A stretch of 64,000 nt of DNA, taken from NCBI RefSeq assembly GCF_010731815.2, contig NZ_AP022593.1, positions 248,001 to 312,000 on the forward strand, written 5' to 3'. Each line of letters starts with the position of its first letter. The first letter of the stretch is position 1. Source of the stretch: Mycolicibacterium arabiense. GTDB taxonomy: Bacteria > Actinomycetota > Actinomycetes > Mycobacteriales > Mycobacteriaceae. Below, one piece after another: positions 1 through 64,000 of the stretch. A program made the translations under genes and the position numbers. The notes below the pieces were generated by a model. That model saw nothing but the letters and a program-made list of their open reading frames with translations, was not told where the DNA came from and ran no database searches.

Positions 1-26
1 GCCCGCCGACACCGGAGTCGGCGGGC
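1..26. terminator. Stem-loop at window edge, possible terminator
   Basis: Perfect 10-bp inverted repeat, positions 1-10 pairing with 17-26, with a 6-nt loop. No T-run follows, so it would be a tail-less terminator of a gene left of the window, or a 5' UTR structure of the small gene at 48. The left edge cuts off the context. Confidence 0.35.
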
Positions 27-47
27 GGCATACAGAGAGGAACGACC

Positions 48-155
48 ATGGTCGGTCTCATCGTTTTCGCCGTACTGGTACTCGCCCTCATCGCGCTGGT
101 CGGGTTGCCCTACCCGCAGTCGTGGCACAGCCGCTGGGGTAGCTCCGACCGCTGA
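48..155 (+). CDS. Small hydrophobic membrane peptide, 35 aa
   Basis: A 35-codon ATG frame. An AG-rich ribosome site (AGAGAGG, 33-39) lies 8 nt before the start. Residues 3-20 are almost entirely hydrophobic (Val, Leu, Ile, Ala), forming one membrane helix; the tail is polar and Trp-rich and ends in Ser-Ser-Asp-Arg. It stops about 60 bases before cobN on the same strand and could be co-transcribed with it. No family is recognised. The clean Shine-Dalgarno and the single-helix composition argue that it is real rather than chance. Confidence 0.5.
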   Translation: MVGLIVFAVLVLALIALVGLPYPQSWHSRWGSSDR

Positions 156-213
156 GCCCTGGCGACCGAAGCCGCGGGGGCTCGATTGCGGCGGCGTGCG
201 GTACGAATGGTGG

Positions 214-3200
214 GTGGCTCCCACTCCGTCGGTTCCGACCGTCCTGCTGCTGTCGACGTCCGATACCGATCTGATCGCCGCGCGTGCCAGCGGCGCCAAC
301 TACCGCTGGGCCAACCCGTCCCGCCTGATCGACGGTGAACTCGCAGGACTCCTCGCCGACGTCCAGGTGGTCGTGGTGCGCATCCTCGGTGGCTACCGGG
401 CGTGGGAGGACGGCATCGACGAAGTCGTCGCGTCCGGCATCCCCACGGTCGTCATCAGCGGTGAACAGGTGCCCGACGCCGATCTGATGAGCCATTCGTC
501 GGTGCCCGCGGGCGTCGCACTGGAGACGCACGTCTACCTCGCCCAGGGCGGCGTGGCCAACTTCGCCCAGCTGCACGCGTTCCTCTCCGACACGATCCTG
601 ATGACGGGGTACGGCTTCAGCCCGCCGGTCAGCACGCCCACCTGGGGAGTCCTGGACTGTCCGGAGGGGTACGAGTCCACCAACGACGGCCCGCGCGTCG
701 CGATCCTCTTCTACCGCGCGCAATATCTGGCCGGCAACACGGCGTACATCGGTGCGCTGTGCCACGCCATCGACGCGGCGGGTGGCCGCCCCGTGCCCAT
801 CTACTGCGCCTCGCTGCGCACCGCCGAACCCGAACTGCTCGACCTGCTCGCAGGCGTCGACGCGATGGTCACCACGGTGCTCGCCGCCGGCGGTGCCACG
901 CCGGCCGCGGTGGGCGCCGGCGGCAGCGACGAGAATTGGAACGTCGCGCATCTCGCGGCACTCGACATCCCGATCCTGCAGGGGCTGTGTCTGACGTCGT
1001 CGCGGCATGCCTGGGAATCCAACGACGACGGCATGTCGCCGCTCGACGTCGCCACCCAGGTCGCGGTGCCCGAGTTCGACGGCCGCGTGATCACGGTTCC
1101 GTTCTCGTTCAAGGAGATCGACGACGACGGACTGATCTCCTACGTCGCCGACCCCGAGCGGTGCGCGCGGGTGGCGGGTCTGGCGGTGCGGCATGCGCGG
1201 TTGCGCCACGTCGCACCGGCCGACAAGCGCGTGGCGCTGGTGTTCTCGGCCTACCCCACCAAGCACGCCAGGATCGGCAACGCCGTCGGACTCGACACCC
1301 CTGCCAGCGCGGTCGTCCTGTTGCGGGCGATGCGCGACGCGGGCTACGACATCGGCGAAGTTCCCGGCGTCGACGCAGGCGATGGAGATGCACTCGTACA
1401 CGCCCTGATCGAGCGTGGCGGCCAAGATCCGGACTGGCTGACCGAGGAGAAGCTGGCAGCCAACCCGATCCGAGTGTCGGCCGCCGAGTATCGAGAATGG
1501 TTCGCGACGCTGCCAGAAGACTTCGCCGACGCGATCGTCGAGCACTGGGGTCCGCCCCCCGGCGAGTTGTTCGTCGACCGCAGCAACGACCCCGACGGTG
1601 AGATCGTCATCGCCGCAATGAAGTCCGGCAACGTGGTGATTTTGGTCCAGCCCCCGCGCGGGTTCGGCGAGAACCCCGTGGCGATCTATCACGACCCCGA
1701 CCTGCCGCCGAGTCACCACTACCTGGCGGCGTACCGATGGCTCGACCGTGACTTCGCCGACGGCTTCGGGGCCGACGCGGTGGTCCACATCGGCAAGCAC
1801 GGCAACCTGGAATGGCTGCCGGGCAAGACCCTCGGCATGTCGGCGGGCTGCGGCACCGACGCGGCGCTGGGCGACATGCCGCTGATCTACCCGTTCCTCG
1901 TCAACGATCCGGGGGAGGGCACCCAGGCCAAGCGCCGCGCGCACGCCATCCTGGTCGACCACCTGATTCCGCCGATGGCGCGCGCCGAGAGCTACGGCGA
2001 CATCGCCCGCCTCGAACAGCTTCTCGACGAACACTCGATGATCTCGACGCTCGACCCGGCGAAGCTGCCTGCGATCCGACAGCAGATCTGGACGTTGATG
2101 CGCGCCGCCAAGATGGATCACGACCTCGGGCTGGAGGACCGCCCGGATGAGGACGTCTTCGACGACATGCTGCTGCACGTCGACGGCTGGCTCTGCGAGA
2201 TCAAGGACGTGCAGATCCGCGACGGTCTGCACGTGCTGGGCCAGGCGCCTGCCGGCGACGTCGAACTCGACCTGGTGCTGGCCATCCTGCGCGCCCGCCA
2301 GCTCTTCGGTGGTGAGCAGAACGTGCCGGGACTGCGGGAGGCGCTGGGACTGGCCGAAGACGGTCAGGACAGTCGCACCTCGGTCGACGCCGCGGAGGAG
2401 AAGGCGCGCGAACTGGTCGCGGCGCTGCAGGAGTCCGGTTGGGACGCCGAGGCGGTCGACGGGATCACCTCCGATCTCGCCGTCGCGTCGGTGCTTCGCT
2501 TCGCCGCCACCGAGGTGGTGCCGCGACTGCGGGGCACGGCACGGGAGGTCGACCAGATCCTGCACGCGCTGGGCGGCGGCTTCATCGACTCCGGTCCGTC
2601 GGGGTCGCCGCTGCGCGGCCTGGTCAACGTGCTCCCGACGGGCCGAAATTTCTACTCCGTCGACCCCAAGGCGGTGCCGTCCCGGCTCGCATGGGAAACC
2701 GGTGTGGCGCTTGCCGATTCACTACTGGAGCGGTACCGCACCGACCACGGCGAGTGGCCGCGTTCGGTGGGGCTGTCGGTGTGGGGCACCTCGGCGATGC
2801 GGACGTCGGGTGACGACGTCGCCGAAGTACTCGCCCTGCTCGGGGCGCGACCGGTTTGGGACGAGGCGTCGCGGCGGGTCGTCGATCTCGAGGCGGTGTC
2901 ACTGGCCGAACTCGGCCGACCGCGCATCGACGTCACGGTGCGGATCTCCGGCTTCTTCCGGGACGCGTTCCCGCACGTGGTCGCCATGCTCGACGACGCA
3001 GTTCGTCTCGTAGCCGGACTCGACGAAGCCGACGAACACAACTACGTGCGCGCCCACACGTCGGTCGACTTGGCCGACCACGGCGACCAGCGGCGCGCGA
3101 CCACCCGGATCTTCGGGTCCAAGCCCGGCACCTACGGCGCGGGTCTGCTGCAGCTGATCGACAGCCGCAACTGGCGTGACGACCAGGATCTGGCCGAGGT

Positions 3201-3819
3201 GTACACGGCCTGGGGCGGTTTCGCCTACGGCCGCGACCTCGACGGTGCACCCGCCACCGCCGACATGAACGCGAACTACCGCCGCATCGCGGTCGCCGCG
3301 AAGAACACCGACACCCGCGAACACGACATCGCCGACTCCGACGACTACTTCCAGTACCACGGCGGCATGATCGCGACCGTCCGCGCGCTGACCGGGAAGG
3401 CTCCGGCCGCCTACATCGGGGACAACACCCGGCCCGAATCGGTCCGCACCCGCACCCTGTCGGAGGAGACCACCCGGGTGTTCCGGGCGCGCGTCGTCAA
3501 CCCGCGCTGGATGGCGGCCATGCGGCGCCACGGCTACAAGGGTGCGTTCGAGATGGCGGCGACGGTCGACTACCTGTTCGGCTACGACGCCACCGCGGGT
3601 GTCATGGCGGACTGGATGTACGAGCGCCTCGCCGGCGAGTACGTGCTCGACGACGAGAACCGCAAGTTCATGGCCGAGTCGAACCCCTGGGCGATGCACG
3701 GAATGGCCGAGCGCCTCCTCGAAGCCGCGGGCCGCGGGATGTGGGAGTCGCCGGAACCGGCGACCCTCGACGCGTTGAAGCAGGTGCTGCTCGAGACCGA
3801 GGGCGACCTGGAGGGGTGA
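214..3819 (+). CDS. cobN: Aerobic cobaltochelatase large subunit CobN
   Basis: Large subunit of the ATP-dependent cobaltochelatase, which inserts Co2+ into hydrogenobyrinic acid a,c-diamide in aerobic cobalamin synthesis. The product is about 1,200 residues, the normal family length, and collinear with the magnesium-chelatase H/CobN family. The conserved central block containing HIGKHGNLEWLPGK is present, as is a C-terminal block with WGGFAYG and NPWAMHGM. The open frame begins at GTG 196. I prefer GTG 214 because mycobacterial CobN proteins start just before PTVLLLSTSDTDL. CobS/CobT-type partners are not in the window. No cobalamin riboswitch is visible in the 200 bases available upstream. 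Confidence 0.95.
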   Translation: MAPTPSVPTVLLLSTSDTDLIAARASGANYRWANPSRLIDGELAGLLADVQVVVVRILGGYRAWEDGIDEVVASGIPTVVISGEQVPDADLMSHSSVPAGVALETHVYLAQGGVANFAQLHAFLSDTILMTGYGFSPPVSTPTWGVLDCPEGYESTNDGPRVAILFYRAQYLAGNTAYIGALCHAIDAAGGRPVPIYCASLRTAEPELLDLLAGVDAMVTTVLAAGGATPAAVGAGGSDENWNVAHLAALDIPILQGLCLTSSRHAWESNDDGMSPLDVATQVAVPEFDGRVITVPFSFKEIDDDGLISYVADPERCARVAGLAVRHARLRHVAPADKRVALVFSAYPTKHARIGNAVGLDTPASAVVLLRAMRDAGYDIGEVPGVDAGDGDALVHALIERGGQDPDWLTEEKLAANPIRVSAAEYREWFATLPEDFADAIVEHWGPPPGELFVDRSNDPDGEIVIAAMKSGNVVILVQPPRGFGENPVAIYHDPDLPPSHHYLAAYRWLDRDFADGFGADAVVHIGKHGNLEWLPGKTLGMSAGCGTDAALGDMPLIYPFLVNDPGEGTQAKRRAHAILVDHLIPPMARAESYGDIARLEQLLDEHSMISTLDPAKLPAIRQQIWTLMRAAKMDHDLGLEDRPDEDVFDDMLLHVDGWLCEIKDVQIRDGLHVLGQAPAGDVELDLVLAILRARQLFGGEQNVPGLREALGLAEDGQDSRTSVDAAEEKARELVAALQESGWDAEAVDGITSDLAVASVLRFAATEVVPRLRGTAREVDQILHALGGGFIDSGPSGSPLRGLVNVLPTGRNFYSVDPKAVPSRLAWETGVALADSLLERYRTDHGEWPRSVGLSVWGTSAMRTSGDDVAEVLALLGARPVWDEASRRVVDLEAVSLAELGRPRIDVTVRISGFFRDAFPHVVAMLDDAVRLVAGLDEADEHNYVRAHTSVDLADHGDQRRATTRIFGSKPGTYGAGLLQLIDSRNWRDDQDLAEVYTAWGGFAYGRDLDGAPATADMNANYRRIAVAAKNTDTREHDIADSDDYFQYHGGMIATVRALTGKAPAAYIGDNTRPESVRTRTLSEETTRVFRARVVNPRWMAAMRRHGYKGAFEMAATVDYLFGYDATAGVMADWMYERLAGEYVLDDENRKFMAESNPWAMHGMAERLLEAAGRGMWESPEPATLDALKQVLLETEGDLEG

Positions 3820-3837
3820 GTGGAGGCGTCGGGGAAG

Positions 3838-3843
3838 TAGGTT
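3838..3843 (+). promoter_or_regulatory. -10 box for leaderless start at 3850
   Basis: TAGGTT ends 6 nt before the ATG at 3850, so transcription would start on the A of the start codon. There is no Shine-Dalgarno sequence. This promoter would separate the PPOX pair from cobN transcription. Confidence 0.5.
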
Positions 3844-3849
3844 GATCAC

Positions 3850-4248
3850 ATGCCCGTGACCTTCGCCGACGTCGCCAAGTCCGAGTACATCCTGCTCACC
3901 ACCTTCACCAAGGACGGCAGGCCGAAGCCCACCGCCATCTGGGCTGCCCCTGCGGGTGACGCCCTGATCGCGATCACCCAGGAGAAGTCCTGGAAGGTCA
4001 AGCGGATTCGCAACACCCCGCGGGTGACGATCGCCGAGTGCGACCGCGGCGGCAAGCCGAAGGGCGAAGCCGTCGAGGCCAGGGCGACGATCCTGCCGAA
4101 GTCGGCGAACGGGAAGACCTACGACGCGATCGGCAAGCGTTACGGGTTGATCGGCAAGACGTTCAACGTGTTCTCGAAGTTGCGCGGTGGCATGACCAAG
4201 AACGTGACGATCGAACTGACTGCCGCCGGGGACCCGGGGGCGAGCTGA
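3850..4248 (+). CDS. PPOX-class F420/FMN-dependent enzyme (first of a tandem pair)
   Basis: A 132-residue split-beta-barrel protein of the pyridoxamine 5'-phosphate oxidase-like superfamily, which in mycobacteria mostly binds deazaflavin F420 or FMN and reduces small substrates. The family pattern is visible: YILLTTFTKDGRPKPT near residue 14, then a charged W-K-x-KRIRN-PRV strand around residues 45-60. In M. tuberculosis a gene of this family also lies next to cobN. It is followed one base later by a paralogue sharing the same blocks. The substrate is unknown. Confidence 0.85.
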   Translation: MPVTFADVAKSEYILLTTFTKDGRPKPTAIWAAPAGDALIAITQEKSWKVKRIRNTPRVTIAECDRGGKPKGEAVEARATILPKSANGKTYDAIGKRYGLIGKTFNVFSKLRGGMTKNVTIELTAAGDPGAS

Positions 4249-4249
4249 C

Positions 4250-4681
4250 ATGGCACCGGAGTTCAAGGACGTCTACGGCGAGAAGTACCTGCTGCTGACC
4301 ACGTTCACCAAGGACGGGCGGCCCAAGCCGACCCCGGTGTGGGGCGTTCCCGACGGCGACAGGCTGGTCATCAGCACCGACGCAGGGTCGTGGAAGACCA
4401 AGCGCATCAACAACACTCCGCGCGTCACCATCCAGAAGTGCGGCGTGCTCGGCAAGGTGAAGGGTGAGCCGGTCGAGGCCGTGGCCCGCAACCTGCCGGA
4501 GTCGGAGACCCGGCGGGTGTTCGACATGGTGACCAGGCGCTACTGGTGGCACGCGTGGTGGTGGATCCCGCAGGCGCGCCTGCGCGGGGGAGTCGACAAG
4601 GTGCACGCGGCCATCGAGGTGCGGGCGGCAGACCCGGCAGACCCGGCGGGCCCGGCGAGCCCGGCGCCCTCCGGAACCTGA
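4250..4681 (+). CDS. PPOX-class F420/FMN-dependent enzyme (second of a tandem pair)
   Basis: A 143-residue paralogue of the preceding gene, starting one base after its stop. It shares the LLLTTFTKDGRPKPT and WKTKRINNTPRVTI blocks, so the pair arose by tandem duplication and then diverged; the C-terminal third differs and is Trp-rich. The last 20 residues are a low-complexity Ala/Asp/Pro tail encoded by a degenerate 9-bp repeat (about 4625-4670). This tail is absent from the first copy and probably arose by slippage. Cofactor and substrate are inferred only from the family. Confidence 0.82.
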   Translation: MAPEFKDVYGEKYLLLTTFTKDGRPKPTPVWGVPDGDRLVISTDAGSWKTKRINNTPRVTIQKCGVLGKVKGEPVEAVARNLPESETRRVFDMVTRRYWWHAWWWIPQARLRGGVDKVHAAIEVRAADPADPAGPASPAPSGT

Positions 4682-4706
4682 CCGGCACGCGGAACGTTCT
4701 CACGAC

Positions 4707-5204
4707 ATGGCTATGCGGCTCTTCCTGGTGTACGTCCTCGCCGAACTGGCGGTGGTCGTCGGCCTCGCGTCGACGATCGGCTTCGGCTGGACCCTGCTGA
4801 TCCTGGTGGGCACCTTCGCGATGGGGCTGGCACTGGCCGGTTCGCAGGCCAAGCGTCAGATCCGCAAGCTGCAGTCCGGGCTGGCCACGCCCCAGGGCGC
4901 GGTCACCGACGGCGCACTGGTCGCGCTGGGCAGCGTGCTGACCATGGTGCCCGGGCTGCTGACTTCGGTACTCGGGCTGATCCTGCTACTTCCGCCCACC
5001 CGGGCGCTGGCACGTCCCGCAGTGGCGGCACTGGCGGCACGCCAGCTGGGCCGCATGCCCCTGATCGTCACGTCGGCAGGCCCGGGCGGGTTCCGCACCA
5101 CGCGCCGGGACTACGTCGACGGCGAGGTCGTCGACGTCGTCGACGTCACCGACGTCCAGCAGCCGGGACTCCCCGGTACGACCGGCCGACCGCCCGTCGA
5201 CTGA
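4707..5204 (+). CDS. fxsA: FxsA-family membrane protein
   Basis: A 165-residue integral membrane protein with hydrophobic segments near residues 3-20, 27-45 and 70-95, separated by a basic loop (QAKRQIRKLQSG). This is the FxsA layout; the E. coli member relieves phage T7 exclusion when overproduced, and the normal role in mycobacteria is unknown. An fxsA-like gene also lies near ppm1 and rbpA in M. tuberculosis, which supports the call. The C-terminal 50 residues are polar and Asp/Val-rich, as in actinobacterial members. Confidence 0.8.
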   Translation: MAMRLFLVYVLAELAVVVGLASTIGFGWTLLILVGTFAMGLALAGSQAKRQIRKLQSGLATPQGAVTDGALVALGSVLTMVPGLLTSVLGLILLLPPTRALARPAVAALAARQLGRMPLIVTSAGPGGFRTTRRDYVDGEVVDVVDVTDVQQPGLPGTTGRPPVD

Positions 5205-5205
5205 C

Positions 5206-6816
5206 TTGACGACGCTACTGGTCAACGGGCGGATACACAGCCCGGCGATGCCGGACGCCACGGCGATGGCGGTGACCGACGGCGCGGACGCCGCGGTGCG
5301 GTGGCTGGGTTCCGACGAGGTCGGCCGCGTCCAGTTCCCCGACGCCGAGGTCGTCGACCTCGAGGGCGGCTTCGTCGCCCCGGCGTTCGTCGACAGCCAC
5401 GTGCACCTGACGTCGACCGGACTCAACGTCGGTGGCCTAGACCTGCGCGGTGCCACCTCGCTGGAGGATCTCGTCCGGCTGGTCGGCGAGTACGCGCGCC
5501 GCAATCCCGATGGACCGATCTGGGGGCACGGGTGGGACGAGACCGCGTGGCCGCGACCCGTGCCGCCGACCACGGCCGACCTCGACGGCGTGGTCGGTGA
5601 CCGGCCCGCGTACCTCGCGCGCGTCGACGTCCACTCGGCGGCCGCGTCGACCGCCCTGCGGCGCCTGGCGCCCGAGGCCCAGAGCGCGACGGGTTGGCAC
5701 GGTGAGCGGCCACTGACCGCGGCCGCCCATCACCTGATCCGGGCCGAGGCCCGGCGACTGCTGACGCCTGCGCAGCTGGACGCGGCACGCCTTGCGGCGC
5801 TGGACCTGGCGGCGCGGTCGGGGATCGTCGCCGTGCACGAGTGCGCGGGTCCGGAGATCGGCGGGCTCGACGACTGGCTCGCGGTGCGCGCGCTGGACCA
5901 CGGCGTCGACGTCGTCGGCTACTGGGGCGAGGCGGTCGACTCGGCTGAGCGCGCCCGTGAACTGGTCGCCGCGACGGGGGCGGCCGGCCTGGCAGGCGAT
6001 CTGTTCGTCGACGGCGCGCTCGGTTCGCACACGGCCTGGCTGCACGAGCCGTACGCCGACGCGGACACGTGCGGGAACGCCTATCTCGACGTCGACGCGG
6101 TCGAAGCCCACCTGGCCGCGTGCACCGACGTCGGTGTGCCCGCCGGATTCCACGTCATCGGCGACGCCGCGGTTGCGACGGTCGTGGCGGCCCTCGACCG
6201 CCTCGTCACCCGCTTCGGGGCTCCGGCGGTCGCGCGGTGCGGTCACCGCCTCGAGCACCTCGAGATGGTGTCGGCGGAGCAAGCGGCCCGGCTCGGTGCA
6301 TGGGGTGTCATCGCCAGCGTGCAGCCCAATTTCGACGCGCTGTGGGGCGGTACGGACGGCATGTACGCCCAGCGCCTCGGCGCCGAACGAGCGCTCGGGC
6401 TCAACCCGTACGCCCTGTTAGCATCCTCAGGCGTGCCCCTCGCCTTCGGTTCGGATTCGCCCGTGACCGGCGTCGATCCATGGGCCACCGTGCGCGCGGC
6501 AGTGCATCACCGCACACCGGGCAGTGCGGTGTCGGCCCGTGCGGCGTTCTCCGCGGCAACCCGCGGCGCCTGGCGCGCGGCCGGGATCCGCGACGGAGTC
6601 ACCGGCACGCTGGTGCCCGGCGCACCGGCCTCCTACGCGGTGTGGGACCTGCCCGGCGGCGCCGACGATCTCGAGGTGGCGGCGCCCAGCGACACGGTGG
6701 CGCGCTGGTCGACCGAGCCGAACTCGCGCGTGCCCGCCCTGCCGAGCCTCGACCCGTCGCGCGCGCTGCCGACCTGCCGTACGACCGTGCACCGGGGTGC
6801 GGTGCTCCATGGCTGA
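5206..6816 (+). CDS. YtcJ-like metal-dependent amidohydrolase
   Basis: A 536-residue amidohydrolase-superfamily (amidohydrolase_3/YtcJ-type) enzyme. Visible metal-site features are FVDSHVHLT with the HxH pair near residue 66, GFHVIGDAA near 312, [10 protein letters not shown] near 345, and the closing Asp in FGSDSPV near 420. The start is TTG, one base after the fxsA stop, with no better start nearby. The end overlaps lnt by 8 nt, so the two are translationally coupled. The natural substrate is not predictable; members hydrolyse C-N bonds of amides or cyclic imides. Confidence 0.82.
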
Positions 6817-8467
6817 CCCCGGCCGGGTGTGGGGCTGGGCCAATCCGCGCCTGGTGCGGCTGAGCGTCTCGATCGCCGCCGGGCTGGCGATGTGCCTGGC
6901 CTTCCCGCCGTTCGGGTGGTGGTTCCTCGCACCCATCGCCGTCGGCGCCCTCGGCTGGGTGCTGCTGCACCCATCGACCCGGCCGGCGGGCGGCTTCGGG
7001 TACGGATTCCTGTTCGGGCTGGCCTTCTACCTCCCGCTGCTCCCGTGGATCAGCGGACTGGTGGGGTCGGTCCCATGGGTGGGGCTCTCGGTGCTCGAAG
7101 CGCTGTTCCCGGCCGTCTTCGGCCTGCTCGCGGTCGTCGTGCGCAAGCTGCCGGGCTGGCCGCTGTGGTTCGCGGGCGTATGGATGGTCGCCGAATGGCT
7201 CAAGTCCGTCGTGCCGTTCGGCGGATTCCCATGGGGTGTCGTCGCGTTCAGCCAGACCGACAGCCCGCTGCTGCCCGCCGCCCGTCTCGGCGGCGCCCCG
7301 CTGGTGTCCTTCGTCACCGTCCTCGCCGGGTTCGGCCTGCTGGCGCTGGTGCTGGAGGGCGTGCGCTGGTGGAAGCACGGTGACCACTCGGTTCACCACG
7401 TCCTGCACGCGGTGGTCGTGCCCGGTGCGTGCATCGTGGCCGTGCTGCTGCTCGTCGCGCTCGCCGGGCCGTCGGTCCGCAAGTCGGCGCTCACCGTCGG
7501 CGACGAGGACACGGTGACCGTCGCCGCGATCCAGGGCAACGTGCCGCGGCTCGGCCTGGAGTTCAACGCCCAGCGCCGTGCGGTCCTCGACAACCACGTC
7601 CGCGAGACGCTGCGCCTCGCCGACGACGTCCGGGCGGGACGGGCTCCCGCGCCGGACGTCGTGATCTGGCCGGAGAACTCGTCCGACATCGACCCGCTGA
7701 CCAATCGCGATGCGGCCGAGCAGATCGCCGTCGCCGCCGACGCCATCGGCGCGCCGATCCTGGTGGGCGCTGTGGTCAAGGCGCCCGGCTACAGCCCGGC
7801 CAACCCCGTCTCGCTGAACTCGGTGATCGTGTGGAACGGGGCGGGCCAGCAGGATCCGGCCGGTCCGGGGGAGCGCCACGACAAGAAGATCGTGCAGCCG
7901 TTCGGCGAGTACCTGCCGTGGCGCAGCTTCTTCGCCAAGCTCTCGTCGTACGCCGACCGCGCGGGCTACTTCCTACCGGGGACCGGAAGCGGCGTGGTGC
8001 ATGCCGCCGGGATCCCGATCGGCGTCACCACGTGCTGGGAGGTGATCTTCGACCGCGCCGCCAGGGAATCGGTCCTCGAGGGCGCCCAGCTGCTGACCGT
8101 GCCCGCCAACAACGCGACGTTCGACGAGGCCATGAGTTCTCAGCAGCTCGCCTTCGCCCGACTGCGCGCCGTGGAGCACGACCGGTACGTCGTCGTGGCG
8201 GGCACCACGGGCATCAGCGCCATGGTGGCGCCGGACGGCGCGGAGCTGGCAAGAACGGCGTTCTTCGAGCCCGCCTACCTGGACATGCAGCTGCGTTTGA
8301 GGTCCGATCTCACGCCCGCGACGCGGTGGGGACCCGTCGTCCAGGCGCTTCTGGTGGCCCTCGGCGTTTCGTCTGTGGTCGCCTCGATACTGCACAATGG
8401 GAGTTTCGCGCGTCGCCGCAAGCCGGTGACTGCACGCGCAGGGAACGACGAAGGAGTGGGCGCATGA
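6809..8467 (+). CDS. lnt: Apolipoprotein N-acyltransferase
   Basis: A 552-residue membrane enzyme that adds the third, amide-linked acyl chain to the N-terminal Cys of lipoproteins. About six hydrophobic segments occupy residues 15-220; the carbon-nitrogen hydrolase domain follows. The catalytic triad is visible as Glu289 (WPENS), Lys359/360 ([11 protein letters not shown]) and Cys409 (TTCWE). An in-frame upstream extension exists, but the ATG at 6809 removes the overlap with the amidohydrolase except for 8 nt and gives a proper N-terminus. It overlaps ppm1 by 4 nt (ATGA). The two genes are separate, as in M. smegmatis, whereas M. tuberculosis has them fused. Confidence 0.95.
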
Positions 8468-9234
8468 ACCAGCACGAGGTCGACGGGGATCGACCGAGCC
8501 AGCGCACCCTGGTCATCGTCCCGACCTACAACGAGCGCGACAATCTGCCGCTCATCGCGGGCCGCCTGCACGCCGCGCGACCCGACGTCCACCTGCTCGT
8601 CGTCGACGACGGCAGCCCCGATGGCACCGGTGAACTCGCCAACGAACTGGCCCTGGCCGACCCCGACCGGGTGCACGTCCTGCACCGCACCAGCAAGGAC
8701 GGGCTCGGCGCCGCCTACCTCGCGGGCTTCGCCTGGGGACTGGGCCGTGGTTACACCGTGCTGGTCGAGATGGACGCCGACGGCTCGCACGCGCCGGAGG
8801 AGCTGTACCGACTCCTCGACGCGGTCGACGCCGGAGCCGACCTGGCAATCGGTTCGCGCTACGTCGAGGGCGGCGAGGTCCGCAACTGGCCGCGACATCG
8901 AAAGGTGTTGTCGCGCACTGCGAACGGCTACTCGCGCATATCGCTGGGGGTCGACGTCAACGACATCACCGCCGGCTTCCGTGCCTACCGGCGCGCCGTG
9001 CTCGAGAAGATCGACCTCGCGGCCGTCGACTCCAAGGGCTACTGCTTCCAGGTGGATCTGACCTGGCGCACGATCAGCGCGGGATTCGTCGTCGCCGAGG
9101 TCCCCATCACGTTCATCGAACGCGAGCTGGGCAAGTCGAAGATGAGCGGTTCCAACATCCGCGAGGCGATCGTCAGGATCGCCCAGTGGGGCATCCGCGG
9201 GCGCTTGGACCGCGCCCGCGGCGTCGTCAGGTAG
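8464..9234 (+). CDS. ppm1: Polyprenol monophosphomannose synthase
   Basis: A 256-residue GT2 glycosyltransferase that transfers mannose from GDP-mannose to polyprenyl phosphate, giving the donor for lipomannan, lipoarabinomannan and protein mannosylation. Motifs: [11 protein letters not shown] at 18-28, [10 protein letters not shown] near 48, the metal-binding DAD of MDADGSHAP at 104-106, and GSRYVEGG. The ATG overlaps the lnt stop by 4 nt. In M. smegmatis the membrane protein Lnt supports Ppm1 activity, so this coupling is functional. The product carries no membrane anchor of its own. Confidence 0.95.
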
Positions 9235-9255
9235 GCCTGTCGGCCCGACCTCGGA

Positions 9256-9606
9256 TCAGCTGCTGCTACTGCTGCCGCGGCGACGGGTCTTGATCAGGTC
9301 GAGCCGCTCCTTGAGCAGTTCGTCGAGTTCCTCGATCGAGCGGCGCTCGAGCAGCATGTCCCAGTGCGTGCGCGGCGGCTTGACCTTCTTCTGCTCGGGA
9401 GCCTCACCATCGATGAGGGTGCCCTCCATGCCGTTGCGGCACGGCCAGGTTCCGGGGATCTCCGCGTCGTCGGCGAAGGGAACTTCGAATTCCTCGCCGT
9501 TGTCGGTGCGGTATCGAGCGACCTGACGCGGTGCCAGGTCGTGGTTGCGGTCCGTCTCGTAGCTCACGGCTCCGAGTCGGCTACCCCTCAAGACACGATC
9601 AGCCAT
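9256..9606 (-). CDS. rbpA: RNA polymerase-binding protein RbpA
   Basis: A 116-residue actinobacterial transcription factor that binds RNA polymerase and the principal sigma factors and stabilises open complexes. The sequence is nearly identical to known RbpA: MADRVLRGSRLGAVSYETDR, the core domain with GEEFEVPFADDAEIPG, the basic linker KKVKPPRTHW, and the sigma-interacting domain LERRSIEELDELL. I use the third in-frame start (9606), preceded by a good GAGGAG site and matching family N-termini. The product ends in an unusual run of five serines. It converges with ppm1. Confidence 0.97.
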   Translation of the reverse strand: MADRVLRGSRLGAVSYETDRNHDLAPRQVARYRTDNGEEFEVPFADDAEIPGTWPCRNGMEGTLIDGEAPEQKKVKPPRTHWDMLLERRSIEELDELLKERLDLIKTRRRGSSSSS

Positions 9607-9648
9607 CGTCATCACTCCTCTTCACATGCGTTTACGTCCGGGAACATC

Positions 9649-9674
9649 AACGCAACTCGAGGTTGCGAAGTTCC
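9649..9674 (-). promoter_or_regulatory. ECF-type (SigH/SigR-like) promoter for rbpA
   Basis: On the minus strand GGAAC (9674-9670) is followed after exactly 18 nt by GTT (9651-9649), the GGAAY-N18-GTT architecture of the SigH/SigR stress sigma family. It lies about 43 nt before the rbpA start. In Streptomyces rbpA is transcribed by the thiol-stress factor SigR, so the match is biologically expected. A second candidate -10 (TATCAT, 9694-9689) lies upstream. Confidence 0.6.
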
Positions 9675-9718
9675 CGACCCAACGGTCCATGATACCGGGA
9701 TACCCACCGACTGCCGTT

Positions 9719-9724
9719 TAGAGT
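9719..9724 (+). promoter_or_regulatory. -10 box for near-leaderless start at 9732
   Basis: TAGAGT predicts transcription from about 9731, one base before the GTG at 9732. No ribosome-binding site is present. Confidence 0.45.
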
Positions 9725-9731
9725 CTGATTC

Positions 9732-10106
9732 GTGGCCTCCACGTCTACCGGGATCTCGCCCGTGACCCCGACCGTCAACCGCCGACGCGCACGTCCACAG
9801 CCCTGCCGGTGGTGCGGGCGCGAGGTGGCCGACGCCGGCATCGGGCGCCGTAGGCAGTACTGCCGGCAGTCGTGCAGGCAGCGCGCCTACGAGCAGCGAG
9901 CCCTGGTCAAGGGCACGTCGGTCCCCGCGGATGCCGTCGTCCTCACCGCAGAGGAGGCGTCGGAACTGTCCGACCGGGTCTTCCAGGTGCGCTGCGCGGC
10001 CGAGGACGTGGCGACCGCCGTGGAGGAGGGCGCGGACCAGGCCGAGTTGCGCGACCTCTGCGACGCGCTGATGCAGGCCGCCAAGGCGGCTGACGGCTGG
10101 CGCTAA
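9732..10106 (+). CDS. Small zinc-finger-like conserved protein
   Basis: A 124-residue hypothetical protein. Residues 20-50 are Arg-rich and hold a CxxC pair (PCRWCGREV) and a C-x4-C pair (QYCRQSCRQRAYEQ), a probable Zn site of the kind seen in short actinobacterial nucleic-acid-binding proteins. The C-terminal 60 residues are acidic and helical. The GTG start has no Shine-Dalgarno but has a -10 box at the leaderless distance. It is divergent from rbpA. Function is unknown; nucleic-acid binding is an inference from the Cys/Arg composition. Confidence 0.7.
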   Translation: MASTSTGISPVTPTVNRRRARPQPCRWCGREVADAGIGRRRQYCRQSCRQRAYEQRALVKGTSVPADAVVLTAEEASELSDRVFQVRCAAEDVATAVEEGADQAELRDLCDALMQAAKAADGWR

Positions 10107-10168
10107 GCAGGCCGGAGCGGCCCGTCCCGCCGCTAGGATGCGAACGAACGCATCAAGATCGGATCGAC

Positions 10169-11415
10169 GTGTCGCCCACCTCATCGCCGCCTGCGAGTCC
10201 GGGTTCGGAGCCGACCCCGCCCGTCGCCGCAGGACGAGTGTGGCGATTCGAGGACTTCACACTGGACACCGCGCGTTTCGAACTCCGTCGGGGTGACGAC
10301 CCGATTCGCGTCGAGCCGCAGGTCTTCGACGTGCTCTCGCACTTGGTGACGAATCACGACCGTTGCGTCAGCAAGCAGGAACTCTTCGACACCGTCTGGC
10401 GCGGGCGATTCGTTGGCGAAGCCGCACTGACGAGCCGGATCAAGGCGGCTCGTCGGGCCATGGGTGACGACGGTGAGTCGCAGCGCCTCATCCGGACGGT
10501 GCGCGGTCGTGGCTACCAGTCCGTCGGAACCATCGACGCCGGCCCCGCCGACGCCGGGCGGGTGGCCGCGCCTGCGCCCCGCCAGCACATCGCGTTCTGC
10601 TATGCCAGAGACGGTGTGCGGTTGGCCTACGGGGTGACGGGGGAGGGGCCGCCTCTGGTGCGGGCCGCGAACTGGATGACCCATCTCGGGTACGACATCG
10701 AGAGCCCCGTGTGGCGGCACTGGGTTCGAGATCTGGCTGCGCGTCGCACCTTCATCCGCTACGACGAACGCGGCTGCGGACTGTCGGACTGGGACGCAGC
10801 GGACTTCACGTTCGAGGACTGGGTGAACGACCTCGACACGATCGTGCAATCGGTTGGCTTGGAACGCTTTCCGCTACTCGGGGTCTCGCAGGGTGGCGCC
10901 GTCGCCGTCGCGTACGCGGCGCGGAACCCAGAGCGGGTCAGCCACCTCATCCTGTGCGGCGCGTACGCACGTGGGCGCGCCGTGCGGGCGATGAGCGACC
11001 AGGAGAGCGGGCGGCGGCACTGGACCTCGACCTTGCGCGGGTGGGATGGGGAAGTGACGACCCGGCGTTTCGCCAGGTGTTCGCGGCGCAATTCCTGCCC
11101 GACGGCACGCGTGAGGACTGGGAGGCGTTCGACCACCTGCAACGCCGCACCACGTCGCCGGAGAACGCCGTCCGATTCCTCGAGCAGTTCGCCGGCATCG
11201 ACGTCCGCGACCTCGCGCGATCCGTCACGTGCCCGACGCTGATAATGCACTCGCGTGACGACCGCCGGGTGCCCCTGCGCTACGGCGAGGAATTGGCGGC
11301 GCTCATATCCGATGCGCGGCTCGTCGCCTTGGCGAGCAACAACCATCTGCTCACCGAGACCGAGCCGGCCTGGAAGGTCTTCTGCGACGAGGTGGAGGCA
11401 TTCCTCGCCGGCTGA
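10169..11415 (+). pseudogene. Winged-helix/alpha-beta hydrolase fusion, frameshifted
   Basis: Residues 20-115 are an OmpR/CadC-type winged helix (VEPQVFDVLSHLV, LTSRIKAARRAMGDDGES, RTVRGRGYQ). From about residue 140 an alpha/beta hydrolase follows with nucleophile Ser in GVSQGGA. The reading frame breaks at about 11003-11017: the first frame runs on as Arg/Ser-rich nonsense to 11242. The true C-terminal half (RAAALDLDLARVGWGSDDPAF, Asp in SRDDRR, catalytic His in SNNHLL) continues in another frame to 11415. One missing base near AGAGCGGGCGG explains it. Either the gene is recently broken or there is a sequencing error; both halves look otherwise conserved. A -10 (TAGGAT, 10134-10139) precedes it. 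Confidence 0.8.
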
Positions 11416-11514
11416 ACGGCGCGACGGCGGCGGCGTCTCGAGCCCGCGCCAACCTCCCTCCAATCTCCACCAAATCTTCATGTATCGCCGCGACGCGGCG
11501 GCCATGCTGTGGGC

Positions 11515-12225
11515 ATGAAGAAACAACTCCGCACCCTGCTGGTGGGGTTCAGCGCCATGGTCGCCCTGGGCTCCCTGTCCGCCTGTTCGAGCGGTTCCTC
11601 GAACGAGTCGTCGTCCACCACATCGTCTTCGACGACGACCACGTCTGCGGTCGCCGCGCCGTTCCCGACGACGGCCACCTTCATTGCCGACACCGAGGCC
11701 GATGGCAAGAAGATGACCATCGGGATCTCCGTGGAAGGCGAGCAGATCACCGCCTACGCGTGCAATGGCGTCGACGACGAAGCGTGGTTCTTCGGCAGTC
11801 AAGCCGGTGGCGACATCGACATCACGTCGAAGTTCCGCGACACGTTGACCGCCTCGTTCAACGGCACCGATCTGACCGGTGATCTGAACATGAACGGCGT
11901 CAGCTACGACTTCACCGCCGCACCCGTCTCCGAGCCGGCGGGCGTGTACACCGCCGACCTCGACGGTGTGCGCTCGTCGTGGATCGTCCGGGCGGACGGC
12001 TCGGCGATAGGCGTGCAGTTCAACGGGGGCATCAGTGGCCGGGACTTCGAACAGGCCGAACTCCAGCAACTCAACGCCGCGCAGTTTCAGGCACAGGTGC
12101 GAAACAAGCGCCAACTCCAGCAGGCCGACCAATCGGTCAAGCTCAGCAAGGGATCCCTCACGTCGCGGATCAACGGCCGCGACGTGACCGCCACGCGGGT
12201 GAGTGGAACCACCCGGTTCGGCTGA
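11515..12225 (+). CDS. Secreted lipoprotein, unknown function
   Basis: A 236-residue predicted lipoprotein. The signal sequence is MKKQLRTLLVGFSAMVALGS with lipobox LSAC, so Cys24 would be lipidated and exported. A Ser/Thr-rich linker (residues 25-45) of the type glycosylated in mycobacterial lipoproteins follows, then a beta-rich domain with NGVDDEAWFFG and a C-terminal Gln-rich helix. I use ATG 11515; GTG 11509 is also in frame. CATGCT (11503-11508) lies at the leaderless distance. It lies between two paralogous winged-helix genes. No family name is recognised. Confidence 0.75.
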   Translation: MKKQLRTLLVGFSAMVALGSLSACSSGSSNESSSTTSSSTTTTSAVAAPFPTTATFIADTEADGKKMTIGISVEGEQITAYACNGVDDEAWFFGSQAGGDIDITSKFRDTLTASFNGTDLTGDLNMNGVSYDFTAAPVSEPAGVYTADLDGVRSSWIVRADGSAIGVQFNGGISGRDFEQAELQQLNAAQFQAQVRNKRQLQQADQSVKLSKGSLTSRINGRDVTATRVSGTTRFG

Positions 12226-12244
12226 CCTCCGCGCACGACCACCC

Positions 12245-12294
12245 ACGGCCCCGCCAGGCCACGCCGGTTTCCGGCTGCCCGGCGGGGCCGTTTT
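12245..12294 (+). terminator. Rho-independent-type terminator after the lipoprotein gene
   Basis: A 10-bp perfect GC stem (12246-12255 with 12281-12290), extended by an A-T pair, is followed directly by TTTT (12291-12294). It lies 20 nt beyond the lipoprotein stop. This is the most canonical terminator in the window. Confidence 0.75.
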
Positions 12295-12410
12295 CCGTGG
12301 TCGAGGGTCGCCAGAAACTTTCTTCGATCCGGGTTGAACCATTTCGGGGGTTGGCCCGTCGTTCCTTTCGACGGCTCCCAACGGGAGCATGACGCCTGAA
12401 GGGATACATC

Positions 12411-12962
12411 GTGACCGTGCACTTGCCGCTTCCCGCGAACCCATCCGCGATCGAGTCCGCAGTTTGGCACTTCGGTGAGTTCGTTCTCGACCTTCCTCGT
12501 TACGAGCTGCGGCGCGACGGGGTTTCGGTGCGAGTCGAGCCGCAGGTGTTCGACGTGCTGACACACCTCGTTCGGCACCGGCACCGGGTCGTGACGAAGA
12601 ACGAGTTGTTCGACACGGTGTGGGGTGGCCGCTTCGTGGGTGAAGCAGCCCTGACCAGTCGGATCAAGGCAGTCCGGCGCGCGCTCGGCGACGACGGGGA
12701 GTCGCAGCACTACATCCGGACGGTGCGGGGCCGGGGCTACCAGTTCGTCGGGGTCCTCGCCGAACCCGAGGTCGATCCCGCCGGGCGCACGGTCGATGCC
12801 GACACGCGGGGGCCGGAGGTGGTCCTGCACCTCGGTGACGCCGTCGCACGACTGCACCGCACGTCGCCCCACCGTTTGCGCCGACCGCACGGGCATGGGC
12901 GGGCACGCTACCGCGTGGCACCCTCGACGCGGCGCAGGGAATTCAACGGTCCGCCGAGATGA
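12411..12962 (+). CDS. Orphan winged-helix regulator domain protein
   Basis: A 183-residue protein whose first 115 residues are a Trans_reg_C winged helix closely matching the N-terminus of the frameshifted gene at 10169 (shared: VEPQVFDVL, ELFDTVW-GRFVGEAALTSRIKA, GDDGESQ, RTVRGRGYQ). No hydrolase or receiver domain follows. The last 65 residues are Arg/His-rich and unlike any domain, so this may be a truncated copy of the same fusion. GTG start, with GAAGGG 7 nt upstream. Possible role: DNA binding without an effector domain. Confidence 0.65.
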   Translation: MTVHLPLPANPSAIESAVWHFGEFVLDLPRYELRRDGVSVRVEPQVFDVLTHLVRHRHRVVTKNELFDTVWGGRFVGEAALTSRIKAVRRALGDDGESQHYIRTVRGRGYQFVGVLAEPEVDPAGRTVDADTRGPEVVLHLGDAVARLHRTSPHRLRRPHGHGRARYRVAPSTRRREFNGPPR

Positions 12963-13108
12963 GACCGTTCGCCCCCACGGCCATTACGCCAGGTCGGCTA
13001 TGCTTCGAGAGCGGTCACAGGCGACGATCTCGGAACTCATCCGCCTACCATCTGCGCTGTCACAGTCGTCAGCTGCGAGACCACGGAGCGATAGAGGTAC
13101 AGCGCACG

Positions 13109-13654
13109 ATGACGGACTCTGGCCCGGGGCCACGGCGCATGAACGATTCGGCGGGGGCCGAACTCATGCGGGGCATCCACGACGCACACGGGCCGGCGCT
13201 GAACCGGTACGTGTTGCGTCTCACGCGTGGCGACCGCGGATTCGCCGAGGACGTCGTTCAGGAATCGCTGCTTCGGCTTTGGCAGAACGAGAACGTCCTC
13301 ACCACCTACTCCGAGGAATCCACCCGGGCATGGCTGCACACGGTGGCCAGGAACCTGGTCATCGACGACCGGCGCAGTTCTCGCTTCAAGCGCGAGATGC
13401 AGACCGAGACCATGCCGGAGCAAACCTCTCCGGACATGTTCGGTCCCGCGGTGGACAAGTGGGTGGTGTCCGAGGCGTTGCGATCGCTGAGCCCGGAACA
13501 TCGGGCCGTCTTGGTGAGGGTGCACTACCTCGGACAGACCGCCGTGGAAATCGGTCGCCTCGAGGGCATTCCACCGGGAACCGTGAAGTCTCGGCTGCAC
13601 TACGCACTACGCGCGCTCCGCGCGGCGTTGGAGGAAAGGGGGGTAGTGCAATGA
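13109..13654 (+). CDS. sigL: ECF RNA polymerase sigma factor, SigL-like
   Basis: A 181-residue ECF sigma factor. Region 2 spans about residues 20-90 (RYVLRLT, AEDVVQESLLRLWQ, TRAWLHTVARNLVIDDRRSSR). Region 4 spans residues 115-175 (LRSLSPEHRAVLVRVHYLGQTAVEIGR, PPGTVKSRLHYALRAL). Closest in feel to mycobacterial SigL, which controls cell-envelope and secreted-protein genes. The frame is open from 12959, but ATG 13109 gives the family length and has GAGG 11 nt upstream. It overlaps the anti-sigma gene by 4 nt (ATGA), the usual coupling of an ECF factor with its inhibitor. Confidence 0.8.
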   Translation: MTDSGPGPRRMNDSAGAELMRGIHDAHGPALNRYVLRLTRGDRGFAEDVVQESLLRLWQNENVLTTYSEESTRAWLHTVARNLVIDDRRSSRFKREMQTETMPEQTSPDMFGPAVDKWVVSEALRSLSPEHRAVLVRVHYLGQTAVEIGRLEGIPPGTVKSRLHYALRALRAALEERGVVQ

Positions 13655-14346
13655 CCTCCGACCGGGGCATGGCCGAGTGGGACGCCGCGTACCTACTCGG
13701 CGCACTCACAGCAGAGGAAGCCGCCGAGTACGAGCGGTATCTCGCCGATTCTCCTCGACGCGCGGAACTCCAGGACGCCGACGACATTCCCGGCATCCTG
13801 GACGTTCTGACCCCAGAAGAGGCGCTCGCTCTGATCGACGAGGCGTCGACATCCGAAGTACGGGGAGAGGTTGCCGCCCAGCCCACGTCGCTCGGCGCGG
13901 CAGCGGAGAGGCGGCGCCTTCGGTCACGCCGTGCCCGGCTGGCCGGGGCACTCGCATCGGCCGCGGCCTTCCTCCTCGTCGGCGGCATCGTCGGATACGC
14001 CGTCATTCCCCATGAACCGTTGTCGACTGGCGTCTCGCTGCAGGCGATGGCAGCCGGCGAACGAGAGGGCGTCAGCGCGTCACTCGCGCTGTCGGAGGAA
14101 CCGTGGGGAACCCGGCTCGATTGGCAGTGCGAATACACCAAGGCGTGGGCGGCGAACGTCAAGAGCTATGACCTCGTCGTCATGACGAAGGATGGTTCGG
14201 AGTCGACGGTCGCGTCCTGGCGACCCTCCGGTGACGAGGCGACGAACTTGGCGGCAGCGACCGTGATTCCGACGTCGGACATCCGCAGCGTCGTCATTCG
14301 CGAGGCCGGCACCGCCACTCCGCTGGCCGTCACCACCCTGACCTAG
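13651..14346 (+). CDS. Membrane anti-sigma factor, RslA/RskA-like without zinc motif
   Basis: A 231-residue membrane protein directly coupled to the sigma gene. The N-terminal cytoplasmic domain (WDAAYLLGALTAEEAAEYERY) is the anti-sigma helix bundle. One membrane helix spans about residues 97-119, and an external domain of the RskA/RslA C-terminal type follows (GTRLDWQCEYTK, DLVVMTKDGSESTVASW). The position where zinc anti-sigmas have H-x3-C-x2-C reads YLADSPRR here, so His and both Cys are replaced. A thiol-redox switch is therefore unlikely; release by proteolysis, as for RskA, is the likelier mechanism. Confidence 0.8.
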   Translation: MTSDRGMAEWDAAYLLGALTAEEAAEYERYLADSPRRAELQDADDIPGILDVLTPEEALALIDEASTSEVRGEVAAQPTSLGAAAERRRLRSRRARLAGALASAAAFLLVGGIVGYAVIPHEPLSTGVSLQAMAAGEREGVSASLALSEEPWGTRLDWQCEYTKAWAANVKSYDLVVMTKDGSESTVASWRPSGDEATNLAAATVIPTSDIRSVVIREAGTATPLAVTTLT

Positions 14347-14400
14347 AGGTCCCTTCGGCTCAGGTCGAGTCGAATGCTGTTCGGACACAGTACGGCTGCG

Positions 14401-14406
14401 TAGCGT
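14401..14406 (+). promoter_or_regulatory. -10 box of the ssu operon
   Basis: TAGCGT predicts transcription from about 14413, three bases before the ssuC GTG at 14416. The ssu mRNA would be nearly leaderless. The -35 is poor. Confidence 0.45.
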
Positions 14407-14415
14407 CGCCTCATC

Positions 14416-15231
14416 GTGACCACCTCCGTCGATGCATCCACCGTGACCACGGTCGCCACGCGCGCCCCGGGCCGGCCGCGGCGCCAACGCAAGTGGGCGC
14501 TCGTCCGACTCGCGTCGCCGATCGTCCTGCTCGCGCTGTGGCAGTTGGCCAGCGCGCTGGGGATCCTGCCGCAGGACGTCCTGCCCGCACCGTCGCTCAT
14601 CGCCGAGGCAGGCGTCGAGGTGATCGAGAACGGTCAGCTCGCCGACGCCTTGGGCGTATCCGGCCTGCGGGTGCTCGAAGGGCTGTTGCTCGGGGGCGTC
14701 GTCGGCGTGGCACTCGGCACGGCCGTCGGCTTGTCGCGGTGGGTGGAGGCCACCGTCGACCCACCGATGCAGATGGTCCGCGCCCTGCCGCACCTCGGCT
14801 TGATCCCGCTGTTCATCCTGTGGTTCGGGATCGGGGAACTCCCCAAGGTGCTCCTGGTCGCCCTCGGCGTCAGCTTCCCGCTCTACCTGAACACGTTCTC
14901 GGCGATCCGGCAGGTCGATCCAAAGCTGTTCGAGACCGCCCGGATACTGGGATTCTCGTTCTGGCAGCGGTTCCGGAACATCATCGTGCCGAGCGCCGCG
15001 CCGCAGGTGCTCGTCGGCTTCCGGCAGTCGCTCGCCATCGCCTGGCTGACGTTGATCGTCGCCGAACAGATCAACGCCGACAAGGGAATCGGGTTCCTGA
15101 TCAACAACGCTCGCGACTTCCTGCGCATCGACGTCATCATCTTCGGCCTGGTGGTCTACGCCCTCCTCGGCATCGGCACCGATGCCATCGTCCGCGCTCT
15201 CGAGCGCCGAGCCTCGAGGTACCGCTCGTGA
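14416..15231 (+). CDS. ssuC: Sulfonate ABC transporter permease
   Basis: A 271-residue inner-membrane permease of the SsuC/TauC/NrtB family with about six membrane helices. It carries the ABC-permease EAA-type loop around residues 165-190 (VDPKLFETARILGFSFWQRFRNII), which contacts the ATPase. The first gene of ssuCBAD; its TGA overlaps the ssuB GTG. Import of aliphatic sulfonates is inferred from the SsuD-type monooxygenase at the end of the cluster; sequence alone could not exclude taurine or nitrate-like substrates. Confidence 0.88.
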   Translation: MTTSVDASTVTTVATRAPGRPRRQRKWALVRLASPIVLLALWQLASALGILPQDVLPAPSLIAEAGVEVIENGQLADALGVSGLRVLEGLLLGGVVGVALGTAVGLSRWVEATVDPPMQMVRALPHLGLIPLFILWFGIGELPKVLLVALGVSFPLYLNTFSAIRQVDPKLFETARILGFSFWQRFRNIIVPSAAPQVLVGFRQSLAIAWLTLIVAEQINADKGIGFLINNARDFLRIDVIIFGLVVYALLGIGTDAIVRALERRASRYRS

Positions 15232-15965
15232 CATTGACATCCGAACGTCGCACCGAGACCGCGGGCGAACTCCGCCACGTCGACATGTGGTACGGCGACC
15301 ACCACGTGCTGCGGGACGTCTCCGTCCGGGTCGGTGAGGGCGAGATCGTGGCCTTGATCGGCCGCAGCGGGTCGGGCAAGTCGACCGTGCTGCGCGTGCT
15401 CTCCGGCCTCGTCGGTGATCACACCGGCGACCGGACGGTGCTCGGCGCGCCGGCGCTGGCGTTCCAGGAGCCCCGACTGTTCCCATGGCGCGACGTGCGC
15501 ACGAACGTCGCCTACGGGCTCACCCGCAGCAGGCTCACGACGGCCGAATCCGCCGCGCGGGCGGACCGGGCACTCCACGACGTCGGCCTCGCCGACCGGG
15601 CCGGAGCGTGGCCGCTCACGCTCTCGGGTGGTCAGGCGCAACGGGTTTCGCTCGCCAGGGCGCTCGTCGCCGAGCCCCGGCTGCTGCTGCTCGACGAGCC
15701 GTTCGGCGCCCTGGACGCACTGACCCGGTTGAGCATGCGAGCACTGCTGCTCGACCTGTGGCGCGAGCACGGGTTCGGCGTTCTGCTGGTCACCCACGAC
15801 GTCGACGAGGCCGTCGCGCTCGCCGACCGCGTACTCGTCCTCGAGGACGGCCGCGTCGCGCACGAGCTGGCGATCGCCGATGCGCGCCGCCCCGCCTCCG
15901 ACCCGTCCGCCGACACCCAGCGCCACCGGGCAGAACTGCTCGACGTGCTCGGCGTCCGCATCTGA
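15228..15965 (+). CDS. ssuB: Sulfonate ABC transporter ATPase
   Basis: A 245-residue ABC ATPase energising the SsuC permease. Walker A is GRSGSGKST near residue 45, the Q-loop FQEPRLFPWRDV is normal, the signature is LSGGQAQRVSLARAL, Walker B is LLLLDEPFGALD and the switch His is VTHDVDEA. The GTG start overlaps the ssuC stop (GTGA). FQE-RL-PW is characteristic of the nitrate/sulfonate/taurine subfamily. Confidence 0.9.
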   Translation: MTLTSERRTETAGELRHVDMWYGDHHVLRDVSVRVGEGEIVALIGRSGSGKSTVLRVLSGLVGDHTGDRTVLGAPALAFQEPRLFPWRDVRTNVAYGLTRSRLTTAESAARADRALHDVGLADRAGAWPLTLSGGQAQRVSLARALVAEPRLLLLDEPFGALDALTRLSMRALLLDLWREHGFGVLLVTHDVDEAVALADRVLVLEDGRVAHELAIADARRPASDPSADTQRHRAELLDVLGVRI

Positions 15966-16006
15966 CCGTCACCCGTCATTCACGACTCGAAGACGAAGGG
16001 AATCCC

Positions 16007-17050
16007 GTGCCATATCAGTACGCACGCACACGTTGGGTGGCGCTGCGCCTCGCGGCCGCGCTGGCCGTGGTGGGCCTCGTCGCGGGATGCGTGTCCCGCG
16101 AGGAGAACTCGGCGGCACAGGAGGCGCCGGCCGACGTCGCACTGAGCGAATTGACCGACGTCACCCTGCAGATCAGGGATCAGAAGGGCGGCACGGAGGC
16201 GCTCCTGAGTGCCGCCAACGCCCTCGACGGTCTCCCGTACCAGGTCGCGTTCTCGACGTTCACCTCCGGTCCGCCACAGATCGAGGCCGCCACCGCGGGC
16301 AAGATCGACTTCGCCATCACGGGCAACACCCCGCCGATCTTCGGCGCGGCGTCCAACGCCAAGGTCAAGGTGGTGTCGGCCTACGACGGAGGCGGATTCG
16401 GCGACCAGATCCTGGTGCACGCCGACTCACCGATCCAGTCGGTGGGGGAGCTGCGCGGCAAGAGCATCGCCGTCGCGAAGGGCAGTTCCGCGCACGGGCA
16501 CACGCTGGTGCAACTCGACCGGGCCGGCCTCGGCCCGTCCGACGTCAAGCTGGTGTTCCTGCAGCCCGCCGACGCCCTGACCGCGTTCACCCAGCGCCGC
16601 GTCGACGTGTGGGCGGTGTGGGACCCCTACACCGCGCAAGCCGAGACCGACCTCGACGTGCGGAGCATCGCCCACGCAACCGGCGTCACCAACGGCGCGG
16701 GGTTCGGCGTGGCGTCGGCCGCAGCACTGGCCGACCCCAAGCGCAACACCGCGCTGAGCGACCTGCTGGTGCGCTACGCGAAGGCAATTCGATGGGCGCA
16801 CGACAACCCCGACGAGTGGGCCAAGAGCTACGGCGAGTCGGTGGGGCTCGATCCCGAGGTCGCCGCTCTCGCGCAAGGCCGCAGCCTCCGGCTGCCCACC
16901 GCGCTGTCGGACGGCCTGATCGGTAGCGAACAGGAACTCGCCGACCTGTTCGCGAAGTCCGGGCAGATCGCCTCGGCGCCCGACTTCGCCCGCTGGGTCG
17001 ACCGGCGGTACGACGCCGCGCTCGCGCCCCTATATTTCGACCGCGGATAG
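16007..17050 (+). CDS. ssuA: Sulfonate-binding lipoprotein
   Basis: A 347-residue periplasmic-type binding lipoprotein of the SsuA/NMT1 family. A basic, hydrophobic signal runs to the lipobox VAGC (Cys28). The mature part has the family features TSGPPQIEAATAGKIDFAITGN, IAVAKGSSAHG and VWDPYTAQAE. The GTG is preceded at 7 nt by GAAGGG (15995-16000). It lies 41 nt after ssuB. It captures sulfonates outside the membrane for SsuBC. Confidence 0.88.
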   Translation: MPYQYARTRWVALRLAAALAVVGLVAGCVSREENSAAQEAPADVALSELTDVTLQIRDQKGGTEALLSAANALDGLPYQVAFSTFTSGPPQIEAATAGKIDFAITGNTPPIFGAASNAKVKVVSAYDGGGFGDQILVHADSPIQSVGELRGKSIAVAKGSSAHGHTLVQLDRAGLGPSDVKLVFLQPADALTAFTQRRVDVWAVWDPYTAQAETDLDVRSIAHATGVTNGAGFGVASAAALADPKRNTALSDLLVRYAKAIRWAHDNPDEWAKSYGESVGLDPEVAALAQGRSLRLPTALSDGLIGSEQELADLFAKSGQIASAPDFARWVDRRYDAALAPLYFDRG

Positions 17051-17060
17051 GAGGGTGGCG

Positions 17061-18182
17061 GTGTCTGCGGCTCCGGCCCAATCGCCGACTTCGTCGGCTA
17101 GGTTCTTCTGGTTCCTCCCCACCAGCGGTGACAGCCGCTCGATCGTCGGCTCCTCGCACGCGTCGTCACAACAGGTCGTGCCGGACGGGTATCGCGCACC
17201 CACCCGCCGGTACCTCGCCGAGATCGCCCGCGCCGCAGACCGGCTCGGCTTCGAGGGCGTGCTCACGCCCACCGGGACCTGGTGCGAGGACGCGTGGCTG
17301 ACGGCCTCGGCGCTGCTTGCCGAGACCGAACGGCTGAAGTTCCTCGTCGCATTTCGTCCTGGTCTGGTGCCGCCCACCCTGGCCGCCCAACAGGCCGCGA
17401 CCCTGCAGCGCTTCTCCGAGGGCAGGGTGCTGCTCAACATCGTCAGCGGCGGGGACGATGTGGAGCAACGCCGCTTCGGCGATTGGCTCGGTCACGACGA
17501 GCGCTACGCCCGCACGGGCGAGTTCCTGCACATCGTGAACTCGGTCTGGCGCCAGGACTCGCTGGACTTCGAGGGCACGCACTACACGGTGAAGGACGCG
17601 AGGGTGTCCGCACCGCCGGACCCGCTGCCGCAGATCTATTTCGGAGGCTCGTCGCCCGCGGCGCTACCGATCGCCGCGCAGTACGTCGACGTCTATCTCA
17701 CCTGGGGCGAGCCGCCCGAGGCCGCGGCCGCCAAGATCGCACGGGTGCGGGAACTCGCCGCCGCACGAGGACGCACCGTCAGGTTCGGCATCCGTCTGCA
17801 CACCATCAGCCGGGACACCTCCGAAGCGGCGTGGGCGGTGGCGAACGGCCTCGTCGCCGAGTTGAGTCCCGAGCAGATCGCGAAGGCCACTGCGCTACAC
17901 GCGAAGTCCGAATCCGAGGGGCAACGACGCATGACCGCCCTGCACGGTGGGCGCGTCGACGACCTCGAGATCTACCCGAACCTGTGGGCGGGCGTCGGGT
18001 TGGTCCGCGGCGGCGCGGGTACCGCCCTGGTCGGCAGTCACCAGGAGGTCGCCAACCTCATCCACGAGTACCACTCGGTCGGGTTCGACGAGTTCATCCT
18101 CTCGGGCTACCCGCATCTCGAGGAGGCGTACTGGTTCGCCGAGGGCGTGCTGCCGCTGCTGCGGCACGAGGGGGCCGCCTAG
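17061..18182 (+). CDS. ssuD: FMNH2-dependent alkanesulfonate monooxygenase
   Basis: A 373-residue luciferase-like (LLM-class) flavin monooxygenase that cleaves alkanesulfonates to aldehyde and sulfite, supplying sulfur. Family blocks: FFWFLPTSGDSR near residue 16, CEDAWLTASALLAETERLKFLVAFRPG, and NIVSGGDDVEQRRFGDWL. The ribosome site AGGAGG (17049-17054) decides the start: it abuts GTG 17055 but is correctly spaced (6 nt) from GTG 17061. It needs an FMN reductase partner, not present here. The last gene of the ssu operon. Confidence 0.9.
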   Translation: MSAAPAQSPTSSARFFWFLPTSGDSRSIVGSSHASSQQVVPDGYRAPTRRYLAEIARAADRLGFEGVLTPTGTWCEDAWLTASALLAETERLKFLVAFRPGLVPPTLAAQQAATLQRFSEGRVLLNIVSGGDDVEQRRFGDWLGHDERYARTGEFLHIVNSVWRQDSLDFEGTHYTVKDARVSAPPDPLPQIYFGGSSPAALPIAAQYVDVYLTWGEPPEAAAAKIARVRELAAARGRTVRFGIRLHTISRDTSEAAWAVANGLVAELSPEQIAKATALHAKSESEGQRRMTALHGGRVDDLEIYPNLWAGVGLVRGGAGTALVGSHQEVANLIHEYHSVGFDEFILSGYPHLEEAYWFAEGVLPLLRHEGAA

Positions 18183-18206
18183 GCAGAGGCTTGGAGCAGC
18201 TGCGCC

Positions 18207-18212
18207 TAGTCT
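18207..18212 (+). promoter_or_regulatory. -10 box for leaderless start at 18219
   Basis: TAGTCT ends 6 nt before the GTG at 18219, giving transcription from the first base of the start codon. Confidence 0.5.
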
Positions 18213-18218
18213 CCTGTT

Positions 18219-18794
18219 GTGGACGAATGGTTCGAACGCAGCCCGTTCATCGGCTTCGCGCCCTGGGTCGTCTACTGGGTGGTCGCCGAGGGGCCCAGCA
18301 CGTGGCTCTTCGGAGCGTTGTGCGCCGTGCTGTCGGCCGTGATCCTCGGCATCTCGATGGGGTTCGGCGCGCCGCGCCTGCTGGAGATCGTCACGATCGG
18401 CTTCTTCGTCGTCGTCACCGCGGCGGGGGTGATCGTCGGTGCAGCCGACCGTGACTGGATGGACACCTACGCCACGACGCTGTCGAGCGGCGTACTGGCG
18501 CTGATGGCGCTCGGCTCGCTGGCGTTCACGCCGTTCACCGAGCAGTACGCCCGGGTGGCGCGGCCGCTCGAGGACTGGGAAGAGCCGGCCTTCCGCCAGA
18601 CCAACCGGGTCCTCACGCTGATGTGGGCGCTGGTGTTCGCGCTGATCGCGATGCTGGGCTTCTTCGCGACCCAGGTGCCGCAAACGAAGGACTGGACGAA
18701 CTGGGTGATCCCGATCGTCGTCCTCGTCGGCGCCGTCGGCATGACGCAGACCTACCCCGCCAAGGTGCGCGAACGCGCCAAACCCGCATCATGA
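18219..18794 (+). CDS. Conserved membrane protein, about five helices
   Basis: A 191-residue integral membrane protein. Hydrophobic stretches lie near residues 15-45, 55-75, 85-105, 133-152 and 163-180, with a polar loop carrying PLEDWEEPAFRQTNR in the middle. No catalytic motif or family is recognised. The GTG start fits a leaderless transcript. It lies between the ssu operon and the carboxylesterase, each with its own promoter, so the context gives no functional hint. Confidence 0.72.
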   Translation: MDEWFERSPFIGFAPWVVYWVVAEGPSTWLFGALCAVLSAVILGISMGFGAPRLLEIVTIGFFVVVTAAGVIVGAADRDWMDTYATTLSSGVLALMALGSLAFTPFTEQYARVARPLEDWEEPAFRQTNRVLTLMWALVFALIAMLGFFATQVPQTKDWTNWVIPIVVLVGAVGMTQTYPAKVRERAKPAS

Positions 18795-18854
18795 TCAGCG
18801 GCTGAGCGTCCCGGCACGACGGTGGCCGGGCGGGACGGCCATACGAATCTTCGC

Positions 18855-18860
18855 TACCGT
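18855..18860 (+). promoter_or_regulatory. -10 box for leaderless start at 18867
   Basis: TACCGT ends 6 nt before ATG 18867. This supports that ATG over the in-frame start at 18822. Confidence 0.5.
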
Positions 18861-18866
18861 CTTGTC

Positions 18867-20375
18867 ATGCACGAACGCACCGTCCGCGTGACGATCGACA
18901 GCGGAACCATCGAGGGCTTCACCCGCGACGGCGTCCACCGGTGGCGTTCCGTCCCCTACGCCCGCCCACCCGTCGGAGCGTTGCGCTACCGGGCGCCTCA
19001 GCCCGTGGAGCCGTGGCGGGGCGTCCGGTACTGCCACGGTTACGCCTACTGCGCGCCACAAGATCGCAAGTACACCCTGCTGCGGCCCGGAAAGTACCAG
19101 CCGATGAGCGAGGACTGCCTGACGCTGAACGTGGTGGCGCCGGAGAAGCCCTCCGACGAACCGTTGCCCGTCATGGTCTTCGTTCACGGCGGCGGCTACA
19201 TCCTCGGTAGTTCGGCCACCCCCATCTACGACGGTGCGGCCCTGGCCCGGCGCGGCTGCATCTACGTGTCGGTGAACTACCGGCTCGGCCCGCTCGGGTG
19301 TCTGGACCTGTCGTCGCTGTCGACCGACGAACATCCAATCGACGACAACCTGTTCCTGCGCGACCTGGTTCTCGCGTTGGGCTGGGTGCGGGACAACGCG
19401 GCGGTCTTCGGTGGTGACCCCGAGAACGTGACGGTCTTCGGCGAGAGCGCGGGCGCGCACGCCGTGGCCACCCTGCTGGCGACGCCCGCGGCGAAGGGCC
19501 TGTTCCACCGCGCCATCTCGGAGAGCCCGGCCAGTGGGATGGCGGGGACCCCCGAGATCGCGGCGGCGTTCGCCGACGACTTCGTCGGCTACCTGGGGGT
19601 CACCCGCGAAGAGGGCGCGGCCGCCGTCATGGCTGCGCGCCCCGCCGAACTCGTCGGAGCGCTGAACGACCTGATGCGCGACGGCATGAAGAAGATGCGC
19701 GGGGCGTTCCCCGTCGGCCCGACCTACGACACCGAGTACCTGCCCCAGGACCCGGTCGTGGCGATGCGTGAGGGGACCGCCCACCAGGTGCCGCTGATCG
19801 TCGGCACCAACGCCGACGAGGGCAAACTGTTCACCCGCTTCCTGCAGTTGCTTCCGACCAGCGAGCCGATGATCGAGATGCTGCTTGCCGACAGTGACGT
19901 CGAGGTCCGCGAGCGGATCACCTCGGCATACCCCGGCTACCCGAATGCGTCGGCGTGCGTGCGACTCGGCGGCGACTTCGCCTTCGGGACGGCGGCCTGG
20001 CAGATAGCCGAGGCGCACGGCAGGCATTCGCCGACCTACGTCTACCGCTACGACTACGCCCCCCGTACGTTCCAGTGGTCGGGGTTGGGCGCCACCCACG
20101 CCACCGAACTGTTCGCGGTGTTCGACGTGTACCGCAGCCGGTTCGGCTCGCTGCTGACGGCCGCGGCGGACCGCCGCTCGGCACGACGGGTCAGCAACGA
20201 GGTGCAGAACCGGTGGCGCGCGTTCAGCCGCGAAGGGGTGCCCGGGGACGGCTGGCCGACCTACACGCCGGAGGAGCGGGCCGTGCTCGTGTTCGACCGG
20301 CGCACGCATCTCGAACACGACCCCAACCCGGAACGCCGCCGCGCGTGGGAGGGCTTCTCGCTCGCCGCGAACTAG
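18867..20375 (+). CDS. Type-B carboxylesterase/lipase (LipT-like)
   Basis: A 502-residue alpha/beta hydrolase of the carboxylesterase type-B family. The oxyanion loop is FVHGGGYILGSS, the nucleophile elbow FGESAGAHA, the acid is probably Glu of GTNADEGKLF, and the His is in GATHATELFAVF. A type-B esterase, LipT, lies in the M. tuberculosis rbpA/ppm1 neighbourhood, so this may be its orthologue. There is no signal peptide, so it is probably cytoplasmic. The substrate is unknown. It is followed 70 nt later by a copper amine oxidase on the same strand. Confidence 0.85.
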   Translation: MHERTVRVTIDSGTIEGFTRDGVHRWRSVPYARPPVGALRYRAPQPVEPWRGVRYCHGYAYCAPQDRKYTLLRPGKYQPMSEDCLTLNVVAPEKPSDEPLPVMVFVHGGGYILGSSATPIYDGAALARRGCIYVSVNYRLGPLGCLDLSSLSTDEHPIDDNLFLRDLVLALGWVRDNAAVFGGDPENVTVFGESAGAHAVATLLATPAAKGLFHRAISESPASGMAGTPEIAAAFADDFVGYLGVTREEGAAAVMAARPAELVGALNDLMRDGMKKMRGAFPVGPTYDTEYLPQDPVVAMREGTAHQVPLIVGTNADEGKLFTRFLQLLPTSEPMIEMLLADSDVEVRERITSAYPGYPNASACVRLGGDFAFGTAAWQIAEAHGRHSPTYVYRYDYAPRTFQWSGLGATHATELFAVFDVYRSRFGSLLTAAADRRSARRVSNEVQNRWRAFSREGVPGDGWPTYTPEERAVLVFDRRTHLEHDPNPERRRAWEGFSLAAN

Positions 20376-20444
20376 GCGGCGCCGGTCTCTGCTCGCCGTG
20401 CCGGAAACACTGCGACGCCGGGCACGGTGTGGTTGCGTGAGCGG

Positions 20445-22379
20445 GTGACCCACCCCTTGGATCCGCTGTCGGCCGACGAGTTCCGCACCGTCGCCGAGAC
20501 GTTGCGACGGGACCACGGCGTCGATTCCGGTTGGCGCATCGCGTCGATCGAACTGGCCGAACCGGGCAAGGCGGACCTGCGGGCGTTCGACGAGGGCGGG
20601 CCGACGCCACCGCGCCGGGCGGTCGCCGTGTGCCTCGACCGTTCGGCGAACGCCACCTACAAGAGCGTGGTCTCGATCGACGACGGCCGCACCGAGGCGT
20701 TCGACCACGTACCCGGTGTGCAACCCAACTTCACCGTCGACGAGTACACCGAGTGCGACCGGGTGCTCCGGGCGCACCCCGACGTGATTGCAGCGCTCGA
20801 AGCCCGTGGCATCGTCGGCGTCGAGAACGTCTTCATGGACACTTGGACCTACGGCGACGCGCTGATCCCAGAGGAGTACGGCGACCGGCGGCTCGGCTGG
20901 TCGGACACCTGGCTCAAGGAGGGGCCTGGCCGAAATCCATACGCGCACCTGGTCAGTGGTCTGCACTGCATCATCGACCTGAACACCATGGAGGTGCTGC
21001 GCGTCGAGGACGACGGCCCGTTCGCCGGCGGTGAGACCGAAATGCCCTCGGTGATGGGCGAATACGTGCCCAGGTACGTGCCCGAGCGCATCCGGTCCTC
21101 GTCGCGGCGCGAACCGCTCAAGCCCCTGCACGTCACCCAGCCCGAGGGTCCATCGTTCACGCTCGACGGCAATCTGCTGCGGTGGCAGAACTGGTCTCTG
21201 CGGGTCGGGTTCAACTACCGCGAGGGCATGACCCTGCACACGGTGCGCTACCAGGACGGCGACCGCAACCGGTCCGTCGCCCACCGCATGTCGTTCGCGG
21301 AGATGGTGGTGCCGTACCGCGACCCGTCACCGGACCACTACCGCCGCACGGCATTCGACATCGGAGAGTGGGGGCTGGGGTTCATGACCCAGTCACTGGA
21401 ACTGGGCTGTGACTGTCTGGGCGAGATTCGCTACCTCGACGCGGTCCTGCACGACAGCAGCGGGGAGCCCTACTCGATCGCCAACGCGATCTGCATCCAC
21501 GAAGAGGACGACGCGGTGCTATGGAAGCACGTCGACCACGACAGCGGTGCCGAGGTCCGCCGCACGCGCAGGCTCACCCTGTCGTTCCACGTCACCGTCG
21601 CCAACTACGAGTACCTGACCTACTGGCGGCTGTATCAGGACGGCAACATCGAGTGCGAGGTGCGCGCCACCGGGATCATGGTCACCACGCCGTTGGCCCC
21701 GGGACAGTCCAGTCCGAACGGCACCCTGGTCGACGAGCGCACGTACGCCCCGTTCCATCAGCACTTCCTGGTGGCCCGTCTGGACCTCGACGTCGACGGG
21801 CCCGACAACACCGTCGTCGCGACCGAGTCCCACGCCGAGCCTATGGGCCCGGACAACCCTCATGGGCTCGCCCTGGTCGTCCGCAACGTCCCACTGCGCA
21901 CCGAGTCCGAAGGCAAGCAGGACGTCGACTTCGCCACGCAGCGGGCGTGGAAGGTGGTCAACCCCAACGTCGTCAACGGCCTCGGCACGCACCCGTCGTA
22001 CAAGCTGGTTCCCGGCGGGGCGATCCCGCCCATGTTCGACCCCGCGTCGCCGGTGCTCAAGCGCGCGAACGTCATCGGTCACACCCTGTGGGTCACGCCG
22101 AACCACCCCGACGAGCGTTGGCCTGCAGGCGAATTCGTCAACCAGTCGGCTACCGACGGCGGGCTCGGGGCGTGGACCAGGGCCGACCGCCCGATCGAGA
22201 ACACCGACGTCGTGCTCTGGTACGTCTTCGGGCTGCACCACATCACTCGGCCGGAGGACTGGCCCGTCATGCCGGTGGACGTGGTGTCGTTCTGGTTGAA
22301 GCCGTACGGATTCTTCGACCGCAACCCCAGCCTCGACGTGGAACCGTCGCCGCCACGCGAGTGTCACCGCCCCAGTTGA
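20445..22379 (+). CDS. Copper-containing primary-amine oxidase
   Basis: A 644-residue TPQ-dependent amine oxidase that oxidises primary amines to aldehyde, ammonia and H2O2. The catalytic base Asp305 lies in AFDIGEWG. The TPQ precursor Tyr388 lies in ANYEYLTYW (the N-Y-E/D motif). The copper ligands are the HxH pair of APFHQHFLVARLD plus a His in FGLHHITRPEDWPVMP. GTG 20427 is also in frame; 20445 gives the typical N-terminus THPLDPLSADEF. With no signal sequence it is intracellular, as in other actinobacteria. The product aldehyde may be handled by enzymes elsewhere. Confidence 0.93.
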   Translation: MTHPLDPLSADEFRTVAETLRRDHGVDSGWRIASIELAEPGKADLRAFDEGGPTPPRRAVAVCLDRSANATYKSVVSIDDGRTEAFDHVPGVQPNFTVDEYTECDRVLRAHPDVIAALEARGIVGVENVFMDTWTYGDALIPEEYGDRRLGWSDTWLKEGPGRNPYAHLVSGLHCIIDLNTMEVLRVEDDGPFAGGETEMPSVMGEYVPRYVPERIRSSSRREPLKPLHVTQPEGPSFTLDGNLLRWQNWSLRVGFNYREGMTLHTVRYQDGDRNRSVAHRMSFAEMVVPYRDPSPDHYRRTAFDIGEWGLGFMTQSLELGCDCLGEIRYLDAVLHDSSGEPYSIANAICIHEEDDAVLWKHVDHDSGAEVRRTRRLTLSFHVTVANYEYLTYWRLYQDGNIECEVRATGIMVTTPLAPGQSSPNGTLVDERTYAPFHQHFLVARLDLDVDGPDNTVVATESHAEPMGPDNPHGLALVVRNVPLRTESEGKQDVDFATQRAWKVVNPNVVNGLGTHPSYKLVPGGAIPPMFDPASPVLKRANVIGHTLWVTPNHPDERWPAGEFVNQSATDGGLGAWTRADRPIENTDVVLWYVFGLHHITRPEDWPVMPVDVVSFWLKPYGFFDRNPSLDVEPSPPRECHRPS

Positions 22380-22390
22380 CACGCGTCAAC
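22375..22390. promoter_or_regulatory. Inverted repeat between the amine oxidase and the kinase fusion
   Basis: GTTGAC-ACGC-GTCAAC, a perfect 6-bp-arm palindrome with 4-bp spacer, overlapping the amine-oxidase stop and centred about 60 nt upstream of the next gene. It has the shape of a small TetR/GntR-type operator. A weak hairpin terminator is the alternative. Confidence 0.35.
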
Positions 22391-22431
22391 ATCATTGGCC
22401 GAAATCGGCGTGTCGGGCGCGTCGGGTGTCC

Positions 22432-22437
22432 TACGTT
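22432..22437 (+). promoter_or_regulatory. -10 box for leaderless start at 22444
   Basis: TACGTT lies 6 nt before GTG 22444. It selects this start over GTG 22426, which lies upstream of the -10 itself. Confidence 0.5.
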
Positions 22438-22443
22438 GACGTG

Positions 22444-24474
22444 GTGCACCCGGACTCCGCTGCCTCAACGCGCCCACCGCTCATCGAACGCCCCACCGAT
22501 CTGACCGCCGAGTGGCTCACCTCGGCGATCGGGCAGGGCGAGGTCACGGGGTTCACCGTCGACCGCATCGGCACCGGCCAGATGAGCGAGTGCTACCGCG
22601 TCGACCTCACCTACGCCGACGGAGGCAGCGGTCCGGCGTCGGTCGTCCTCAAGGTCGCCGCCGCCGACCCCAGCAGCCGGCAGACCGGTCTGGCGATGGG
22701 GCTCTACGAACGGGAGGTGCGCTTCTACTCGGAGGTCGCCCCCGGCCTCGGTGCTGCGGGGGGAATCACTAGCCCCGTCTCGCCGTGCTTCCACAGCGCC
22801 TACGACTCGGCGACCGGAGCGTTCGACCTCCTGCTCGGAGACGCCGCGCCCGCCGTCGTCGGCGACGAGATCCGCGGCGCGACAGCCGAACAGGCCACTC
22901 TGGCACTCACCCAGCTCGGGCAGGTGCACGGCCGGTTGCTGGGCGACGAGGCCCTGGCGGGCGCCGAGTGGCTCAACCGCGACTCCCCGGTCGACCAGGG
23001 TCTGATCGGCGCCCTGTACGCGGGCTTCATCGACCGCTACCGCGACCAGGTCGCACCCGAGCACCGCGAGGTGTGCGAGCGGTTCGTGGCGACCTTCGAC
23101 GCCTACATGGCGGCCGAGGCCGAGGCGGGCCAACCGCGCGGGCTGGTCCACGGCGACTACCGGCTCGACAACATGCTGTTCGGCGGCGACGGTGCCGATC
23201 GCCTGCTCACGGTGGTGGACTGGCAGACGGTGACATGGGGGCCGGCGTTCACCGACGTCGCGTACTTCCTCGGCTGCGCCTTGCCGGTCGGGCGACGGCG
23301 GGAACTGTACGACGATCTGCTCCGGGCCTACCACGATGCGCTGGGGCCCGATTCCGATGTCACGCTCGACGACGTCCGGGAAGGCGTCCGGCACCAGACG
23401 TTCTTCGGTGTGCTCATGGCGATCGTCTCGCCGATGCTCGTGGAGCGGACCGAACGCGGCGACGAGATGTTCATGGCCATGATCGAGCGGCACTGCCAGC
23501 ACGTCATCGACACCGACGCGTTGAGCATCCTGCCTGCGCCCACCGTGCCGGAACCGTTGCAGCCCAACGCCGATGACGAAGGGGCCCATCCGCCCACCGA
23601 TGAACCGCTGTGGAGCGAGAGCTGGTACTTCGACTTCGTCGACGTTGCGCAGGACGTCGGCGGGTGGATCCGGCTCGGCCTGATTCCGAACCAGGGCCAT
23701 GCCTGGATCAACGGCCTGCTGTGCGGACCCAACGTGCCGACGATCGCGGTGCTGGACTTCGAGGCGCCGCTGCCCGCGGACCACGGGCACGTCAGCACCG
23801 GTGCGATCGACCTCGTGCTGGAACCCGGGGAAGCGCTTCGCACCTATCGGGTGTCGCTGAACGGGCGCGGTGAGGCGTTCGACGATTCGGCAGCCCTGCT
23901 GCGGGGAGAGCAGGGCCGTCCCGTCGACGTCGCGATCGACCTGACGTGGACCACCGCGGGCACGCCTTACCAATACCGGCTCTCCACGCGGTACGAGATC
24001 CCGTGCACCGTCTCGGGCAGGGTGGTCGCCGACGGGCGCACCTACGAACTGGCCGACGTGCCCGGGCAGCGCGACCACTCGTGGGCCGCGAGGGACTGGT
24101 GGAGCATGGACTGGGTGTGGAGCGCGCTGCACCTCGACGACGGCACCCACGTGCATGGCCTCGACCTGAGGATCCCGGGCGCACCGCCGCTGGCCGCGGG
24201 GTACCTGCAACGCGCGGGGGAGCCCTTGGTCGAACTGGATCGCGTTACGGCGCGGGAGACGTTCGGTCCCGACGAGCTGCCCGTGTCGACCGTGCTCGAG
24301 TGTGCGCCCGGCGATCTCACCGCGACCGTCGACGTGCGAGGGCACGCGCCGGTGCTGTTGACGTCGCCGGACGGCAGGCTGAGCCGCTTCCCGCGGGCCT
24401 GGGCGACGGTCACCACCACCGACGGCCGCACCGGCGTCGGCTGGCTGGAGTGGAACCGCAACCTCACCCCCTAG
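22444..24474 (+). CDS. Aminoglycoside-phosphotransferase-like kinase fused to a DUF7064-type domain
   Basis: A 676-residue two-domain protein. Residues 15-360 are an APH/choline-kinase-like phosphotransferase: G-rich loop region IGTGQMSECYRVD, Lys in VVLKVA, Brenner motif VHGDYRLDNMLF (catalytic Asp238) and metal Asp in VVDWQTVTWGP. After a Pro-rich linker (360-390) comes a beta-rich domain of the DUF7064/DUF7065 hydroxyneurosporene-synthase-like type (ESWYFDFVDVAQDVGGW, GQRDHSWAARDWWSMDW). In many mycobacteria these are neighbouring separate genes. The substrate is unknown; small-molecule or acyl-lipid handling is only a guess. Confidence 0.8.
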   Translation: MHPDSAASTRPPLIERPTDLTAEWLTSAIGQGEVTGFTVDRIGTGQMSECYRVDLTYADGGSGPASVVLKVAAADPSSRQTGLAMGLYEREVRFYSEVAPGLGAAGGITSPVSPCFHSAYDSATGAFDLLLGDAAPAVVGDEIRGATAEQATLALTQLGQVHGRLLGDEALAGAEWLNRDSPVDQGLIGALYAGFIDRYRDQVAPEHREVCERFVATFDAYMAAEAEAGQPRGLVHGDYRLDNMLFGGDGADRLLTVVDWQTVTWGPAFTDVAYFLGCALPVGRRRELYDDLLRAYHDALGPDSDVTLDDVREGVRHQTFFGVLMAIVSPMLVERTERGDEMFMAMIERHCQHVIDTDALSILPAPTVPEPLQPNADDEGAHPPTDEPLWSESWYFDFVDVAQDVGGWIRLGLIPNQGHAWINGLLCGPNVPTIAVLDFEAPLPADHGHVSTGAIDLVLEPGEALRTYRVSLNGRGEAFDDSAALLRGEQGRPVDVAIDLTWTTAGTPYQYRLSTRYEIPCTVSGRVVADGRTYELADVPGQRDHSWAARDWWSMDWVWSALHLDDGTHVHGLDLRIPGAPPLAAGYLQRAGEPLVELDRVTARETFGPDELPVSTVLECAPGDLTATVDVRGHAPVLLTSPDGRLSRFPRAWATVTTTDGRTGVGWLEWNRNLTP

Positions 24475-24495
24475 TCCCTCTTCCGCGATTCTTCG

Positions 24496-24555
24496 GCGAG
24501 CGTGCGTGTCTGCGGGCGACACGCCGTGTCCTGACCCGATTCCACGCACGCTCGC
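24496..24555 (+). repeat. Dispersed palindromic element, copy A
   Basis: Perfect 13-bp outer stem (24496-24508 with 24543-24555). The inner part can form alternative GTGTC/GACAC hairpins (24506-24510, 24518-24522, 24526-24530). It begins 21 nt after the stop of the kinase fusion. The left half is the same core found as copies B and C. Confidence 0.8.
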
Positions 24556-24570
24556 GGCAGGCTATCGGTG

Positions 24571-24897
24571 ATGGTCATCAAGTCGATTGCACTGTTCGTG
24601 GCGGCCGCGCTGCTGGAGATCGGCGGGGCCTGGCTGGTCTGGCAGGGCGTGCGCGTACATCGCGGATGGCTGTGGGTCGGCGCGGGCGTCCTCGCGCTCG
24701 GCGCTTACGGGTTCGTGGCCGCTTTCCAGCCCGACGCCAACTTCGGCCGGGTACTTGCCGCGTACGGCGGTGTCTTCATCGCGGGGTCGCTGCTGTGGGG
24801 AATGATCGCCGACGGGTTCCGGCCCGACCGCTGGGACGTCAGTGGCGCCGTGATCTGCCTCGTGGGAGTCGGCCTGATCATGTATGGGCCGAGGTAA
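24571..24897 (+). CDS. YnfA/UPF0060 family membrane protein
   Basis: A 108-residue four-helix membrane protein of the YnfA (UPF0060) family, distantly related to small multidrug exporters. Visible: [13 protein letters not shown] in helix 1, [19 protein letters not shown], the loop [17 protein letters not shown], and a C-terminal [13 protein letters not shown] 24571 directly follows an alternative GTG at 24568. It is wedged between repeat copy A and a small accessory patch. An efflux role is possible but unproven. Confidence 0.88.
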
Positions 24898-24901
24898 GCG
24901 G

Positions 24902-25117
24902 CTAGTCGCAGCAATCGCATACGCCGGTGAGCGTCAACTGCATTCCGCAGTTGCAGAAGCCCGCTTCGCGGCGGTTGCCTTGCGATCTCGGCACGCTAGG
25001 ACGGACCCGGGTTATGGGGTGCGCCACGTACCACGCCCCCTTGCGCGTGCTGGGGCCACGGTCGACGCCTTCACCGAGCGTGCGGATGACCTTTTCTTCC
25101 GAAACGAACCCATTCAT
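24902..25117 (-). CDS. Small Cys-rich protein with C-terminal zinc-ribbon-like motif
   Basis: A 71-residue protein starting MNGFVSEEKVIRTLGEG, ending in a Cys-rich tail (FCNCGMQLTLTGVCDCCD) that would form a compact metal site. ATG 25117 has a weak G-rich site upstream; GTG 25132 is the alternative. The 5' part is AT-richer than its neighbours and abuts the broken DUF222 fragment, so acquisition by transfer is plausible. No family is recognised. It could also be the surviving 3' end of a larger lost gene. Confidence 0.5.
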   Translation of the reverse strand: MNGFVSEEKVIRTLGEGVDRGPSTRKGAWYVAHPITRVRPSVPRSQGNRREAGFCNCGMQLTLTGVCDCCD

Positions 25118-25139
25118 GTAGCCCCACGCCACTGCTAAC

Positions 25140-25379
25140 CCGCAACCGGAACGCCACCAGCTTGCTCATCGTGGTGGCGCCGTAATCGAGTGGGTTGGTC
25201 TCCGCGGCGAGGCGGTTAAGGATGCGGTGTTCGGTTACCGGCAGCAGCCGCCGGACGGACTCGACGTCGTCCATGGCGGCCATCAACTCCGCGACCGTTG
25301 CGGTGTCGGTGTCGGCGGCGATCAGGTCGGCCGCCGCGGCGCGCAACGCTGCTGCCGCGTCGACCAGACTGGGTGCCAT
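25140..25379 (-). pseudogene. DUF222 (13E12 repeat family) N-terminal remnant
   Basis: About 80 residues from MAPSLVDAAAAL through DDVESVRRLLPVTEHRILNRLAAETNP to SKLVAFRLRVSSG match the N-terminal DUF222 region of the 13E12/HNH repeat proteins scattered through mycobacterial genomes. Full proteins run to 400 or more residues and end in an HNH nuclease. Here similarity stops near 25140, where the unrelated Cys-rich gene begins, so it is a truncated relic. Confidence 0.7.
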
Positions 25380-25430
25380 ACATCGAACACTAGTGCGAGG
25401 GTCCGACAAGTCACGCCCGCATTGTTATGT

Positions 25431-25500
25431 GTGAAGCCGTTGTGACGCATGAGTTTTGGCGAATCGCCGAGTGTCGAAGTGTGTCACGCGTGAAGCCGTT
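25431..25500 (+). repeat. Short direct repeats in a gene-free gap
   Basis: GTGAAGCCGTT occurs at 25431-25441 and again at 25490-25500. The surrounding 25380-25650 gap contains no gene; besides repeat copy B it holds only a C-rich tract (25539-25565). The repeats could be an insertion scar or an operator pair. Confidence 0.35.
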
Positions 25501-25565
25501 TCGCGTGCCTCAACCCATCACTCGCCGACACCTCACCGCCCACGCCAACACCCCCCAACCCACCC

Positions 25566-25625
25566 GCGAGCGTGCACAAACTCCCGCCCCAACCCGGCGT
25601 GTCGCCCGCAGACACGCACGCTCGC
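25566..25625 (-). repeat. Dispersed palindromic element, copy B
   Basis: Read on the minus strand, its first 33 bases are identical to the left half of copy A. The outer stem here is 10 bp (25566-25575 with 25616-25625). It lies 26 nt after the stop of the minus-strand SCO6745-type gene, so its orientation relative to the upstream gene is the same as in copies A and C. Confidence 0.8.
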
Positions 25626-25650
25626 CGAAAGAGGGAAGAAAGCTACCGCA

Positions 25651-26541
25651 CTAACGCAGGTGGGGCTTGTCGTCGTCGAGGTCGTCGCGGCCCAGGCCCA
25701 TGGGCGTTGCGGCGGGGATGTCGCCGGCTGCGATCACCGTCCGCGTGATGGGCGTGAGCGTGCGGAAGAGCAGCGTCAGGTCGGCGTCGTCGAGCGCGTC
25801 GAACGCCGGCAGTGCCAGCGCATCGGTCGTGTCCTCGATGCGTTGCTTGAGGTCGCGTCCGGCGTCGGTCAGCGCCCCGGCGTCGTCGACCAGGCCGCGT
25901 TCCACCAGACGACCGGTGCAGTCGCGCCACTCGTCCTCGTCGTAATGCCTGCTCTTGACGATGAACTCGCGCGGCACGCGGTCGGCCAGGGAATGCAGCA
26001 CGTTGCTCTCCCGCCCGCTGATCCCGTTGGCGACCAGCACGGCCACGTGGGCGTCGCCCCGCTGTTCGCGCAGCAGGGTGGTGGCGTGCCAGAGCCTCGC
26101 CACCGGGTCGTCCGGCCACGGCAGCGCGAGGTTCGCGGCGAACAGCGGGCGCCCGGCCCACGGTGCGCTTCGCGCAGCTCGCTTGAGAAGTGCAGTGGCA
26201 GTGCGCGTCTGGTCGTCATCGGCGATACCGCACCGCCGCAGCGCCGCGGCCGCGGACTGTTCACGGGCCTCCAGTGCGGCCGAGGGTGGCGCGAAGGTCC
26301 ACGCCGACGGCAGGGCGCGAGCGACGTGCGCCGGGGAGAAGTTGTAGAACTTCGCCGCCACCACCTCCGCCGCGACGGCGCCCAGCGGTGCCGAGCGTCC
26401 CGCGAAGTAACTCATCCAGAACCCGCGATAGCCGGCATTGTCGAATGCCGAGATGGACTCCGGCGAGAAGTAGGTCAGGGCGTGTACGGGTTCGAAGCGG
26501 TCGAACAGCCGTCGGGCGAGCTGCGGTGTTCTGGTCACCAT
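25651..26541 (-). CDS. SCO6745-family conserved protein
   Basis: A 296-residue actinobacterial conserved protein (SCO6745 type, annotated as helix-turn-helix). Typical N-terminus RRLFDRFEPVHALTYFSPE, followed by FWMSYFAGRSAPLG, KFYNFSPAHVARALPSAW and the C-terminal winged-helix-like stretch ERGLVDDAGALTDAGRDLKQRIE. An in-frame extension reaches 26634, but ATG 26541 matches the family start. Function is unestablished; DNA binding is only inferred from the C-terminal part. It is followed by repeat copy B. Confidence 0.8.
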   Translation of the reverse strand: MVTRTPQLARRLFDRFEPVHALTYFSPESISAFDNAGYRGFWMSYFAGRSAPLGAVAAEVVAAKFYNFSPAHVARALPSAWTFAPPSAALEAREQSAAAALRRCGIADDDQTRTATALLKRAARSAPWAGRPLFAANLALPWPDDPVARLWHATTLLREQRGDAHVAVLVANGISGRESNVLHSLADRVPREFIVKSRHYDEDEWRDCTGRLVERGLVDDAGALTDAGRDLKQRIEDTTDALALPAFDALDDADLTLLFRTLTPITRTVIAAGDIPAATPMGLGRDDLDDDKPHLR

Positions 26542-26566
26542 CGCAGTCAAGCATGCGGCCCGGTCC

Positions 26567-27040
26567 TCAGGACTTGAGGACCGCCGTGCCGCCGGCCAAC
26601 TCGTCGTGCTTGCCCTGCCTGGTGGGGCTGCCACTGATCGTCACGGCGATAACGAGCATCGCCACGACTCCGAGCAGGCCGCCGACGAACGGAACGATCG
26701 GCAGCAGTGTGAACGCGTTGCGGATGGCGGATTGCTTGAGGTCGGGCTTGGCGAATCCGCCTGCGCCACGCACGTGCAGCCCGAGCACCTTCTTGCCCGG
26801 GGTCCACCCCTGGGTCACCTCGAACAGCACGAAGTAGCCGAATGCGAGCGCGCCGGTGAACAAGCCCGTGACCAGAATGCTCGACAGCGAATCGGTGGCG
26901 TAGGCGAGGAAGAATCCCACCACGCCGACTATCAGGCCATCGATGACACGCGCGAGCCACCGGGTGAACAAGCCACCCGGTTGGCCTCGCGTCGGGTCGG
27001 TACTGCCGTATGGAGCGGAGAGGGGATTACCAGCCGTCAT
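26567..27040 (-). CDS. RDD-family membrane protein
   Basis: A 157-residue membrane protein with an RDD domain: the signature ARVIDGLIVGVV (Arg and Asp) in helix 1, a second helix with LVTGLFTGALAFGYFVLF, the linker QGWTPGKKVLGL, and a C-terminal helix PIVPFVGGLLGVVAMLVI. ATG 27040 is chosen because TAGATT (27053-27048) sits 7 nt away, giving a one-base leader; the longer frame from 27049 would start inside it. Transport or ion-exchange roles are known for some relatives only. Confidence 0.82.
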   Translation of the reverse strand: MTAGNPLSAPYGSTDPTRGQPGGLFTRWLARVIDGLIVGVVGFFLAYATDSLSSILVTGLFTGALAFGYFVLFEVTQGWTPGKKVLGLHVRGAGGFAKPDLKQSAIRNAFTLLPIVPFVGGLLGVVAMLVIAVTISGSPTRQGKHDELAGGTAVLKS

Positions 27041-27047
27041 GCGGCAC

Positions 27048-27053
27048 AATCTA
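27048..27053 (-). promoter_or_regulatory. -10 box for near-leaderless RDD gene
   Basis: TAGATT on the minus strand; transcription predicted at 27041, one base before ATG 27040. Confidence 0.4.
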
Positions 27054-27076
27054 CGCCGGAAACGCGGCGCTCAGCG

Positions 27077-28117
27077 TCAGCTGCGACGCTGCTTCTTCGC
27101 CTGCTTCTTGGCCTGCTTCGCCTGCTGACGGGCGTTCTCGGCGATCTCCGCGCTGCGGTCTGCGGCCAGTTCGGCGATCAGTGCGCTGCGGTCGCGGGCA
27201 CGCTCGGCGAGTTCGACGCTCCGCTCGCGGGCGAGGGTGGCCAGCTCGGGTGCCCGCTTCTGCGCCTTCACGGCCAGCTTGTCACTGCGCTTCTGCGCCT
27301 TGGCGGCCAGCTTCTCGCCACGCTTGGAGGCGACCTCGGCGATCTCCGTGCTGCGCTTGGTCGCCACGTCGGCGAACTCGGCGCCGCGCTTGGAGGCCAC
27401 GTCGGCGAACTCGGCGCCGCGCTTGGAGGCGACCTCGGCGAGCACGGCGCCACGCTTGGACGCCACGTCGGCGAACTCAGCGCCGCGCTTGGAGGCGACC
27501 TCGGCGAACTCGGCGCCACGCTTGGAGGCGACGTCGGCGAGTTCTGCGCCGCGCTCACGGGCGACGTGCAGACCGCTCTGCAGGTTGTGGCCGACGCGGT
27601 CGACGAGTTCACTGTCGACGAGCGCGCCGTTCGACGAGCTGGGCAGCACGCCGGACACGGAGGCGGACACCTTCTTGGCGGCGCGGCGACCGCGCCAGCC
27701 CAGTGACGGCCGTCCTTCGGTGTCGACCGAGGCGATGATCAGGCCGCCGATGAGGCTGAGGTCGGCGAGGAACGCGCGACGCTCCGAAGCCATCCGCTCG
27801 GGATCGGACTCATTCCAGAATGCATGTGCACCAAGGCTTCCCGGGACCACACTGAACGCCAGTGCGGCCGAGGCGAGACGGGGGAGCTTGCCGGTGGCCA
27901 GCAGCAGTCCGGCACCGACTTGCACACCCGCGGTCACCTTGGCGACGGTCTCGGCGTTGGTGGGGACGTTCGGGCCCACCGGGTCGGGCAGCTTGGCCAG
28001 GCCCTCGAGCGTGGGCTTGGCGGCGTCGGCCGCCGGCTTGGGACTACGAAGCGACTCCACTCCGCGCGCGATGAACGTGGTGGCAAGCATGGGTCGTGCG
28101 ACGCGACGAATCAACAT
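27077..28117 (-). CDS. DoxX-family membrane protein with thirteen 11-residue helical repeats
   Basis: A 346-residue protein. Residues 1-130 are a DoxX-type membrane region (RPMLATTFIARGVESL, QVGAGLLLATGKLPRLASAALAFSVVPGSLGAHAFW). Residues 187-329 consist of thirteen consecutive 11-residue units of the pattern [SR]-K-R-G-x-E-F-A-D-V-A, which would form one long, strongly charged helix with right-handed 11/3 periodicity. The tail is Lys/Gln-rich. DoxX proteins are four-helix membrane proteins linked to thiol stress in mycobacteria. The repeat arm is far longer than the family norm and may bind DNA, membrane or cell wall. Confidence 0.85.
   Translation of the reverse strand: MLIRRVARPMLATTFIARGVESLRSPKPAADAAKPTLEGLAKLPDPVGPNVPTNAETVAKVTAGVQVGAGLLLATGKLPRLASAALAFSVVPGSLGAHAFWNESDPERMASERRAFLADLSLIGGLIIASVDTEGRPSLGWRGRRAAKKVSASVSGVLPSSSNGALVDSELVDRVGHNLQSGLHVARERGAELADVASKRGAEFAEVASKRGAEFADVASKRGAVLAEVASKRGAEFADVASKRGAEFADVATKRSTEIAEVASKRGEKLAAKAQKRSDKLAVKAQKRAPELATLARERSVELAERARDRSALIAELAADRSAEIAENARQQAKQAKKQAKKQRRS
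27329..27526 (-). repeat. 33-bp tandem repeats in the DoxX gene
   Basis: Six near-identical 33-bp units encode residues 198-263 (SKRGAEFADVA type). They differ from each other at only a few positions, so unit number is likely to vary between strains by slippage or recombination. Flanking units on both sides keep the 11-residue period but have diverged at DNA level. Confidence 0.85.
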
Positions 28118-28219
28118 GCGCCCATCATTCCCCGCCGATCATGATCACAAACACGCCGAGGCCCCCCTTCGGGGTAACTTCGCATTAGGTCCAAGTTCTG
28201 CGTAACCAAAGGAGACGGC

Positions 28220-29617
28220 GTGGCGCTCGTCGCTGGAATCGACTCGTCGACCCAGTCGTGCAAGGTCGTGGTGTGCGACGCCGATACCGGCGAGATCAGG
28301 CGGTCGGGGGCTGCCCCACACCCCGGGGGGACCGAGGTCGACCCGCACGTGTGGTGGACGGCCCTGGGAGAGGCGGCACACGCGGCCGGTGGCCTCGACG
28401 ACGTCGCCGTCGTGTCGGTGGGCGCCCAGCAGCACGGCATGGTCTGCCTCGACAAGAGCGGTCAGGTCGTTCGCCCCGCGCTGCTGTGGAACGACACCCG
28501 TTCCAGCGCCGCCGCCCGTGACCTCGTCGACGAACTCGGCGGCGCCGGACAGTGGGCGCAACGCATCGGCGTCGTCCCGGTCGCGGCCATCACGGCGGCG
28601 AAGCTGCGGTGGCTGGCCGACAACGAGCGGGATCACGCCGACGCGACGGCTGCCGTGTGCCTGCCCCACGACTGGTTGACCTGGCGGCTGTCCGGCTCCA
28701 CCGACATCGAGGACCTCCGCACCGACCGCAGCGACGCCAGCGGCACCGGGTACTTCTCCGCCGAGGACGGGTCCTACGACCTGGACCTGCTGAAGCTCGC
28801 GATGCGCGGGCGACGCCCGCTGGTGCCGGAGATCGTCGGCCCTGCCGAGGCGGCGGGGCGGACCACCACCGGTGCGGCACTGGGCGCCGGCGCCGGTGAC
28901 AACGCCGCCGCGGCACTCGGCATCGGTGCAGGCCCCGGTGATTGCGTCGTGTCGCTCGGCACGTCCGGTGTGGTCAGCGCGGTCGGTGACGCGGCGCCGC
29001 ACGACGCGAGTGGTTTGGTCGCGGGATTCGCCGACGCCACCGGGCGGCAGCTGCCGCTGGTCTGCACGCTCAACGGTGCGCCCGTGCTCGCAGCCGTCGC
29101 CAAGACGCTCGGCGTGGACTTCGACGAACTCGACCGATTGGCGCTCTCGGCGCCCGCGGGTGCCGAGGGGCTGTCCCTGGTTCCGTACTTCGACGGGGAG
29201 CGGTCGCCCAACCTGCCCGAGGCCAGCGGTGCGCTGCAGGGCATGACGACGCGAAACATGTCCTCGGCCAACGTCGCTCGCGCGGCGGTCGAGGGGTTGC
29301 TGAGTTCGATCGCATTCTGCCTCGACCAGATCGATGCCCAGGGCATCGAGGTGCGGCGGGTCATCCTCGTCGGCGGCGGCGCGCGGTCCGAGGCCGTCCG
29401 CCGGATCGCCCCGGCGATCCTGGGCAAGCCGGTGCACGTGCCGACGCCCGCCGAGTACGTCGCGCTCGGCGCTGCACGGCAGGCGGCCTGGGTGCTGTCG
29501 GAGTCCGACGAGCCGCCGTCGTGGTCGTTCGGCGTCACCGCGACCTACGAAGCGGAGCCCACCCCCGGCGTGCTCGAGCGCTATCGGGCAGCGCAACGGC
29601 TCACCCTGGGACAGTGA
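28220..29617 (+). CDS. xylB: Xylulokinase (FGGY family)
   Basis: A 465-residue FGGY carbohydrate kinase, closest in pattern to xylulokinase: [15 protein letters not shown] at the N-terminus, [11 protein letters not shown], catalytic Asp in [17 protein letters not shown], and the ATP-site block [21 protein letters not shown]. It phosphorylates D-xylulose or a related ketose. GTG start, with AAAGGAG 8 nt upstream. No xylose isomerase lies beside it. It converges with the LysR gene seven bases beyond its stop. Substrate specificity within FGGY is uncertain. Confidence 0.85.
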
Positions 29618-29624
29618 GACTCGG

Positions 29625-30572
29625 TCAGCGACGTGCCTGCGGCCGGGGCCACGCAGGCTGAGGCAGATCGTCGGCGCCCGGGCGCAGCCGATCGACGACG
29701 GCTCGCAGCGGCGGCCACGTAGACCGGCCGGCCCGGGTGACCGCATAGGCGGTGAGCACGACCGTCGGGTCGGTGAGCCGCAGCACCTTCACGCCGTCGC
29801 TGGTCGGCCTGTCCCGTGGAAGCAGGCCGACGCCGTATCCGGCGACGATCAGTTCTTCGACGAGATCGAGACTGTCGATCTGGTGCGCGATGCGTGGCGT
29901 GAATCCGGCCATCGCGCCGAGCGTGCGCACGGCGTCCTCGTCAGCGGTGTTGCGGGAGTTCACGATCCACGTCCGGTCGGCATAGCTCGCGAGGTCGACG
30001 GGCCCCTCCGGCTCGTCGGTGGGAACGCCGAGACCCCACGCCGTCGACCACAGCGCGACGGCCTCGAGCACCGGGTTCAGCGACGCCGGCGCGAGGTTGT
30101 AGTCGTAGGTCAACGCGAGGTCGAGGTCGTCGTCGACGAGCATCGCGAACGCCTCGATCGGCTCGTACTCCGAGATCACCACGTCGATCGCGGGGTGGCG
30201 CCTGGTGAGTTCGGTGAGGATCGGCAGCAGCGACACCCGAATCCCGGTGGCGAAGCCGCCGACCCGCAGCGTCCCCGCCGGGTCGGCATCCGGATCGAGG
30301 TCCAGTCGCGCGGCATCGACTGCGGCGAGGATCTCGACCGCGTGGTCGGCGAGCCGTCGCCCGGCCGGGGTCAACCGCACCCGTCGCCCGTCCGGCTCGA
30401 TCAGACGCGTGCCGGTCTCCCTGGCGAGCGCGGCGATCTGCGCGGAGACGGTCGAGGTGGTCAGATGGTGGCTCTCGGCCACCGCGCGCATGGACCCGAG
30501 CCGCGACAGAGCCAGCAGGAGCTGGAGTCGGCGGGTGTCCACGTGCCCATTCTGTGCCATTGCGTTCGGCAT
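29625..30572 (-). CDS. LysR-family transcriptional regulator
   Basis: A 315-residue LysR regulator. The winged helix-turn-helix is at residues 11-70 (RRLQLLLALSRLGSMRAVAESHHLTTSTVSAQIAALARE in outline) and the LysR substrate-binding domain follows from residue 100 (LRVGGFATGIRVSLLP, FAMLVDDDLDLAL, LIVAGYGVGLLPRD). The start at 30572 has GGGAG 8 nt upstream; 30560 is also possible. It is divergent from the thioesterase and convergent with xylB; the thioesterase is the likelier target. The inducer is unknown. Confidence 0.85.
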   Translation of the reverse strand: MPNAMAQNGHVDTRRLQLLLALSRLGSMRAVAESHHLTTSTVSAQIAALARETGTRLIEPDGRRVRLTPAGRRLADHAVEILAAVDAARLDLDPDADPAGTLRVGGFATGIRVSLLPILTELTRRHPAIDVVISEYEPIEAFAMLVDDDLDLALTYDYNLAPASLNPVLEAVALWSTAWGLGVPTDEPEGPVDLASYADRTWIVNSRNTADEDAVRTLGAMAGFTPRIAHQIDSLDLVEELIVAGYGVGLLPRDRPTSDGVKVLRLTDPTVVLTAYAVTRAGRSTWPPLRAVVDRLRPGADDLPQPAWPRPQARR

Positions 30573-30625
30573 GCCGCCGTCTCCCGAAGACCGGTGCCGG
30601 AACACGCCTGTGCGACGATGCCGAG

Positions 30626-31438
30626 ATGACCGCTCGCCCGGCCCACTTCGTGAAGACCTCCGACGACGTCTTCGAACCGACGCAGTTCGCGCAGAGCCAC
30701 TGGGGCGCCGACCATCTGAACGGGCCTGCCCTGGTCGGCCTCGCGGCGTCGGTCCTCGACGAGCGCTACGGGCTGCCGGACTTCACCCCGGCCCGGCTGA
30801 CCGTCGACCTCTTCAAGGCGGGCAGGGGAGTGCCGACCACCGCGGTCACCCGCCTCATCCGCGAGGGACGTCGGGTCCGCAACGTCGAGTGCGAGCTGAT
30901 CCAGGGTGGCAGCACGATCGTGCGCGCGGTGCTGGTGCAGTACCGCAAGTCCGAGGCCCCGCGGGGTGAGGAGTGGTCGCCGACGGCTCGTTTCACGCCG
31001 CCCGCCGACGTCGACGACACCCAGCACATCTACGTCGGTTGCGACGAAGCCGGGTGGACGGGGGCGATCGCCGATCACCAGAACGCCGCTCGCAAACGCT
31101 GCATGAACCGTTCCATCGACGCCGTGGAGGGCAGGACGAACAGCCCACTCGCCAACGCCGCGATGGCGGCCGAGGGAACCAGCCTGGTGACCAACCTCGG
31201 CAGCGCAGGTGTCGGCTACATCAACGGCGACCTGACGGTGGCGCTGTCCCGGTTGCCCGACGATCAGTGGATCGGCGTCCAGGCCGACTCGCACTGGGTG
31301 TCCGACGGCATCAGCGTCGGGACCGCGACGCTGTTCGACGCCCGCGGACCCTTCGGGACCGGCATGGTGACCGCGGTCGGCAACCCGGCGGCGCAGATCG
31401 ACTTCTCCGCCGACCCGTTTCCCGAGCGCACGCGCTGA
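30626..31438 (+). CDS. Acyl-CoA thioesterase-like (hotdog) protein
   Basis: A 270-residue protein of the actinobacterial thioesterase-family type (TesB/acyl-CoA thioesterase-like double hotdog). Visible: SHWGADHLNGPALVGLAASVL, LTVDLFKAGRGVP, the strand RNVECELIQGGSTIVRAVLVQYR, and a C-terminal hotdog with SHWVSDGISVGTATLFD. The ATG has only a poor Shine-Dalgarno, and a degenerate -10 (GACGAT, 30614-30619) sits at the leaderless distance. It probably hydrolyses an acyl-CoA; chain length is unpredictable. Confidence 0.72.
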   Translation: MTARPAHFVKTSDDVFEPTQFAQSHWGADHLNGPALVGLAASVLDERYGLPDFTPARLTVDLFKAGRGVPTTAVTRLIREGRRVRNVECELIQGGSTIVRAVLVQYRKSEAPRGEEWSPTARFTPPADVDDTQHIYVGCDEAGWTGAIADHQNAARKRCMNRSIDAVEGRTNSPLANAAMAAEGTSLVTNLGSAGVGYINGDLTVALSRLPDDQWIGVQADSHWVSDGISVGTATLFDARGPFGTGMVTAVGNPAAQIDFSADPFPERTR

Positions 31439-31470
31439 CCGAGTCGCTGTTTCTGGTTAGTCCCTGCACG

Positions 31471-31476
31471 TAGGGT
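31471..31476 (+). promoter_or_regulatory. -10 box for near-leaderless start at 31484
   Basis: TAGGGT predicts transcription at 31483, one base before GTG 31484. Confidence 0.45.
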
Positions 31477-31483
31477 TGGCGCC

Positions 31484-32953
31484 GTGGACCTGCTGCTCGG
31501 CATCGACATGGGGACGGGAAGCACCAAGGGCGTGCTCGTCGACGCCGCCGGCACGGTGATCGCCTCCGAGACCGTCGCGCACGCCGTGAACCTGCCCCGC
31601 CCCGGCTGGGCCGAGGTCGACGCCGAGGGACTGTGGTGGCGCGAGGTCTGCGAGATCGCGGCCAGGCTCACCGCCCAGATGCCCACCGGGGGCGTCCTGG
31701 CGGCGATGTGCGTCAGCGGGGTGGGTCCGTGTCTGGTGCTGTGCGACGCCGATCTGCGACCGCTCCGGCCCGCCATCCTCTACGGGATCGACACCAGGGC
31801 GACGGCCGAGATCGCTTCGCTGACCCAGGAATTCGGGGAGGACGCGATCCTGGACCGGGCGGGCACGCTGCTGTCCAGTCAGGCGGTGGGACCGAAGCTG
31901 GAGTGGGTGTACCGGCACGAGCCCGAGGTGTTCGCCGGCGCCGCAGGCTGGTACGGCTCGAACTCCTACATCGCGGCCAAGCTCACCGGTGAATACGTGA
32001 TGGATCACCACACCGCCAGCCAGTGCGATCCGCTGTATGCCACGCGCGACTTCGAGTGGAACCAGCCGTGGGCCCGACGCATCTGCAGGGACCTGCCGCT
32101 GCCGAGGTTGGTCTGGCCCAGCGAGGTCGTGGGGACGGTACACGCGGAAGCCGCTGCGGCAACCGGTGTTCCGGTGGGCACGCCGGTGGTGGCGGGTACC
32201 GTCGACGCGTACTCCGAGGCCTTCTCGGTAGGCGTCCGGCACCCCGGTGATCAGATGCTGATGTACGGCTCGACGATGTTCCTGGTGCAGATCATCGACG
32301 CCTATCACAGCGACCCGACGCTGTGGACCACCGCGGGCATCGAGCACGGCAGCCTCGCGCTGGCCGCGGGCACGTCGACGGCGGGCAGCCTGATCGGTTG
32401 GTTGCAGACGGTCACCGGCGGTGCGCCGTTCGACGAACTGATGGCCGAGGCCTCCCGGGTCCCGCCGGGCAGCGAGGGCCTCCTCGTCCTGCCGTACTTC
32501 GCGGGTGAGCGCACCCCGGTGTTCGATCCCCAGGCCCGTGGCGTGCTGGCCGGGTTGACGCTGCGACACGGCCGAGGGCATCTGTTCCGGGCTGCCTACG
32601 AGGGCATTTCGTTCGGCATCCGGCAGATCCTCGAGCGCTTCGACGACGCGCACACCGGCACCAGGACCGTGGCGGTGGGCGGGGGACTGCGCAGCCCGGT
32701 GTGGGCGCAAGCGGTCAGCGACATCACCGGCCGTGTCCAGGAGGTGCCCGAACAGGCGATCGGCGCCAGCTACGGTGACGCGCTGCTCGCGGCCATCGGG
32801 GTCGGTCTCGTTCCGCCCGAGACGGATTGGACGAAGATCGAGCGCGAGATCAAGCCCAATCCCGAAACGCGGGCTCTGTACGACGACCTGTACGCGACCT
32901 GGTGCGAACTGTATCCGGCGACCAAGGAGCAGGTGCACCGGCTCAGCCGGTGA
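31484..32953 (+). CDS. FGGY-family carbohydrate kinase
   Basis: A 489-residue FGGY kinase: ATP-binding GIDMGTGSTKGVLVD, catalytic Asp in YGIDTRA, the central FYGSTMF-like block LMYGSTMFLVQI, and C-terminal VAVGGGLRSPVWAQAVSDI. It resembles xylulose/ribulose-type kinases but differs from the neighbouring xylB. It lies back-to-back with the SorC regulator and the tetritol operon, so a tetrulose or pentulose is a reasonable substrate. The end overlaps the SorC gene by 11 nt. Confidence 0.8.
   Translation: MDLLLGIDMGTGSTKGVLVDAAGTVIASETVAHAVNLPRPGWAEVDAEGLWWREVCEIAARLTAQMPTGGVLAAMCVSGVGPCLVLCDADLRPLRPAILYGIDTRATAEIASLTQEFGEDAILDRAGTLLSSQAVGPKLEWVYRHEPEVFAGAAGWYGSNSYIAAKLTGEYVMDHHTASQCDPLYATRDFEWNQPWARRICRDLPLPRLVWPSEVVGTVHAEAAAATGVPVGTPVVAGTVDAYSEAFSVGVRHPGDQMLMYGSTMFLVQIIDAYHSDPTLWTTAGIEHGSLALAAGTSTAGSLIGWLQTVTGGAPFDELMAEASRVPPGSEGLLVLPYFAGERTPVFDPQARGVLAGLTLRHGRGHLFRAAYEGISFGIRQILERFDDAHTGTRTVAVGGGLRSPVWAQAVSDITGRVQEVPEQAIGASYGDALLAAIGVGLVPPETDWTKIEREIKPNPETRALYDDLYATWCELYPATKEQVHRLSR
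32936..32952. terminator. Stem-loop shared by two convergent stop codons
   Basis: CACCGGC-TCA-GCCGGTG, a perfect 7-bp stem with a 3-nt loop. The FGGY kinase stop and the SorC stop both fall within or next to it. There is no T-run. It may act as a compact bidirectional terminator. Confidence 0.4.
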
Positions 32954-33992
32954 CCTCGGCGTTGGAAGCGGCTTCCAGCAACGCCTCGGCAGTGGCTGGA
33001 TCGGTGACCAACCGGTTGAAGTGTCCGCCGCGCGCCCCGGCGGTAATCGAGTCGAGCTTGTCCCGGCCCACCGCAACGGCGATGGTCACCGGAATGTGGT
33101 GCAGCGCCTTCAATTCCAGCGCGATGAGCCGGTCGCTGCCGTCGAAGTCGACCTCGTCGCCCGCGCGGTCGTAAAAGCGTGAGCAGACGTCGCCGACAGC
33201 CGCCCGCAGCGACGTCGAGCCCGTCGGTACGAATCGCGGGATGTCCGAACGGGTGAGCGGCGGTGCGCCGACGCCCATCAGTGCGCATCGCGCGGTCGGC
33301 CACTGGTGCAGCACGCGTTGGATGCTGGGGTCGTTCCGAAGCGACTGGTACAGCTCGGGCCCCGGCAGTGCCGGCGCGAAGAGGTAATTGGCTCGCCCCC
33401 CAACGCGATTGGCCACCAGGCGGGTGATCTCGTTGGTCTGATACCACTCCTCGGGCTGATCGTTGCCACCCACGGTGGGCGCTATCACCACCCCGGGTAG
33501 CGGGGTCAGATCGTGTTGCGCCAGCTCGTAGACGGTGCGTCCGGAACTGACCAGTAGGACGTCGCCGGGCAGCAGGCCGGCCTCACTGAGGGCCCGGCCC
33601 GTCGCTGGTGCCAGTGCCCGGCCCATCACGTCGACGATGCCGCGACCGGGGCCGGGGGCGGGCAGGGGGGCGCAGAGGTAGACCCGCTCGAGGCCGAGGG
33701 CACGCGCGAGACGGTCGGCGAGGTCACCCGGGCGGGCTTCGGCGGGTGGGACCACCTCGATGCGCACGATGCCCTGACGCTTCGCTTCGGCCAGAAGTCG
33801 GCTGACGGTCGCGCGGCTGGTGCCCAGACGCTCGGCCACCTCGGCCTGGGTCGCGTCGTCCTCGTAGTACAGCCGTGCCGCCGTGTACAGCAGCGATGCC
33901 GAGAAGTGACTGCTCTCCGCCGGGGTGTGCCCGTCGGGCACGGCACCGTCCACCGCTGCAGTAGCGGGGTGCGTCTGAGCCGGACGTGGCAT
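32943..33992 (-). CDS. SorC/DeoR-type sugar-responsive regulator of the tetritol operon
   Basis: A 349-residue SorC-family regulator. The N-terminal helix-turn-helix reads YYEDDATQAEVAERLGTSRATVSRLLAEAKRQGIV (residues about 42-76 in outline). The sugar-phosphate-binding domain has LLVSSGRTVYELA, PTVGGNDQPEEWYQTNE, and GVGAPPLTRSD. ATG 33992 is chosen; CATACT (34004-33999) sits 6 nt before it, the leaderless spacing. It is divergent from eltD, and two inverted repeats lie in the shared 131-bp gap. It probably senses a tetrulose phosphate. Confidence 0.85.
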   Translation of the reverse strand: MPRPAQTHPATAAVDGAVPDGHTPAESSHFSASLLYTAARLYYEDDATQAEVAERLGTSRATVSRLLAEAKRQGIVRIEVVPPAEARPGDLADRLARALGLERVYLCAPLPAPGPGRGIVDVMGRALAPATGRALSEAGLLPGDVLLVSSGRTVYELAQHDLTPLPGVVIAPTVGGNDQPEEWYQTNEITRLVANRVGGRANYLFAPALPGPELYQSLRNDPSIQRVLHQWPTARCALMGVGAPPLTRSDIPRFVPTGSTSLRAAVGDVCSRFYDRAGDEVDFDGSDRLIALELKALHHIPVTIAVAVGRDKLDSITAGARGGHFNRLVTDPATAEALLEAASNAEVTG

Positions 33993-34021
33993 GCGACGAG
34001 TATGGCATCGAACCACATTCT

Positions 34022-34033
34022 GAACATCTGTTC
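34022..34033. promoter_or_regulatory. Operator-like palindrome 1 (SorC)
   Basis: GAACATCTGTTC, perfect 5-bp arms (GAACA/TGTTC). It lies 18 nt beyond the SorC -10 box and upstream of the eltD promoter. Confidence 0.55.
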
Positions 34034-34049
34034 TGCACGAGATCTTGCT

Positions 34050-34061
34050 GAACATCGGTTC
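34050..34061. promoter_or_regulatory. Operator-like palindrome 2 (SorC)
   Basis: GAACATCGGTTC, arms GAAC/GTTC, 28 bp centre-to-centre from palindrome 1, with the surrounding CTGAACATC-GTTCTG shared by both. It directly abuts the -35 of the eltD promoter, so binding would repress. Confidence 0.55.
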
Positions 34062-34091
34062 TGGACAAATGTGCACGCGCCTGGATAGTGT
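34062..34091 (+). promoter_or_regulatory. Promoter of the tetritol operon
   Basis: -35 TGGACA (34062-34067), 18-bp spacer, -10 TAGTGT (34086-34091); transcription start predicted near 34098, 26 nt before the eltD ATG. Confidence 0.6.
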
Positions 34092-34123
34092 GAGCCCGAC
34101 CACACGTGCGAAGGAGTGCATTG

Positions 34124-35212
34124 ATGAGTGACCAGATCCCCGAGAAGATGCAGGCCGTCATCTGTCACGGCCCGCACGACTACCGACTCGAGGAGGTCGC
34201 CGTCCCCCAGCGCAAGCCGGGGGAGGCGCTCATCAAGGTCGAGGCCGTGGGCATCTGTGCCAGCGACCTGAAGTGCTACCACGGCGCCGCCAAGTTCTGG
34301 GGCGACGAGAACCGCCCCGCCTGGGCCGAGACCATGGTGATCCCCGGACACGAATTCGTCGGCCGGGTAGTCGAACTCGACGACGAGGCGGCGTCCCGGT
34401 GGGGGATCGCGGTCGGTGACCGCGTCACGTCCGAGCAGATCGTGCCGTGCTGGGAGTGCCGCTTCTGCAAGCGCGGCCAGTACCACATGTGCCAGCCGCA
34501 CGACCTCTATGGATTCAAGCGCCGCACGCCCGGGGCGATGGCCTCGTACATGACCTACCCGGTGGAGGCGTTGGTGCACAAGATCTCCGGCGACATGCCG
34601 CCCGCGCACGCCGCGTTCGTCGAGCCGCTGTCATGCTCGCTGCACGCCGTGGAACGCGCACAGATCACCTTCGAGGACACCGTGGTGGTGGCGGGCTGCG
34701 GGCCCATCGGCCTAGGCATGATCGCCGGTGCCAAGTCCAAGAACCCCATTCGCGTCATCGCGCTCGACATGGCGCCCGAGAAGCTGGAACTCGCGAAGCT
34801 GTGCGGGGCCGACGTCACGATCAACATCGCCGAGGAGGACGTCGACGCCATCGTCAAGGGCATGACCGACGGCTACGGCGCCGACGTGTACCTCGAGGGC
34901 ACCGGCCATCCGTCGGCCGTCCCGCAGGGGCTCAACGCATTGCGCAAGCTCGGCCGCTACGTCGAGTACGGGGTGTTCGGCAGCGACGTCACCGTCGACT
35001 GGAGCATCATCAGCGACGACAAGGAACTCGACGTCCTCGGCGCTCACCTGGGCCCTTACTGCTGGCCCGCAGCGATCAAGATGATCGAATCCGGTGTGCT
35101 GCCGATGGATCGGATCTGCACGCATCAACTGCCCCTCGCCGACTTCCAGAAGGGCCTGGACCTCGTGGCCAGCGGCAAGGAATCGGTCAAGGTCTCCTTG
35201 ATCCCGGCGTGA
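34124..35212 (+). CDS. eltD: Zinc-dependent polyol dehydrogenase, erythritol/L-threitol type
   Basis: A 362-residue medium-chain zinc alcohol dehydrogenase. The catalytic zinc ligands are Cys45 (CASDLKCYHG), His76 and Glu77 (PGHEF). The structural zinc uses Cys109, 112, 115 and 123. The NAD-binding glycine motif GCGPIGLG is at 191-198. GAAGGAG (34111-34117) fixes ATG 34124. It is first in an eight-gene operon whose order matches the published M. smegmatis tetritol-utilisation cluster, so oxidation of erythritol and L-threitol to erythrulose is the favoured reaction. Other polyols are not excluded. Confidence 0.75.
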   Translation: MSDQIPEKMQAVICHGPHDYRLEEVAVPQRKPGEALIKVEAVGICASDLKCYHGAAKFWGDENRPAWAETMVIPGHEFVGRVVELDDEAASRWGIAVGDRVTSEQIVPCWECRFCKRGQYHMCQPHDLYGFKRRTPGAMASYMTYPVEALVHKISGDMPPAHAAFVEPLSCSLHAVERAQITFEDTVVVAGCGPIGLGMIAGAKSKNPIRVIALDMAPEKLELAKLCGADVTINIAEEDVDAIVKGMTDGYGADVYLEGTGHPSAVPQGLNALRKLGRYVEYGVFGSDVTVDWSIISDDKELDVLGAHLGPYCWPAAIKMIESGVLPMDRICTHQLPLADFQKGLDLVASGKESVKVSLIPA

Positions 35213-35229
35213 GCGAAGGATTGAATCGA

Positions 35230-36657
35230 ATGAGTCCAGAACACTTCAGAGCCTCACGCCAGCTGTCGCGCCGAAACATGTTGGCCGCGATGGGCCTTGC
35301 CGGCGCGGCCGCTGCCACGCTGCCGGTGCTGTCGGCCTGCGGGGTGGGCGGCAAGGCCAGCGCACCCAACGGCGCGGACGCCGTCACCGGCGGCTTCGAC
35401 TGGCGCAAGGCCGCGGGGTCCACCATCAACGTCCTGCAGACGCCGCACCCCTACCAGGTGTCGTATCAACCGTTGCTCAAGGAGTTCACCGAACTCACCG
35501 GGATCAACGTCAACGTCGACCTGGTGCCCGAGGCGGACTACTTCACGAAGCTGAACACCGAGCTGGCCGGCGGCTCCGGCAAGCACGACGCATTCATGCT
35601 CGGTGCCTACTTCATCTGGCAGTACGGCCCGCCGGGATGGGTCGAGGACCTCGGGCCGTGGCTGCAGAACAGCGCCGCCACCAGCGCCGAGTACGACTTC
35701 GACGACATCTTCGAGGGACTGCGAACCTCGACGCGGTGGGACTTCACGCTCGGCAATCCGCTGGGAACCGGTGGGCAATGGGCGATTCCGTGGGGTTTCG
35801 AGAACAACGTGGTCGCCTACAACAAGCGGATCTTCGACGAGAAGGGCATCACCAAGCTGCCCGACAACCTCGACGACTTCATCCAGCTCGCCGTCGACCT
35901 GACCGACCGGTCGGAGAACCGGTACGGACTGTCGACGCGCGGGTCGAAGTCCTGGGCCACGATCCACCCGGGCTTCATGACCCAGTACACGCGCCAGGGC
36001 GCGGTCGACTACACCTGGAACGGCTCGGAACTGGTCGCGGAGATGGACAGCGACCAGGCCATCGACTTCACCCGCAAGTGGATCGACCTCCAGCACCAGG
36101 CCGGACCCACGTCGTGGACGACCTACGACTACCCCAACGCGACAGGCGATCTCGGCGACGGCAAGGCGATGATGGTGTTCGACGCCGACAGCGCCACGTA
36201 CCCGAAGAACAAGCCGGGGGCGAGCAAGGAAGCGGGCAACATCGCGTGGTACGCGGGACCCGCCGGGCCGGACGGCAACTACAAGACCAACCTGTGGACG
36301 TGGAGTTGGGCGATGAGCGCCAACTCTCGCAACAAGTTGCCTGCCTGGTTGTTCATCCAGTGGGCCACCGGCAAGGACTCGATGAACAAGGCGGTCGAGG
36401 GAGGCTCCTACGCCGATCCGGTTCGCCAGTCCGTGTTCGACACCACGTTCAAGCGGGTGGCGGCGGATCAGTTCGGCTATCTCGAGGCGTTCGAGACCGT
36501 CATCGGTGAGTCGAAGATCCAATTCACGCCGCAGAAGAAGTTCTTCGACACCACGCAGAACTGGGCCGTTGCGCTGCAGGACATCTACGGCGGGGACGAC
36601 GTGGCATCGCGCCTGCGCAGTCTGGCCAAGACCAACACCTCCAAGGTCAACCTCTAG
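35230..36657 (+). CDS. Polyol/sugar ABC transporter binding lipoprotein
   Basis: A 475-residue extracellular solute-binding lipoprotein. The N-terminus carries a twin-arginine pair (SRRNML), a hydrophobic stretch and lipobox LSAC, so export may use Tat. The mature part has family-1 binding-protein features (LLKEFTELTGINVNVD, YFIWQYGPPGWVEDL, AIPWGFENNVVAYNKRIF). GAAGGA lies upstream of ATG 35230. It follows eltD by 17 nt and should bind the tetritol in the cell-wall space for the downstream permeases. Confidence 0.87.
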   Translation: MSPEHFRASRQLSRRNMLAAMGLAGAAAATLPVLSACGVGGKASAPNGADAVTGGFDWRKAAGSTINVLQTPHPYQVSYQPLLKEFTELTGINVNVDLVPEADYFTKLNTELAGGSGKHDAFMLGAYFIWQYGPPGWVEDLGPWLQNSAATSAEYDFDDIFEGLRTSTRWDFTLGNPLGTGGQWAIPWGFENNVVAYNKRIFDEKGITKLPDNLDDFIQLAVDLTDRSENRYGLSTRGSKSWATIHPGFMTQYTRQGAVDYTWNGSELVAEMDSDQAIDFTRKWIDLQHQAGPTSWTTYDYPNATGDLGDGKAMMVFDADSATYPKNKPGASKEAGNIAWYAGPAGPDGNYKTNLWTWSWAMSANSRNKLPAWLFIQWATGKDSMNKAVEGGSYADPVRQSVFDTTFKRVAADQFGYLEAFETVIGESKIQFTPQKKFFDTTQNWAVALQDIYGGDDVASRLRSLAKTNTSKVNL

Positions 36658-36707
36658 GAACCGTTTCCAATGAAGAAGCCGTGTCCCATGACGAAACTAG
36701 GCCCCAC

Positions 36708-37664
36708 ATGACCACACAGACCCCGAAGGCACCGGCCACGTCACCCGACGAGCCGACCACCGAGACGCGCCGCCGGCCGCCCGAGGTACCGAGGTGGCGG
36801 CGCAAGCTGCGGCCGTACCTGCTGTCGATCCCGGCCCTCGTCATCGTCATCGGCATCCTCTATCCCTTTGCGGTGGGCGCCTACTACGCGTTCCTCAACT
36901 ACGCCGCGGTCAACCCGGACCCGCACTTCGTCTGGTTCCAGAACTTCGGCTCCGTCCTCGGCGACCAGGTGTTCTGGAAGAGCGTCCAGGTCACCGTCAC
37001 GTTCGCGGTCGCCGCCACGGCGGTAGAGACCGCACTCGGCGTCGGCCTCGCGCTGCTGCTGAACCGGTCGTCGATCATCGGCAAGATCTTCGAGAAGGTG
37101 CTGATTTTGCCGCTGATGATCGCCCCGGTGATCGCGGGCGTCATCTGGAAGCTGATGTTCAACCCGCAGTTCGGCGTCCTCAACCACGTTCTCGGACTGG
37201 GCAACACGTTCGACTGGCTGTCGGCGGGCAACGCCCTGTTCTCGGTGATCCTCGTCGACGTCTGGATCTTCACCCCGTTCGTCGCCATCCTGGTGCTGGC
37301 CGGCATCCGGTCGCTGCCCAAGGAACCGTTCGAGGCGTCCGAGGTCGACGGTGCCAACTGGTTCTACATGTTCCGCAAGCTGATGCTGCCGATGCTGTGG
37401 CCATACATCCTGGTCGCCGTCATCTTCCGATTCATGGACAACCTCAAGGTGTTCGACCACATCTACGTGCTGACCGCGGGCGGTCCGGGTGTCGCCACCC
37501 GATCGCTGCAGATCGGCGCATTCGAGGACTCGATCATCAACCTCGACTACTCACGCGGCAGCACGTACATGCTGCTGCTGTGGATCATCGTGTTCATCAC
37601 GGCGCGCTACCTGGTGAGCGTGCTCGGCAAGGCGCAGCGCCGTGCTGCCGGAGCGGAGTCCTAA
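36708..37664 (+). CDS. Polyol/sugar ABC transporter permease 1 (MalF/UgpA type)
   Basis: A 318-residue permease with six membrane helices and a charged N-terminal tail of about 40 residues. The permease loop EASEVDGANWFYMFRKLMLPML near residue 215 is the EAA motif that docks to the ATPase. ATG 36708 is preferred over GTG 36681. It pairs with the next permease to form the channel. Confidence 0.87.
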   Translation: MTTQTPKAPATSPDEPTTETRRRPPEVPRWRRKLRPYLLSIPALVIVIGILYPFAVGAYYAFLNYAAVNPDPHFVWFQNFGSVLGDQVFWKSVQVTVTFAVAATAVETALGVGLALLLNRSSIIGKIFEKVLILPLMIAPVIAGVIWKLMFNPQFGVLNHVLGLGNTFDWLSAGNALFSVILVDVWIFTPFVAILVLAGIRSLPKEPFEASEVDGANWFYMFRKLMLPMLWPYILVAVIFRFMDNLKVFDHIYVLTAGGPGVATRSLQIGAFEDSIINLDYSRGSTYMLLLWIIVFITARYLVSVLGKAQRRAAGAES

Positions 37665-37667
37665 GAC

Positions 37668-38555
37668 ATGGCCACCAAGTCGATGTTCAGCAGAGCCGAA
37701 CTGCTCCCCGGGCAGAAGCGGTTGTCGATCGGATCGGTGGCCGCCGACGTCGGCGTCGTCGTCTGGTTCGTGTTCTCGCTGTTCCCCATCTTCTGGATGC
37801 TGATGCTGGCGTTGAAGAACGCCGAACAGCAGACCACCACCTTCTTCCAGTTCAGCCCCACGTGGTCGAACTTCGCCACGGTGCTCTCGGACAGGGGCAC
37901 CGAATTGACGAGCGTCGACTTCAAGACGTCGATGCTCACCAGCCTGCTCAACTGCGGTGGCGCAGTGATCGTCTCGCTGGTCATCGGCATCCCGGCGGCC
38001 TACGCCGCGGGCCGCTGGCAGTACAAGGGCAGCAACGACCTGATGTTCCAGATGCTGTCGTTCCGGTTCGCCCCGGAGCTGATGGTCATCGTCCCGCTGT
38101 TCGTCATCTACAACCAGATCGGGTTGTTCGACACCAAGGTCGGCATGATCTGGGTGCTGCAGCTGGTGACGATGCCGCTGGTGGTGTGGATCCTGCGGTC
38201 GTACTTCCAGGACCTGCCCGAGGATCTCGAACAGGCTGCGCTGCTCGACGGGTACACCCGCAAGCGGGCCTTCCTGATGGTCGCGCTGCCGATCGTGCGG
38301 CCCGGCATCGCGGCGGCCGCGCTGCTCGCGTTCATCTTCGCCTGGAACAACTACGTGTTCCCGCTGATCCTCGCCGACAGCAACGCGGGCACCGTGACCG
38401 TCGCGATCACCAAGTTCCTCGGCGGCGGCGGGCAGGCCTACTACAACCTCACGGCAGCCGCGGCGCTCATCGCCGCACTGCCACCTCTCATACTCGCGCT
38501 CACGATCCAGCGATACCTGGTGCGTGGCCTGTCGTTCGGGGCGGTGAAGGCCTGA
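37668..38555 (+). CDS. Polyol/sugar ABC transporter permease 2 (MalG/UgpE type)
   Basis: A 295-residue permease. Six hydrophobic helices; the EAA loop is EQAALLDGYTRKRAFLMVALPIV near residue 190, and the C-terminal helix contains FAWNNYVFPLILA. It starts 3 nt after permease 1, and its TGA shares one base with the ATG of the first ATPase gene, so the operon is tightly coupled. Confidence 0.87.
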   Translation: MATKSMFSRAELLPGQKRLSIGSVAADVGVVVWFVFSLFPIFWMLMLALKNAEQQTTTFFQFSPTWSNFATVLSDRGTELTSVDFKTSMLTSLLNCGGAVIVSLVIGIPAAYAAGRWQYKGSNDLMFQMLSFRFAPELMVIVPLFVIYNQIGLFDTKVGMIWVLQLVTMPLVVWILRSYFQDLPEDLEQAALLDGYTRKRAFLMVALPIVRPGIAAAALLAFIFAWNNYVFPLILADSNAGTVTVAITKFLGGGGQAYYNLTAAAALIAALPPLILALTIQRYLVRGLSFGAVKA

Positions 38556-39685
38556 TGGCCAACGTAAGACTGCAGAACCTGTCCAAGTCGTTCGGCAAGA
38601 CCCAGGCCGTTCGCGACGTGTCCGTCGAGATCGCCGACGGCGAGTTCTTCGTCATCCTCGGCCCCAGTGGCGCGGGCAAGACCACCACGCTGAAGTCGAT
38701 CGCGGGACTCGTCGACATCGACGCCGGCGAGGTCTCCATCGGCGGGACCGACGTCACGAACGTCGAGCCCTACCACCGCAACGTGGCGATGGCGTTCGAG
38801 AGTTACGCGCTCTACCCGCAGAAGACGGTCAGCGAGAACCTGGCCTCGCCGCTGAAGTCCGGCCGGACCGGGACCTACACCGAGGCGCAGCGCACCGAGC
38901 GCATCGACCAGGTGACCAGCACGCTGGGAATCAACCACCTGCTCGGCCGCTTCCCGAGGGAGCTGTCGAACGGCCAGCGCCAACGCGTGGCCCTGGGCCG
39001 GGTGCTGGTGCGGCCCGCGGACGTGTACCTGCTCGACGAGCCGCTGAGCCACCTCGACGCCAAGCTGCGCGCGGCGATGCGGGCGGAGCTCAAGCAACTC
39101 GGCGCGATGTCGAACACGACCACCGTCTACGTCACGCACGACTATCAGGAGGCACTGGCCCTCGGTGACCGCATCGCGGTGATGCGCGGGGGCGAGTTCG
39201 TCCAGATCGGTACGCCGGAGGAGATCTGGCGCGCTCCGGCCGACACGTTCGTGGCACGGGCGCTCGGTCAGCCCGAGATCAACATGCTCGACGGTGTCGT
39301 GGACAACGGCCGGATCAGGCTGGGGGACAGCTCGTTCGACGTCCCGGTGCCGGCCGGCGTCACGGTGTCCGCCGGTGACCGGGTGCGCGTCGGCCTGCGG
39401 CCCTGTGACCTGCACGTGTCGCCGTCCGGATCCCTGCGCGGCACCGTGCAGCTCGCCGAGCGGCTGGGCCGCAACGTCGAGCTGACGGTGGCCATCGGCG
39501 GGGAGCAGCTCATCGTGCTCGCCTCGGGCCGCGAGGGCGTCGGCGAGGGCGCGCCGGTATCCATGACCGTCGCCGACCACGACGTCCACGTCTTCCGAGC
39601 ACTCGGGGACTCGGCGACGACCGCGGGCGATGGTGACACCACCCGGCTGGGTGCACACGACGACGAACTGGAGGCAGCACGGTGA
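38555..39685 (+). CDS. Polyol/sugar ABC transporter ATPase 1, Q-loop Glu
   Basis: A 376-residue MalK/UgpC-type ATPase. Walker A GPSGAGKTTT (36-45), signature LSNGQRQRVALGRVL, Walker B VYLLDEPLSHLD, switch VTHDYQEA, then a C-terminal TOBE regulatory region. The Q-loop position is Glu82 (AFESYALYP) instead of Gln, and the signature Gly is Asn. It overlaps the permease by one base (TGATG). It forms a likely heterodimer with the following ATPase. Confidence 0.87.
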   Translation: MANVRLQNLSKSFGKTQAVRDVSVEIADGEFFVILGPSGAGKTTTLKSIAGLVDIDAGEVSIGGTDVTNVEPYHRNVAMAFESYALYPQKTVSENLASPLKSGRTGTYTEAQRTERIDQVTSTLGINHLLGRFPRELSNGQRQRVALGRVLVRPADVYLLDEPLSHLDAKLRAAMRAELKQLGAMSNTTTVYVTHDYQEALALGDRIAVMRGGEFVQIGTPEEIWRAPADTFVARALGQPEINMLDGVVDNGRIRLGDSSFDVPVPAGVTVSAGDRVRVGLRPCDLHVSPSGSLRGTVQLAERLGRNVELTVAIGGEQLIVLASGREGVGEGAPVSMTVADHDVHVFRALGDSATTAGDGDTTRLGAHDDELEAAR

Positions 39686-40818
39686 TGACGACGACGACGG
39701 AGCCACCCGCGACCACCACCGCCCAGAGCCTGACGCTGACCGACCTGGTCAAGACCTACACCGCGCGCGGCCGGGAGAGCTTCGCGGCGGTCAAGGGCAT
39801 CAACTTGGACATCGCGCCCGGCGAACTGGTTGCGCTGCTGGGTCCGTCGGGATGCGGGAAGACCACGACGCTGCGGATGATCGCCGGGCTCGAGACGGTG
39901 ACGAGCGGCTCGATCAAGATCGGTGATCGCGAGGTGTCGCAGCTCCCCGCAGCCAAGCGCGGCATCGGCGTCGGGTTCGAGAGCTACGCGCTGTACCCGC
40001 CACTGTCGGTGCGGGACAACCTGCTCTACGGGCTGAAGGCCCGCAAGGTCAAGGGCGCCGAACAGATGGTGGGGTCGATCAGCGCGCGCCTCGAGATGGA
40101 CGATCTGCTCGAACTCCGCCCCGCGGGCCTGTCCAGTGGTCAGAAGCAGCGGGTCGCGTTGGCGCGTGCCCTGGTCCGCAACCCACCGGTGCTGCTCCTC
40201 GACGAGCCGCTCAGTCACCTCGACGCCGCGGCGCGCCAGCGGGTGCGCCGCGAGCTGAAGATCCTGCAGCGCGAATTCGGTTACACCACGATCGTCGTCA
40301 CCCACGATCAGGTGGAGGCGTTGTCGCTCGCGGACCGCCTCGCAGTGATGGACGCGGGCGTCGTGCAGCAGTTCGGCACCCCCGACGAGGTATTCGACGA
40401 TCCGGCCAATCTGTTCGTCGCGCAGTTCGTCGGCGAGCCGGCCATCAATGTCGTCCGCGGTGTGGTGAGGACCTCGGGCGGAACCACTCGCGTCGAGATC
40501 GGCTCGCGCGCCGGTCATCTCGAGACCACGGCGACCGACGTGCCGGACGGCACCGAAGTCACCGTCGGCGTCAGGCCGCAGGACTGCGTGTTGAGCACCG
40601 ACGCCGCGGGTGCGGGCGGCATCTCGGTCACGGTCGCCTACTTCGAGCACCTCCTCGAATTCGGCCTCGCCACCACTACGGTGGCAGGCATGGAGGAGGG
40701 CATCGTCGTGCAGACCCCCGCGCAGGACTCCTTCGAGCCGGAACAACAGGTGGTCGTGACCGCGCCGCCGGAGCGCGTCTACCTGTTCGACACCGATACG
40801 GGGCAAAGGCTGCGATGA
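39685..40818 (+). CDS. Polyol/sugar ABC transporter ATPase 2, Q-loop Glu
   Basis: A 377-residue second ATPase of the same system: Walker [11 protein letters not shown], signature [15 protein letters not shown], Walker B VLLLDEPLSHLD, switch VTHDQVEA, C-terminal TOBE domain (VTVGVRPQD). The Q-loop is again Glu (Glu99, GFESYALYP). ATG 39685 shares a base with the preceding TGA; GTG 39682 is an alternative. Two separate ATPases per importer recall the rhizobial glycerol transporter GlpST. Ends overlapping derK by 4 nt. Confidence 0.87.
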   Translation: MTTTTEPPATTTAQSLTLTDLVKTYTARGRESFAAVKGINLDIAPGELVALLGPSGCGKTTTLRMIAGLETVTSGSIKIGDREVSQLPAAKRGIGVGFESYALYPPLSVRDNLLYGLKARKVKGAEQMVGSISARLEMDDLLELRPAGLSSGQKQRVALARALVRNPPVLLLDEPLSHLDAAARQRVRRELKILQREFGYTTIVVTHDQVEALSLADRLAVMDAGVVQQFGTPDEVFDDPANLFVAQFVGEPAINVVRGVVRTSGGTTRVEIGSRAGHLETTATDVPDGTEVTVGVRPQDCVLSTDAAGAGGISVTVAYFEHLLEFGLATTTVAGMEEGIVVQTPAQDSFEPEQQVVVTAPPERVYLFDTDTGQRLR

Positions 40819-42554
40819 CCAAGCTGTTCAACGATCCGGCCCGCTTCACCGAGGACATGCTCGTCGGGTTCCTCGACGCCAACGCCCGGTACGTCGTCGG
40901 CGTGCCCGGCGGCGTGGTGCGTGCCCAGCAGACCCGGCCGGGCAAGGTCGCGGTCGTGATCGGCGGGGGATCGGGCCACTACCCGGCCTTCTGCGGCACC
41001 GTCGGGCCGGGATTCGCCGACGGCGCCGTCGTCGGCAACGTGTTCACCTCGCCGTCGTCCGAGGACGCCGCATCGGTGGCGAGGGCCGCACACGGTGACG
41101 CCGGCGTGCTGCTCACCACGGGCAACTACGCCGGTGACGTCATGAACTTCACCCTGGCGGTGACGCAGTTGCGCAGCGAGGGCATCGAGGCCGAGTACTT
41201 CGCCGTCACCGATGACGTGGCCAGCGCACCCAAGGGCGAGGAAGCCAAACGCCGGGGCATCGCAGGCGATTTCACGGTGTTCAAGTGCGCGAGCGCCGCC
41301 GCCGAGGCGGGACTGGACCTGCCCGGCGTGGTCCGGGTTGCGGAGGCGGCCAATGCGGCGACCAGGACACTGGGCGTCGCGTTCGACGGCTGCACGCTCC
41401 CCGGTGCCGACCATCCGTTGTTCACGGTGCCCGAGGGGCAGATGGGCCTCGGGCTCGGCATTCACGGCGAGCCGGGCGTGGCCGACGAGGACATGCCCAC
41501 CGCGGAGCAGTTGGCGCACACCCTCGTCGACGGTGTGCTCGGCGACTACAGCGAGGGCGACTCGAAGCGGATCGCGGTCATCCTGAACGGGCTCGGACGC
41601 ACCAAGTACGAGGAGCTGTTCGTGGTGTGGGGGACCGTGGCCGGACTCCTGCGCGACCGTGGCTACGAGATCGTCGAACCCGAGGTCGGCGAGCTGGTGA
41701 CCAGCCTCGACATGGCAGGCTGCTCGCTGACGGTGATGTGGCTCGACGACGAACTCGAGCAGTACTGGACCGCACCGGCGGACAGCCCGGCGTACCGCAA
41801 GGGCGCGGCGGTACCGACCGAGGGGCAGCAGCGCCTCGACCCGGTGGCCGACTCCGCCGCGCCGTCAGTGGATCTGGCCGGACTCGCCGACGACGACGGC
41901 CGCTCCGGCGGCCGGCTCGTGGCGCGGGCGCTCGAGGCGATGGCGGCGATGCTCGCCGACGCGGAGGACGAACTCGGCCGCATCGACGCGGTCGCCGGTG
42001 ACGGCGACCACGGCCGCGGCATGGTGAAGGGGTCGTCGGCCGCATCGGCCGCCGCCGCAGCCGCCGCTAACGAAGGCGCCGGTCAGGGCTCGGTACTCGC
42101 TGCCGCGGGCCGGGAGTGGGCGGCCAAGGCCGGCGGGACCTCGGGCGTGCTGTGGGGAGCGATGCTCGGCGCTCTCGGTGCCCGACTCGGTGACACCGGA
42201 CGACCCAACGCGGCGACGGTGGCGGCAGGAATGCGCGAGGGGTACGACGCGTTGGTCTCTCTCGGCGGTGCCGCACCCGGTGACAAGACGATGCTGGATG
42301 CACTGCTGCCGTTCGTCGAGGAGTTGGAACGGCGTGTGGCCGAGGGCGAGTCGTGGCAGGACGGGTGGCGCCGCGCCGCCGACGTCGCGACCACGGCCGC
42401 TCGGGACACCGCAGGCATGCGGCCGAAGGTGGGGCGAGCCCGCCCGCTGGCCGAACGAAGCATCGGGACACCCGATGCGGGAGCGACCTCGCTAGCGATG
42501 TGCGCGCACACGGTGGTCGAGAGTTTCTCGACGAGTACCAAGGGAGACAACTGA
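40815..42554 (+). CDS. derK: DhaK-DhaL fused tetrulose kinase (D-erythrulose kinase type)
   Basis: A 579-residue ATP-dependent kinase of the dihydroxyacetone-kinase family. The DhaK domain (1-330) has [12 protein letters not shown] and His217 in GLGIHGEPG, which binds the ketose covalently. The DhaL domain (360-579) has the metal/ATP motif GDGDHGRGM at 396-403. In the tetritol pathway of M. smegmatis a kinase of this family makes D-erythrulose 4-phosphate. It overlaps both neighbours by a few bases. Dihydroxyacetone or L-erythrulose remain possible substrates. Confidence 0.78.
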
Positions 42555-43033
42555 TGAGTGACCAGGGCGGGCTGCGCATCGTCGTCGGTTCCGACGATGC
42601 GGGATCCCAGTACAAGGAGGCGCTCAAGAGCGACCTGCAGGCGGACTCGCGCGTCGCCGACGTGATCGACGTCGGCGTCACCGCCGACGAGGACACCGCC
42701 TACCCGCACGTCGCCGTCGCGGCGGCGAGGCTGATCGCCGAGGGCAAGGCTGATCGCGCACTCCTGGTGTGCGGCACTGGACTTGGCGTGGCGATCAGCG
42801 CGAACAAGGTGCCGGGCATCCGCGCCGTCACCGCGCACGACAGCTACTCGGTGGAGCGGTCGGTGCTGTCGAACAACGCTCAGGTGCTCTGCTTCGGGCA
42901 ACGCGTCATCGGACTCGAGTTGGCGCGTCGCCTCGCTGGTGACTGGCTCGGCTACGAGTTCGATCCGCAGAGCCCGTCGGCCGAGAAGGTCGCCGCGATC
43001 GGTGGGTACGAGTCAGGCGGCTCGTCCTGCTAG
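42554..43033 (+). CDS. derI: RpiB/LacAB-family tetrulose-phosphate isomerase
   Basis: A 159-residue isomerase of the RpiB/LacAB family: SDDAG near residue 14, active Cys73 in [16 protein letters not shown], His95 in [23 protein letters not shown]. Last gene of the operon. The expected reaction is D-erythrulose 4-phosphate to D-erythrose 4-phosphate, which enters the pentose phosphate pathway. Ordinary ribose 5-phosphate isomerase is the alternative. Its TAG stop shares the palindrome CTAG with the stop of the opposite-strand gene. Confidence 0.78.
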
Positions 43034-43581
43034 GACAGCCCGGCCAGCTGTAGCGGGTTGGTGGTTGCCGCCGGGGGTATGCCGAAGTTCGGGGGAATGG
43101 CACCGGTAGCGGGCAACCCGGCGGGTAGTGCTGCGTTGCTCATGCCCAGCAATTGCATCAGCGGTGCGACGTTGCCGTTGGCGAGTTGCGCCATGGCGTT
43201 GGGGCATTGGGATTGAATCACCATGCCCGCGACCGCACCTCCGACCGACGACACCAGCCCGCCGTTACCACCTGCCGCGAGGGCGTTGGACGCGAGGCCG
43301 CTGCCGGGCTGCACCAGTAGCGGGCAGAGTGCTTGTCCCACTTGGGCTATCGCGTTGGTGATCGTGCCGTTGCCCGTGATGCCCGTACTGCCGAGCACGT
43401 CGGTGTACGAACCGCCCACCGGCTCGGCCTGGGCCGGCGAGGACCACGCGACGGCGGCGATCAGGATCGCGCCCGCTATGAGCACCGGACGCAGCACCGC
43501 GTCCACGACGACGATGACCTTGGCGGTGGTGACCCCGACACGCCGGGTTCCTCCCCGGCGTTGCACGCTCAGAACGGCCAT
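43030..43581 (-). CDS. Secreted hydrophobic conserved protein
   Basis: A 183-residue exported protein. A basic N-terminus is followed by a hydrophobic signal ([18 protein letters not shown]) and an AQA cleavage site near residue 52. The mature part is Gly/Ala/Asn-rich with two Cys (ALCPLLV and QSQCPNAM), likely one disulfide, and a Pro-rich end. It resembles small mycobacterial secreted proteins, but I name no family. GAGGAG precedes the ATG. The gap 43582-43809 between it and the next gene shows nothing I can assign. Confidence 0.7.
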
Positions 43582-43809
43582 GTCAGCTCCTCGTCACGCT
43601 TCAGTCCCCGGCACTGGCCTTCGGCGGTGGGTAGCGCTGCCACATCAGCCACTGGTTTCACTTCGATAACGATGGACTACTCGTGTCACAGAATGGCCAC
43701 GGTCGGATAAACGTTCGACTTTCCGCCGTTTCCTTAGCGTGCTCTCACAGTGTCGCGTGTGAAACTGCGCGGCTTCCGGCGCCGCCGAGCAAATGGGCTG
43801 TGCCCGAGG

Positions 43810-45120
43810 TCAATCGGCCTTCGGCATCGGAATGCCCTCGCTGGCGGCGAACTGCGCGTCCTCCTGCGACGACAATCCGATCGACACGACCGAGCGGTCG
43901 AACACGGCGTCGGTGAGGTAGGCCAGCGAGACGGCCCAGCGGTTGACGAACCTGGGAATCGCATAGAGGTGGTAGGCCCGGGTGACCACCTTGGCCGGGA
44001 AGCCGGACAGCGCGACGTTGAGCGGATTGGCAACCGCGTACCCCGGGCCGAGATCCACGACCAGGCCCATGTTGCGATGCTTGTACAGCTTCTTGGTTCC
44101 GTAGCCGAGCGTGGCAGCGACGTTGCGCGCCAACGTCTTTCCCTGGCGGGTGGCGTGCTGCGCGGTGGGCGGGGTGATCTTGCCAGGCTCGGTGAGGTCC
44201 GGCACGGCCGCGGCGTCGCCCGCTGCGAAGACGTGGGGATGGCCCGCTACCGACAGATCCGCCTGCACCTTCAGCCGGCCGCGCTCCATCTCCAGGCCGA
44301 GGTCGGCGATCAGTGGTGCTCCGGTGACGCCGGTGACCCACGCGACGGTGCGCGTGTCGATGCGCGAGTCGTCGGTGAGGATGACGTGATCGGCGTGGAC
44401 TTCCTTGAGCGTCATGCCGAGTCGGACGTCGATGCCGCGCTCCTGCAGCACACGCATGGCCGCAGCGCCGAGTCGATCGCCAACCTCCGGCATGACCTGC
44501 TCGGCCATGTCGAGCAGGACGAAGCGGACGGTCGCGCGGTCGAAGCCCATCTGGTCGGCGGCCGCGTCCGCCAGTGCCCGCAGCTGCACGGCGAGTTCGG
44601 TGCCCGAGTACGACGCGCCGACGATCACGACCGTCCGGCGGGCCTGGGTCCGCTGTGGGTCGTCGTCGATGCCGGCAAGCTCCAGCTGCTCGAGCACGTG
44701 GTCGCGTAGATAGAGGGCCTCGGCGGTGGACTTGAGCCCGCGCGCGTGGGTTGCCAGGCCTGGCACGTCGAACAGGCGCGTGACCGATCCGGGGGTGAGC
44801 ACCAGTCGGTCCCAGGAGTGGTCGCGCCGTCGGCCTTCGGGGTCGGTATAGGTCAGGGCACGGCCCTCGATGTCGACGGAGTCGACGCGACCCCGCACGA
44901 TCTTCACCCCGCGCAGCGTGTTGGCCAACGGAATGGTGACGAAGCGTGCGTCGACGACGCCGCCCGCCACGTCGGGCAGCAGCGGTGTGTACAGCATGTA
45001 GTCGACCGGCGAGATCATCGTGACGTCCACCGCCGCATCGTGTTTGCCGAGGATGCGGACGAGTTTGCGCGCGCATTCGAACCCGGTGAAGCCGCTGCCG
45101 ACGATGACCACTGACGTCAT
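43810..45120 (-). CDS. NDH-2-like FAD-dependent pyridine-nucleotide oxidoreductase
   Basis: A 436-residue two-dinucleotide-fold flavoprotein. The FAD fold is VVIVGSGFTGFECARKL at the N-terminus. A second fold is VVIVGASYSGTELAVQL near 165, and the FAD-closing motif HVFAAGDAAAV lies near 290. Overall like type II NADH dehydrogenases, with a hydrophobic C-terminal region that could associate with the membrane. ATG 45120 has a strong G-rich site; the longer frame from 45261 is unlikely. It differs from canonical Ndh, so the electron acceptor is uncertain. Confidence 0.82.
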   Translation of the reverse strand: MTSVVIVGSGFTGFECARKLVRILGKHDAAVDVTMISPVDYMLYTPLLPDVAGGVVDARFVTIPLANTLRGVKIVRGRVDSVDIEGRALTYTDPEGRRRDHSWDRLVLTPGSVTRLFDVPGLATHARGLKSTAEALYLRDHVLEQLELAGIDDDPQRTQARRTVVIVGASYSGTELAVQLRALADAAADQMGFDRATVRFVLLDMAEQVMPEVGDRLGAAAMRVLQERGIDVRLGMTLKEVHADHVILTDDSRIDTRTVAWVTGVTGAPLIADLGLEMERGRLKVQADLSVAGHPHVFAAGDAAAVPDLTEPGKITPPTAQHATRQGKTLARNVAATLGYGTKKLYKHRNMGLVVDLGPGYAVANPLNVALSGFPAKVVTRAYHLYAIPRFVNRWAVSLAYLTDAVFDRSVVSIGLSSQEDAQFAASEGIPMPKAD

Positions 45121-45268
45121 GGACTCCACCCTCCCAGCACGAAGTCCCACTACCCAGCGCGCCGGTGGCTGAAACGGCGAGGCCCTCGTCGACCGTTCGT
45201 CATCTGCGAACGGTATGTCCGGATAAATCGCGTGGACGCGAACGGTCGGCCTCCCGTTCAATGCGAGG

Positions 45269-46150
45269 GTGACTTCTCAGGCGGCGAGCACGAACGCGCG
45301 CACCGGTGCGCTCATGGCGACCGGGTCGATGCTCAGCGTGCAGGTGGGGCTGGCCCTGTCGTTGAGCCTCATCGACCGCATCGGCGTGGAGGGAGCGGCG
45401 TGGCTGCGCCTGGCCTGGGCCGGCGTCATCCTGTTGATCCTGGTGCGGCCTCGCCCGTCGGCGTTCACCAGGTCGGCGTTCTTCACCTGCGTGGCGCTCG
45501 GGATCGTCACCGCGGGCGTGACGCTGCTGTTCATGGCGGCCATTGCGCGCATCCCCCTCGGTACCGCGAGTGCGCTGGAGTTCCTCGGTCCGCTGGGCGT
45601 CGCCGTGCTCCTCGGCAAGGGCAGGCAGCGCTTCGTGTGGCCGGCCGTCGCCGCCCTCGGCGTGATCCTCCTGACGCAACCGTGGGCGGGCACCGTCGAC
45701 CTGGTGGGCGTGGCCTTCGCGCTGGCGGCCGCGGTGTGCTGGGCCTGCTACATCCTGTTGACCCAACGCGTCGGCGACGCCGTCGAGGGCATCAACGGCC
45801 TGGCCGTGTCGATGACGGTCGCCGGCGTGTTCGCGACCCTCGTCGTTGGCCACTCCGTGCTGCCCAGGGTGACCCCCGAGATCCTGCTCATCGGCATCGG
45901 ATTGGCGCTACTGCTGCCCGTCGTCCCGTTCTCGCTCGAGATGCTCTCGCTGCGGCGACTCACCACCGCGGCGTTCGGCACGCTGATGGCACTCGAACCC
46001 GGATTCGCGATGCTGATCGGCTTCGTCGTGCTGCACCAGGTGCCCGGACCCGCCGGCCTGGTGGGCATCGCGATGGTCGTGGCGGCCGGCATCGGCGCCG
46101 CGCGCAGCGGTGCCCGCACGGTGCCGCCAGTGCCCGCCGAAGTGGGTTGA
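45269..46150 (+). CDS. EamA/RhtA-family exporter
   Basis: A 293-residue ten-helix EamA (DMT superfamily) transporter of the RhtA type, which exports amino acids or metabolites. Two EamA halves: residues 15-135 ([33 protein letters not shown]) and 150-280 ([43 protein letters not shown]). GTG start. It is divergent from the NDH-2-like gene and convergent with potC, with only 4 nt between the last two. Confidence 0.85.
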
Positions 46151-46154
46151 GAAC

Positions 46155-47015
46155 TCAGGCGTCGATGCGCTTGCGTCGGTACAGCGTCCCGACTGCGAGC
46201 AGGAGCAGGCTGATCAGCAGGATCGCCGTGGCGAGCACGTTGATCTGCGGCGGTACCGCCGCCTTGACCGCCGCGTTGACGTACAGGGGATAGGTCACCG
46301 AGGCGCCGCTGACGAAGTAGGTGATGATGAAGTCGTCGAGCGACAGCGCGAACGACAGCATCGCCGCCGCGACGATGCCCGGCACGATCAAGGGCAACGT
46401 CACCCGGAAGAACGTGCGGAACGGGGTGGCGCCCAGGTCCATCGACGCGTCCTCGAGTGTCCAGTCGAAGCCACGGACCCGCGCGCGCACCGTCATCGCG
46501 ATGAAGCTCACCTGAAAGGCGATGTGGGCGACGACGATGGTGGTGTACCCCGCGGCCCAGTTCAGGTCGAGGAACAGGGTCAGCAGCGACGCGCCCATCA
46601 CCACCTCGGGTGCGGTCAGCGGCAGGATCAGGAACGTGTCGACCGCCTTCGACCCGCGAAATCGTTGCCGCACCAGGGCAATGGCGACGAGGGTGCCCAG
46701 CACCAGGGCGATCAGCGTCGACACCGCGGCCACGTTGAGGCTGAGCTTCAGCGCGTCGGTCAGTGCCGGGTACTTGAACGGATCGGCCCAGTTCTCGAGC
46801 GTGAAGCCGCGCCAGGTGTAGTTGAACTTGCCCGTCGGCTTGTTGAACGAGAACAGGATGATGACGAAGATCGGCAAGAACAGGTACAGCAGCACGAGTC
46901 CTGCGACGACCCGTAACAGGTTGTCGCCCAGGTTGAGTCGCTGCGCGAGCGTTCGCTTCGGGGTCACGTCGCCGACGTCCTCGTTGGCCGCGGCGATCCG
47001 GTCTGCAATCGTCAT
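46155..47015 (-). CDS. potC: Polyamine ABC transporter permease PotC
   Basis: A 286-residue permease, six helices, EAA loop EDASMDLGATPFRTFFRVTLPLIVPGI near residue 185. Typical PotC features are FSFNKPTGKFNYTWRGFTLENW after helix 1 and FALSLDDFIITYFVSG. Last gene of the potADBC operon on the minus strand; its ATG overlaps the potB stop by 4 nt. Spermidine/putrescine is the family substrate. Confidence 0.88.
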   Translation of the reverse strand: MTIADRIAAANEDVGDVTPKRTLAQRLNLGDNLLRVVAGLVLLYLFLPIFVIILFSFNKPTGKFNYTWRGFTLENWADPFKYPALTDALKLSLNVAAVSTLIALVLGTLVAIALVRQRFRGSKAVDTFLILPLTAPEVVMGASLLTLFLDLNWAAGYTTIVVAHIAFQVSFIAMTVRARVRGFDWTLEDASMDLGATPFRTFFRVTLPLIVPGIVAAAMLSFALSLDDFIITYFVSGASVTYPLYVNAAVKAAVPPQINVLATAILLISLLLLAVGTLYRRKRIDA

Positions 47016-47887
47016 ACGAGGTCCTCGGTTCCGAGTGCCCGGGTGTAGAGGAGCACGCCGACCAGGATCAGCGCCATCAGCAGGAAGCTCAGCGCCGCAG
47101 CGGCGGGATAGTCCTTGACGACCAGGAACTGTTTCTGAATCACGTTGCCGATCATGGTCGTTTGGGTGCTACCGAGGTAGTCGGCGTTGATGAAGTCACC
47201 GACCGAGGGGATGAACACCAGCATGCTGCCTGCCAGCACGCCCGGCACCGACAGCGGCAGGACGACCTTGCCGAAGCTGCGAGGCGCCGACGAGTAGAGG
47301 TCCTTCGAGGCCTCGAGCAGCCTCGGGTCGATCTTCTCCAGGCTGACGTACAGCGGCAGGATCATGAAGATGATCCAGTTGTAGATCAGGCCGCCGATGA
47401 CTGCCCACCCGGTGGACAGCAATCGGCCCTCCTCGGGAAGCAGCCCGACGGTGCCCAATGCCTGAACCACCCACCCCTCGTCGGCCAGGATCGTCTTCCA
47501 GGCGATGGTGCGGATCAGGAACGTCACGAAGAACGGCAGGATCACCAGTCCAAGGATCAGGTTCTTGTATCTGCCTGCCTTGAACGCGATCACGTAGGCC
47601 AAGGGGTATGCCAGAAGCAGACACACGACCGTGGCGGCCGCCGCGTAGGTGAAGGAGCGGATGATCTGGTCGTCGTACTGCCGGAACGCGTCGACGAAGT
47701 TGCCGAAGTTCCAGTCGAACGTCAACGTCGGCAGGTACACCGATCCGCCCGACGACGACAGCGAGGTGCGGCCGAGCGTGAACAGCGGCACCACGAAGAA
47801 GATGCCGAGATACACGAGGGCCGGCAGGATCATGAGGTACGGGGCGATCTTGCTCCGCTGCCTACCGCTGGCCGCGACTCCTGCCAT
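47012..47887 (-). CDS. potB: Polyamine ABC transporter permease PotB
   Basis: A 291-residue permease with PotB-type features: LMILPALVYLGIFFVVPLFTLGRTSL at the N-terminus, a long periplasmic segment before helix 2, and the EAA-type loop LLEASKDLYSSAPRSFGKVVLPLSVPG near residue 195. It starts 3 nt after the potD stop. It forms the channel with PotC. Confidence 0.88.
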   Translation of the reverse strand: MAGVAASGRQRSKIAPYLMILPALVYLGIFFVVPLFTLGRTSLSSSGGSVYLPTLTFDWNFGNFVDAFRQYDDQIIRSFTYAAAATVVCLLLAYPLAYVIAFKAGRYKNLILGLVILPFFVTFLIRTIAWKTILADEGWVVQALGTVGLLPEEGRLLSTGWAVIGGLIYNWIIFMILPLYVSLEKIDPRLLEASKDLYSSAPRSFGKVVLPLSVPGVLAGSMLVFIPSVGDFINADYLGSTQTTMIGNVIQKQFLVVKDYPAAAALSFLLMALILVGVLLYTRALGTEDLV

Positions 47888-47890
47888 GCC

Positions 47891-49099
47891 TCAGCCGCCG
47901 GTGACAGCGGCGTACAACGTGTTGTACTCCTGCGTCTGCTCGTCGGTCAGCGCCGCCCAGCCCTGGACCTTGTCCAGGATGTCCTTGGGCGGGTTGATCA
48001 ACGGGTTGTTGGCGATCGCCGGGTCGATCTTGTTGAGTTCGTCGGTCATGTCCGAGAGGACGGGCACGTACTGCACGAACGCGACCAGCTTGGCGTAGTT
48101 GGCGCGGTCGTAGACGTAGTTGATCCACGTCTCGGCGCCCTTCTGGTTCTGGGTCGTGTACGGGATCACCATGGTGTCGACGAACGTGGTGCCGCCCGAC
48201 TCGGGGACGATGAACTGCAGGTCCGGGTTGTCGGCCTGCAGCTGCACGACGTCACCCGAATACGCCTGTGCGATGGCGATGTTGCCCGCGGCGAGGTCGT
48301 CGGCGTAGTCGTTGCCGGTGAAGCGGCGGATCTGACCCTTGTCCTTCTGCTCCCTGACGAGGTCGACGGCCTTGGTGATGCTCTCGGTCGTCGGGTCGGT
48401 GACCGAACCGCCCTGGGACTGCATGATCATGCCGAGTCCGTCCTGGGCGTCGGAGAACAGGCTGACCCTGCCCTTGTACGCGGGGTCCCACAGGTCGTCG
48501 ATCGTGCGGATGTCACGACCGGTGGCGGCGCGGTTGTACGCGAGCCCGACGAGGCCGGACATGTAGGGCGCGCTGTACTTGCGGCCCGGATCGACGCCGG
48601 CCTCGAGCAGGTCGGGCCGGATGTTCTGCTTGTTCGGTACGCCGGCGTCGCTGATGTCGTTGAGCCAGCCCAGGTTGTGCAGGCGGACCGCCATGAACGT
48701 GGTCGGCACGGCGAGGTCGGCACCGATGTCCTGCTTGCGCGACATCGGCTCCTTGACCTTGGCGAACCACTGCTCGTTGTCGTTGAAGTCCTCCTTGTAG
48801 TCCACCGTCAGGCCGGAGGAGGTCTGGAAGCCCGCGACGAACCCGTCGGCCATGTACAGGGGCCAGTTCGAGATCCGCAGCATGTTGCTCGAGGTGCCGG
48901 TCGTGTCGCTCCCGCTCGACTCCGAACCCTCGCCCGACGAGGAGCTGTCCGAGCCGCAGGCGGCCAGGAACGACGGGCCGAGGATGGCTGCCGCTGCAGC
49001 GGCCGCTCCGCCGCCGATGAAGCGCCTGCGGTTGGTGCGGGTGGCGGTCAGCCGGGACATCAAGCGGGGGTCGATGCTATTGGAGTTTCCAGCGGCCAT
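47891..49099 (-). CDS. potD: Polyamine-binding lipoprotein PotD
   Basis: A 402-residue spermidine/putrescine-binding lipoprotein. A twin-arginine region (TNRRRFIGGG), hydrophobic Ala-rich stretch and lipobox LAAC, then a Ser/Gly-rich linker. Mature features: LRISNWPLYMADG, TGRDIRTIDDLWDPAYKGRVSLFSD, and PESGGTTFVDTMVIP. ATG 49099 has AAAGG 9 nt upstream; the longer frame is excluded by the family start. Confidence 0.88.
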   Translation of the reverse strand: MAAGNSNSIDPRLMSRLTATRTNRRRFIGGGAAAAAAAILGPSFLAACGSDSSSSGEGSESSGSDTTGTSSNMLRISNWPLYMADGFVAGFQTSSGLTVDYKEDFNDNEQWFAKVKEPMSRKQDIGADLAVPTTFMAVRLHNLGWLNDISDAGVPNKQNIRPDLLEAGVDPGRKYSAPYMSGLVGLAYNRAATGRDIRTIDDLWDPAYKGRVSLFSDAQDGLGMIMQSQGGSVTDPTTESITKAVDLVREQKDKGQIRRFTGNDYADDLAAGNIAIAQAYSGDVVQLQADNPDLQFIVPESGGTTFVDTMVIPYTTQNQKGAETWINYVYDRANYAKLVAFVQYVPVLSDMTDELNKIDPAIANNPLINPPKDILDKVQGWAALTDEQTQEYNTLYAAVTGG

Positions 49100-49163
49100 G
49101 GCGGCACTGCCTTTCGTCGGTTGCGGAAGGGGGCGGAGTCTTCGTGGGGCGGACGCGCGTGGG

Positions 49164-50402
49164 CTAGTCGTCGAGCATTTCCTCGAGGTCCTCGGTGGTG
49201 GGGATGTCTGCCGCCGGCAGCACCAGGGCTGCCTCGGCATCCCAGCCGGCGTAGACCCGGTCCCCGGGCCTGACTGCCGGAAGCTTCTGCTCCGCTCCGA
49301 CGTGGGCCAGGACGATCGAGCCGTCGGGTGCCACCACCGACACCCGCATCACCGGACCCTGGAACGTCAAGTCCTGCACGGTGGCCGGCACCGACGCGGC
49401 GTCGCCGCCCAACGGTTCGACCGAGACGCGCACCCGCTCGGGGCGGACCATGACCGTGGCCTGGCCCCCGGTCTCGATCGTCGTCTCGCCTGAGCGCGCG
49501 CGCAGCGTGGTCCCGAGCACGGCGACCTCGGCGAAGCCGCCGTCGCGGCCGGTCTGGCGACCGGGCCAGAGATTCGCCTGCCCGATGAAGTTGGCCACGA
49601 AGACCGTCGCCGGCGCATCGTAGATCTCGGTCGGCGACCCGATCTGCTCGACGTTGCCCGCGTTCATGACCGCGATGCGGTCACTCATGGTCAACGCCTC
49701 CTCCTGGTCGTGCGTCACGTAGATGAACGTGATGCCGACCTCGCGCTGGATGCGCTTGAGTTCGAACTGCATGGCGTGACGCAGCTTGAGGTCGAGTGCG
49801 CCGAGCGGTTCGTCGAGCAGCAGGGCGCTGGGGTAGTTGACCAGGGCGCGGGCCAGTGCGACGCGCTGCTGCTGGCCGCCGGACAGTTGTGACGGCCTGC
49901 GCTTGGCGAAGTCACCGAGGCGCACGATGTCGATGATCTCGTCGACGCGCCGCTTGATCTCGGCCTTGTCCTTCTTCATCGAGCGCGGGCCGTAGGCCAC
50001 GTTGTCCCACACCGACATGTGCGGGAACAGCGCGTAGTGCTGGAACACCGTGTTGACGTTGCGCTTGTGCGGCGGCACCTTCGACACGTCGGCGCCCTCG
50101 AGCCGGATGGCGCCGCTCGTCGGGGTCTCGAACCCGGCGATCATCCGCAGGGTGGTGGTCTTGCCGCATCCCGACGGGCCGAGCATGGAGAAGAACTCGC
50201 CGGAGGCGATCGAGAAGTGCGCGTCGGCGACGGCCACGTAGTCCTCGAACCGCTTCGTGACGTGGTCTATCTCGATGACCGGGCGTCCCGTGCCGAGGGC
50301 TGCCCCGTCCTCTCCTGTCGTGTGGTCGACGGCTGTGCTGCCTGTGCCGGTCAGATCAGTTCTCCCTCGTGCTCGCACGGCGGCTGTCCGTTCAGAGGCC
50401 AT
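49164..50402 (-). CDS. potA: Polyamine ABC transporter ATPase PotA
   Basis: A 412-residue ATPase: Walker [12 protein letters not shown]-loop with the normal Gln ([13 protein letters not shown]), signature [15 protein letters not shown], Walker [12 protein letters not shown], switch VTHDQEEA, then a TOBE domain with [12 protein letters not shown]. The first 40 residues are not conserved, so the start is uncertain (50447 is also possible). First gene of the pot operon, 64 nt before potD. It gives a useful contrast to the Glu-bearing ATPases of the tetritol importer. Confidence 0.88.
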
Positions 50403-50614
50403 GGCAGCCCCATGCAGCCCGTGCGCTGTGGGTAAACCTTCACCCATTGGACGTACCTTCGCAACCGTTTCCGCAACGAATTCAGATTTTCACGATGGAT
50501 TCCCTCATCGCGGGCGTTGCTCAGGCGCAGAATCCGCGTCGACGCTCTATCGACCGAACGGCTGAAGGGACGCCGACCGACTGAGACCGCGGCCGAGCGT
50601 GATCGAATGAGCGG

Positions 50615-52066
50615 ATGCCAGACCCACGTTCCGCCGCATCGATCGCCGGGGAGGGCTCGGTCGCCACGAGCGCCCTGAGCGCGGCTCCCTTTCAGGGCCG
50701 CAGCCCGACGGCAGCGGGTGACTTCCACGTCGAGACGCACGGCATCGCGCCCGTGGCGATCGACAAGCGCTACGGCAGCCCGCGTCGACTCTTCACCGTC
50801 TGGTTCGCGCCGCAGGTCAACATGACCGGCGTCTTCACCGGCGCCCTGGCGATCGCGCTCGGGTTGGGGTTCTGGCTCGGCCTGCTCGCGATGCTCATCG
50901 GCACCGTGCTCGGTTCGCTGGTCGTCGGCTATCTGTCCACCTGGGGACCGCGCACCGGGACCGGCCAGTTGCCGACGGCGCGAATGGCGTTCGGCGGCAC
51001 CGTGGTGGTGCCCGCAGCGTTGCAGTGGCTGTCGTCGATCGCGTGGGACGCGCTTGTCGGGCTGTTCGGCGGCGAGGCGCTCTCGGCGCTGCTCGGCATA
51101 CCGTTCTGGGCTGCGGTGCTGATCGTCCTCGGCGTACAGGGCGTGGTCGGGTTCTTCGGCTACGAACTGATCCACCGACTGCAGGCCGTACTCACCGTGG
51201 TGTTGCTCGCGACGTTCGTCGTGTTCGCCGTCAAGCTCGTCGGCGGTCACGACGTGATCGTGCCCGCGACCGTCACCGGCCCCGACCTCGTCGGCGCGTT
51301 CATCCTCGAGGTGACGATCGCGTTCAGCCTGTCGGTGTCGTGGGCGAGCTATGCCGCGGACTTCAGCCGCTACTTGCCCGCCGACTCGTCGCGGATGCGG
51401 GTGTTCGGGTACACCTTCGCCGGTATCGCGCTGGCCTACACCTTCATCCAGGGCATAGGCGTCGCCGCGGGCGAGCTGGTGTCCGAGCACTCCGTGGAAG
51501 GCGTGCAAAGCGTCATGGGTGGGGGAGTCATCGGCGCCCTGGCGCTGGCGATCATCGCCCTGGCCTCGGTGGGGTCTGGGGTGATGAACGACTACAGCGG
51601 CTCGCTGGCCCTGCAGACCTTGGGCGTCCGGGTGCGCAGGCCGGTGTCGGCAGTGGTCGTGACGGTGCTGGCGTTCGGGCTGATCCTGTGGCTGCACGCG
51701 GCCGACACCGCCACCCGCTTCCAGGACGTGCTCTTGCTCATCGGGTACTGGATCCCGGGGTTCGTCGCCGTCGTCGTGGTCGACTGGATGATGCGGACGC
51801 GCCGGGGAGCCGACGGCAGGGGCAGGGCGACCATCGATCCCAGCGTCGAGAGCACGGGGCGCACCGATGCGATCGCAGCGCTGGTGGCCTTCGTCGTCGC
51901 CTACCTGGCCGCAGTGCCGTTCATGAACACCTCGCTGATCCAGGGGCCGGTGGCCGTGGCGTGGCACGGCGCCGACATCGCCTACTTCGTCGACTTCGCC
52001 GTCGCGCTGCTGATCTACGGCGGTTACCGCGTGGCGCGGGGTCGCCCCGCTACTGTTCGGAATTGA
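50615..52066 (+). CDS. NCS1-family purine/cytosine permease
   Basis: A 483-residue, twelve-helix NCS1 transporter of the cytosine/purine permease type: VETHGIAPVAIDKRYGSPRRLFTVWFAPQVNMT near the N-terminus (outline), GTGQLPTARMAFG, SVSWASYAADFSRYLP, and GVMNDYSGSLALQTLG. It is divergent from potA across 212 bp holding no recognisable operator. Its ligand is probably a nucleobase, thiamine-like compound or hydantoin; distinct from the allantoin-locus permease at 58898. Confidence 0.85.
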   Translation: MPDPRSAASIAGEGSVATSALSAAPFQGRSPTAAGDFHVETHGIAPVAIDKRYGSPRRLFTVWFAPQVNMTGVFTGALAIALGLGFWLGLLAMLIGTVLGSLVVGYLSTWGPRTGTGQLPTARMAFGGTVVVPAALQWLSSIAWDALVGLFGGEALSALLGIPFWAAVLIVLGVQGVVGFFGYELIHRLQAVLTVVLLATFVVFAVKLVGGHDVIVPATVTGPDLVGAFILEVTIAFSLSVSWASYAADFSRYLPADSSRMRVFGYTFAGIALAYTFIQGIGVAAGELVSEHSVEGVQSVMGGGVIGALALAIIALASVGSGVMNDYSGSLALQTLGVRVRRPVSAVVVTVLAFGLILWLHAADTATRFQDVLLLIGYWIPGFVAVVVVDWMMRTRRGADGRGRATIDPSVESTGRTDAIAALVAFVVAYLAAVPFMNTSLIQGPVAVAWHGADIAYFVDFAVALLIYGGYRVARGRPATVRN

Positions 52067-52112
52067 CGGCCGCGGCCAATCCAGGCGACCGGCCAGATCG
52101 AAAGGAACGACC

Positions 52113-52592
52113 ATGCGTCCCGCAACACTGGCCAAGACGGGTGCCGCCGCGTTGACGACGGCGGTCGTGGGCGGCCTGGCTAGCCGTCCCGCGCAGTCAG
52201 CCTGGTACGCGAGCCTGCGCAAGCCGAGCTTTCAGCCTCCGCGGCAGGCGTTCCCGATCGTCTGGCCAATCCTGTACGCCGACATCGCCGCGGTGTCGGC
52301 GAACGCGATCGACTCGCTGACCGAGCAGGGGCGGCGCGACGAGGCGAAGACCTTCGCGGGACTGCTCGCGCTCAACCTCGTCCTCAACGGCAGCTGGTCG
52401 TGGCTGTTCTTCAACCAGCGCAAGCTGGGCACCTCGGCGATCGCCGCGGGAGCGCTGGCAGCCAGCAGTGCCGACCTCACCCGCAGGGCCGTCGCGGTGA
52501 ACGGCGCCTCGGCCGCTCCGCTGGGCCTGTACCCGCTGTGGTGTGCCTTCGCGACCGCGCTGTCGACTCGGATCTGGATGCTCAACCGGTGA
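52113..52592 (+). CDS. TspO/MBR-family membrane protein
   Basis: A 159-residue five-helix TspO/MBR protein, which binds tetrapyrroles and cholesterol-like ligands and affects stress responses in bacteria. Visible: the WYASLRKPSFQPP loop after helix 1, FPIVWPILYADIA, LNLVLNGSWSWLFF with the helix-3/4 Trp cluster, and PLGLYPLWCAFATAL. GAAAGGA precedes the ATG. Its stop overlaps the next start by one base, so the two are co-translated. Confidence 0.87.
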   Translation: MRPATLAKTGAAALTTAVVGGLASRPAQSAWYASLRKPSFQPPRQAFPIVWPILYADIAAVSANAIDSLTEQGRRDEAKTFAGLLALNLVLNGSWSWLFFNQRKLGTSAIAAGALAASSADLTRRAVAVNGASAAPLGLYPLWCAFATALSTRIWMLNR

Positions 52593-53080
52593 TGGCGAAG
52601 TCCGAGGGAGAGAACGAGGAGGACCGGCAGCGCCTCGCCGACCGCGTGCTCGGCTGGGTCGAGGACGCGATCTACTGGGCCATCGCCGCGGTCCTGGTGC
52701 TGGGTTCGGTGGCACTGCTCGTCGCGCAGTTCAACAAGCTCCTGCACCTCAAGGACACGCCCACCTCGACGCTCACCGTCGAGATCCTCGACGGACTGCT
52801 GCTCATCTTCATCTTCGTGGAACTGCTGTACGCGGTCCGGGTGAGCCTGCGCTCGCACGAGATCGTCGTCGAACCCTTCCTCATCGTCGGCATCCTCGCC
52901 GCGATCAAGGAGATCGTCGTGCTGTCGGTCGAAGCGGCGACCCTGTTGACCAAGGGGCCGGAGTTCTCCCGCGCCGCAGTGGAGATCGGCCTCCTCGGCG
53001 GTGTGGTCCTGGTGCTGTCGGCGTCGGCGTACATCATGCGAGAGCGCAGGAAGGATGGCGGCGTCCAGGCCGAGACCTGA
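52592..53080 (+). CDS. PsiE-like membrane protein
   Basis: A 162-residue membrane protein resembling the phosphate-starvation-inducible PsiE family. An acidic N-terminus (MAKSEGENEED) precedes helices near residues 25-47, 70-85, 98-118 and 128-148, with VSLRSHEIVVEPFLIVGILAAIKEIVVL in the middle. It shares a base with the tspO stop. It converges with the epoxide hydrolase; the two stops sit in the 10-bp palindrome TGAGGCCTCA. Function is unknown. Confidence 0.75.
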   Translation: MAKSEGENEEDRQRLADRVLGWVEDAIYWAIAAVLVLGSVALLVAQFNKLLHLKDTPTSTLTVEILDGLLLIFIFVELLYAVRVSLRSHEIVVEPFLIVGILAAIKEIVVLSVEAATLLTKGPEFSRAAVEIGLLGGVVLVLSASAYIMRERRKDGGVQAET

Positions 53081-53084
53081 GGCC

Positions 53085-54281
53085 TCAGCGCACCGTCGCG
53101 AAGAACGCCCGCACGTCGTCGACGAACAACTCGGGCTGCTCGAAGGCCGCGAAGTGGCCGCCGCGCGGCATCGTCGTCCAGTGCGTGATGGCGTAATTCG
53201 GCTCGCACCACGACCGCGGCGGCGCACCGATCTCCTTGGGGAACGACGCGACGCCCGTGGGCAATTCGACGCGGCCGAACGACCCGAACGACGCCATGCT
53301 CTCCCAGTACAGCCGGGCCGAGGACGCGCCAGTGCCGGTGACCCAGTAGAGCATCACGTTGTCGAGCATCTCGTCGCGACTCAACGCGTTCTCGGGATGG
53401 CCGTCGCAGTCGGTCCACGACCAGAACTTCTCGACGATCCATGCCAGTTGCGCGGCGGGGGAGTCGACGAGGCCGTAGCCGACGGTCTGCGGCCGGGTCG
53501 CCTGCTGCTTGAAGTAGCCGCTGTCCCACTGCCGGTAGTAGTTCATGCCCGCGAGTGCGGCCTTGTCCTCCTCCGTCGGGTTGGTCTTGGCCTCCTCGGT
53601 GGGACCGGCGATCGGGAAGTTGGTGTGGATGGCGCAGCAGTGCCCGACGTTGCGGCCGATCTGCGCGGTGACCGCGCCGCCCCAGTCGCCGCCCTGTGCG
53701 CCGTAGCGGTCGTAGCCGAGCCGGACCATCAGCGTCTCCCAGGCCCTGGCGATCCGGTCGACGTTCCACCCGGTCGCCGTCGGCTTGCCCGAGAACCCGT
53801 AGCCCGGCAGCGATGGACACACCACGTGAAAGGCGTCCTCGGCCCGACCGCCGTGAGCGGTCGGGTTGGTCAGCGGCTCGACGACCTTCGCGAACTCGAC
53901 CACCGATCCGGGCCAGCCGTGCGTGATGACGATCGGGAAGGCGTCGGGATGCGGCGAACGCTGATGGATGAAGTGCACGTCGAGGCCATCGATCTCGGTG
54001 ACGAATTGGTCGAAGCGGTTGAGCGCGGTTTCGCGTGTCCGCCAGTCGTATTCGTTGGCCCAGTAGGCGGCGAGTTCCTGGGTGTAGGCCAGGGGGATGC
54101 CCTGGCTCCAGTCGAGTTCGTCCCCAGATCCCACGGCCTCGGGTTCGGGCCACCGCGTGTGGTTCAGCCGCTGGCGCAGATCGGTGAGCACGTCGTCGGG
54201 TACGTCGATGCGGAACGGGGTGACGCGGTCGGGGTGGTCTGTGTCGTCGAGGATGTCGCTGCCATCAGTGTCGGGTGCCAT
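53085..54281 (-). CDS. Epoxide hydrolase (microsomal type, EHN domain)
   Basis: A 398-residue alpha/beta-hydrolase epoxide hydrolase with N-terminal EHN domain (residues 20-125: FRIDVPDDVLTDLRQRLNHTRWP, WRTRETALNRFDQFVTEIDGL). The oxyanion motif is HGWPGS at 121-126, the nucleophile Asp199 is in QGGDWGGAV, and the catalytic His is in PRGGHFAAFEQPE near the end. It opens epoxides to diols. ATG 54281 lies inside the adenylate cyclase gene, overlapping by 17 nt, so it is downstream in the same operon. Confidence 0.9.
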   Translation of the reverse strand: MAPDTDGSDILDDTDHPDRVTPFRIDVPDDVLTDLRQRLNHTRWPEPEAVGSGDELDWSQGIPLAYTQELAAYWANEYDWRTRETALNRFDQFVTEIDGLDVHFIHQRSPHPDAFPIVITHGWPGSVVEFAKVVEPLTNPTAHGGRAEDAFHVVCPSLPGYGFSGKPTATGWNVDRIARAWETLMVRLGYDRYGAQGGDWGGAVTAQIGRNVGHCCAIHTNFPIAGPTEEAKTNPTEEDKAALAGMNYYRQWDSGYFKQQATRPQTVGYGLVDSPAAQLAWIVEKFWSWTDCDGHPENALSRDEMLDNVMLYWVTGTGASSARLYWESMASFGSFGRVELPTGVASFPKEIGAPPRSWCEPNYAITHWTTMPRGGHFAAFEQPELFVDDVRAFFATVR

Positions 54282-55800
54282 GCACCACATTGTGGTCGCG
54301 TGGCACCGAGATCCGGGTGGGTTCCGATCGGCCGCGCAGCAGGACGGGGTCACGGGAGTCCCAGTGGGATCGTTCGTCGCCGTCGGCGCGGTCCAGCGCG
54401 GCACCCGAGGCCAACGTCCGGCTGACGATCTGCTTGGCGGCGTCGGCCAGTCGTGCGGCTTCGTTCACCGGATCGCCGATCACCGTGTATTCGTAGCGGT
54501 TCTCGGCGCCGATGTTGCCAGCGAACACCGGGCCGGCCGACACGCCGATGCCGAAGTCGACCACCGGCAGGGTGCGAAGCTGCTCGGCGAGGGCTCGGGC
54601 GGTGTGCAGCCCCGCCGTGGCCGCGCCGTCGGTGGCCACCGGCGCGCCGAACACCGCAAGGGCGGCGTCGCCCTGGAACTTGTTGATGAGGCCGCCCCGT
54701 TCGTCGACGGCCGCGACGACGATGCGGAAGAAGTCGTTGAGCACGTCGGCGACTTCGCGTGGGGAGCGGTGCGCAGGCAACTGGGTCGACCCGGCCATGT
54801 CGATGAACAGCACCGCGACGTCGCGCACTTCCCCGGGTGCAGCGCCGTCGGACTCGGCGAGCCGGGCGACGTCGGAGCCGACGTGGCGGCCGAACAGGTC
54901 GCGGAGTCGGTCGCGTTCGAGCAGACCCGCGACCATGCGGTTGAAGCCGTTCTGCAGCCTCCCGATCTCGGACTGCTCGTAGACGTCGACGGTGCGGCCG
55001 ATGTCGCCGCGCTCGACCTCGGCCATCGCGGCGACGACGTCGTTGAGCGGATCGGAGATCGAGCGCGACACCAGGATCAGCGACCGGATTCCGAGCCCCA
55101 CCGACACCGCCGACAGCACGACGACGGGAATGACCAGTGACGCGCTGCGGGGGATGAACCAGCCCTGGGAATGGAACACGACGAGCAGCGCGATCGCGAG
55201 ACTCGGGAGCGCCGAGGTCACCAGCCACATCAGGACCAGCCGGGCCACGACGCCCGGCGCGGTCGCGCGGCTGACGAAGTCCTTGCTCGCCGCCGCGACG
55301 ATCGGTCGTACGACGCGCAGCGTGAACAGCAGTCCGGAGCTGACGCTCGAGGTCGCCCCGAACAGCATCGCCATGACCAGCAGCACCGTCGGCCCCAGGC
55401 CGGCGTCGGCGTTGCCCGCGACCAGCACGAGCGTGCAGACCACCCAGATGCCCAGGAGGATCGCGCTCTGGCGCCGCACCAGGTTGATGGCGTGCTTGCG
55501 TTGCGCGGCATCGGGTTCGACACCTGCGGGGAACCAGCGCAGCGACCGCGCGATGCTCCAGTAACCGCCGAGGGCGGTGCCGAGGACTCCGAAGGCGATG
55601 AGCGCGACTGGGACGGCGAGCCGGGGTGGCGTCAGTGCGGTGTTCGCGCCGAAGGACTGCCCGCCAAGGGAGATGGCGACGGCCGCAACCTCGACGGCCG
55701 TGATCAGTTGGGCATACGTCAGGCCGAGGACGTAGCGCGTTCCGATGCTCCGCGCGGTGCGCGGTGCCCTGCGCTGAGCGTTCGGCATCCTTGGCGGCAT
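54265..55800 (-). CDS. Membrane-bound HAMP/class III adenylate cyclase
   Basis: A 511-residue cyclase like the M. tuberculosis Rv1318c-Rv1320c/Rv3645 group. Six membrane helices in the first half, a HAMP linker ([22 protein letters not shown]), then the catalytic domain. Both metal Asp are present ([21 protein letters not shown]), as are the Lys before FQGD and the NEAAR transition-state pair ([10 protein letters not shown]). It is therefore probably active, making cAMP. Start 55800 chosen (MPPRM); the frame stays open to 56010. Confidence 0.85.
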
Positions 55801-56008
55801 TCCTGTCGTGGGCCGGATCGGCGGGTTCGGCTGTGGTGGTAACGCTCCCACAGTCGCGTCGACTGCGACGTTCGTTTCCGGACGGGGCACCGGTTGGCCG
55901 AGGCCCGCCCGCAGTGTACATTCGTTCACTGAACCGCGACGCGGTTGCTCGTTCCATCGCGCCGCCACCGGCCGCATGGCCGTCGGATCATCGAAAGGAC
56001 CTGTCGCC

Positions 56009-57220
56009 ATGACGTTCTCCCTGGAGCTTCCCGAAGACGTCGTCGACGTCCGGGACTGGGTTCACGACTTCGCTGCACAGATCGTCAGGCCTGCGGCTGC
56101 AGAGTGGGACGAGCGCGAGGAGACGCCGTGGCCGATCATTCAGGAGGCAGCGAAGGTCGGTCTCTATTCGATGGACCTCTTCGCGACCCAGGCCGCGGAG
56201 CCCAGCGGCCTCGGCATGCTGACGGTCTTCGAGGAGATGTTCTGGGGTGACGCGGGTATCGGCCTCTCGATCCTCGGGACCGGTCTGGCGGCGGCGTCGC
56301 TCGCGGCCACCGGTACCGCGGAGCAACTGGGCGAGTGGCTGCCCCAGATGTTCGGCACGGTCGACGAACCGCTGCTGGGTTCGTTCTGCGCCTCGGAGCC
56401 GGGCGCGGGATCGGACGTCTCGGCCATCATCACGCGGGCCCGCTACGACCAGGCGACCGACGAATGGGTCATCAACGGCACCAAGACGTGGGCGACCAAC
56501 GGCGGTATCGCCAACGTGCACATCGTGGTCGCATCGGTCGAGCCGGACCTCGGTTCGCGCGGCCAGGCGACGTTCATCATCCCGCCCGGCACCAAGGGCT
56601 TCAGCCAGGGTCAGAAGTTCAAGAAGCACGGCATCCGCGCCTCGCACACCGCCGAGGTCGTGCTCGACGACGTGCGGCTCCCGGGCCGGCTGATCATCGG
56701 CGGCAAGGACAAGTTCGACGAGCGCATCGCCCGCTCGCGCGAGGGCAAGCGCTCCGCGGGCCAGGCGGCGATGAAGACGTTCGAGCGCACCCGGCCCACG
56801 GTCGGCGCGATGGCGCTCGGCGTTGCGCGGGCCGCCTACGAGTACGCCCTCGAATACGCCCAGCAGCGCGAGCAATTCGGTCGCAAGATCGGTGACTTCC
56901 AGGCGATCGCGTTCAAGCTCGCCGACATGAAGTCCCGCATCGACAGTGCCCGGCTCCTGGTGTGGCGTGCGGGCTGGATGGCGCGCAACGACCTGCCGTT
57001 CACCAACGCCGAGGGATCGATGGCCAAGCTGATCGCGAGCGAGACGGCCGTGTATGTCACCGACGAGGCCATCCAGATCCTCGGCGGCAACGGCTACACC
57101 CGCGACTACCCGGTCGAGCGCATGCACCGCGACGCCAAGATCTTCACGATCTTCGAAGGCACCAGCGAGATTCAGCGTCTGGTGATGGCCCGCGCGATCA
57201 CCGGCCTCCCCCTGAAGTAG
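56009..57220 (+). CDS. Acyl-CoA dehydrogenase
   Basis: A 403-residue FAD-dependent acyl-CoA dehydrogenase. N-terminal helical domain, then [15 protein letters not shown], the beta domain with [17 protein letters not shown], the C-terminal block [20 protein letters not shown], and [35 protein letters not shown] with the catalytic Glu position of short/medium-chain enzymes. GAAAGGA (55993-55999) fixes ATG 56009. It is divergent from the adenylate cyclase and followed by repeat copy C. Chain-length preference is unknown. Confidence 0.93.
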
Positions 57221-57233
57221 CCCGAGAGTCCTT

Positions 57234-57297
57234 CCGCGAGCGTGCGTGTCTGCGGGCGACACGCCGCCCCGCGACCCGAGTTCGCGCACGCTCGCGG
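57234..57297 (+). repeat. Dispersed palindromic element, copy C
   Basis: A 13-bp outer stem (57234-57246 with 57285-57297) enclosing the same core as copies A and B. It starts 13 nt after the acyl-CoA dehydrogenase stop and fills the gap to the convergent allB stop at 57315. Here it could terminate both genes. Confidence 0.8.
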
Positions 57298-57314
57298 GGG
57301 GTGCCTCAGCCGCG

Positions 57315-58673
57315 CTACACGCCGCCGCGGCGCAGCATCCGGCCCTGCGGGGTCGTGAAGTCGATCTTCTTGCCGCGCAACCAGGTACTCGTCACGACAC
57401 CGGCGAGCGCGCGCCCGTCGTACGGGCTGATCGGGTTCTTGTGGTGCAGCTTGTGTACGTCGACCACCTGGGCGGACTCGGGCTCGAAGATAGCGAAGTC
57501 GGCGTCGTAGCCCAGCGCGATCTTGCCCTTGTTGTTCAATCCGGCGAGCGCGGCGGGCTTGGCTGCCATCCAGTCGATCACCTGCGTCAGTTTGATGCCG
57601 CGACGCTTGGCCTCGGTCCAGATCAACGACAGGCCGAGTTGCAGCGACGCGACGCCGCCCCATGCGACGCCGAAGTCGCCGTTCTCGACGTCCTTCAGGT
57701 CGACCGTCGAGGGGGAGTGGTCGGAGACGATGCAGTCGATCGTGCCGTCGAGCAGGCCCTGCCACAGGAGTTCCCGATTCGACGCCTCGCGGATCGGCGG
57801 GCAGCACTTGAACGCCGTTGCGCCATTGGGGATCTCCTCGGCCAGCAGCGTCAGGTAGTGGGGGCAGGTCTCGACGGTGATCTTGACGCCGTCACGCTTG
57901 GCGGTCGCGAGCATGGGCAGTGCGTCCGACGACGACAGGTGCAGGATGTGCGCACGGACGCCGGTCCACCGAGCGCGTTCGATGACTTCCGCGATCGCCA
58001 CGTTCTCGGCGCCGCGCGGCCGCGACGCGAGGAAGCGCTCGTACCGGTCGCCCTCGGCCGAGGGGGCTCGATCGATGGCGCGGGAGTCCTCGGCGTGCAC
58101 GATCATCATGGAGTCGAAGCCGGCCAGTACGGCCATGTCCTTCTCCATCTCGTCGGCGTCGAGATGCGGGAACTCGTCGACGCCGGAGTGCAGCAGGAAG
58201 CACTTGAAGCCGAAGACGCCATCGTCGTGCAGGCCGCGCAGGTCGCCGGTGTTGCCGGGGATGGCACCGCCCCAGAAACCGACGTCGATGTGCGTCTTGC
58301 CCGAGGCGGCCGCGCGCTTGGCGTCGAGTGCGTCCACGTTGACCGTCGGCGGAATCGAGTTGAGCGGCATGTCGATCAGCGTGGTCACGCCGCCCGCCGC
58401 CGCTGCGCGGGTAGCGGAGTCGAAACCCTCCCACTCGGTGCGGCCGGGCTCGTTGACGTGGACGTGGGTGTCGACCAGGCCGGGGATCATCACCTGCTCG
58501 TCCGTGAGTTCGACGACCTCGGTGCCGGTGAGACCGCTTCCGAGCGGCTCGATCGCGACGACGCGACCGTCGCGGATGCCGATCTCGCGGGCGACGATTC
58601 CCGCCGTCGTCAGCATGCGTTCGCCGCGGACCACCAGGTCGAAACCGGATTGGTCGGGGGTGTCGGCGGTCAT
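57315..58673 (-). CDS. allB: Allantoinase
   Basis: A 452-residue dihydroorotase-like cyclic amidohydrolase that opens allantoin to allantoate. Metal ligands His70 and His72 (DTHVHVNEPGR), the carboxylated Lys157 (FGFKCFLLHSG), further His in HAEDS and ILHLSSS, and Asp in CIVSDHSP. GGAGA precedes ATG 58673. It faces the permease gene across a 224-bp region with two TTCC-N7-GGAA operators. First step of the allantoin pathway encoded here. Confidence 0.93.
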   Translation of the reverse strand: MTADTPDQSGFDLVVRGERMLTTAGIVAREIGIRDGRVVAIEPLGSGLTGTEVVELTDEQVMIPGLVDTHVHVNEPGRTEWEGFDSATRAAAAGGVTTLIDMPLNSIPPTVNVDALDAKRAAASGKTHIDVGFWGGAIPGNTGDLRGLHDDGVFGFKCFLLHSGVDEFPHLDADEMEKDMAVLAGFDSMMIVHAEDSRAIDRAPSAEGDRYERFLASRPRGAENVAIAEVIERARWTGVRAHILHLSSSDALPMLATAKRDGVKITVETCPHYLTLLAEEIPNGATAFKCCPPIREASNRELLWQGLLDGTIDCIVSDHSPSTVDLKDVENGDFGVAWGGVASLQLGLSLIWTEAKRRGIKLTQVIDWMAAKPAALAGLNNKGKIALGYDADFAIFEPESAQVVDVHKLHHKNPISPYDGRALAGVVTSTWLRGKKIDFTTPQGRMLRRGGV

Positions 58674-58701
58674 CGGCGGCTCTCCGTCACTAAGAGATGA
58701 A

Positions 58702-58716
58702 TTCCTCATCGTGGAA
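58702..58716. promoter_or_regulatory. IclR-type operator, allB side
   Basis: TTCCTCATCGTGGAA, matching TTCC-N7-GGAA. Centred about 36 nt upstream of the allB start, where it would overlap the promoter. Confidence 0.65.
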
Positions 58717-58832
58717 CTGAAACTCCATTCCTGGGCCGACTCTAGATGTGAGCGTGGACACAGTCAATCGCGCCAAAGCCTTGACACGCCCTGTCGCGAT
58801 ACGACTTACTTGTCTAATCCGTGGAATATTAC

Positions 58833-58847
58833 TTCCACACCGTGGAA
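58833..58847. promoter_or_regulatory. IclR-type operator, allantoin permease side
   Basis: TTCCACACCGTGGAA, arms TTCCAC/GTGGAA, 50 nt before the permease ATG. A further GTGGAATATT half-site at 58821-58830 forms the overlapping inverse palindrome GTGGAA-N6-TTCCAC. A TTGACA at 58781-58786 is a candidate -35. Confidence 0.65.
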
Positions 58848-58897
58848 TATTTGCGGCGGCGCTGGGCGTCGGCGCTCCGACCGTGACAGGCGTATCC

Positions 58898-60403
58898 ATG
58901 AGCACAGAGTCCACCGGTCTGATCGGCGACCCCAGTCGTGACGATGCCACTTCGATCGCCGACGTCAGTCCGTCCCTGTACAACCCTGAGCTCGCGCCCA
59001 CGAAGCGCGAGGGTCGCCGGTGGAGCGCGTACAACATCTTCACCCTGTGGGCGAACGACGTGCACAGCCTGGGCAACTATTCGTTTGCGATCGGGCTGTT
59101 CGCGCTCGGCCTCGGCGGGTGGCAGATCCTGTTGGCGCTCGGCCTGGGCGGCGTCTTCCTCTTCCTGCTGCTCAACCTGTCCGGGTTCATGGGAGAGAAG
59201 ACCGGTGTCCCGTTCCCGGTGATGAGCCGCATCTCGTTCGGCACCCGCGGCGCGCAGATTCCTGGGCTCATCCGCGGCGCGATCGCGATCGCATGGTTCG
59301 GCATTCAGACCTACCTCGCGTCCGTGGTGCTGCGCATCATGATCATCGCGCTCGTACCGTCCGCCGAGACCCTCGACTCGAACAGCTTCCTGGGGTTGTC
59401 CACGCTCGGCTGGATCTCGTTCATCGTGCTGTGGGTGATCCAGGTGATCATCGTCAGCTACGGCATGGAGATGATCCGCAGGTACGAAGCCTTCGCCGGC
59501 CCGGTCATCCTGTTCACGATGATCGCGCTCGCGATTTGGATGCTCAGCAACGCCGACTGGACCATCGCGTGGACGACACCCGACTCGCTCACCGGGGTCG
59601 ACATGTGGTTGCAGATCATCGGCGGCGCCAGCCTGTGGGTCGCGATCTACGGCACGTTCGTGCTGAACTTCTGCGACTTCACCCGGAACGCGACGTCGAA
59701 GCGGGCCATCGTGAAGGGCAACTTCTGGGGCATCCCGCTCAACATGCTGGTGTTCGGCGCCATCGTCATCGTCCTTGCCGGCGCCCAATTCCGCATCGAC
59801 GGACGCATCATCGAAGCGCCCGCCGACATCGTTCAGGAAGTGCCGAACACCCTGCTGCTGGTGCTCGCGGCACTGGCCCTGCTGATCCTGACAGTCGCCG
59901 TGAACCTGATGGCGAACTTCGTCGCCCCGATCTATGCGCTGAACAACCTCTTCCCGAAGCAGCTGAACTTTCGTCGGGCAGCATTCATCTCGGCCGTCAT
60001 CGGCCTGATCATCCTGCCGTGGAACCTGTACAACTCGCCTGCGGTGATCAACTACTTCCTCGGCGGGCTCGGTGCGATTCTCGGGCCTCTGTTCGGCATC
60101 ATCATGGCCGACTACTGGCTGGTGCGTCGTTCCCGGATCAACGTGCCAGCTCTGTTCACCACCGATGCGAACTCCGAATACCATTACGCCAAGGGCGTCA
60201 ACATGCGCGCCGTGGTCGCGCTCGTCATCACGGCGGTGGCGGCATTGCTGATGGCGTTCGTTCCGGCGTTCAAGATCGTCTCCGAGTTCTCCTGGTTCAT
60301 CGGCGCAGGACTCGGTGCGATCGTGTACCTGGTGGTCGCCGACCGACGGGGTCCGTTCAACGACGTCTCTGGCGAGCCCATCGCCGTGGCGAGCACGCAC
60401 TAG
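58898..60403 (+). CDS. NCS1 allantoin permease (PucI-like)
   Basis: A 501-residue, twelve-helix NCS1 permease. RRWSAYNIFTLWANDVHSLGNYSFAIGLF marks the family N-terminal region (outline), GVPFPVMSRISFGTRGAQIPGLIRGAIAIAWFGIQTY the helix-3 signature region, and FCDFTRNATSKRAIVKGNFWGIPLN helix 8. Start 58898 was chosen because the frame from 58748 runs through operator O2. It is followed 11 nt later by the racemase. Allantoin is the likely substrate from context. Confidence 0.88.
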   Translation: MSTESTGLIGDPSRDDATSIADVSPSLYNPELAPTKREGRRWSAYNIFTLWANDVHSLGNYSFAIGLFALGLGGWQILLALGLGGVFLFLLLNLSGFMGEKTGVPFPVMSRISFGTRGAQIPGLIRGAIAIAWFGIQTYLASVVLRIMIIALVPSAETLDSNSFLGLSTLGWISFIVLWVIQVIIVSYGMEMIRRYEAFAGPVILFTMIALAIWMLSNADWTIAWTTPDSLTGVDMWLQIIGGASLWVAIYGTFVLNFCDFTRNATSKRAIVKGNFWGIPLNMLVFGAIVIVLAGAQFRIDGRIIEAPADIVQEVPNTLLLVLAALALLILTVAVNLMANFVAPIYALNNLFPKQLNFRRAAFISAVIGLIILPWNLYNSPAVINYFLGGLGAILGPLFGIIMADYWLVRRSRINVPALFTTDANSEYHYAKGVNMRAVVALVITAVAALLMAFVPAFKIVSEFSWFIGAGLGAIVYLVVADRRGPFNDVSGEPIAVASTH

Positions 60404-60414
60404 TAGGGACTGCC

Positions 60415-61137
60415 ATGCGAATCCTCGTAGCCAACGTGAACACGACGGCCTCGATGACCGATGCCATCGCCGAGTCGGCGCGCCGTGTCGCGTCTCCGGG
60501 TACTGAGATCGTCGGCATCACACCGCGTTTCGGTGCGGACTCGTGCGAGGGGAACTTCGAGAGCTATCTCGCGGCCATCGCCGTCATGGATGCGGTCACT
60601 TCGTACCCCGAGCCGTTCGACGCCGTGATTCAGGCAGGGTACGGCGAGCACGGCCGGGAGGGCCTGCAGGAGTTGCTCGACGTCCCGGTGGTCGACATCA
60701 CCGAGGCTGCCGCGTCGACGGCGATGTATCTCGGACACAAGTACTCGGTCGTCACCACGCTCGACCGCACCGTCCCGCTGATCGAGGACCGTCTCAAGCT
60801 CGCGGGTCTCGATGCACGATGCGCGTCGGTGCGCGCGTCCGGCCTCGGAGTGCTCGAACTCGAGTCGGATCCGGGTCGGGCGGTCGAGGCGATCGTGCGC
60901 GAGGCGCGAGAGGCAGTGGAGAACGATCACGCGGAGGTGATCTGCCTCGGTTGCGGCGGTATGGCCGAACTCGAGGAGAAGGTGACGGCCGCGACCGGCG
61001 TCCCGATCGTCGACGGCGTCCGCGCGGCGGTCACCATCGCCGAAGGATTGGTCCGGATGGGACTGTCCACGTCGAAGGTGCGTACCTACGCGACGCCACG
61101 CTCGAAGAACATCACTGGCTGGCCATTCCAGTCGTAG
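60415..61137 (+). CDS. Asp/Glu/hydantoin-racemase family protein (allantoin racemase-like)
   Basis: A 240-residue member of the hydantoin/allantoin racemase family. These convert (R)- and (S)-allantoin using two Cys. The C-terminal Cys is present (Cys180, CLGCGGMAEL), but the N-terminal catalytic Cys, expected in the A-C-[FW]-G motif, is Gly75 (QAGYGEHG). Another Cys, Cys44, lies in DSCEGNF. Operon partner of the permease. It may be a racemase with a changed mechanism or have a different role. Confidence 0.8.
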   Translation: MRILVANVNTTASMTDAIAESARRVASPGTEIVGITPRFGADSCEGNFESYLAAIAVMDAVTSYPEPFDAVIQAGYGEHGREGLQELLDVPVVDITEAAASTAMYLGHKYSVVTTLDRTVPLIEDRLKLAGLDARCASVRASGLGVLELESDPGRAVEAIVREAREAVENDHAEVICLGCGGMAELEEKVTAATGVPIVDGVRAAVTIAEGLVRMGLSTSKVRTYATPRSKNITGWPFQS

Positions 61138-61146
61138 CTCAATGTC

Positions 61147-61974
61147 TCAGAGCATGATCTGTCGGTTGACGTCCTTGTACAGCAGGTAGCGGAAGTTCGA
61201 CGGTCCGCCTGCGTAGCACGCCTGCGGGCAGAAGGCGCGCAGCGACAGGAAGTCGCCCGCCTGCACCTCCACCCAGTCCCTGTTGAGGTGGTAGACGGCC
61301 TTGCCTTCGAGCATCAGCAGGCCGTGTTCCATCACGTGGGTCTCGGCGAACGGAATGGTCGCGCCGGGCTCGAAGGTGACGACGTTGACGTGCATGTCGT
61401 ACCCGAGGTCCTGCGGGTCGAGCATGCGCGTCGTGCGCCACTTGCCGTCGGTCCCGGGCATGGCCGACGGTTCGATGTCCTGCTCGTTGCCGAACTTCAC
61501 CGATACCGTGTGGCCCTCGACGGCCTCGTAGCGCTTGCGGATCCAGACGAACGTGGCGTCGGCGTTGCCGTCGTTGCGGGCCGACCAGTCGGTGCCTGCC
61601 GGGAGGTAGGCGAAGCCGCCTTCGGTGAGTGTTTGCGATTGTCCTGCCGCGTCGACGGTGAGTGCACCGGACGTGACGAACAGGAAGCTCTGCACCTCGG
61701 GTTGCGGCTCGGGTCGCTGCGCCCCGCCGCCCGGCTTGACCTCGACGATCGCCTGGTAGTACGTCGTAGCGCCACCGGCGACGGGCCGGTTGACTATCCA
61801 TGCGCGGGTGTCGGTCCACTCCGGGAACACCGAGGTGACGATGTCGGAGAGGACCCCGCGCGGGATCACCGTGTAGGCCTCGGTGACGATCGCGCGGTCG
61901 GTCAGCAGATCGGTCTGCGGGGGCAGGCCGCCGCGGGGCGTGTAGTAAGAACCAGTGGTCGGTGGAGTAGTCAT
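61147..61974 (-). CDS. allE: (S)-ureidoglycine aminohydrolase (bicupin)
   Basis: A 275-residue bicupin enzyme that removes ammonia from (S)-ureidoglycine, giving (S)-ureidoglycolate, after allantoate is hydrolysed. Mn ligands of the C-terminal cupin are visible: Glu211, His213 and His217 (AETHVMEHG) and Gln251 (CPQACYAGG). The N-terminal cupin (residues 60-145) has no full metal set. Its start overlaps the stop of the DUF6986 gene by 4 nt, so the pair is an operon. AllC is not in the window. Confidence 0.9.
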   Translation of the reverse strand: MTTPPTTGSYYTPRGGLPPQTDLLTDRAIVTEAYTVIPRGVLSDIVTSVFPEWTDTRAWIVNRPVAGGATTYYQAIVEVKPGGGAQRPEPQPEVQSFLFVTSGALTVDAAGQSQTLTEGGFAYLPAGTDWSARNDGNADATFVWIRKRYEAVEGHTVSVKFGNEQDIEPSAMPGTDGKWRTTRMLDPQDLGYDMHVNVVTFEPGATIPFAETHVMEHGLLMLEGKAVYHLNRDWVEVQAGDFLSLRAFCPQACYAGGPSNFRYLLYKDVNRQIML

Positions 61975-63245
61975 TGCGTGCTCCTGATCGGGCGGCCGAG
62001 CGCAATGTCACGCGCGGTGGACATGGGGAGATCGGTGGCTGTCTCGATCTCGTCGACGGTGAGGGCGCCGCACGCGTTGCCGCGATGGATCACGCTGGCG
62101 AGGGCGCGGGCGGTGGCCGGCTCGTCCATGACGGTCGAGTCGAGCTGGTGAACGTAGTTGCGCAGCCGCGTCGCGGCCGGTAAGAAGGCGCCTCGGTAGA
62201 ACACGTAGGTCGCCAGGTATCGGGTGACGAGTTGGGCGGGGTGCATGTCCCAACCCTGGTAGATGCCGCGTTCCAGGTGGCGCCGGACGAGGCGGGCGTG
62301 CAGCTTCCACGCCATGGCGACGTTGTCGGCGTCGCCGACGGGGAGGATGTTGGTCGAGCCGTCGGACATGTGCACACCGGTGCCTGCCACGGCGAGTTGC
62401 ATGACGTTCTTGGCGTGGTCGGCCGCCGGATGCTCCATCGACTGGTAGGCGGCGGCGATGCCAAGGGACGCCGAGTAGTCGTAGGTCCCGTAGTGCAGCG
62501 CGCTGACGCGACCGTTGCCGGCGTGGATGAACTGGGCGACGGGTGCGCGGCCATCGGCACCGAGGATCGCCTGCGGTGTTTCGACCTGCACCTCGAAGCG
62601 GATGCGGCCCGCGGGCAGCCCGTTGGCACGTTCGAGGGCGCTCGCGACGGCGACCATCGCCTCGACCTGGTCGACCGACGTCACCTTGGGCAGGGTCAGG
62701 GTCAGGCCGTCGGGGAGGCCGCCGGAGTCGACGAGTCCGCTGACGAACAGGTCGAGCGTGCGCAGTCCTCGGGCACGGGTGCCTGCCTCGAGGCATTTGA
62801 AGCGAGTGCCGACGAACGGCGTCGAGGTGCCCGAGTCGAGTGCGGTCCGCAGTGCGGCGACCGCTCGCGCGACGTCCGCGTCCTCGGTGCCGTCCGAGGG
62901 GGAGTAGCCGTCTTCGAAGTCGATGCGGAGGTCTTCGATGGGTTCGGTGGTCAGCTTGTCCTCGACGAGGGCGGCGAGAGTCTCCGGCTCGCAGTCGGTT
63001 CCGCTGCTCGCGCCGACGAGCGTGGCGACCGCGTCGAGTCCGCCTGCGTCATGCGCCGCGGCGAGAGCGGCGGACCCCCAGTCGGCGGGCGTCGTCGCCG
63101 AGTACCGGTTGCCCGGGACGTAGACGGTGTGGACCGGCTGCCGACGACCGTCGTCGCCGGGATATCCGGCGACCAGTCGGGCGTCGGCGTCCGCGAGGCG
63201 GCTGTCGACGTCGGCCAGCACGGCATCGTCGAGGCGTCGTGTCAC
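61971..63245 (-). CDS. DUF6986 aldolase-like protein of the allantoin locus
   Basis: A 424-residue actinobacterial protein related to the HpcH/HpaI and malate-synthase-like TIM barrels: RIDFEDGYSP near residue 108, FKCLE, TLPKVTSVDQ, FEVQVETPQAILG and GWDMHPAQLVTRY near the end. Similar genes sit beside purine/allantoin genes in other actinobacteria, suggesting it processes glyoxylate or a ureidoglycolate-derived acid. No reaction is proven. GAAGGG is 6 nt before the GTG. Operator O3 is 42 nt upstream. Confidence 0.75.
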   Translation of the reverse strand: MTRRLDDAVLADVDSRLADADARLVAGYPGDDGRRQPVHTVYVPGNRYSATTPADWGSAALAAAHDAGGLDAVATLVGASSGTDCEPETLAALVEDKLTTEPIEDLRIDFEDGYSPSDGTEDADVARAVAALRTALDSGTSTPFVGTRFKCLEAGTRARGLRTLDLFVSGLVDSGGLPDGLTLTLPKVTSVDQVEAMVAVASALERANGLPAGRIRFEVQVETPQAILGADGRAPVAQFIHAGNGRVSALHYGTYDYSASLGIAAAYQSMEHPAADHAKNVMQLAVAGTGVHMSDGSTNILPVGDADNVAMAWKLHARLVRRHLERGIYQGWDMHPAQLVTRYLATYVFYRGAFLPAATRLRNYVHQLDSTVMDEPATARALASVIHRGNACGALTVDEIETATDLPMSTARDIALGRPIRSTQ

Positions 63246-63286
63246 CGTTGTCCCTTCCGTGGGTGGAAGTGTCCGTCACGACAGAA

Positions 63287-63301
63287 TTCCACATTGTGGA
63301 G
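63287..63301. promoter_or_regulatory. IclR-type operator, DUF6986/allE side
   Basis: TTCCACATTGTGGAG, one mismatch from TTCC-N7-GGAA; AA/TT flanks extend the palindrome. A looser TTCC-N6-GGAA lies nearer the gene at 63255-63268. Confidence 0.65.
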
Positions 63302-63341
63302 TTTAGCGCGAGGGTGACACCCTTGCGGATACTCTCAACGA

Positions 63342-63356
63342 TTCCGTATTGCGGAA
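63342..63356. promoter_or_regulatory. IclR-type operator, regulator side
   Basis: TTCCGTATTGCGGAA, arms TTCCG/CGGAA, centred about 61 nt upstream of the IclR-type gene start. It suggests autoregulation. Confidence 0.65.
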
Positions 63357-63409
63357 GTCATTTTCAGCATGTTGGATGGAACGACATTCGACGGCTGAAA
63401 GTGGGTCGC

Positions 63410-64000
63410 ATGGCGGAGAAGTCGGGCGGCGTGCAGTCGGTGGAGCGCGCGTTCGAGTTGATGGAGCTGATCGGACGCGCGGGAGGAGAGTGCTCGCTGA
63501 CGGAGTTGTCGGCGGAGTCTCCGTTACCGCCGCCGACCATCCACCGTCTCCTGCGCACGCTGGTCGGACTCGGCTACGTGCGGCAACTGCCCAATCGCCG
63601 CTATGCACTGGGGCCGAGGTTGATTCGGCTTGGTGAGGTGGCGAACCGTCAGTTGGGCGCGGTCGCCGGGCCGGTGCTGCAGTCGCTGGTCGACGAACTG
63701 TCGGAAACAGCGAGCCTCGCGGTGCTCGACGGTGACATGGTGATCTACACCGGGCAGGTTCCGTCGAAGGTGATGCGGGCCAACAACGAGGTCGGCAAGC
63801 GCGTCGGCCTGCACACGTCCGGTGTGGGCAAGGCCGTCCTGGGTGAACTCGACGATGCACGCATCCTCAAATTGGTTACGCAGTCCGGACTTCCGGCACC
63901 GACCGACAACAGTGCCTCGACCCTCTCCGCGGTGTTCGCGAACGTCGAGCGCGTGCGCGCCGACGGCTATGCGGTCGACGACGAGGAGTTGGAGGTCGGT
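63410..64000 (+). CDS. IclR-family regulator of allantoin genes, 3' end outside window
   Basis: The first 197 codons of an IclR-family repressor. The winged helix is at residues 5-65 (GGVQSVERAFELMELIGR, LTELSAESPLPPPTIHRLLRTLVGLGYV). The effector domain follows (LIRLGEVANRQLG, ETASLAVLDGDMVIYTGQVPS, RVGLHTSGVGKAVLG). ATG 63410 chosen; GTG 63401 is in frame. By position it is an AllR-like sensor of allantoin or glyoxylate and the likely reader of the four TTCC-N7-GGAA sites. The frame is open to the edge, so the C-terminus is not visible. Confidence 0.88.
   Translation, partial: MAEKSGGVQSVERAFELMELIGRAGGECSLTELSAESPLPPPTIHRLLRTLVGLGYVRQLPNRRYALGPRLIRLGEVANRQLGAVAGPVLQSLVDELSETASLAVLDGDMVIYTGQVPSKVMRANNEVGKRVGLHTSGVGKAVLGELDDARILKLVTQSGLPAPTDNSASTLSAVFANVERVRADGYAVDDEELEVG

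What the first reader, a model, noticed from the sequence alone, without database searches (positions are those of the whole stretch)
24496..57297. A palindromic element repeated three times, always just after a stop codon and in one orientation
Copies at 24496-24555 (+), 25566-25625 (-) and 57234-57297 (+) share a core of about 31-33 bases; A and B are identical over 33. Each can fold into a long stem of 10-13 bp, with alternative inner GTGTC/GACAC hairpins. Relative to the gene just upstream, all three read in the same direction and begin 13-26 nt after its stop codon. This placement rule suggests a mobile 3'-end module: a terminator, mRNA stabiliser or processing site, or a non-autonomous element that targets 3' ends. 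I do not recognise it as a named mycobacterial repeat.
Basis: seen in the sequence. Interest (0 to 1): 0.8.

Follow-up and report, generated by a model that had tools for sequence, protein, structure and literature searches.

The report
Mycobacterial 60-base gene-end hairpin family
The repeat is one of about fifty copies of a 60-base hairpin that mostly sits just after stop codons in this environmental mycobacterium; half of it is kept almost letter for letter, it looks like a local dialect of a gene-end hairpin known from other mycobacteria, and genes lying between two facing copies have sometimes been flipped during evolution.

Summary
Each is a 60-bp palindrome: 31 near-invariant bases, 6 variable ones, and a right arm completing a 13-bp stem. 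48 of 52 lie beside a stop codon. The one-orientation rule is only a preference (83:27 in tandem contexts over 11 genomes). In a sister species (about 94% identical), 48 of 49 assessable copies are in the same place; the left 31 bases differ by 1.2%, the variable bases by 27%. So the element is mostly inherited and strongly constrained. Related species carry their own dialects. A separate hairpin family of the genus, which I recall as the M. tuberculosis TRIT motif, has the same 60-nt length, GCGAGC end and position. Most likely this is an RNA 3'-end hairpin without a U tail (terminator-like or 3'-end barrier), a new dialect of that known kind, apparently read by sequence as well as shape. No RNA data were at hand. 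New here: facing pairs bracket small genes, and two bracketed genes are inverted between species.

The parts
24496..24555 (+). Copy A, full 60-bp element
25566..25625 (-). Copy B, full 60-bp element; faces copy A
57236..57295 (+). Copy C, full 60-bp element, between convergent genes; another palindrome stands here in the sister species G256 and in G303
24496..24526 (+). Near-invariant left 31 bases of copy A
24475..24495 (+). Pyrimidine-rich spacer between the stop codon of the upstream gene and copy A
   Evidence: tract composition over 213 copies
57221..57235 (+). Spacer between the stop codon and copy C
25626..25650 (-). Pyrimidine-rich spacer (read on the - strand) before copy B
   Evidence: tract composition over 213 copies
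22426..24474 (+). Gene G1, whose 3' end carries copy A
25651..26541 (-). Gene G2, whose 3' end carries copy B (start chosen by my gene caller)
24568..24897 (+). Bracketed gene M (109-aa, membrane-type by its sequence), inverted relative to G1 and G2 in 6 of 23 syntenic genomes
25071..25379 (-). DUF222-like remnant between M and copy B; the stretch is absent at the same place in G256
56009..57220 (+). Gene upstream of copy C
57315..58673 (-). Convergent gene downstream of copy C

Best explanation
The element is an RNA 3'-end hairpin. It is transcribed from the upstream gene and folds into a long stem (13-bp outer stem) that marks or protects the mRNA 3' end. Either it stops RNA polymerase as a so-called I-shaped terminator, or it is the barrier to which exonucleases trim transcripts that Rho released further on. 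It is a dialect, found in some Mycolicibacterium species, of a wider mycobacterial family of 60-nt gene-end hairpins that begin with GCGAGC. Because the left 31 bases are kept by sequence while the right half only roughly completes the stem, a factor that reads the left half is inferred. Shown: position, length, predicted fold, constraint, synteny, dialects. Inferred: transcription, 3'-end formation, the factor, kinship with the GCGAGCAGACGC family.
For: Placement: 48 of 52 own copies adjoin a stop codon, at most 92 nt away; 91 of 210 classed copies are between convergent genes versus 10 of 59 adjacencies in the window. Median gaps of convergent copies are 18 and 20 nt. Fold: all 52 form at least 8 of 10 outer pairs; mean RNA energy -34.6 versus -24.1 kcal/mol for mononucleotide shuffles. 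Constraint: against G256, 17 differences in 1426 left-half sites (1.2%), 74 in 276 variable sites (27%), 23 in 460 terminal right-arm sites (5%). A search by the outer arms alone, which does not ask for the core, gave 37 elements of which 35 carry it, so left-half conservation is not only a search effect. Upstream positions -7 to -3 are 83-89% pyrimidine. Same length, end and niche as the GCGAGCAGACGC family: in G006 19 of 22 palindromes exactly 60 nt, 14 of 21 classed ones convergent. A primer for M. tuberculosis in PMC5843633 reads from the pckA stop codon straight into GGCGAGCAGACGCA (passage).
Against: No RNA data were available, so termination or protection is not shown. There is no U tract (at least 5 T in the next 10 nt in 1 of 213); a review (PMC12288462, section 8) gives only 2-4% canonical sites in M. 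[quoted passage not shown] The same review says that M. tuberculosis Rho prefers purine-rich RNA, so the pyrimidine tract is not an obvious Rho site. The outer 11 pairs show no strand asymmetry of wobble pairs (45 of 1485 versus 25 of 858, p = 0.90), so pairing at RNA level is not demonstrated. The left half hardly covaries with the right. 27 tandem-reverse and 9 divergent copies of 210 do not fit a one-way terminator.
Confidence: 0.67

Rival explanations
1. A DNA-level recognition site: a protein binds the conserved left half (GTGTC-N7-GACAC next to GCGAGCGTGC) as DNA, for example in recombination, replication or chromosome structure, and gene ends are merely tolerated places.
For: The left half is constrained by sequence rather than by covariation. 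No wobble asymmetry between strands in the outer 11 pairs. Dialects shared by many copies of a genome suggest a trans-acting reader. No copy (core, up to 3 mismatches) between 2.71 and 4.15 Mb of the own chromosome.
Against: Tight distance to stop codons, the pyrimidine-rich leader and the 3:1 orientation preference are not expected of a DNA site. Substitution by unrelated palindromes at the same place suggests that hairpin shape at a gene end is what counts.
Confidence: 0.17
2. A non-autonomous mobile element (REP/REPIN- or MITE-like) that targets 3' ends.
For: Fixed length of 60 bp, dispersed copies, palindromic ends, facing pairs, differing sets of places between more distant species. 4 of 53 G256 copies have no partner locus among the own copies and a fifth is missing in the own genome.
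Against: 48 of 49 assessable own copies are in the same place in G256. The left half does not drift like a decaying element. The two presence/absence cases looked at closely show no clean insertion or duplication; the other four were not traced. A RAYT-type transposase was not sought.
Confidence: 0.09
3. An uptake or transfer signal like the Neisseria DUS, spread by biased DNA exchange and used secondarily as a terminator.
For: Species dialects and facing pairs at gene ends recall DUS; Cozzuto 2008 (passages) notes DUS-based stem-loop families as possible terminators.
Against: Only 52 copies of 60 bp in 6.45 Mb. No uptake system was sought.
Confidence: 0.04

Closest known systems
TRIT motif of M. 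tuberculosis gene ends (Gardner et al. 2011, RNIE; recalled, paper not held) and the GCGAGCAGACGC family found here with up to 2 mismatches in 102 of 146 genomes of the genus (own included)
   Same: Same total length (60 nt in 19 of 22, 61 in 3, genome G006), same GCGAGC end, mostly within 60 nt of stop codons, convergent gaps preferred
   Different: Sequence beyond GCGAGC differs. That family is symmetric and covaries (8 of 26 pairs with two or more Watson-Crick types; mean entropy left 0.437, right 0.391), whereas this one is asymmetric (0.075 versus 0.656). That the GCGAGCAGACGC motif is TRIT is my recollection.
Myt-1 and Myt-8 stem-loop families of M. tuberculosis (Cozzuto et al. 2008, PMC2267715)
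   Same: Repeated structured stem-loop families of a mycobacterium (Myt-1: model 72 nt, 75 members) (passages)
   Different: Their sequences are not in the passages I saw, and the table gives Myt-1 no location class, so identity, homology and placement were not tested.
I-shaped intrinsic terminators of mycobacteria (Mitra et al., as described in PMC12288462, section 8)
   Same: Hairpin without poly-U, within 50 bp of the stop codon
   Different: A structural class, not a sequence family; it would not explain the invariant left half.
REP/BIME and REPIN elements (from general knowledge)
   Same: Short extragenic palindromes near gene ends, sometimes in facing pairs
   Different: Mostly vertically kept with strong constraint here; distance between the close pairs ranges from 149 to 4069 bp.

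Membership tests
Canonical intrinsic (L-shaped) terminator | GC-rich hairpin followed by a U tract | tested here: not met
   Hairpin predicted in all 52; at least 5 T in the next 10 nt in 1 of 213 copies
I-shaped mycobacterial terminator | Hairpin without U tail within 50 bp after the stop codon | tested here: met
   77 of 83 tandem-forward copies within 50 nt; folds; 27 tandem-reverse and 9 divergent copies of 210 are not in that orientation
I-shaped mycobacterial terminator | RNA 3' end or termination at the hairpin | not testable with these tools
   No RNA data
TRIT-like 60-nt gene-end hairpins | Length of 60 nt, GCGAGC end, gene-end position | tested here: met
TRIT-like 60-nt gene-end hairpins | Match to the published TRIT covariance model | not testable with these tools
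   RNIE paper and model not held. Rfam had no hit with E up to 1 for window 24300-25800, copies A and B only
TRIT-like 60-nt gene-end hairpins | Symmetric stem supported by covariation | tested here: not met
   Left half near-invariant, right half variable; of the first 26 facing pairs only two (12 and 21) show two Watson-Crick types in the 52 own copies
Mobile palindromic element (REP/REPIN/MITE) | Presence/absence with clean boundaries or target duplication between close relatives | tested here: not met
   48 of 49 own copies shared; copy C and the G256 copy at C1:924871 are not clean insertions. Four further G256-only copies were not traced
Mobile palindromic element (REP/REPIN/MITE) | A RAYT or other transposase in the genome | not tested
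   No search made
DNA uptake sequence | Hundreds to thousands of short copies (general knowledge) | tested here: not met
   52 copies of 60 bp

The most novel reading that the evidence does not exclude
The elements are a sequence-read 3'-end system: a trans-acting factor recognises the invariant left half in RNA or DNA and co-evolves with it, giving each species its dialect. Facing pairs around single genes then act as inversion brackets: recombination between them flips the bracketed gene without breaking any other unit, a slow orientation switch built from terminators. Supported so far by the constraint pattern, the dialects, and two loci (M, and X beside glyS) with at least two orientation changes each on a glyS tree.
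Probability: 0.28. Interest if true: 0.75.

Novelty: new variant of a known kind. Interest (0 to 1): 0.52.

Why it matters
How mycobacteria end transcripts is unsettled: few sites have a hairpin with a U tail, Rho dominates, and the role of tail-less hairpins is disputed. A set of about fifty near-identical natural elements, with dialects, natural replacements by other palindromes, and some orthologous sites with and without them, makes the question directly testable. The constraint on one half of a palindrome points to an unknown reader. The inversions suggest a simple way in which gene orientation can change without harm.

Tried and rejected
Rfam (evalue mode) on 24300-25800: no family; copy C was not given. 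Cassette idea, that facing pairs are the ends of one mobile unit: the interiors hold unrelated genes, so rejected as a single element. Inner GTGTC/GACAC hairpin as the main fold: in 1 of 52 minimum-energy folds; a DNA-dyad role is not excluded. Strand-specific wobble as proof of RNA pairing: no asymmetry in the outer 11 pairs; at pairs 12 and 13 the right letter is mostly Watson-Crick or GU, but the left letters are fixed there, so this is no independent test. DUF222 genes homing into the element: the own genome has 33 match rows, 25 genes by my count of them; the nearest to a copy is 335 bp away (C2:1342911), the next 2.1 kb, so not general. Phylogenetic sign test of inversion against bracketing: 2 independent pairs, no power; the plain Fisher test (p = 0.003) ignores relatedness. 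Own against G256: of 9 close pairs tested out of 13, the interior was found in 8 (7 facing pairs and the one same-direction pair), none inverted; in 1 it is absent. Gene calls are from my own codon-score caller, not annotation; in 2 of 52 rows (L022, L042) a called opposite-strand gene overlaps the element. One of the 46 aligned pairs (L032, minus copy) carries an indel, which inflates differences in the right half slightly; G256 partners were found by a core match of up to 6 substitutions, a mild bias. The 213 copies are those in fetched loci only (10 loci for G330), and own and G256 copies are mostly orthologous.
Full report
1. The observation. A and B are identical over 35 bases. The window is C2:248001-312000 of a 6,451,210-base genome. 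The 31-base core occurs 52 times with up to 3 mismatches (39 exact; 27 forward, 25 reverse; the same pattern read backwards: 0). A search that asks only for exact 10-base outer arms and a gap of 24-54 nt, not for the core, gave 37 elements; 35 carry the core, 36 are exactly 60 bp and one is 61.

2. Anatomy. Over 52 copies, positions 1-31 are near-invariant (only position 21 varies much: G 43, C 8, A 1), 32-37 are variable, 38-47 are mostly AACCCGAGTT, and 48-60 largely complement 1-13, with GU pairs at 12 and 13. All 52 fold with the outer stem; mean RNA energy is -34.6 kcal/mol against -24.1 for mononucleotide shuffles. Immediately upstream lies a pyrimidine tract (positions -7 to -3: 83-89% C or T, G 2-9%; 213 copies). 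There is no T run downstream (1 of 213).

3. Placement. By my own codon-score gene caller, the 52 copies are 20 convergent, 20 tandem with the gene, 8 tandem against it and 4 divergent; two overlap a called opposite-strand gene. Over 213 copies in fetched loci of 11 genomes (own, G256, G330, G068, G037, G099, G082, G027, G094, G140, G039): 91, 83, 27 and 9, with 3 at edges. Tandem orientation 83:27 has p = 8e-8, and 62:18 without G256 p = 8e-7; in the own genome alone it is 20:8, p = 0.036. Related copies are not independent. In the window itself, gene adjacencies are 10 convergent, 39 tandem, 10 divergent, so convergent gaps are over-represented (91 of 210 versus 10 of 59, p = 0.0002; own alone 20 of 52, p = 0.018). 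The shortage of divergent gaps is not significant in the own genome (4 of 52 versus 10 of 59, p = 0.16). Of the 83 tandem-forward copies, 77 begin within 50 nt of the stop codon.

4. Inheritance and constraint. I fetched its loci and compared flanks. Of 52 own copies, 3 could not be assessed because the matching locus was not fetched; 48 of the remaining 49 have the element in the same place (46 paired by script, 2 seen by eye in the printed relatives, one of them only in part); 1, copy C, has another palindrome there. Over the 46 pairs the left 31 bases differ at 17 of 1426 sites (1.2%), positions 32-37 at 74 of 276 (27%), 38-47 at 47 of 460 (10%), 48-50 at 23 of 138 (17%), 51-60 at 23 of 460 (5%). 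The spacer between stop codon and element has often diverged beyond easy alignment but stays pyrimidine-rich. In the other direction, 4 of 53 fetched G256 copies have no partner locus among the own copies and one more (C1:924871) stands where the own genome has about 14 bp instead, without clean boundaries. The overall pattern is that of an inherited element under strong selection on one half, with some gain and loss.

5. Dialects and replacement. In a draw of 148 genomes of the genus (own included), 29 match the core with up to 2 mismatches, and several species favour their own version (for example TCTGAGGGC in G068, whose contigs match M. elephantis DSM 44368, and TCCCCGGGC in G094). The exact 30-mer in genome contigs gave 78 stretches, whose titles name Mycolicibacterium or Mycobacterium apart from two of a MAG labelled Actinomycetota. 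At the place of copy C, G256 and G303 carry an unrelated palindrome; that second family has 13 half-matches in the own genome and 27 in G256 with up to 3 mismatches. At the M locus, G039 and G081 carry two other palindromes and G146 a third dialect (by eye). So shape and place can be kept while the sequence family is swapped.

6. The wider family. A 22-base arm that I recalled as the M. tuberculosis gene-end motif occurs with up to 2 mismatches in 102 of 146 genomes of the genus (own included; 2 matches there). In G006, of 30 loci fetched (177 half-matches in the genome with up to 3 mismatches) I found 22 different palindromes, 19 exactly 60 nt and 3 of 61; contexts 14 convergent, 7 tandem, 1 edge. 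It is symmetric with covariation, unlike the element here. That this motif sits at an M. [quoted passage not shown] the same string is in an oligonucleotide named for Rv1219c (PMC4155686, passage). That it is the TRIT motif of the RNIE paper is recollection; the paper is not held, and PMC3526491 (passages) names a TRIT model without its sequence. A review (PMC12288462, section 8 read) describes I-shaped terminators without poly-U within 50 bp of the stop codon and Rho as the main route; older surveys (PMC1590033, PMC2267715, passages) report stem-loops concentrated at 3' ends and convergent gaps, and structured M. tuberculosis families Myt-1 and Myt-8.

7. Facing pairs and flipped genes. Neighbouring copies within 5 kb: 13 pairs, 12 of them + then - and one + then +; random placement gives a mean of 2.2 such pairs and never 13 in 20,000 draws. 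The + then - arrangement follows largely from the gene-end rule at short distance; the excess of pairs does not. Interiors hold unrelated genes. At the M locus (copies A and B), 30 loci from 27 genomes were examined; 7 are not syntenic and were dropped. Of 23, the bracketed gene M has the direction of G1 in 17 (6 of these judged by G2 alone) and is inverted in 6 (G133, G138, G081, G068, G039, G146). By eye, five of the six inverted loci have palindromes on both sides (G138 on one; in G133 one is split by an insertion; in G146 one is degenerate); of the 17 others 2 do, and several have M overlapping or abutting the G1 stop codon. Beside glyS, gene X was found in 15 of 30 genomes: 11 in the own direction, 4 inverted (one a remnant); 13 of the 15 have palindromes on both sides by my fuzzy scan; among the 15 without X, 3 have two copies back to back, 1 a weak match, 11 none. 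On a glyS tree each trait needs at least 2 changes, and the sister species G104 and G138 (support 100/99) differ in M. Against these: in G256 none of 8 interiors found is inverted, and 1 further interior is absent, so flipping is slow or rare, and the tree test of bracketing against inversion has no power.

8. Reading. The evidence supports a gene-end hairpin that is transcribed and marks the 3' end, of a known kind and a new variant of it. The step from position and constraint to termination or 3'-end protection is inference. The strongest odd fact is the asymmetry: a palindrome of which one half is fixed by sequence and the other only by rough pairing. The simplest reading is a reader protein or an RNA-polymerase-associated factor, but a DNA-binding role is not excluded. 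Inversions between facing copies are best read as ordinary recombination between inverted repeats; no recombinase was sought, and with one genome per species a live switch could not be tested.

Noticed in passing
window 25071-25379; own C2:1342911; G256 C24:205895 and C18:688110: One subfamily of DUF222 genes (two full genes in G256, one full and one remnant in the own genome) has a copy of the element just 5' of it, and in the own M locus the homology to the C2:1342576 region runs through the element itself; other own DUF222 genes lie 2 kb or more from a copy.
   Followed up: partly
own C2:2231620-2232145 (L015) and G256 C18:6798-6932 (L267): A 109-aa ORF lies between two facing copies in the own genome, while in G256 the two copies stand 15 bp apart with nothing between.
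   Followed up: partly
own C2:2.71-4.15 Mb: A 1.44 Mb stretch of the chromosome holds no copy of the core; whether it is the terminus region was not tested.
   Followed up: no
L183 (G133): A copy beside M is split by an insertion of more than 1 kb that reads like an insertion sequence (type not tested).
   Followed up: no
window 27077-28090: A gene of 337 codons with a 33-base tandem repeat (VASKRGAEFAD-like units).
   Followed up: no
own C2:541802-541854 and others: A second palindrome family, 53 nt where both arms match (GCGATTCGTGGA...): 13 half-matches in the own genome, 27 in G256, 5 in G330.
   Followed up: partly
G330 at the copy C locus (L210): The element there carries an insert of about 20 nt in its left arm that itself looks like a small hairpin.
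   Followed up: no
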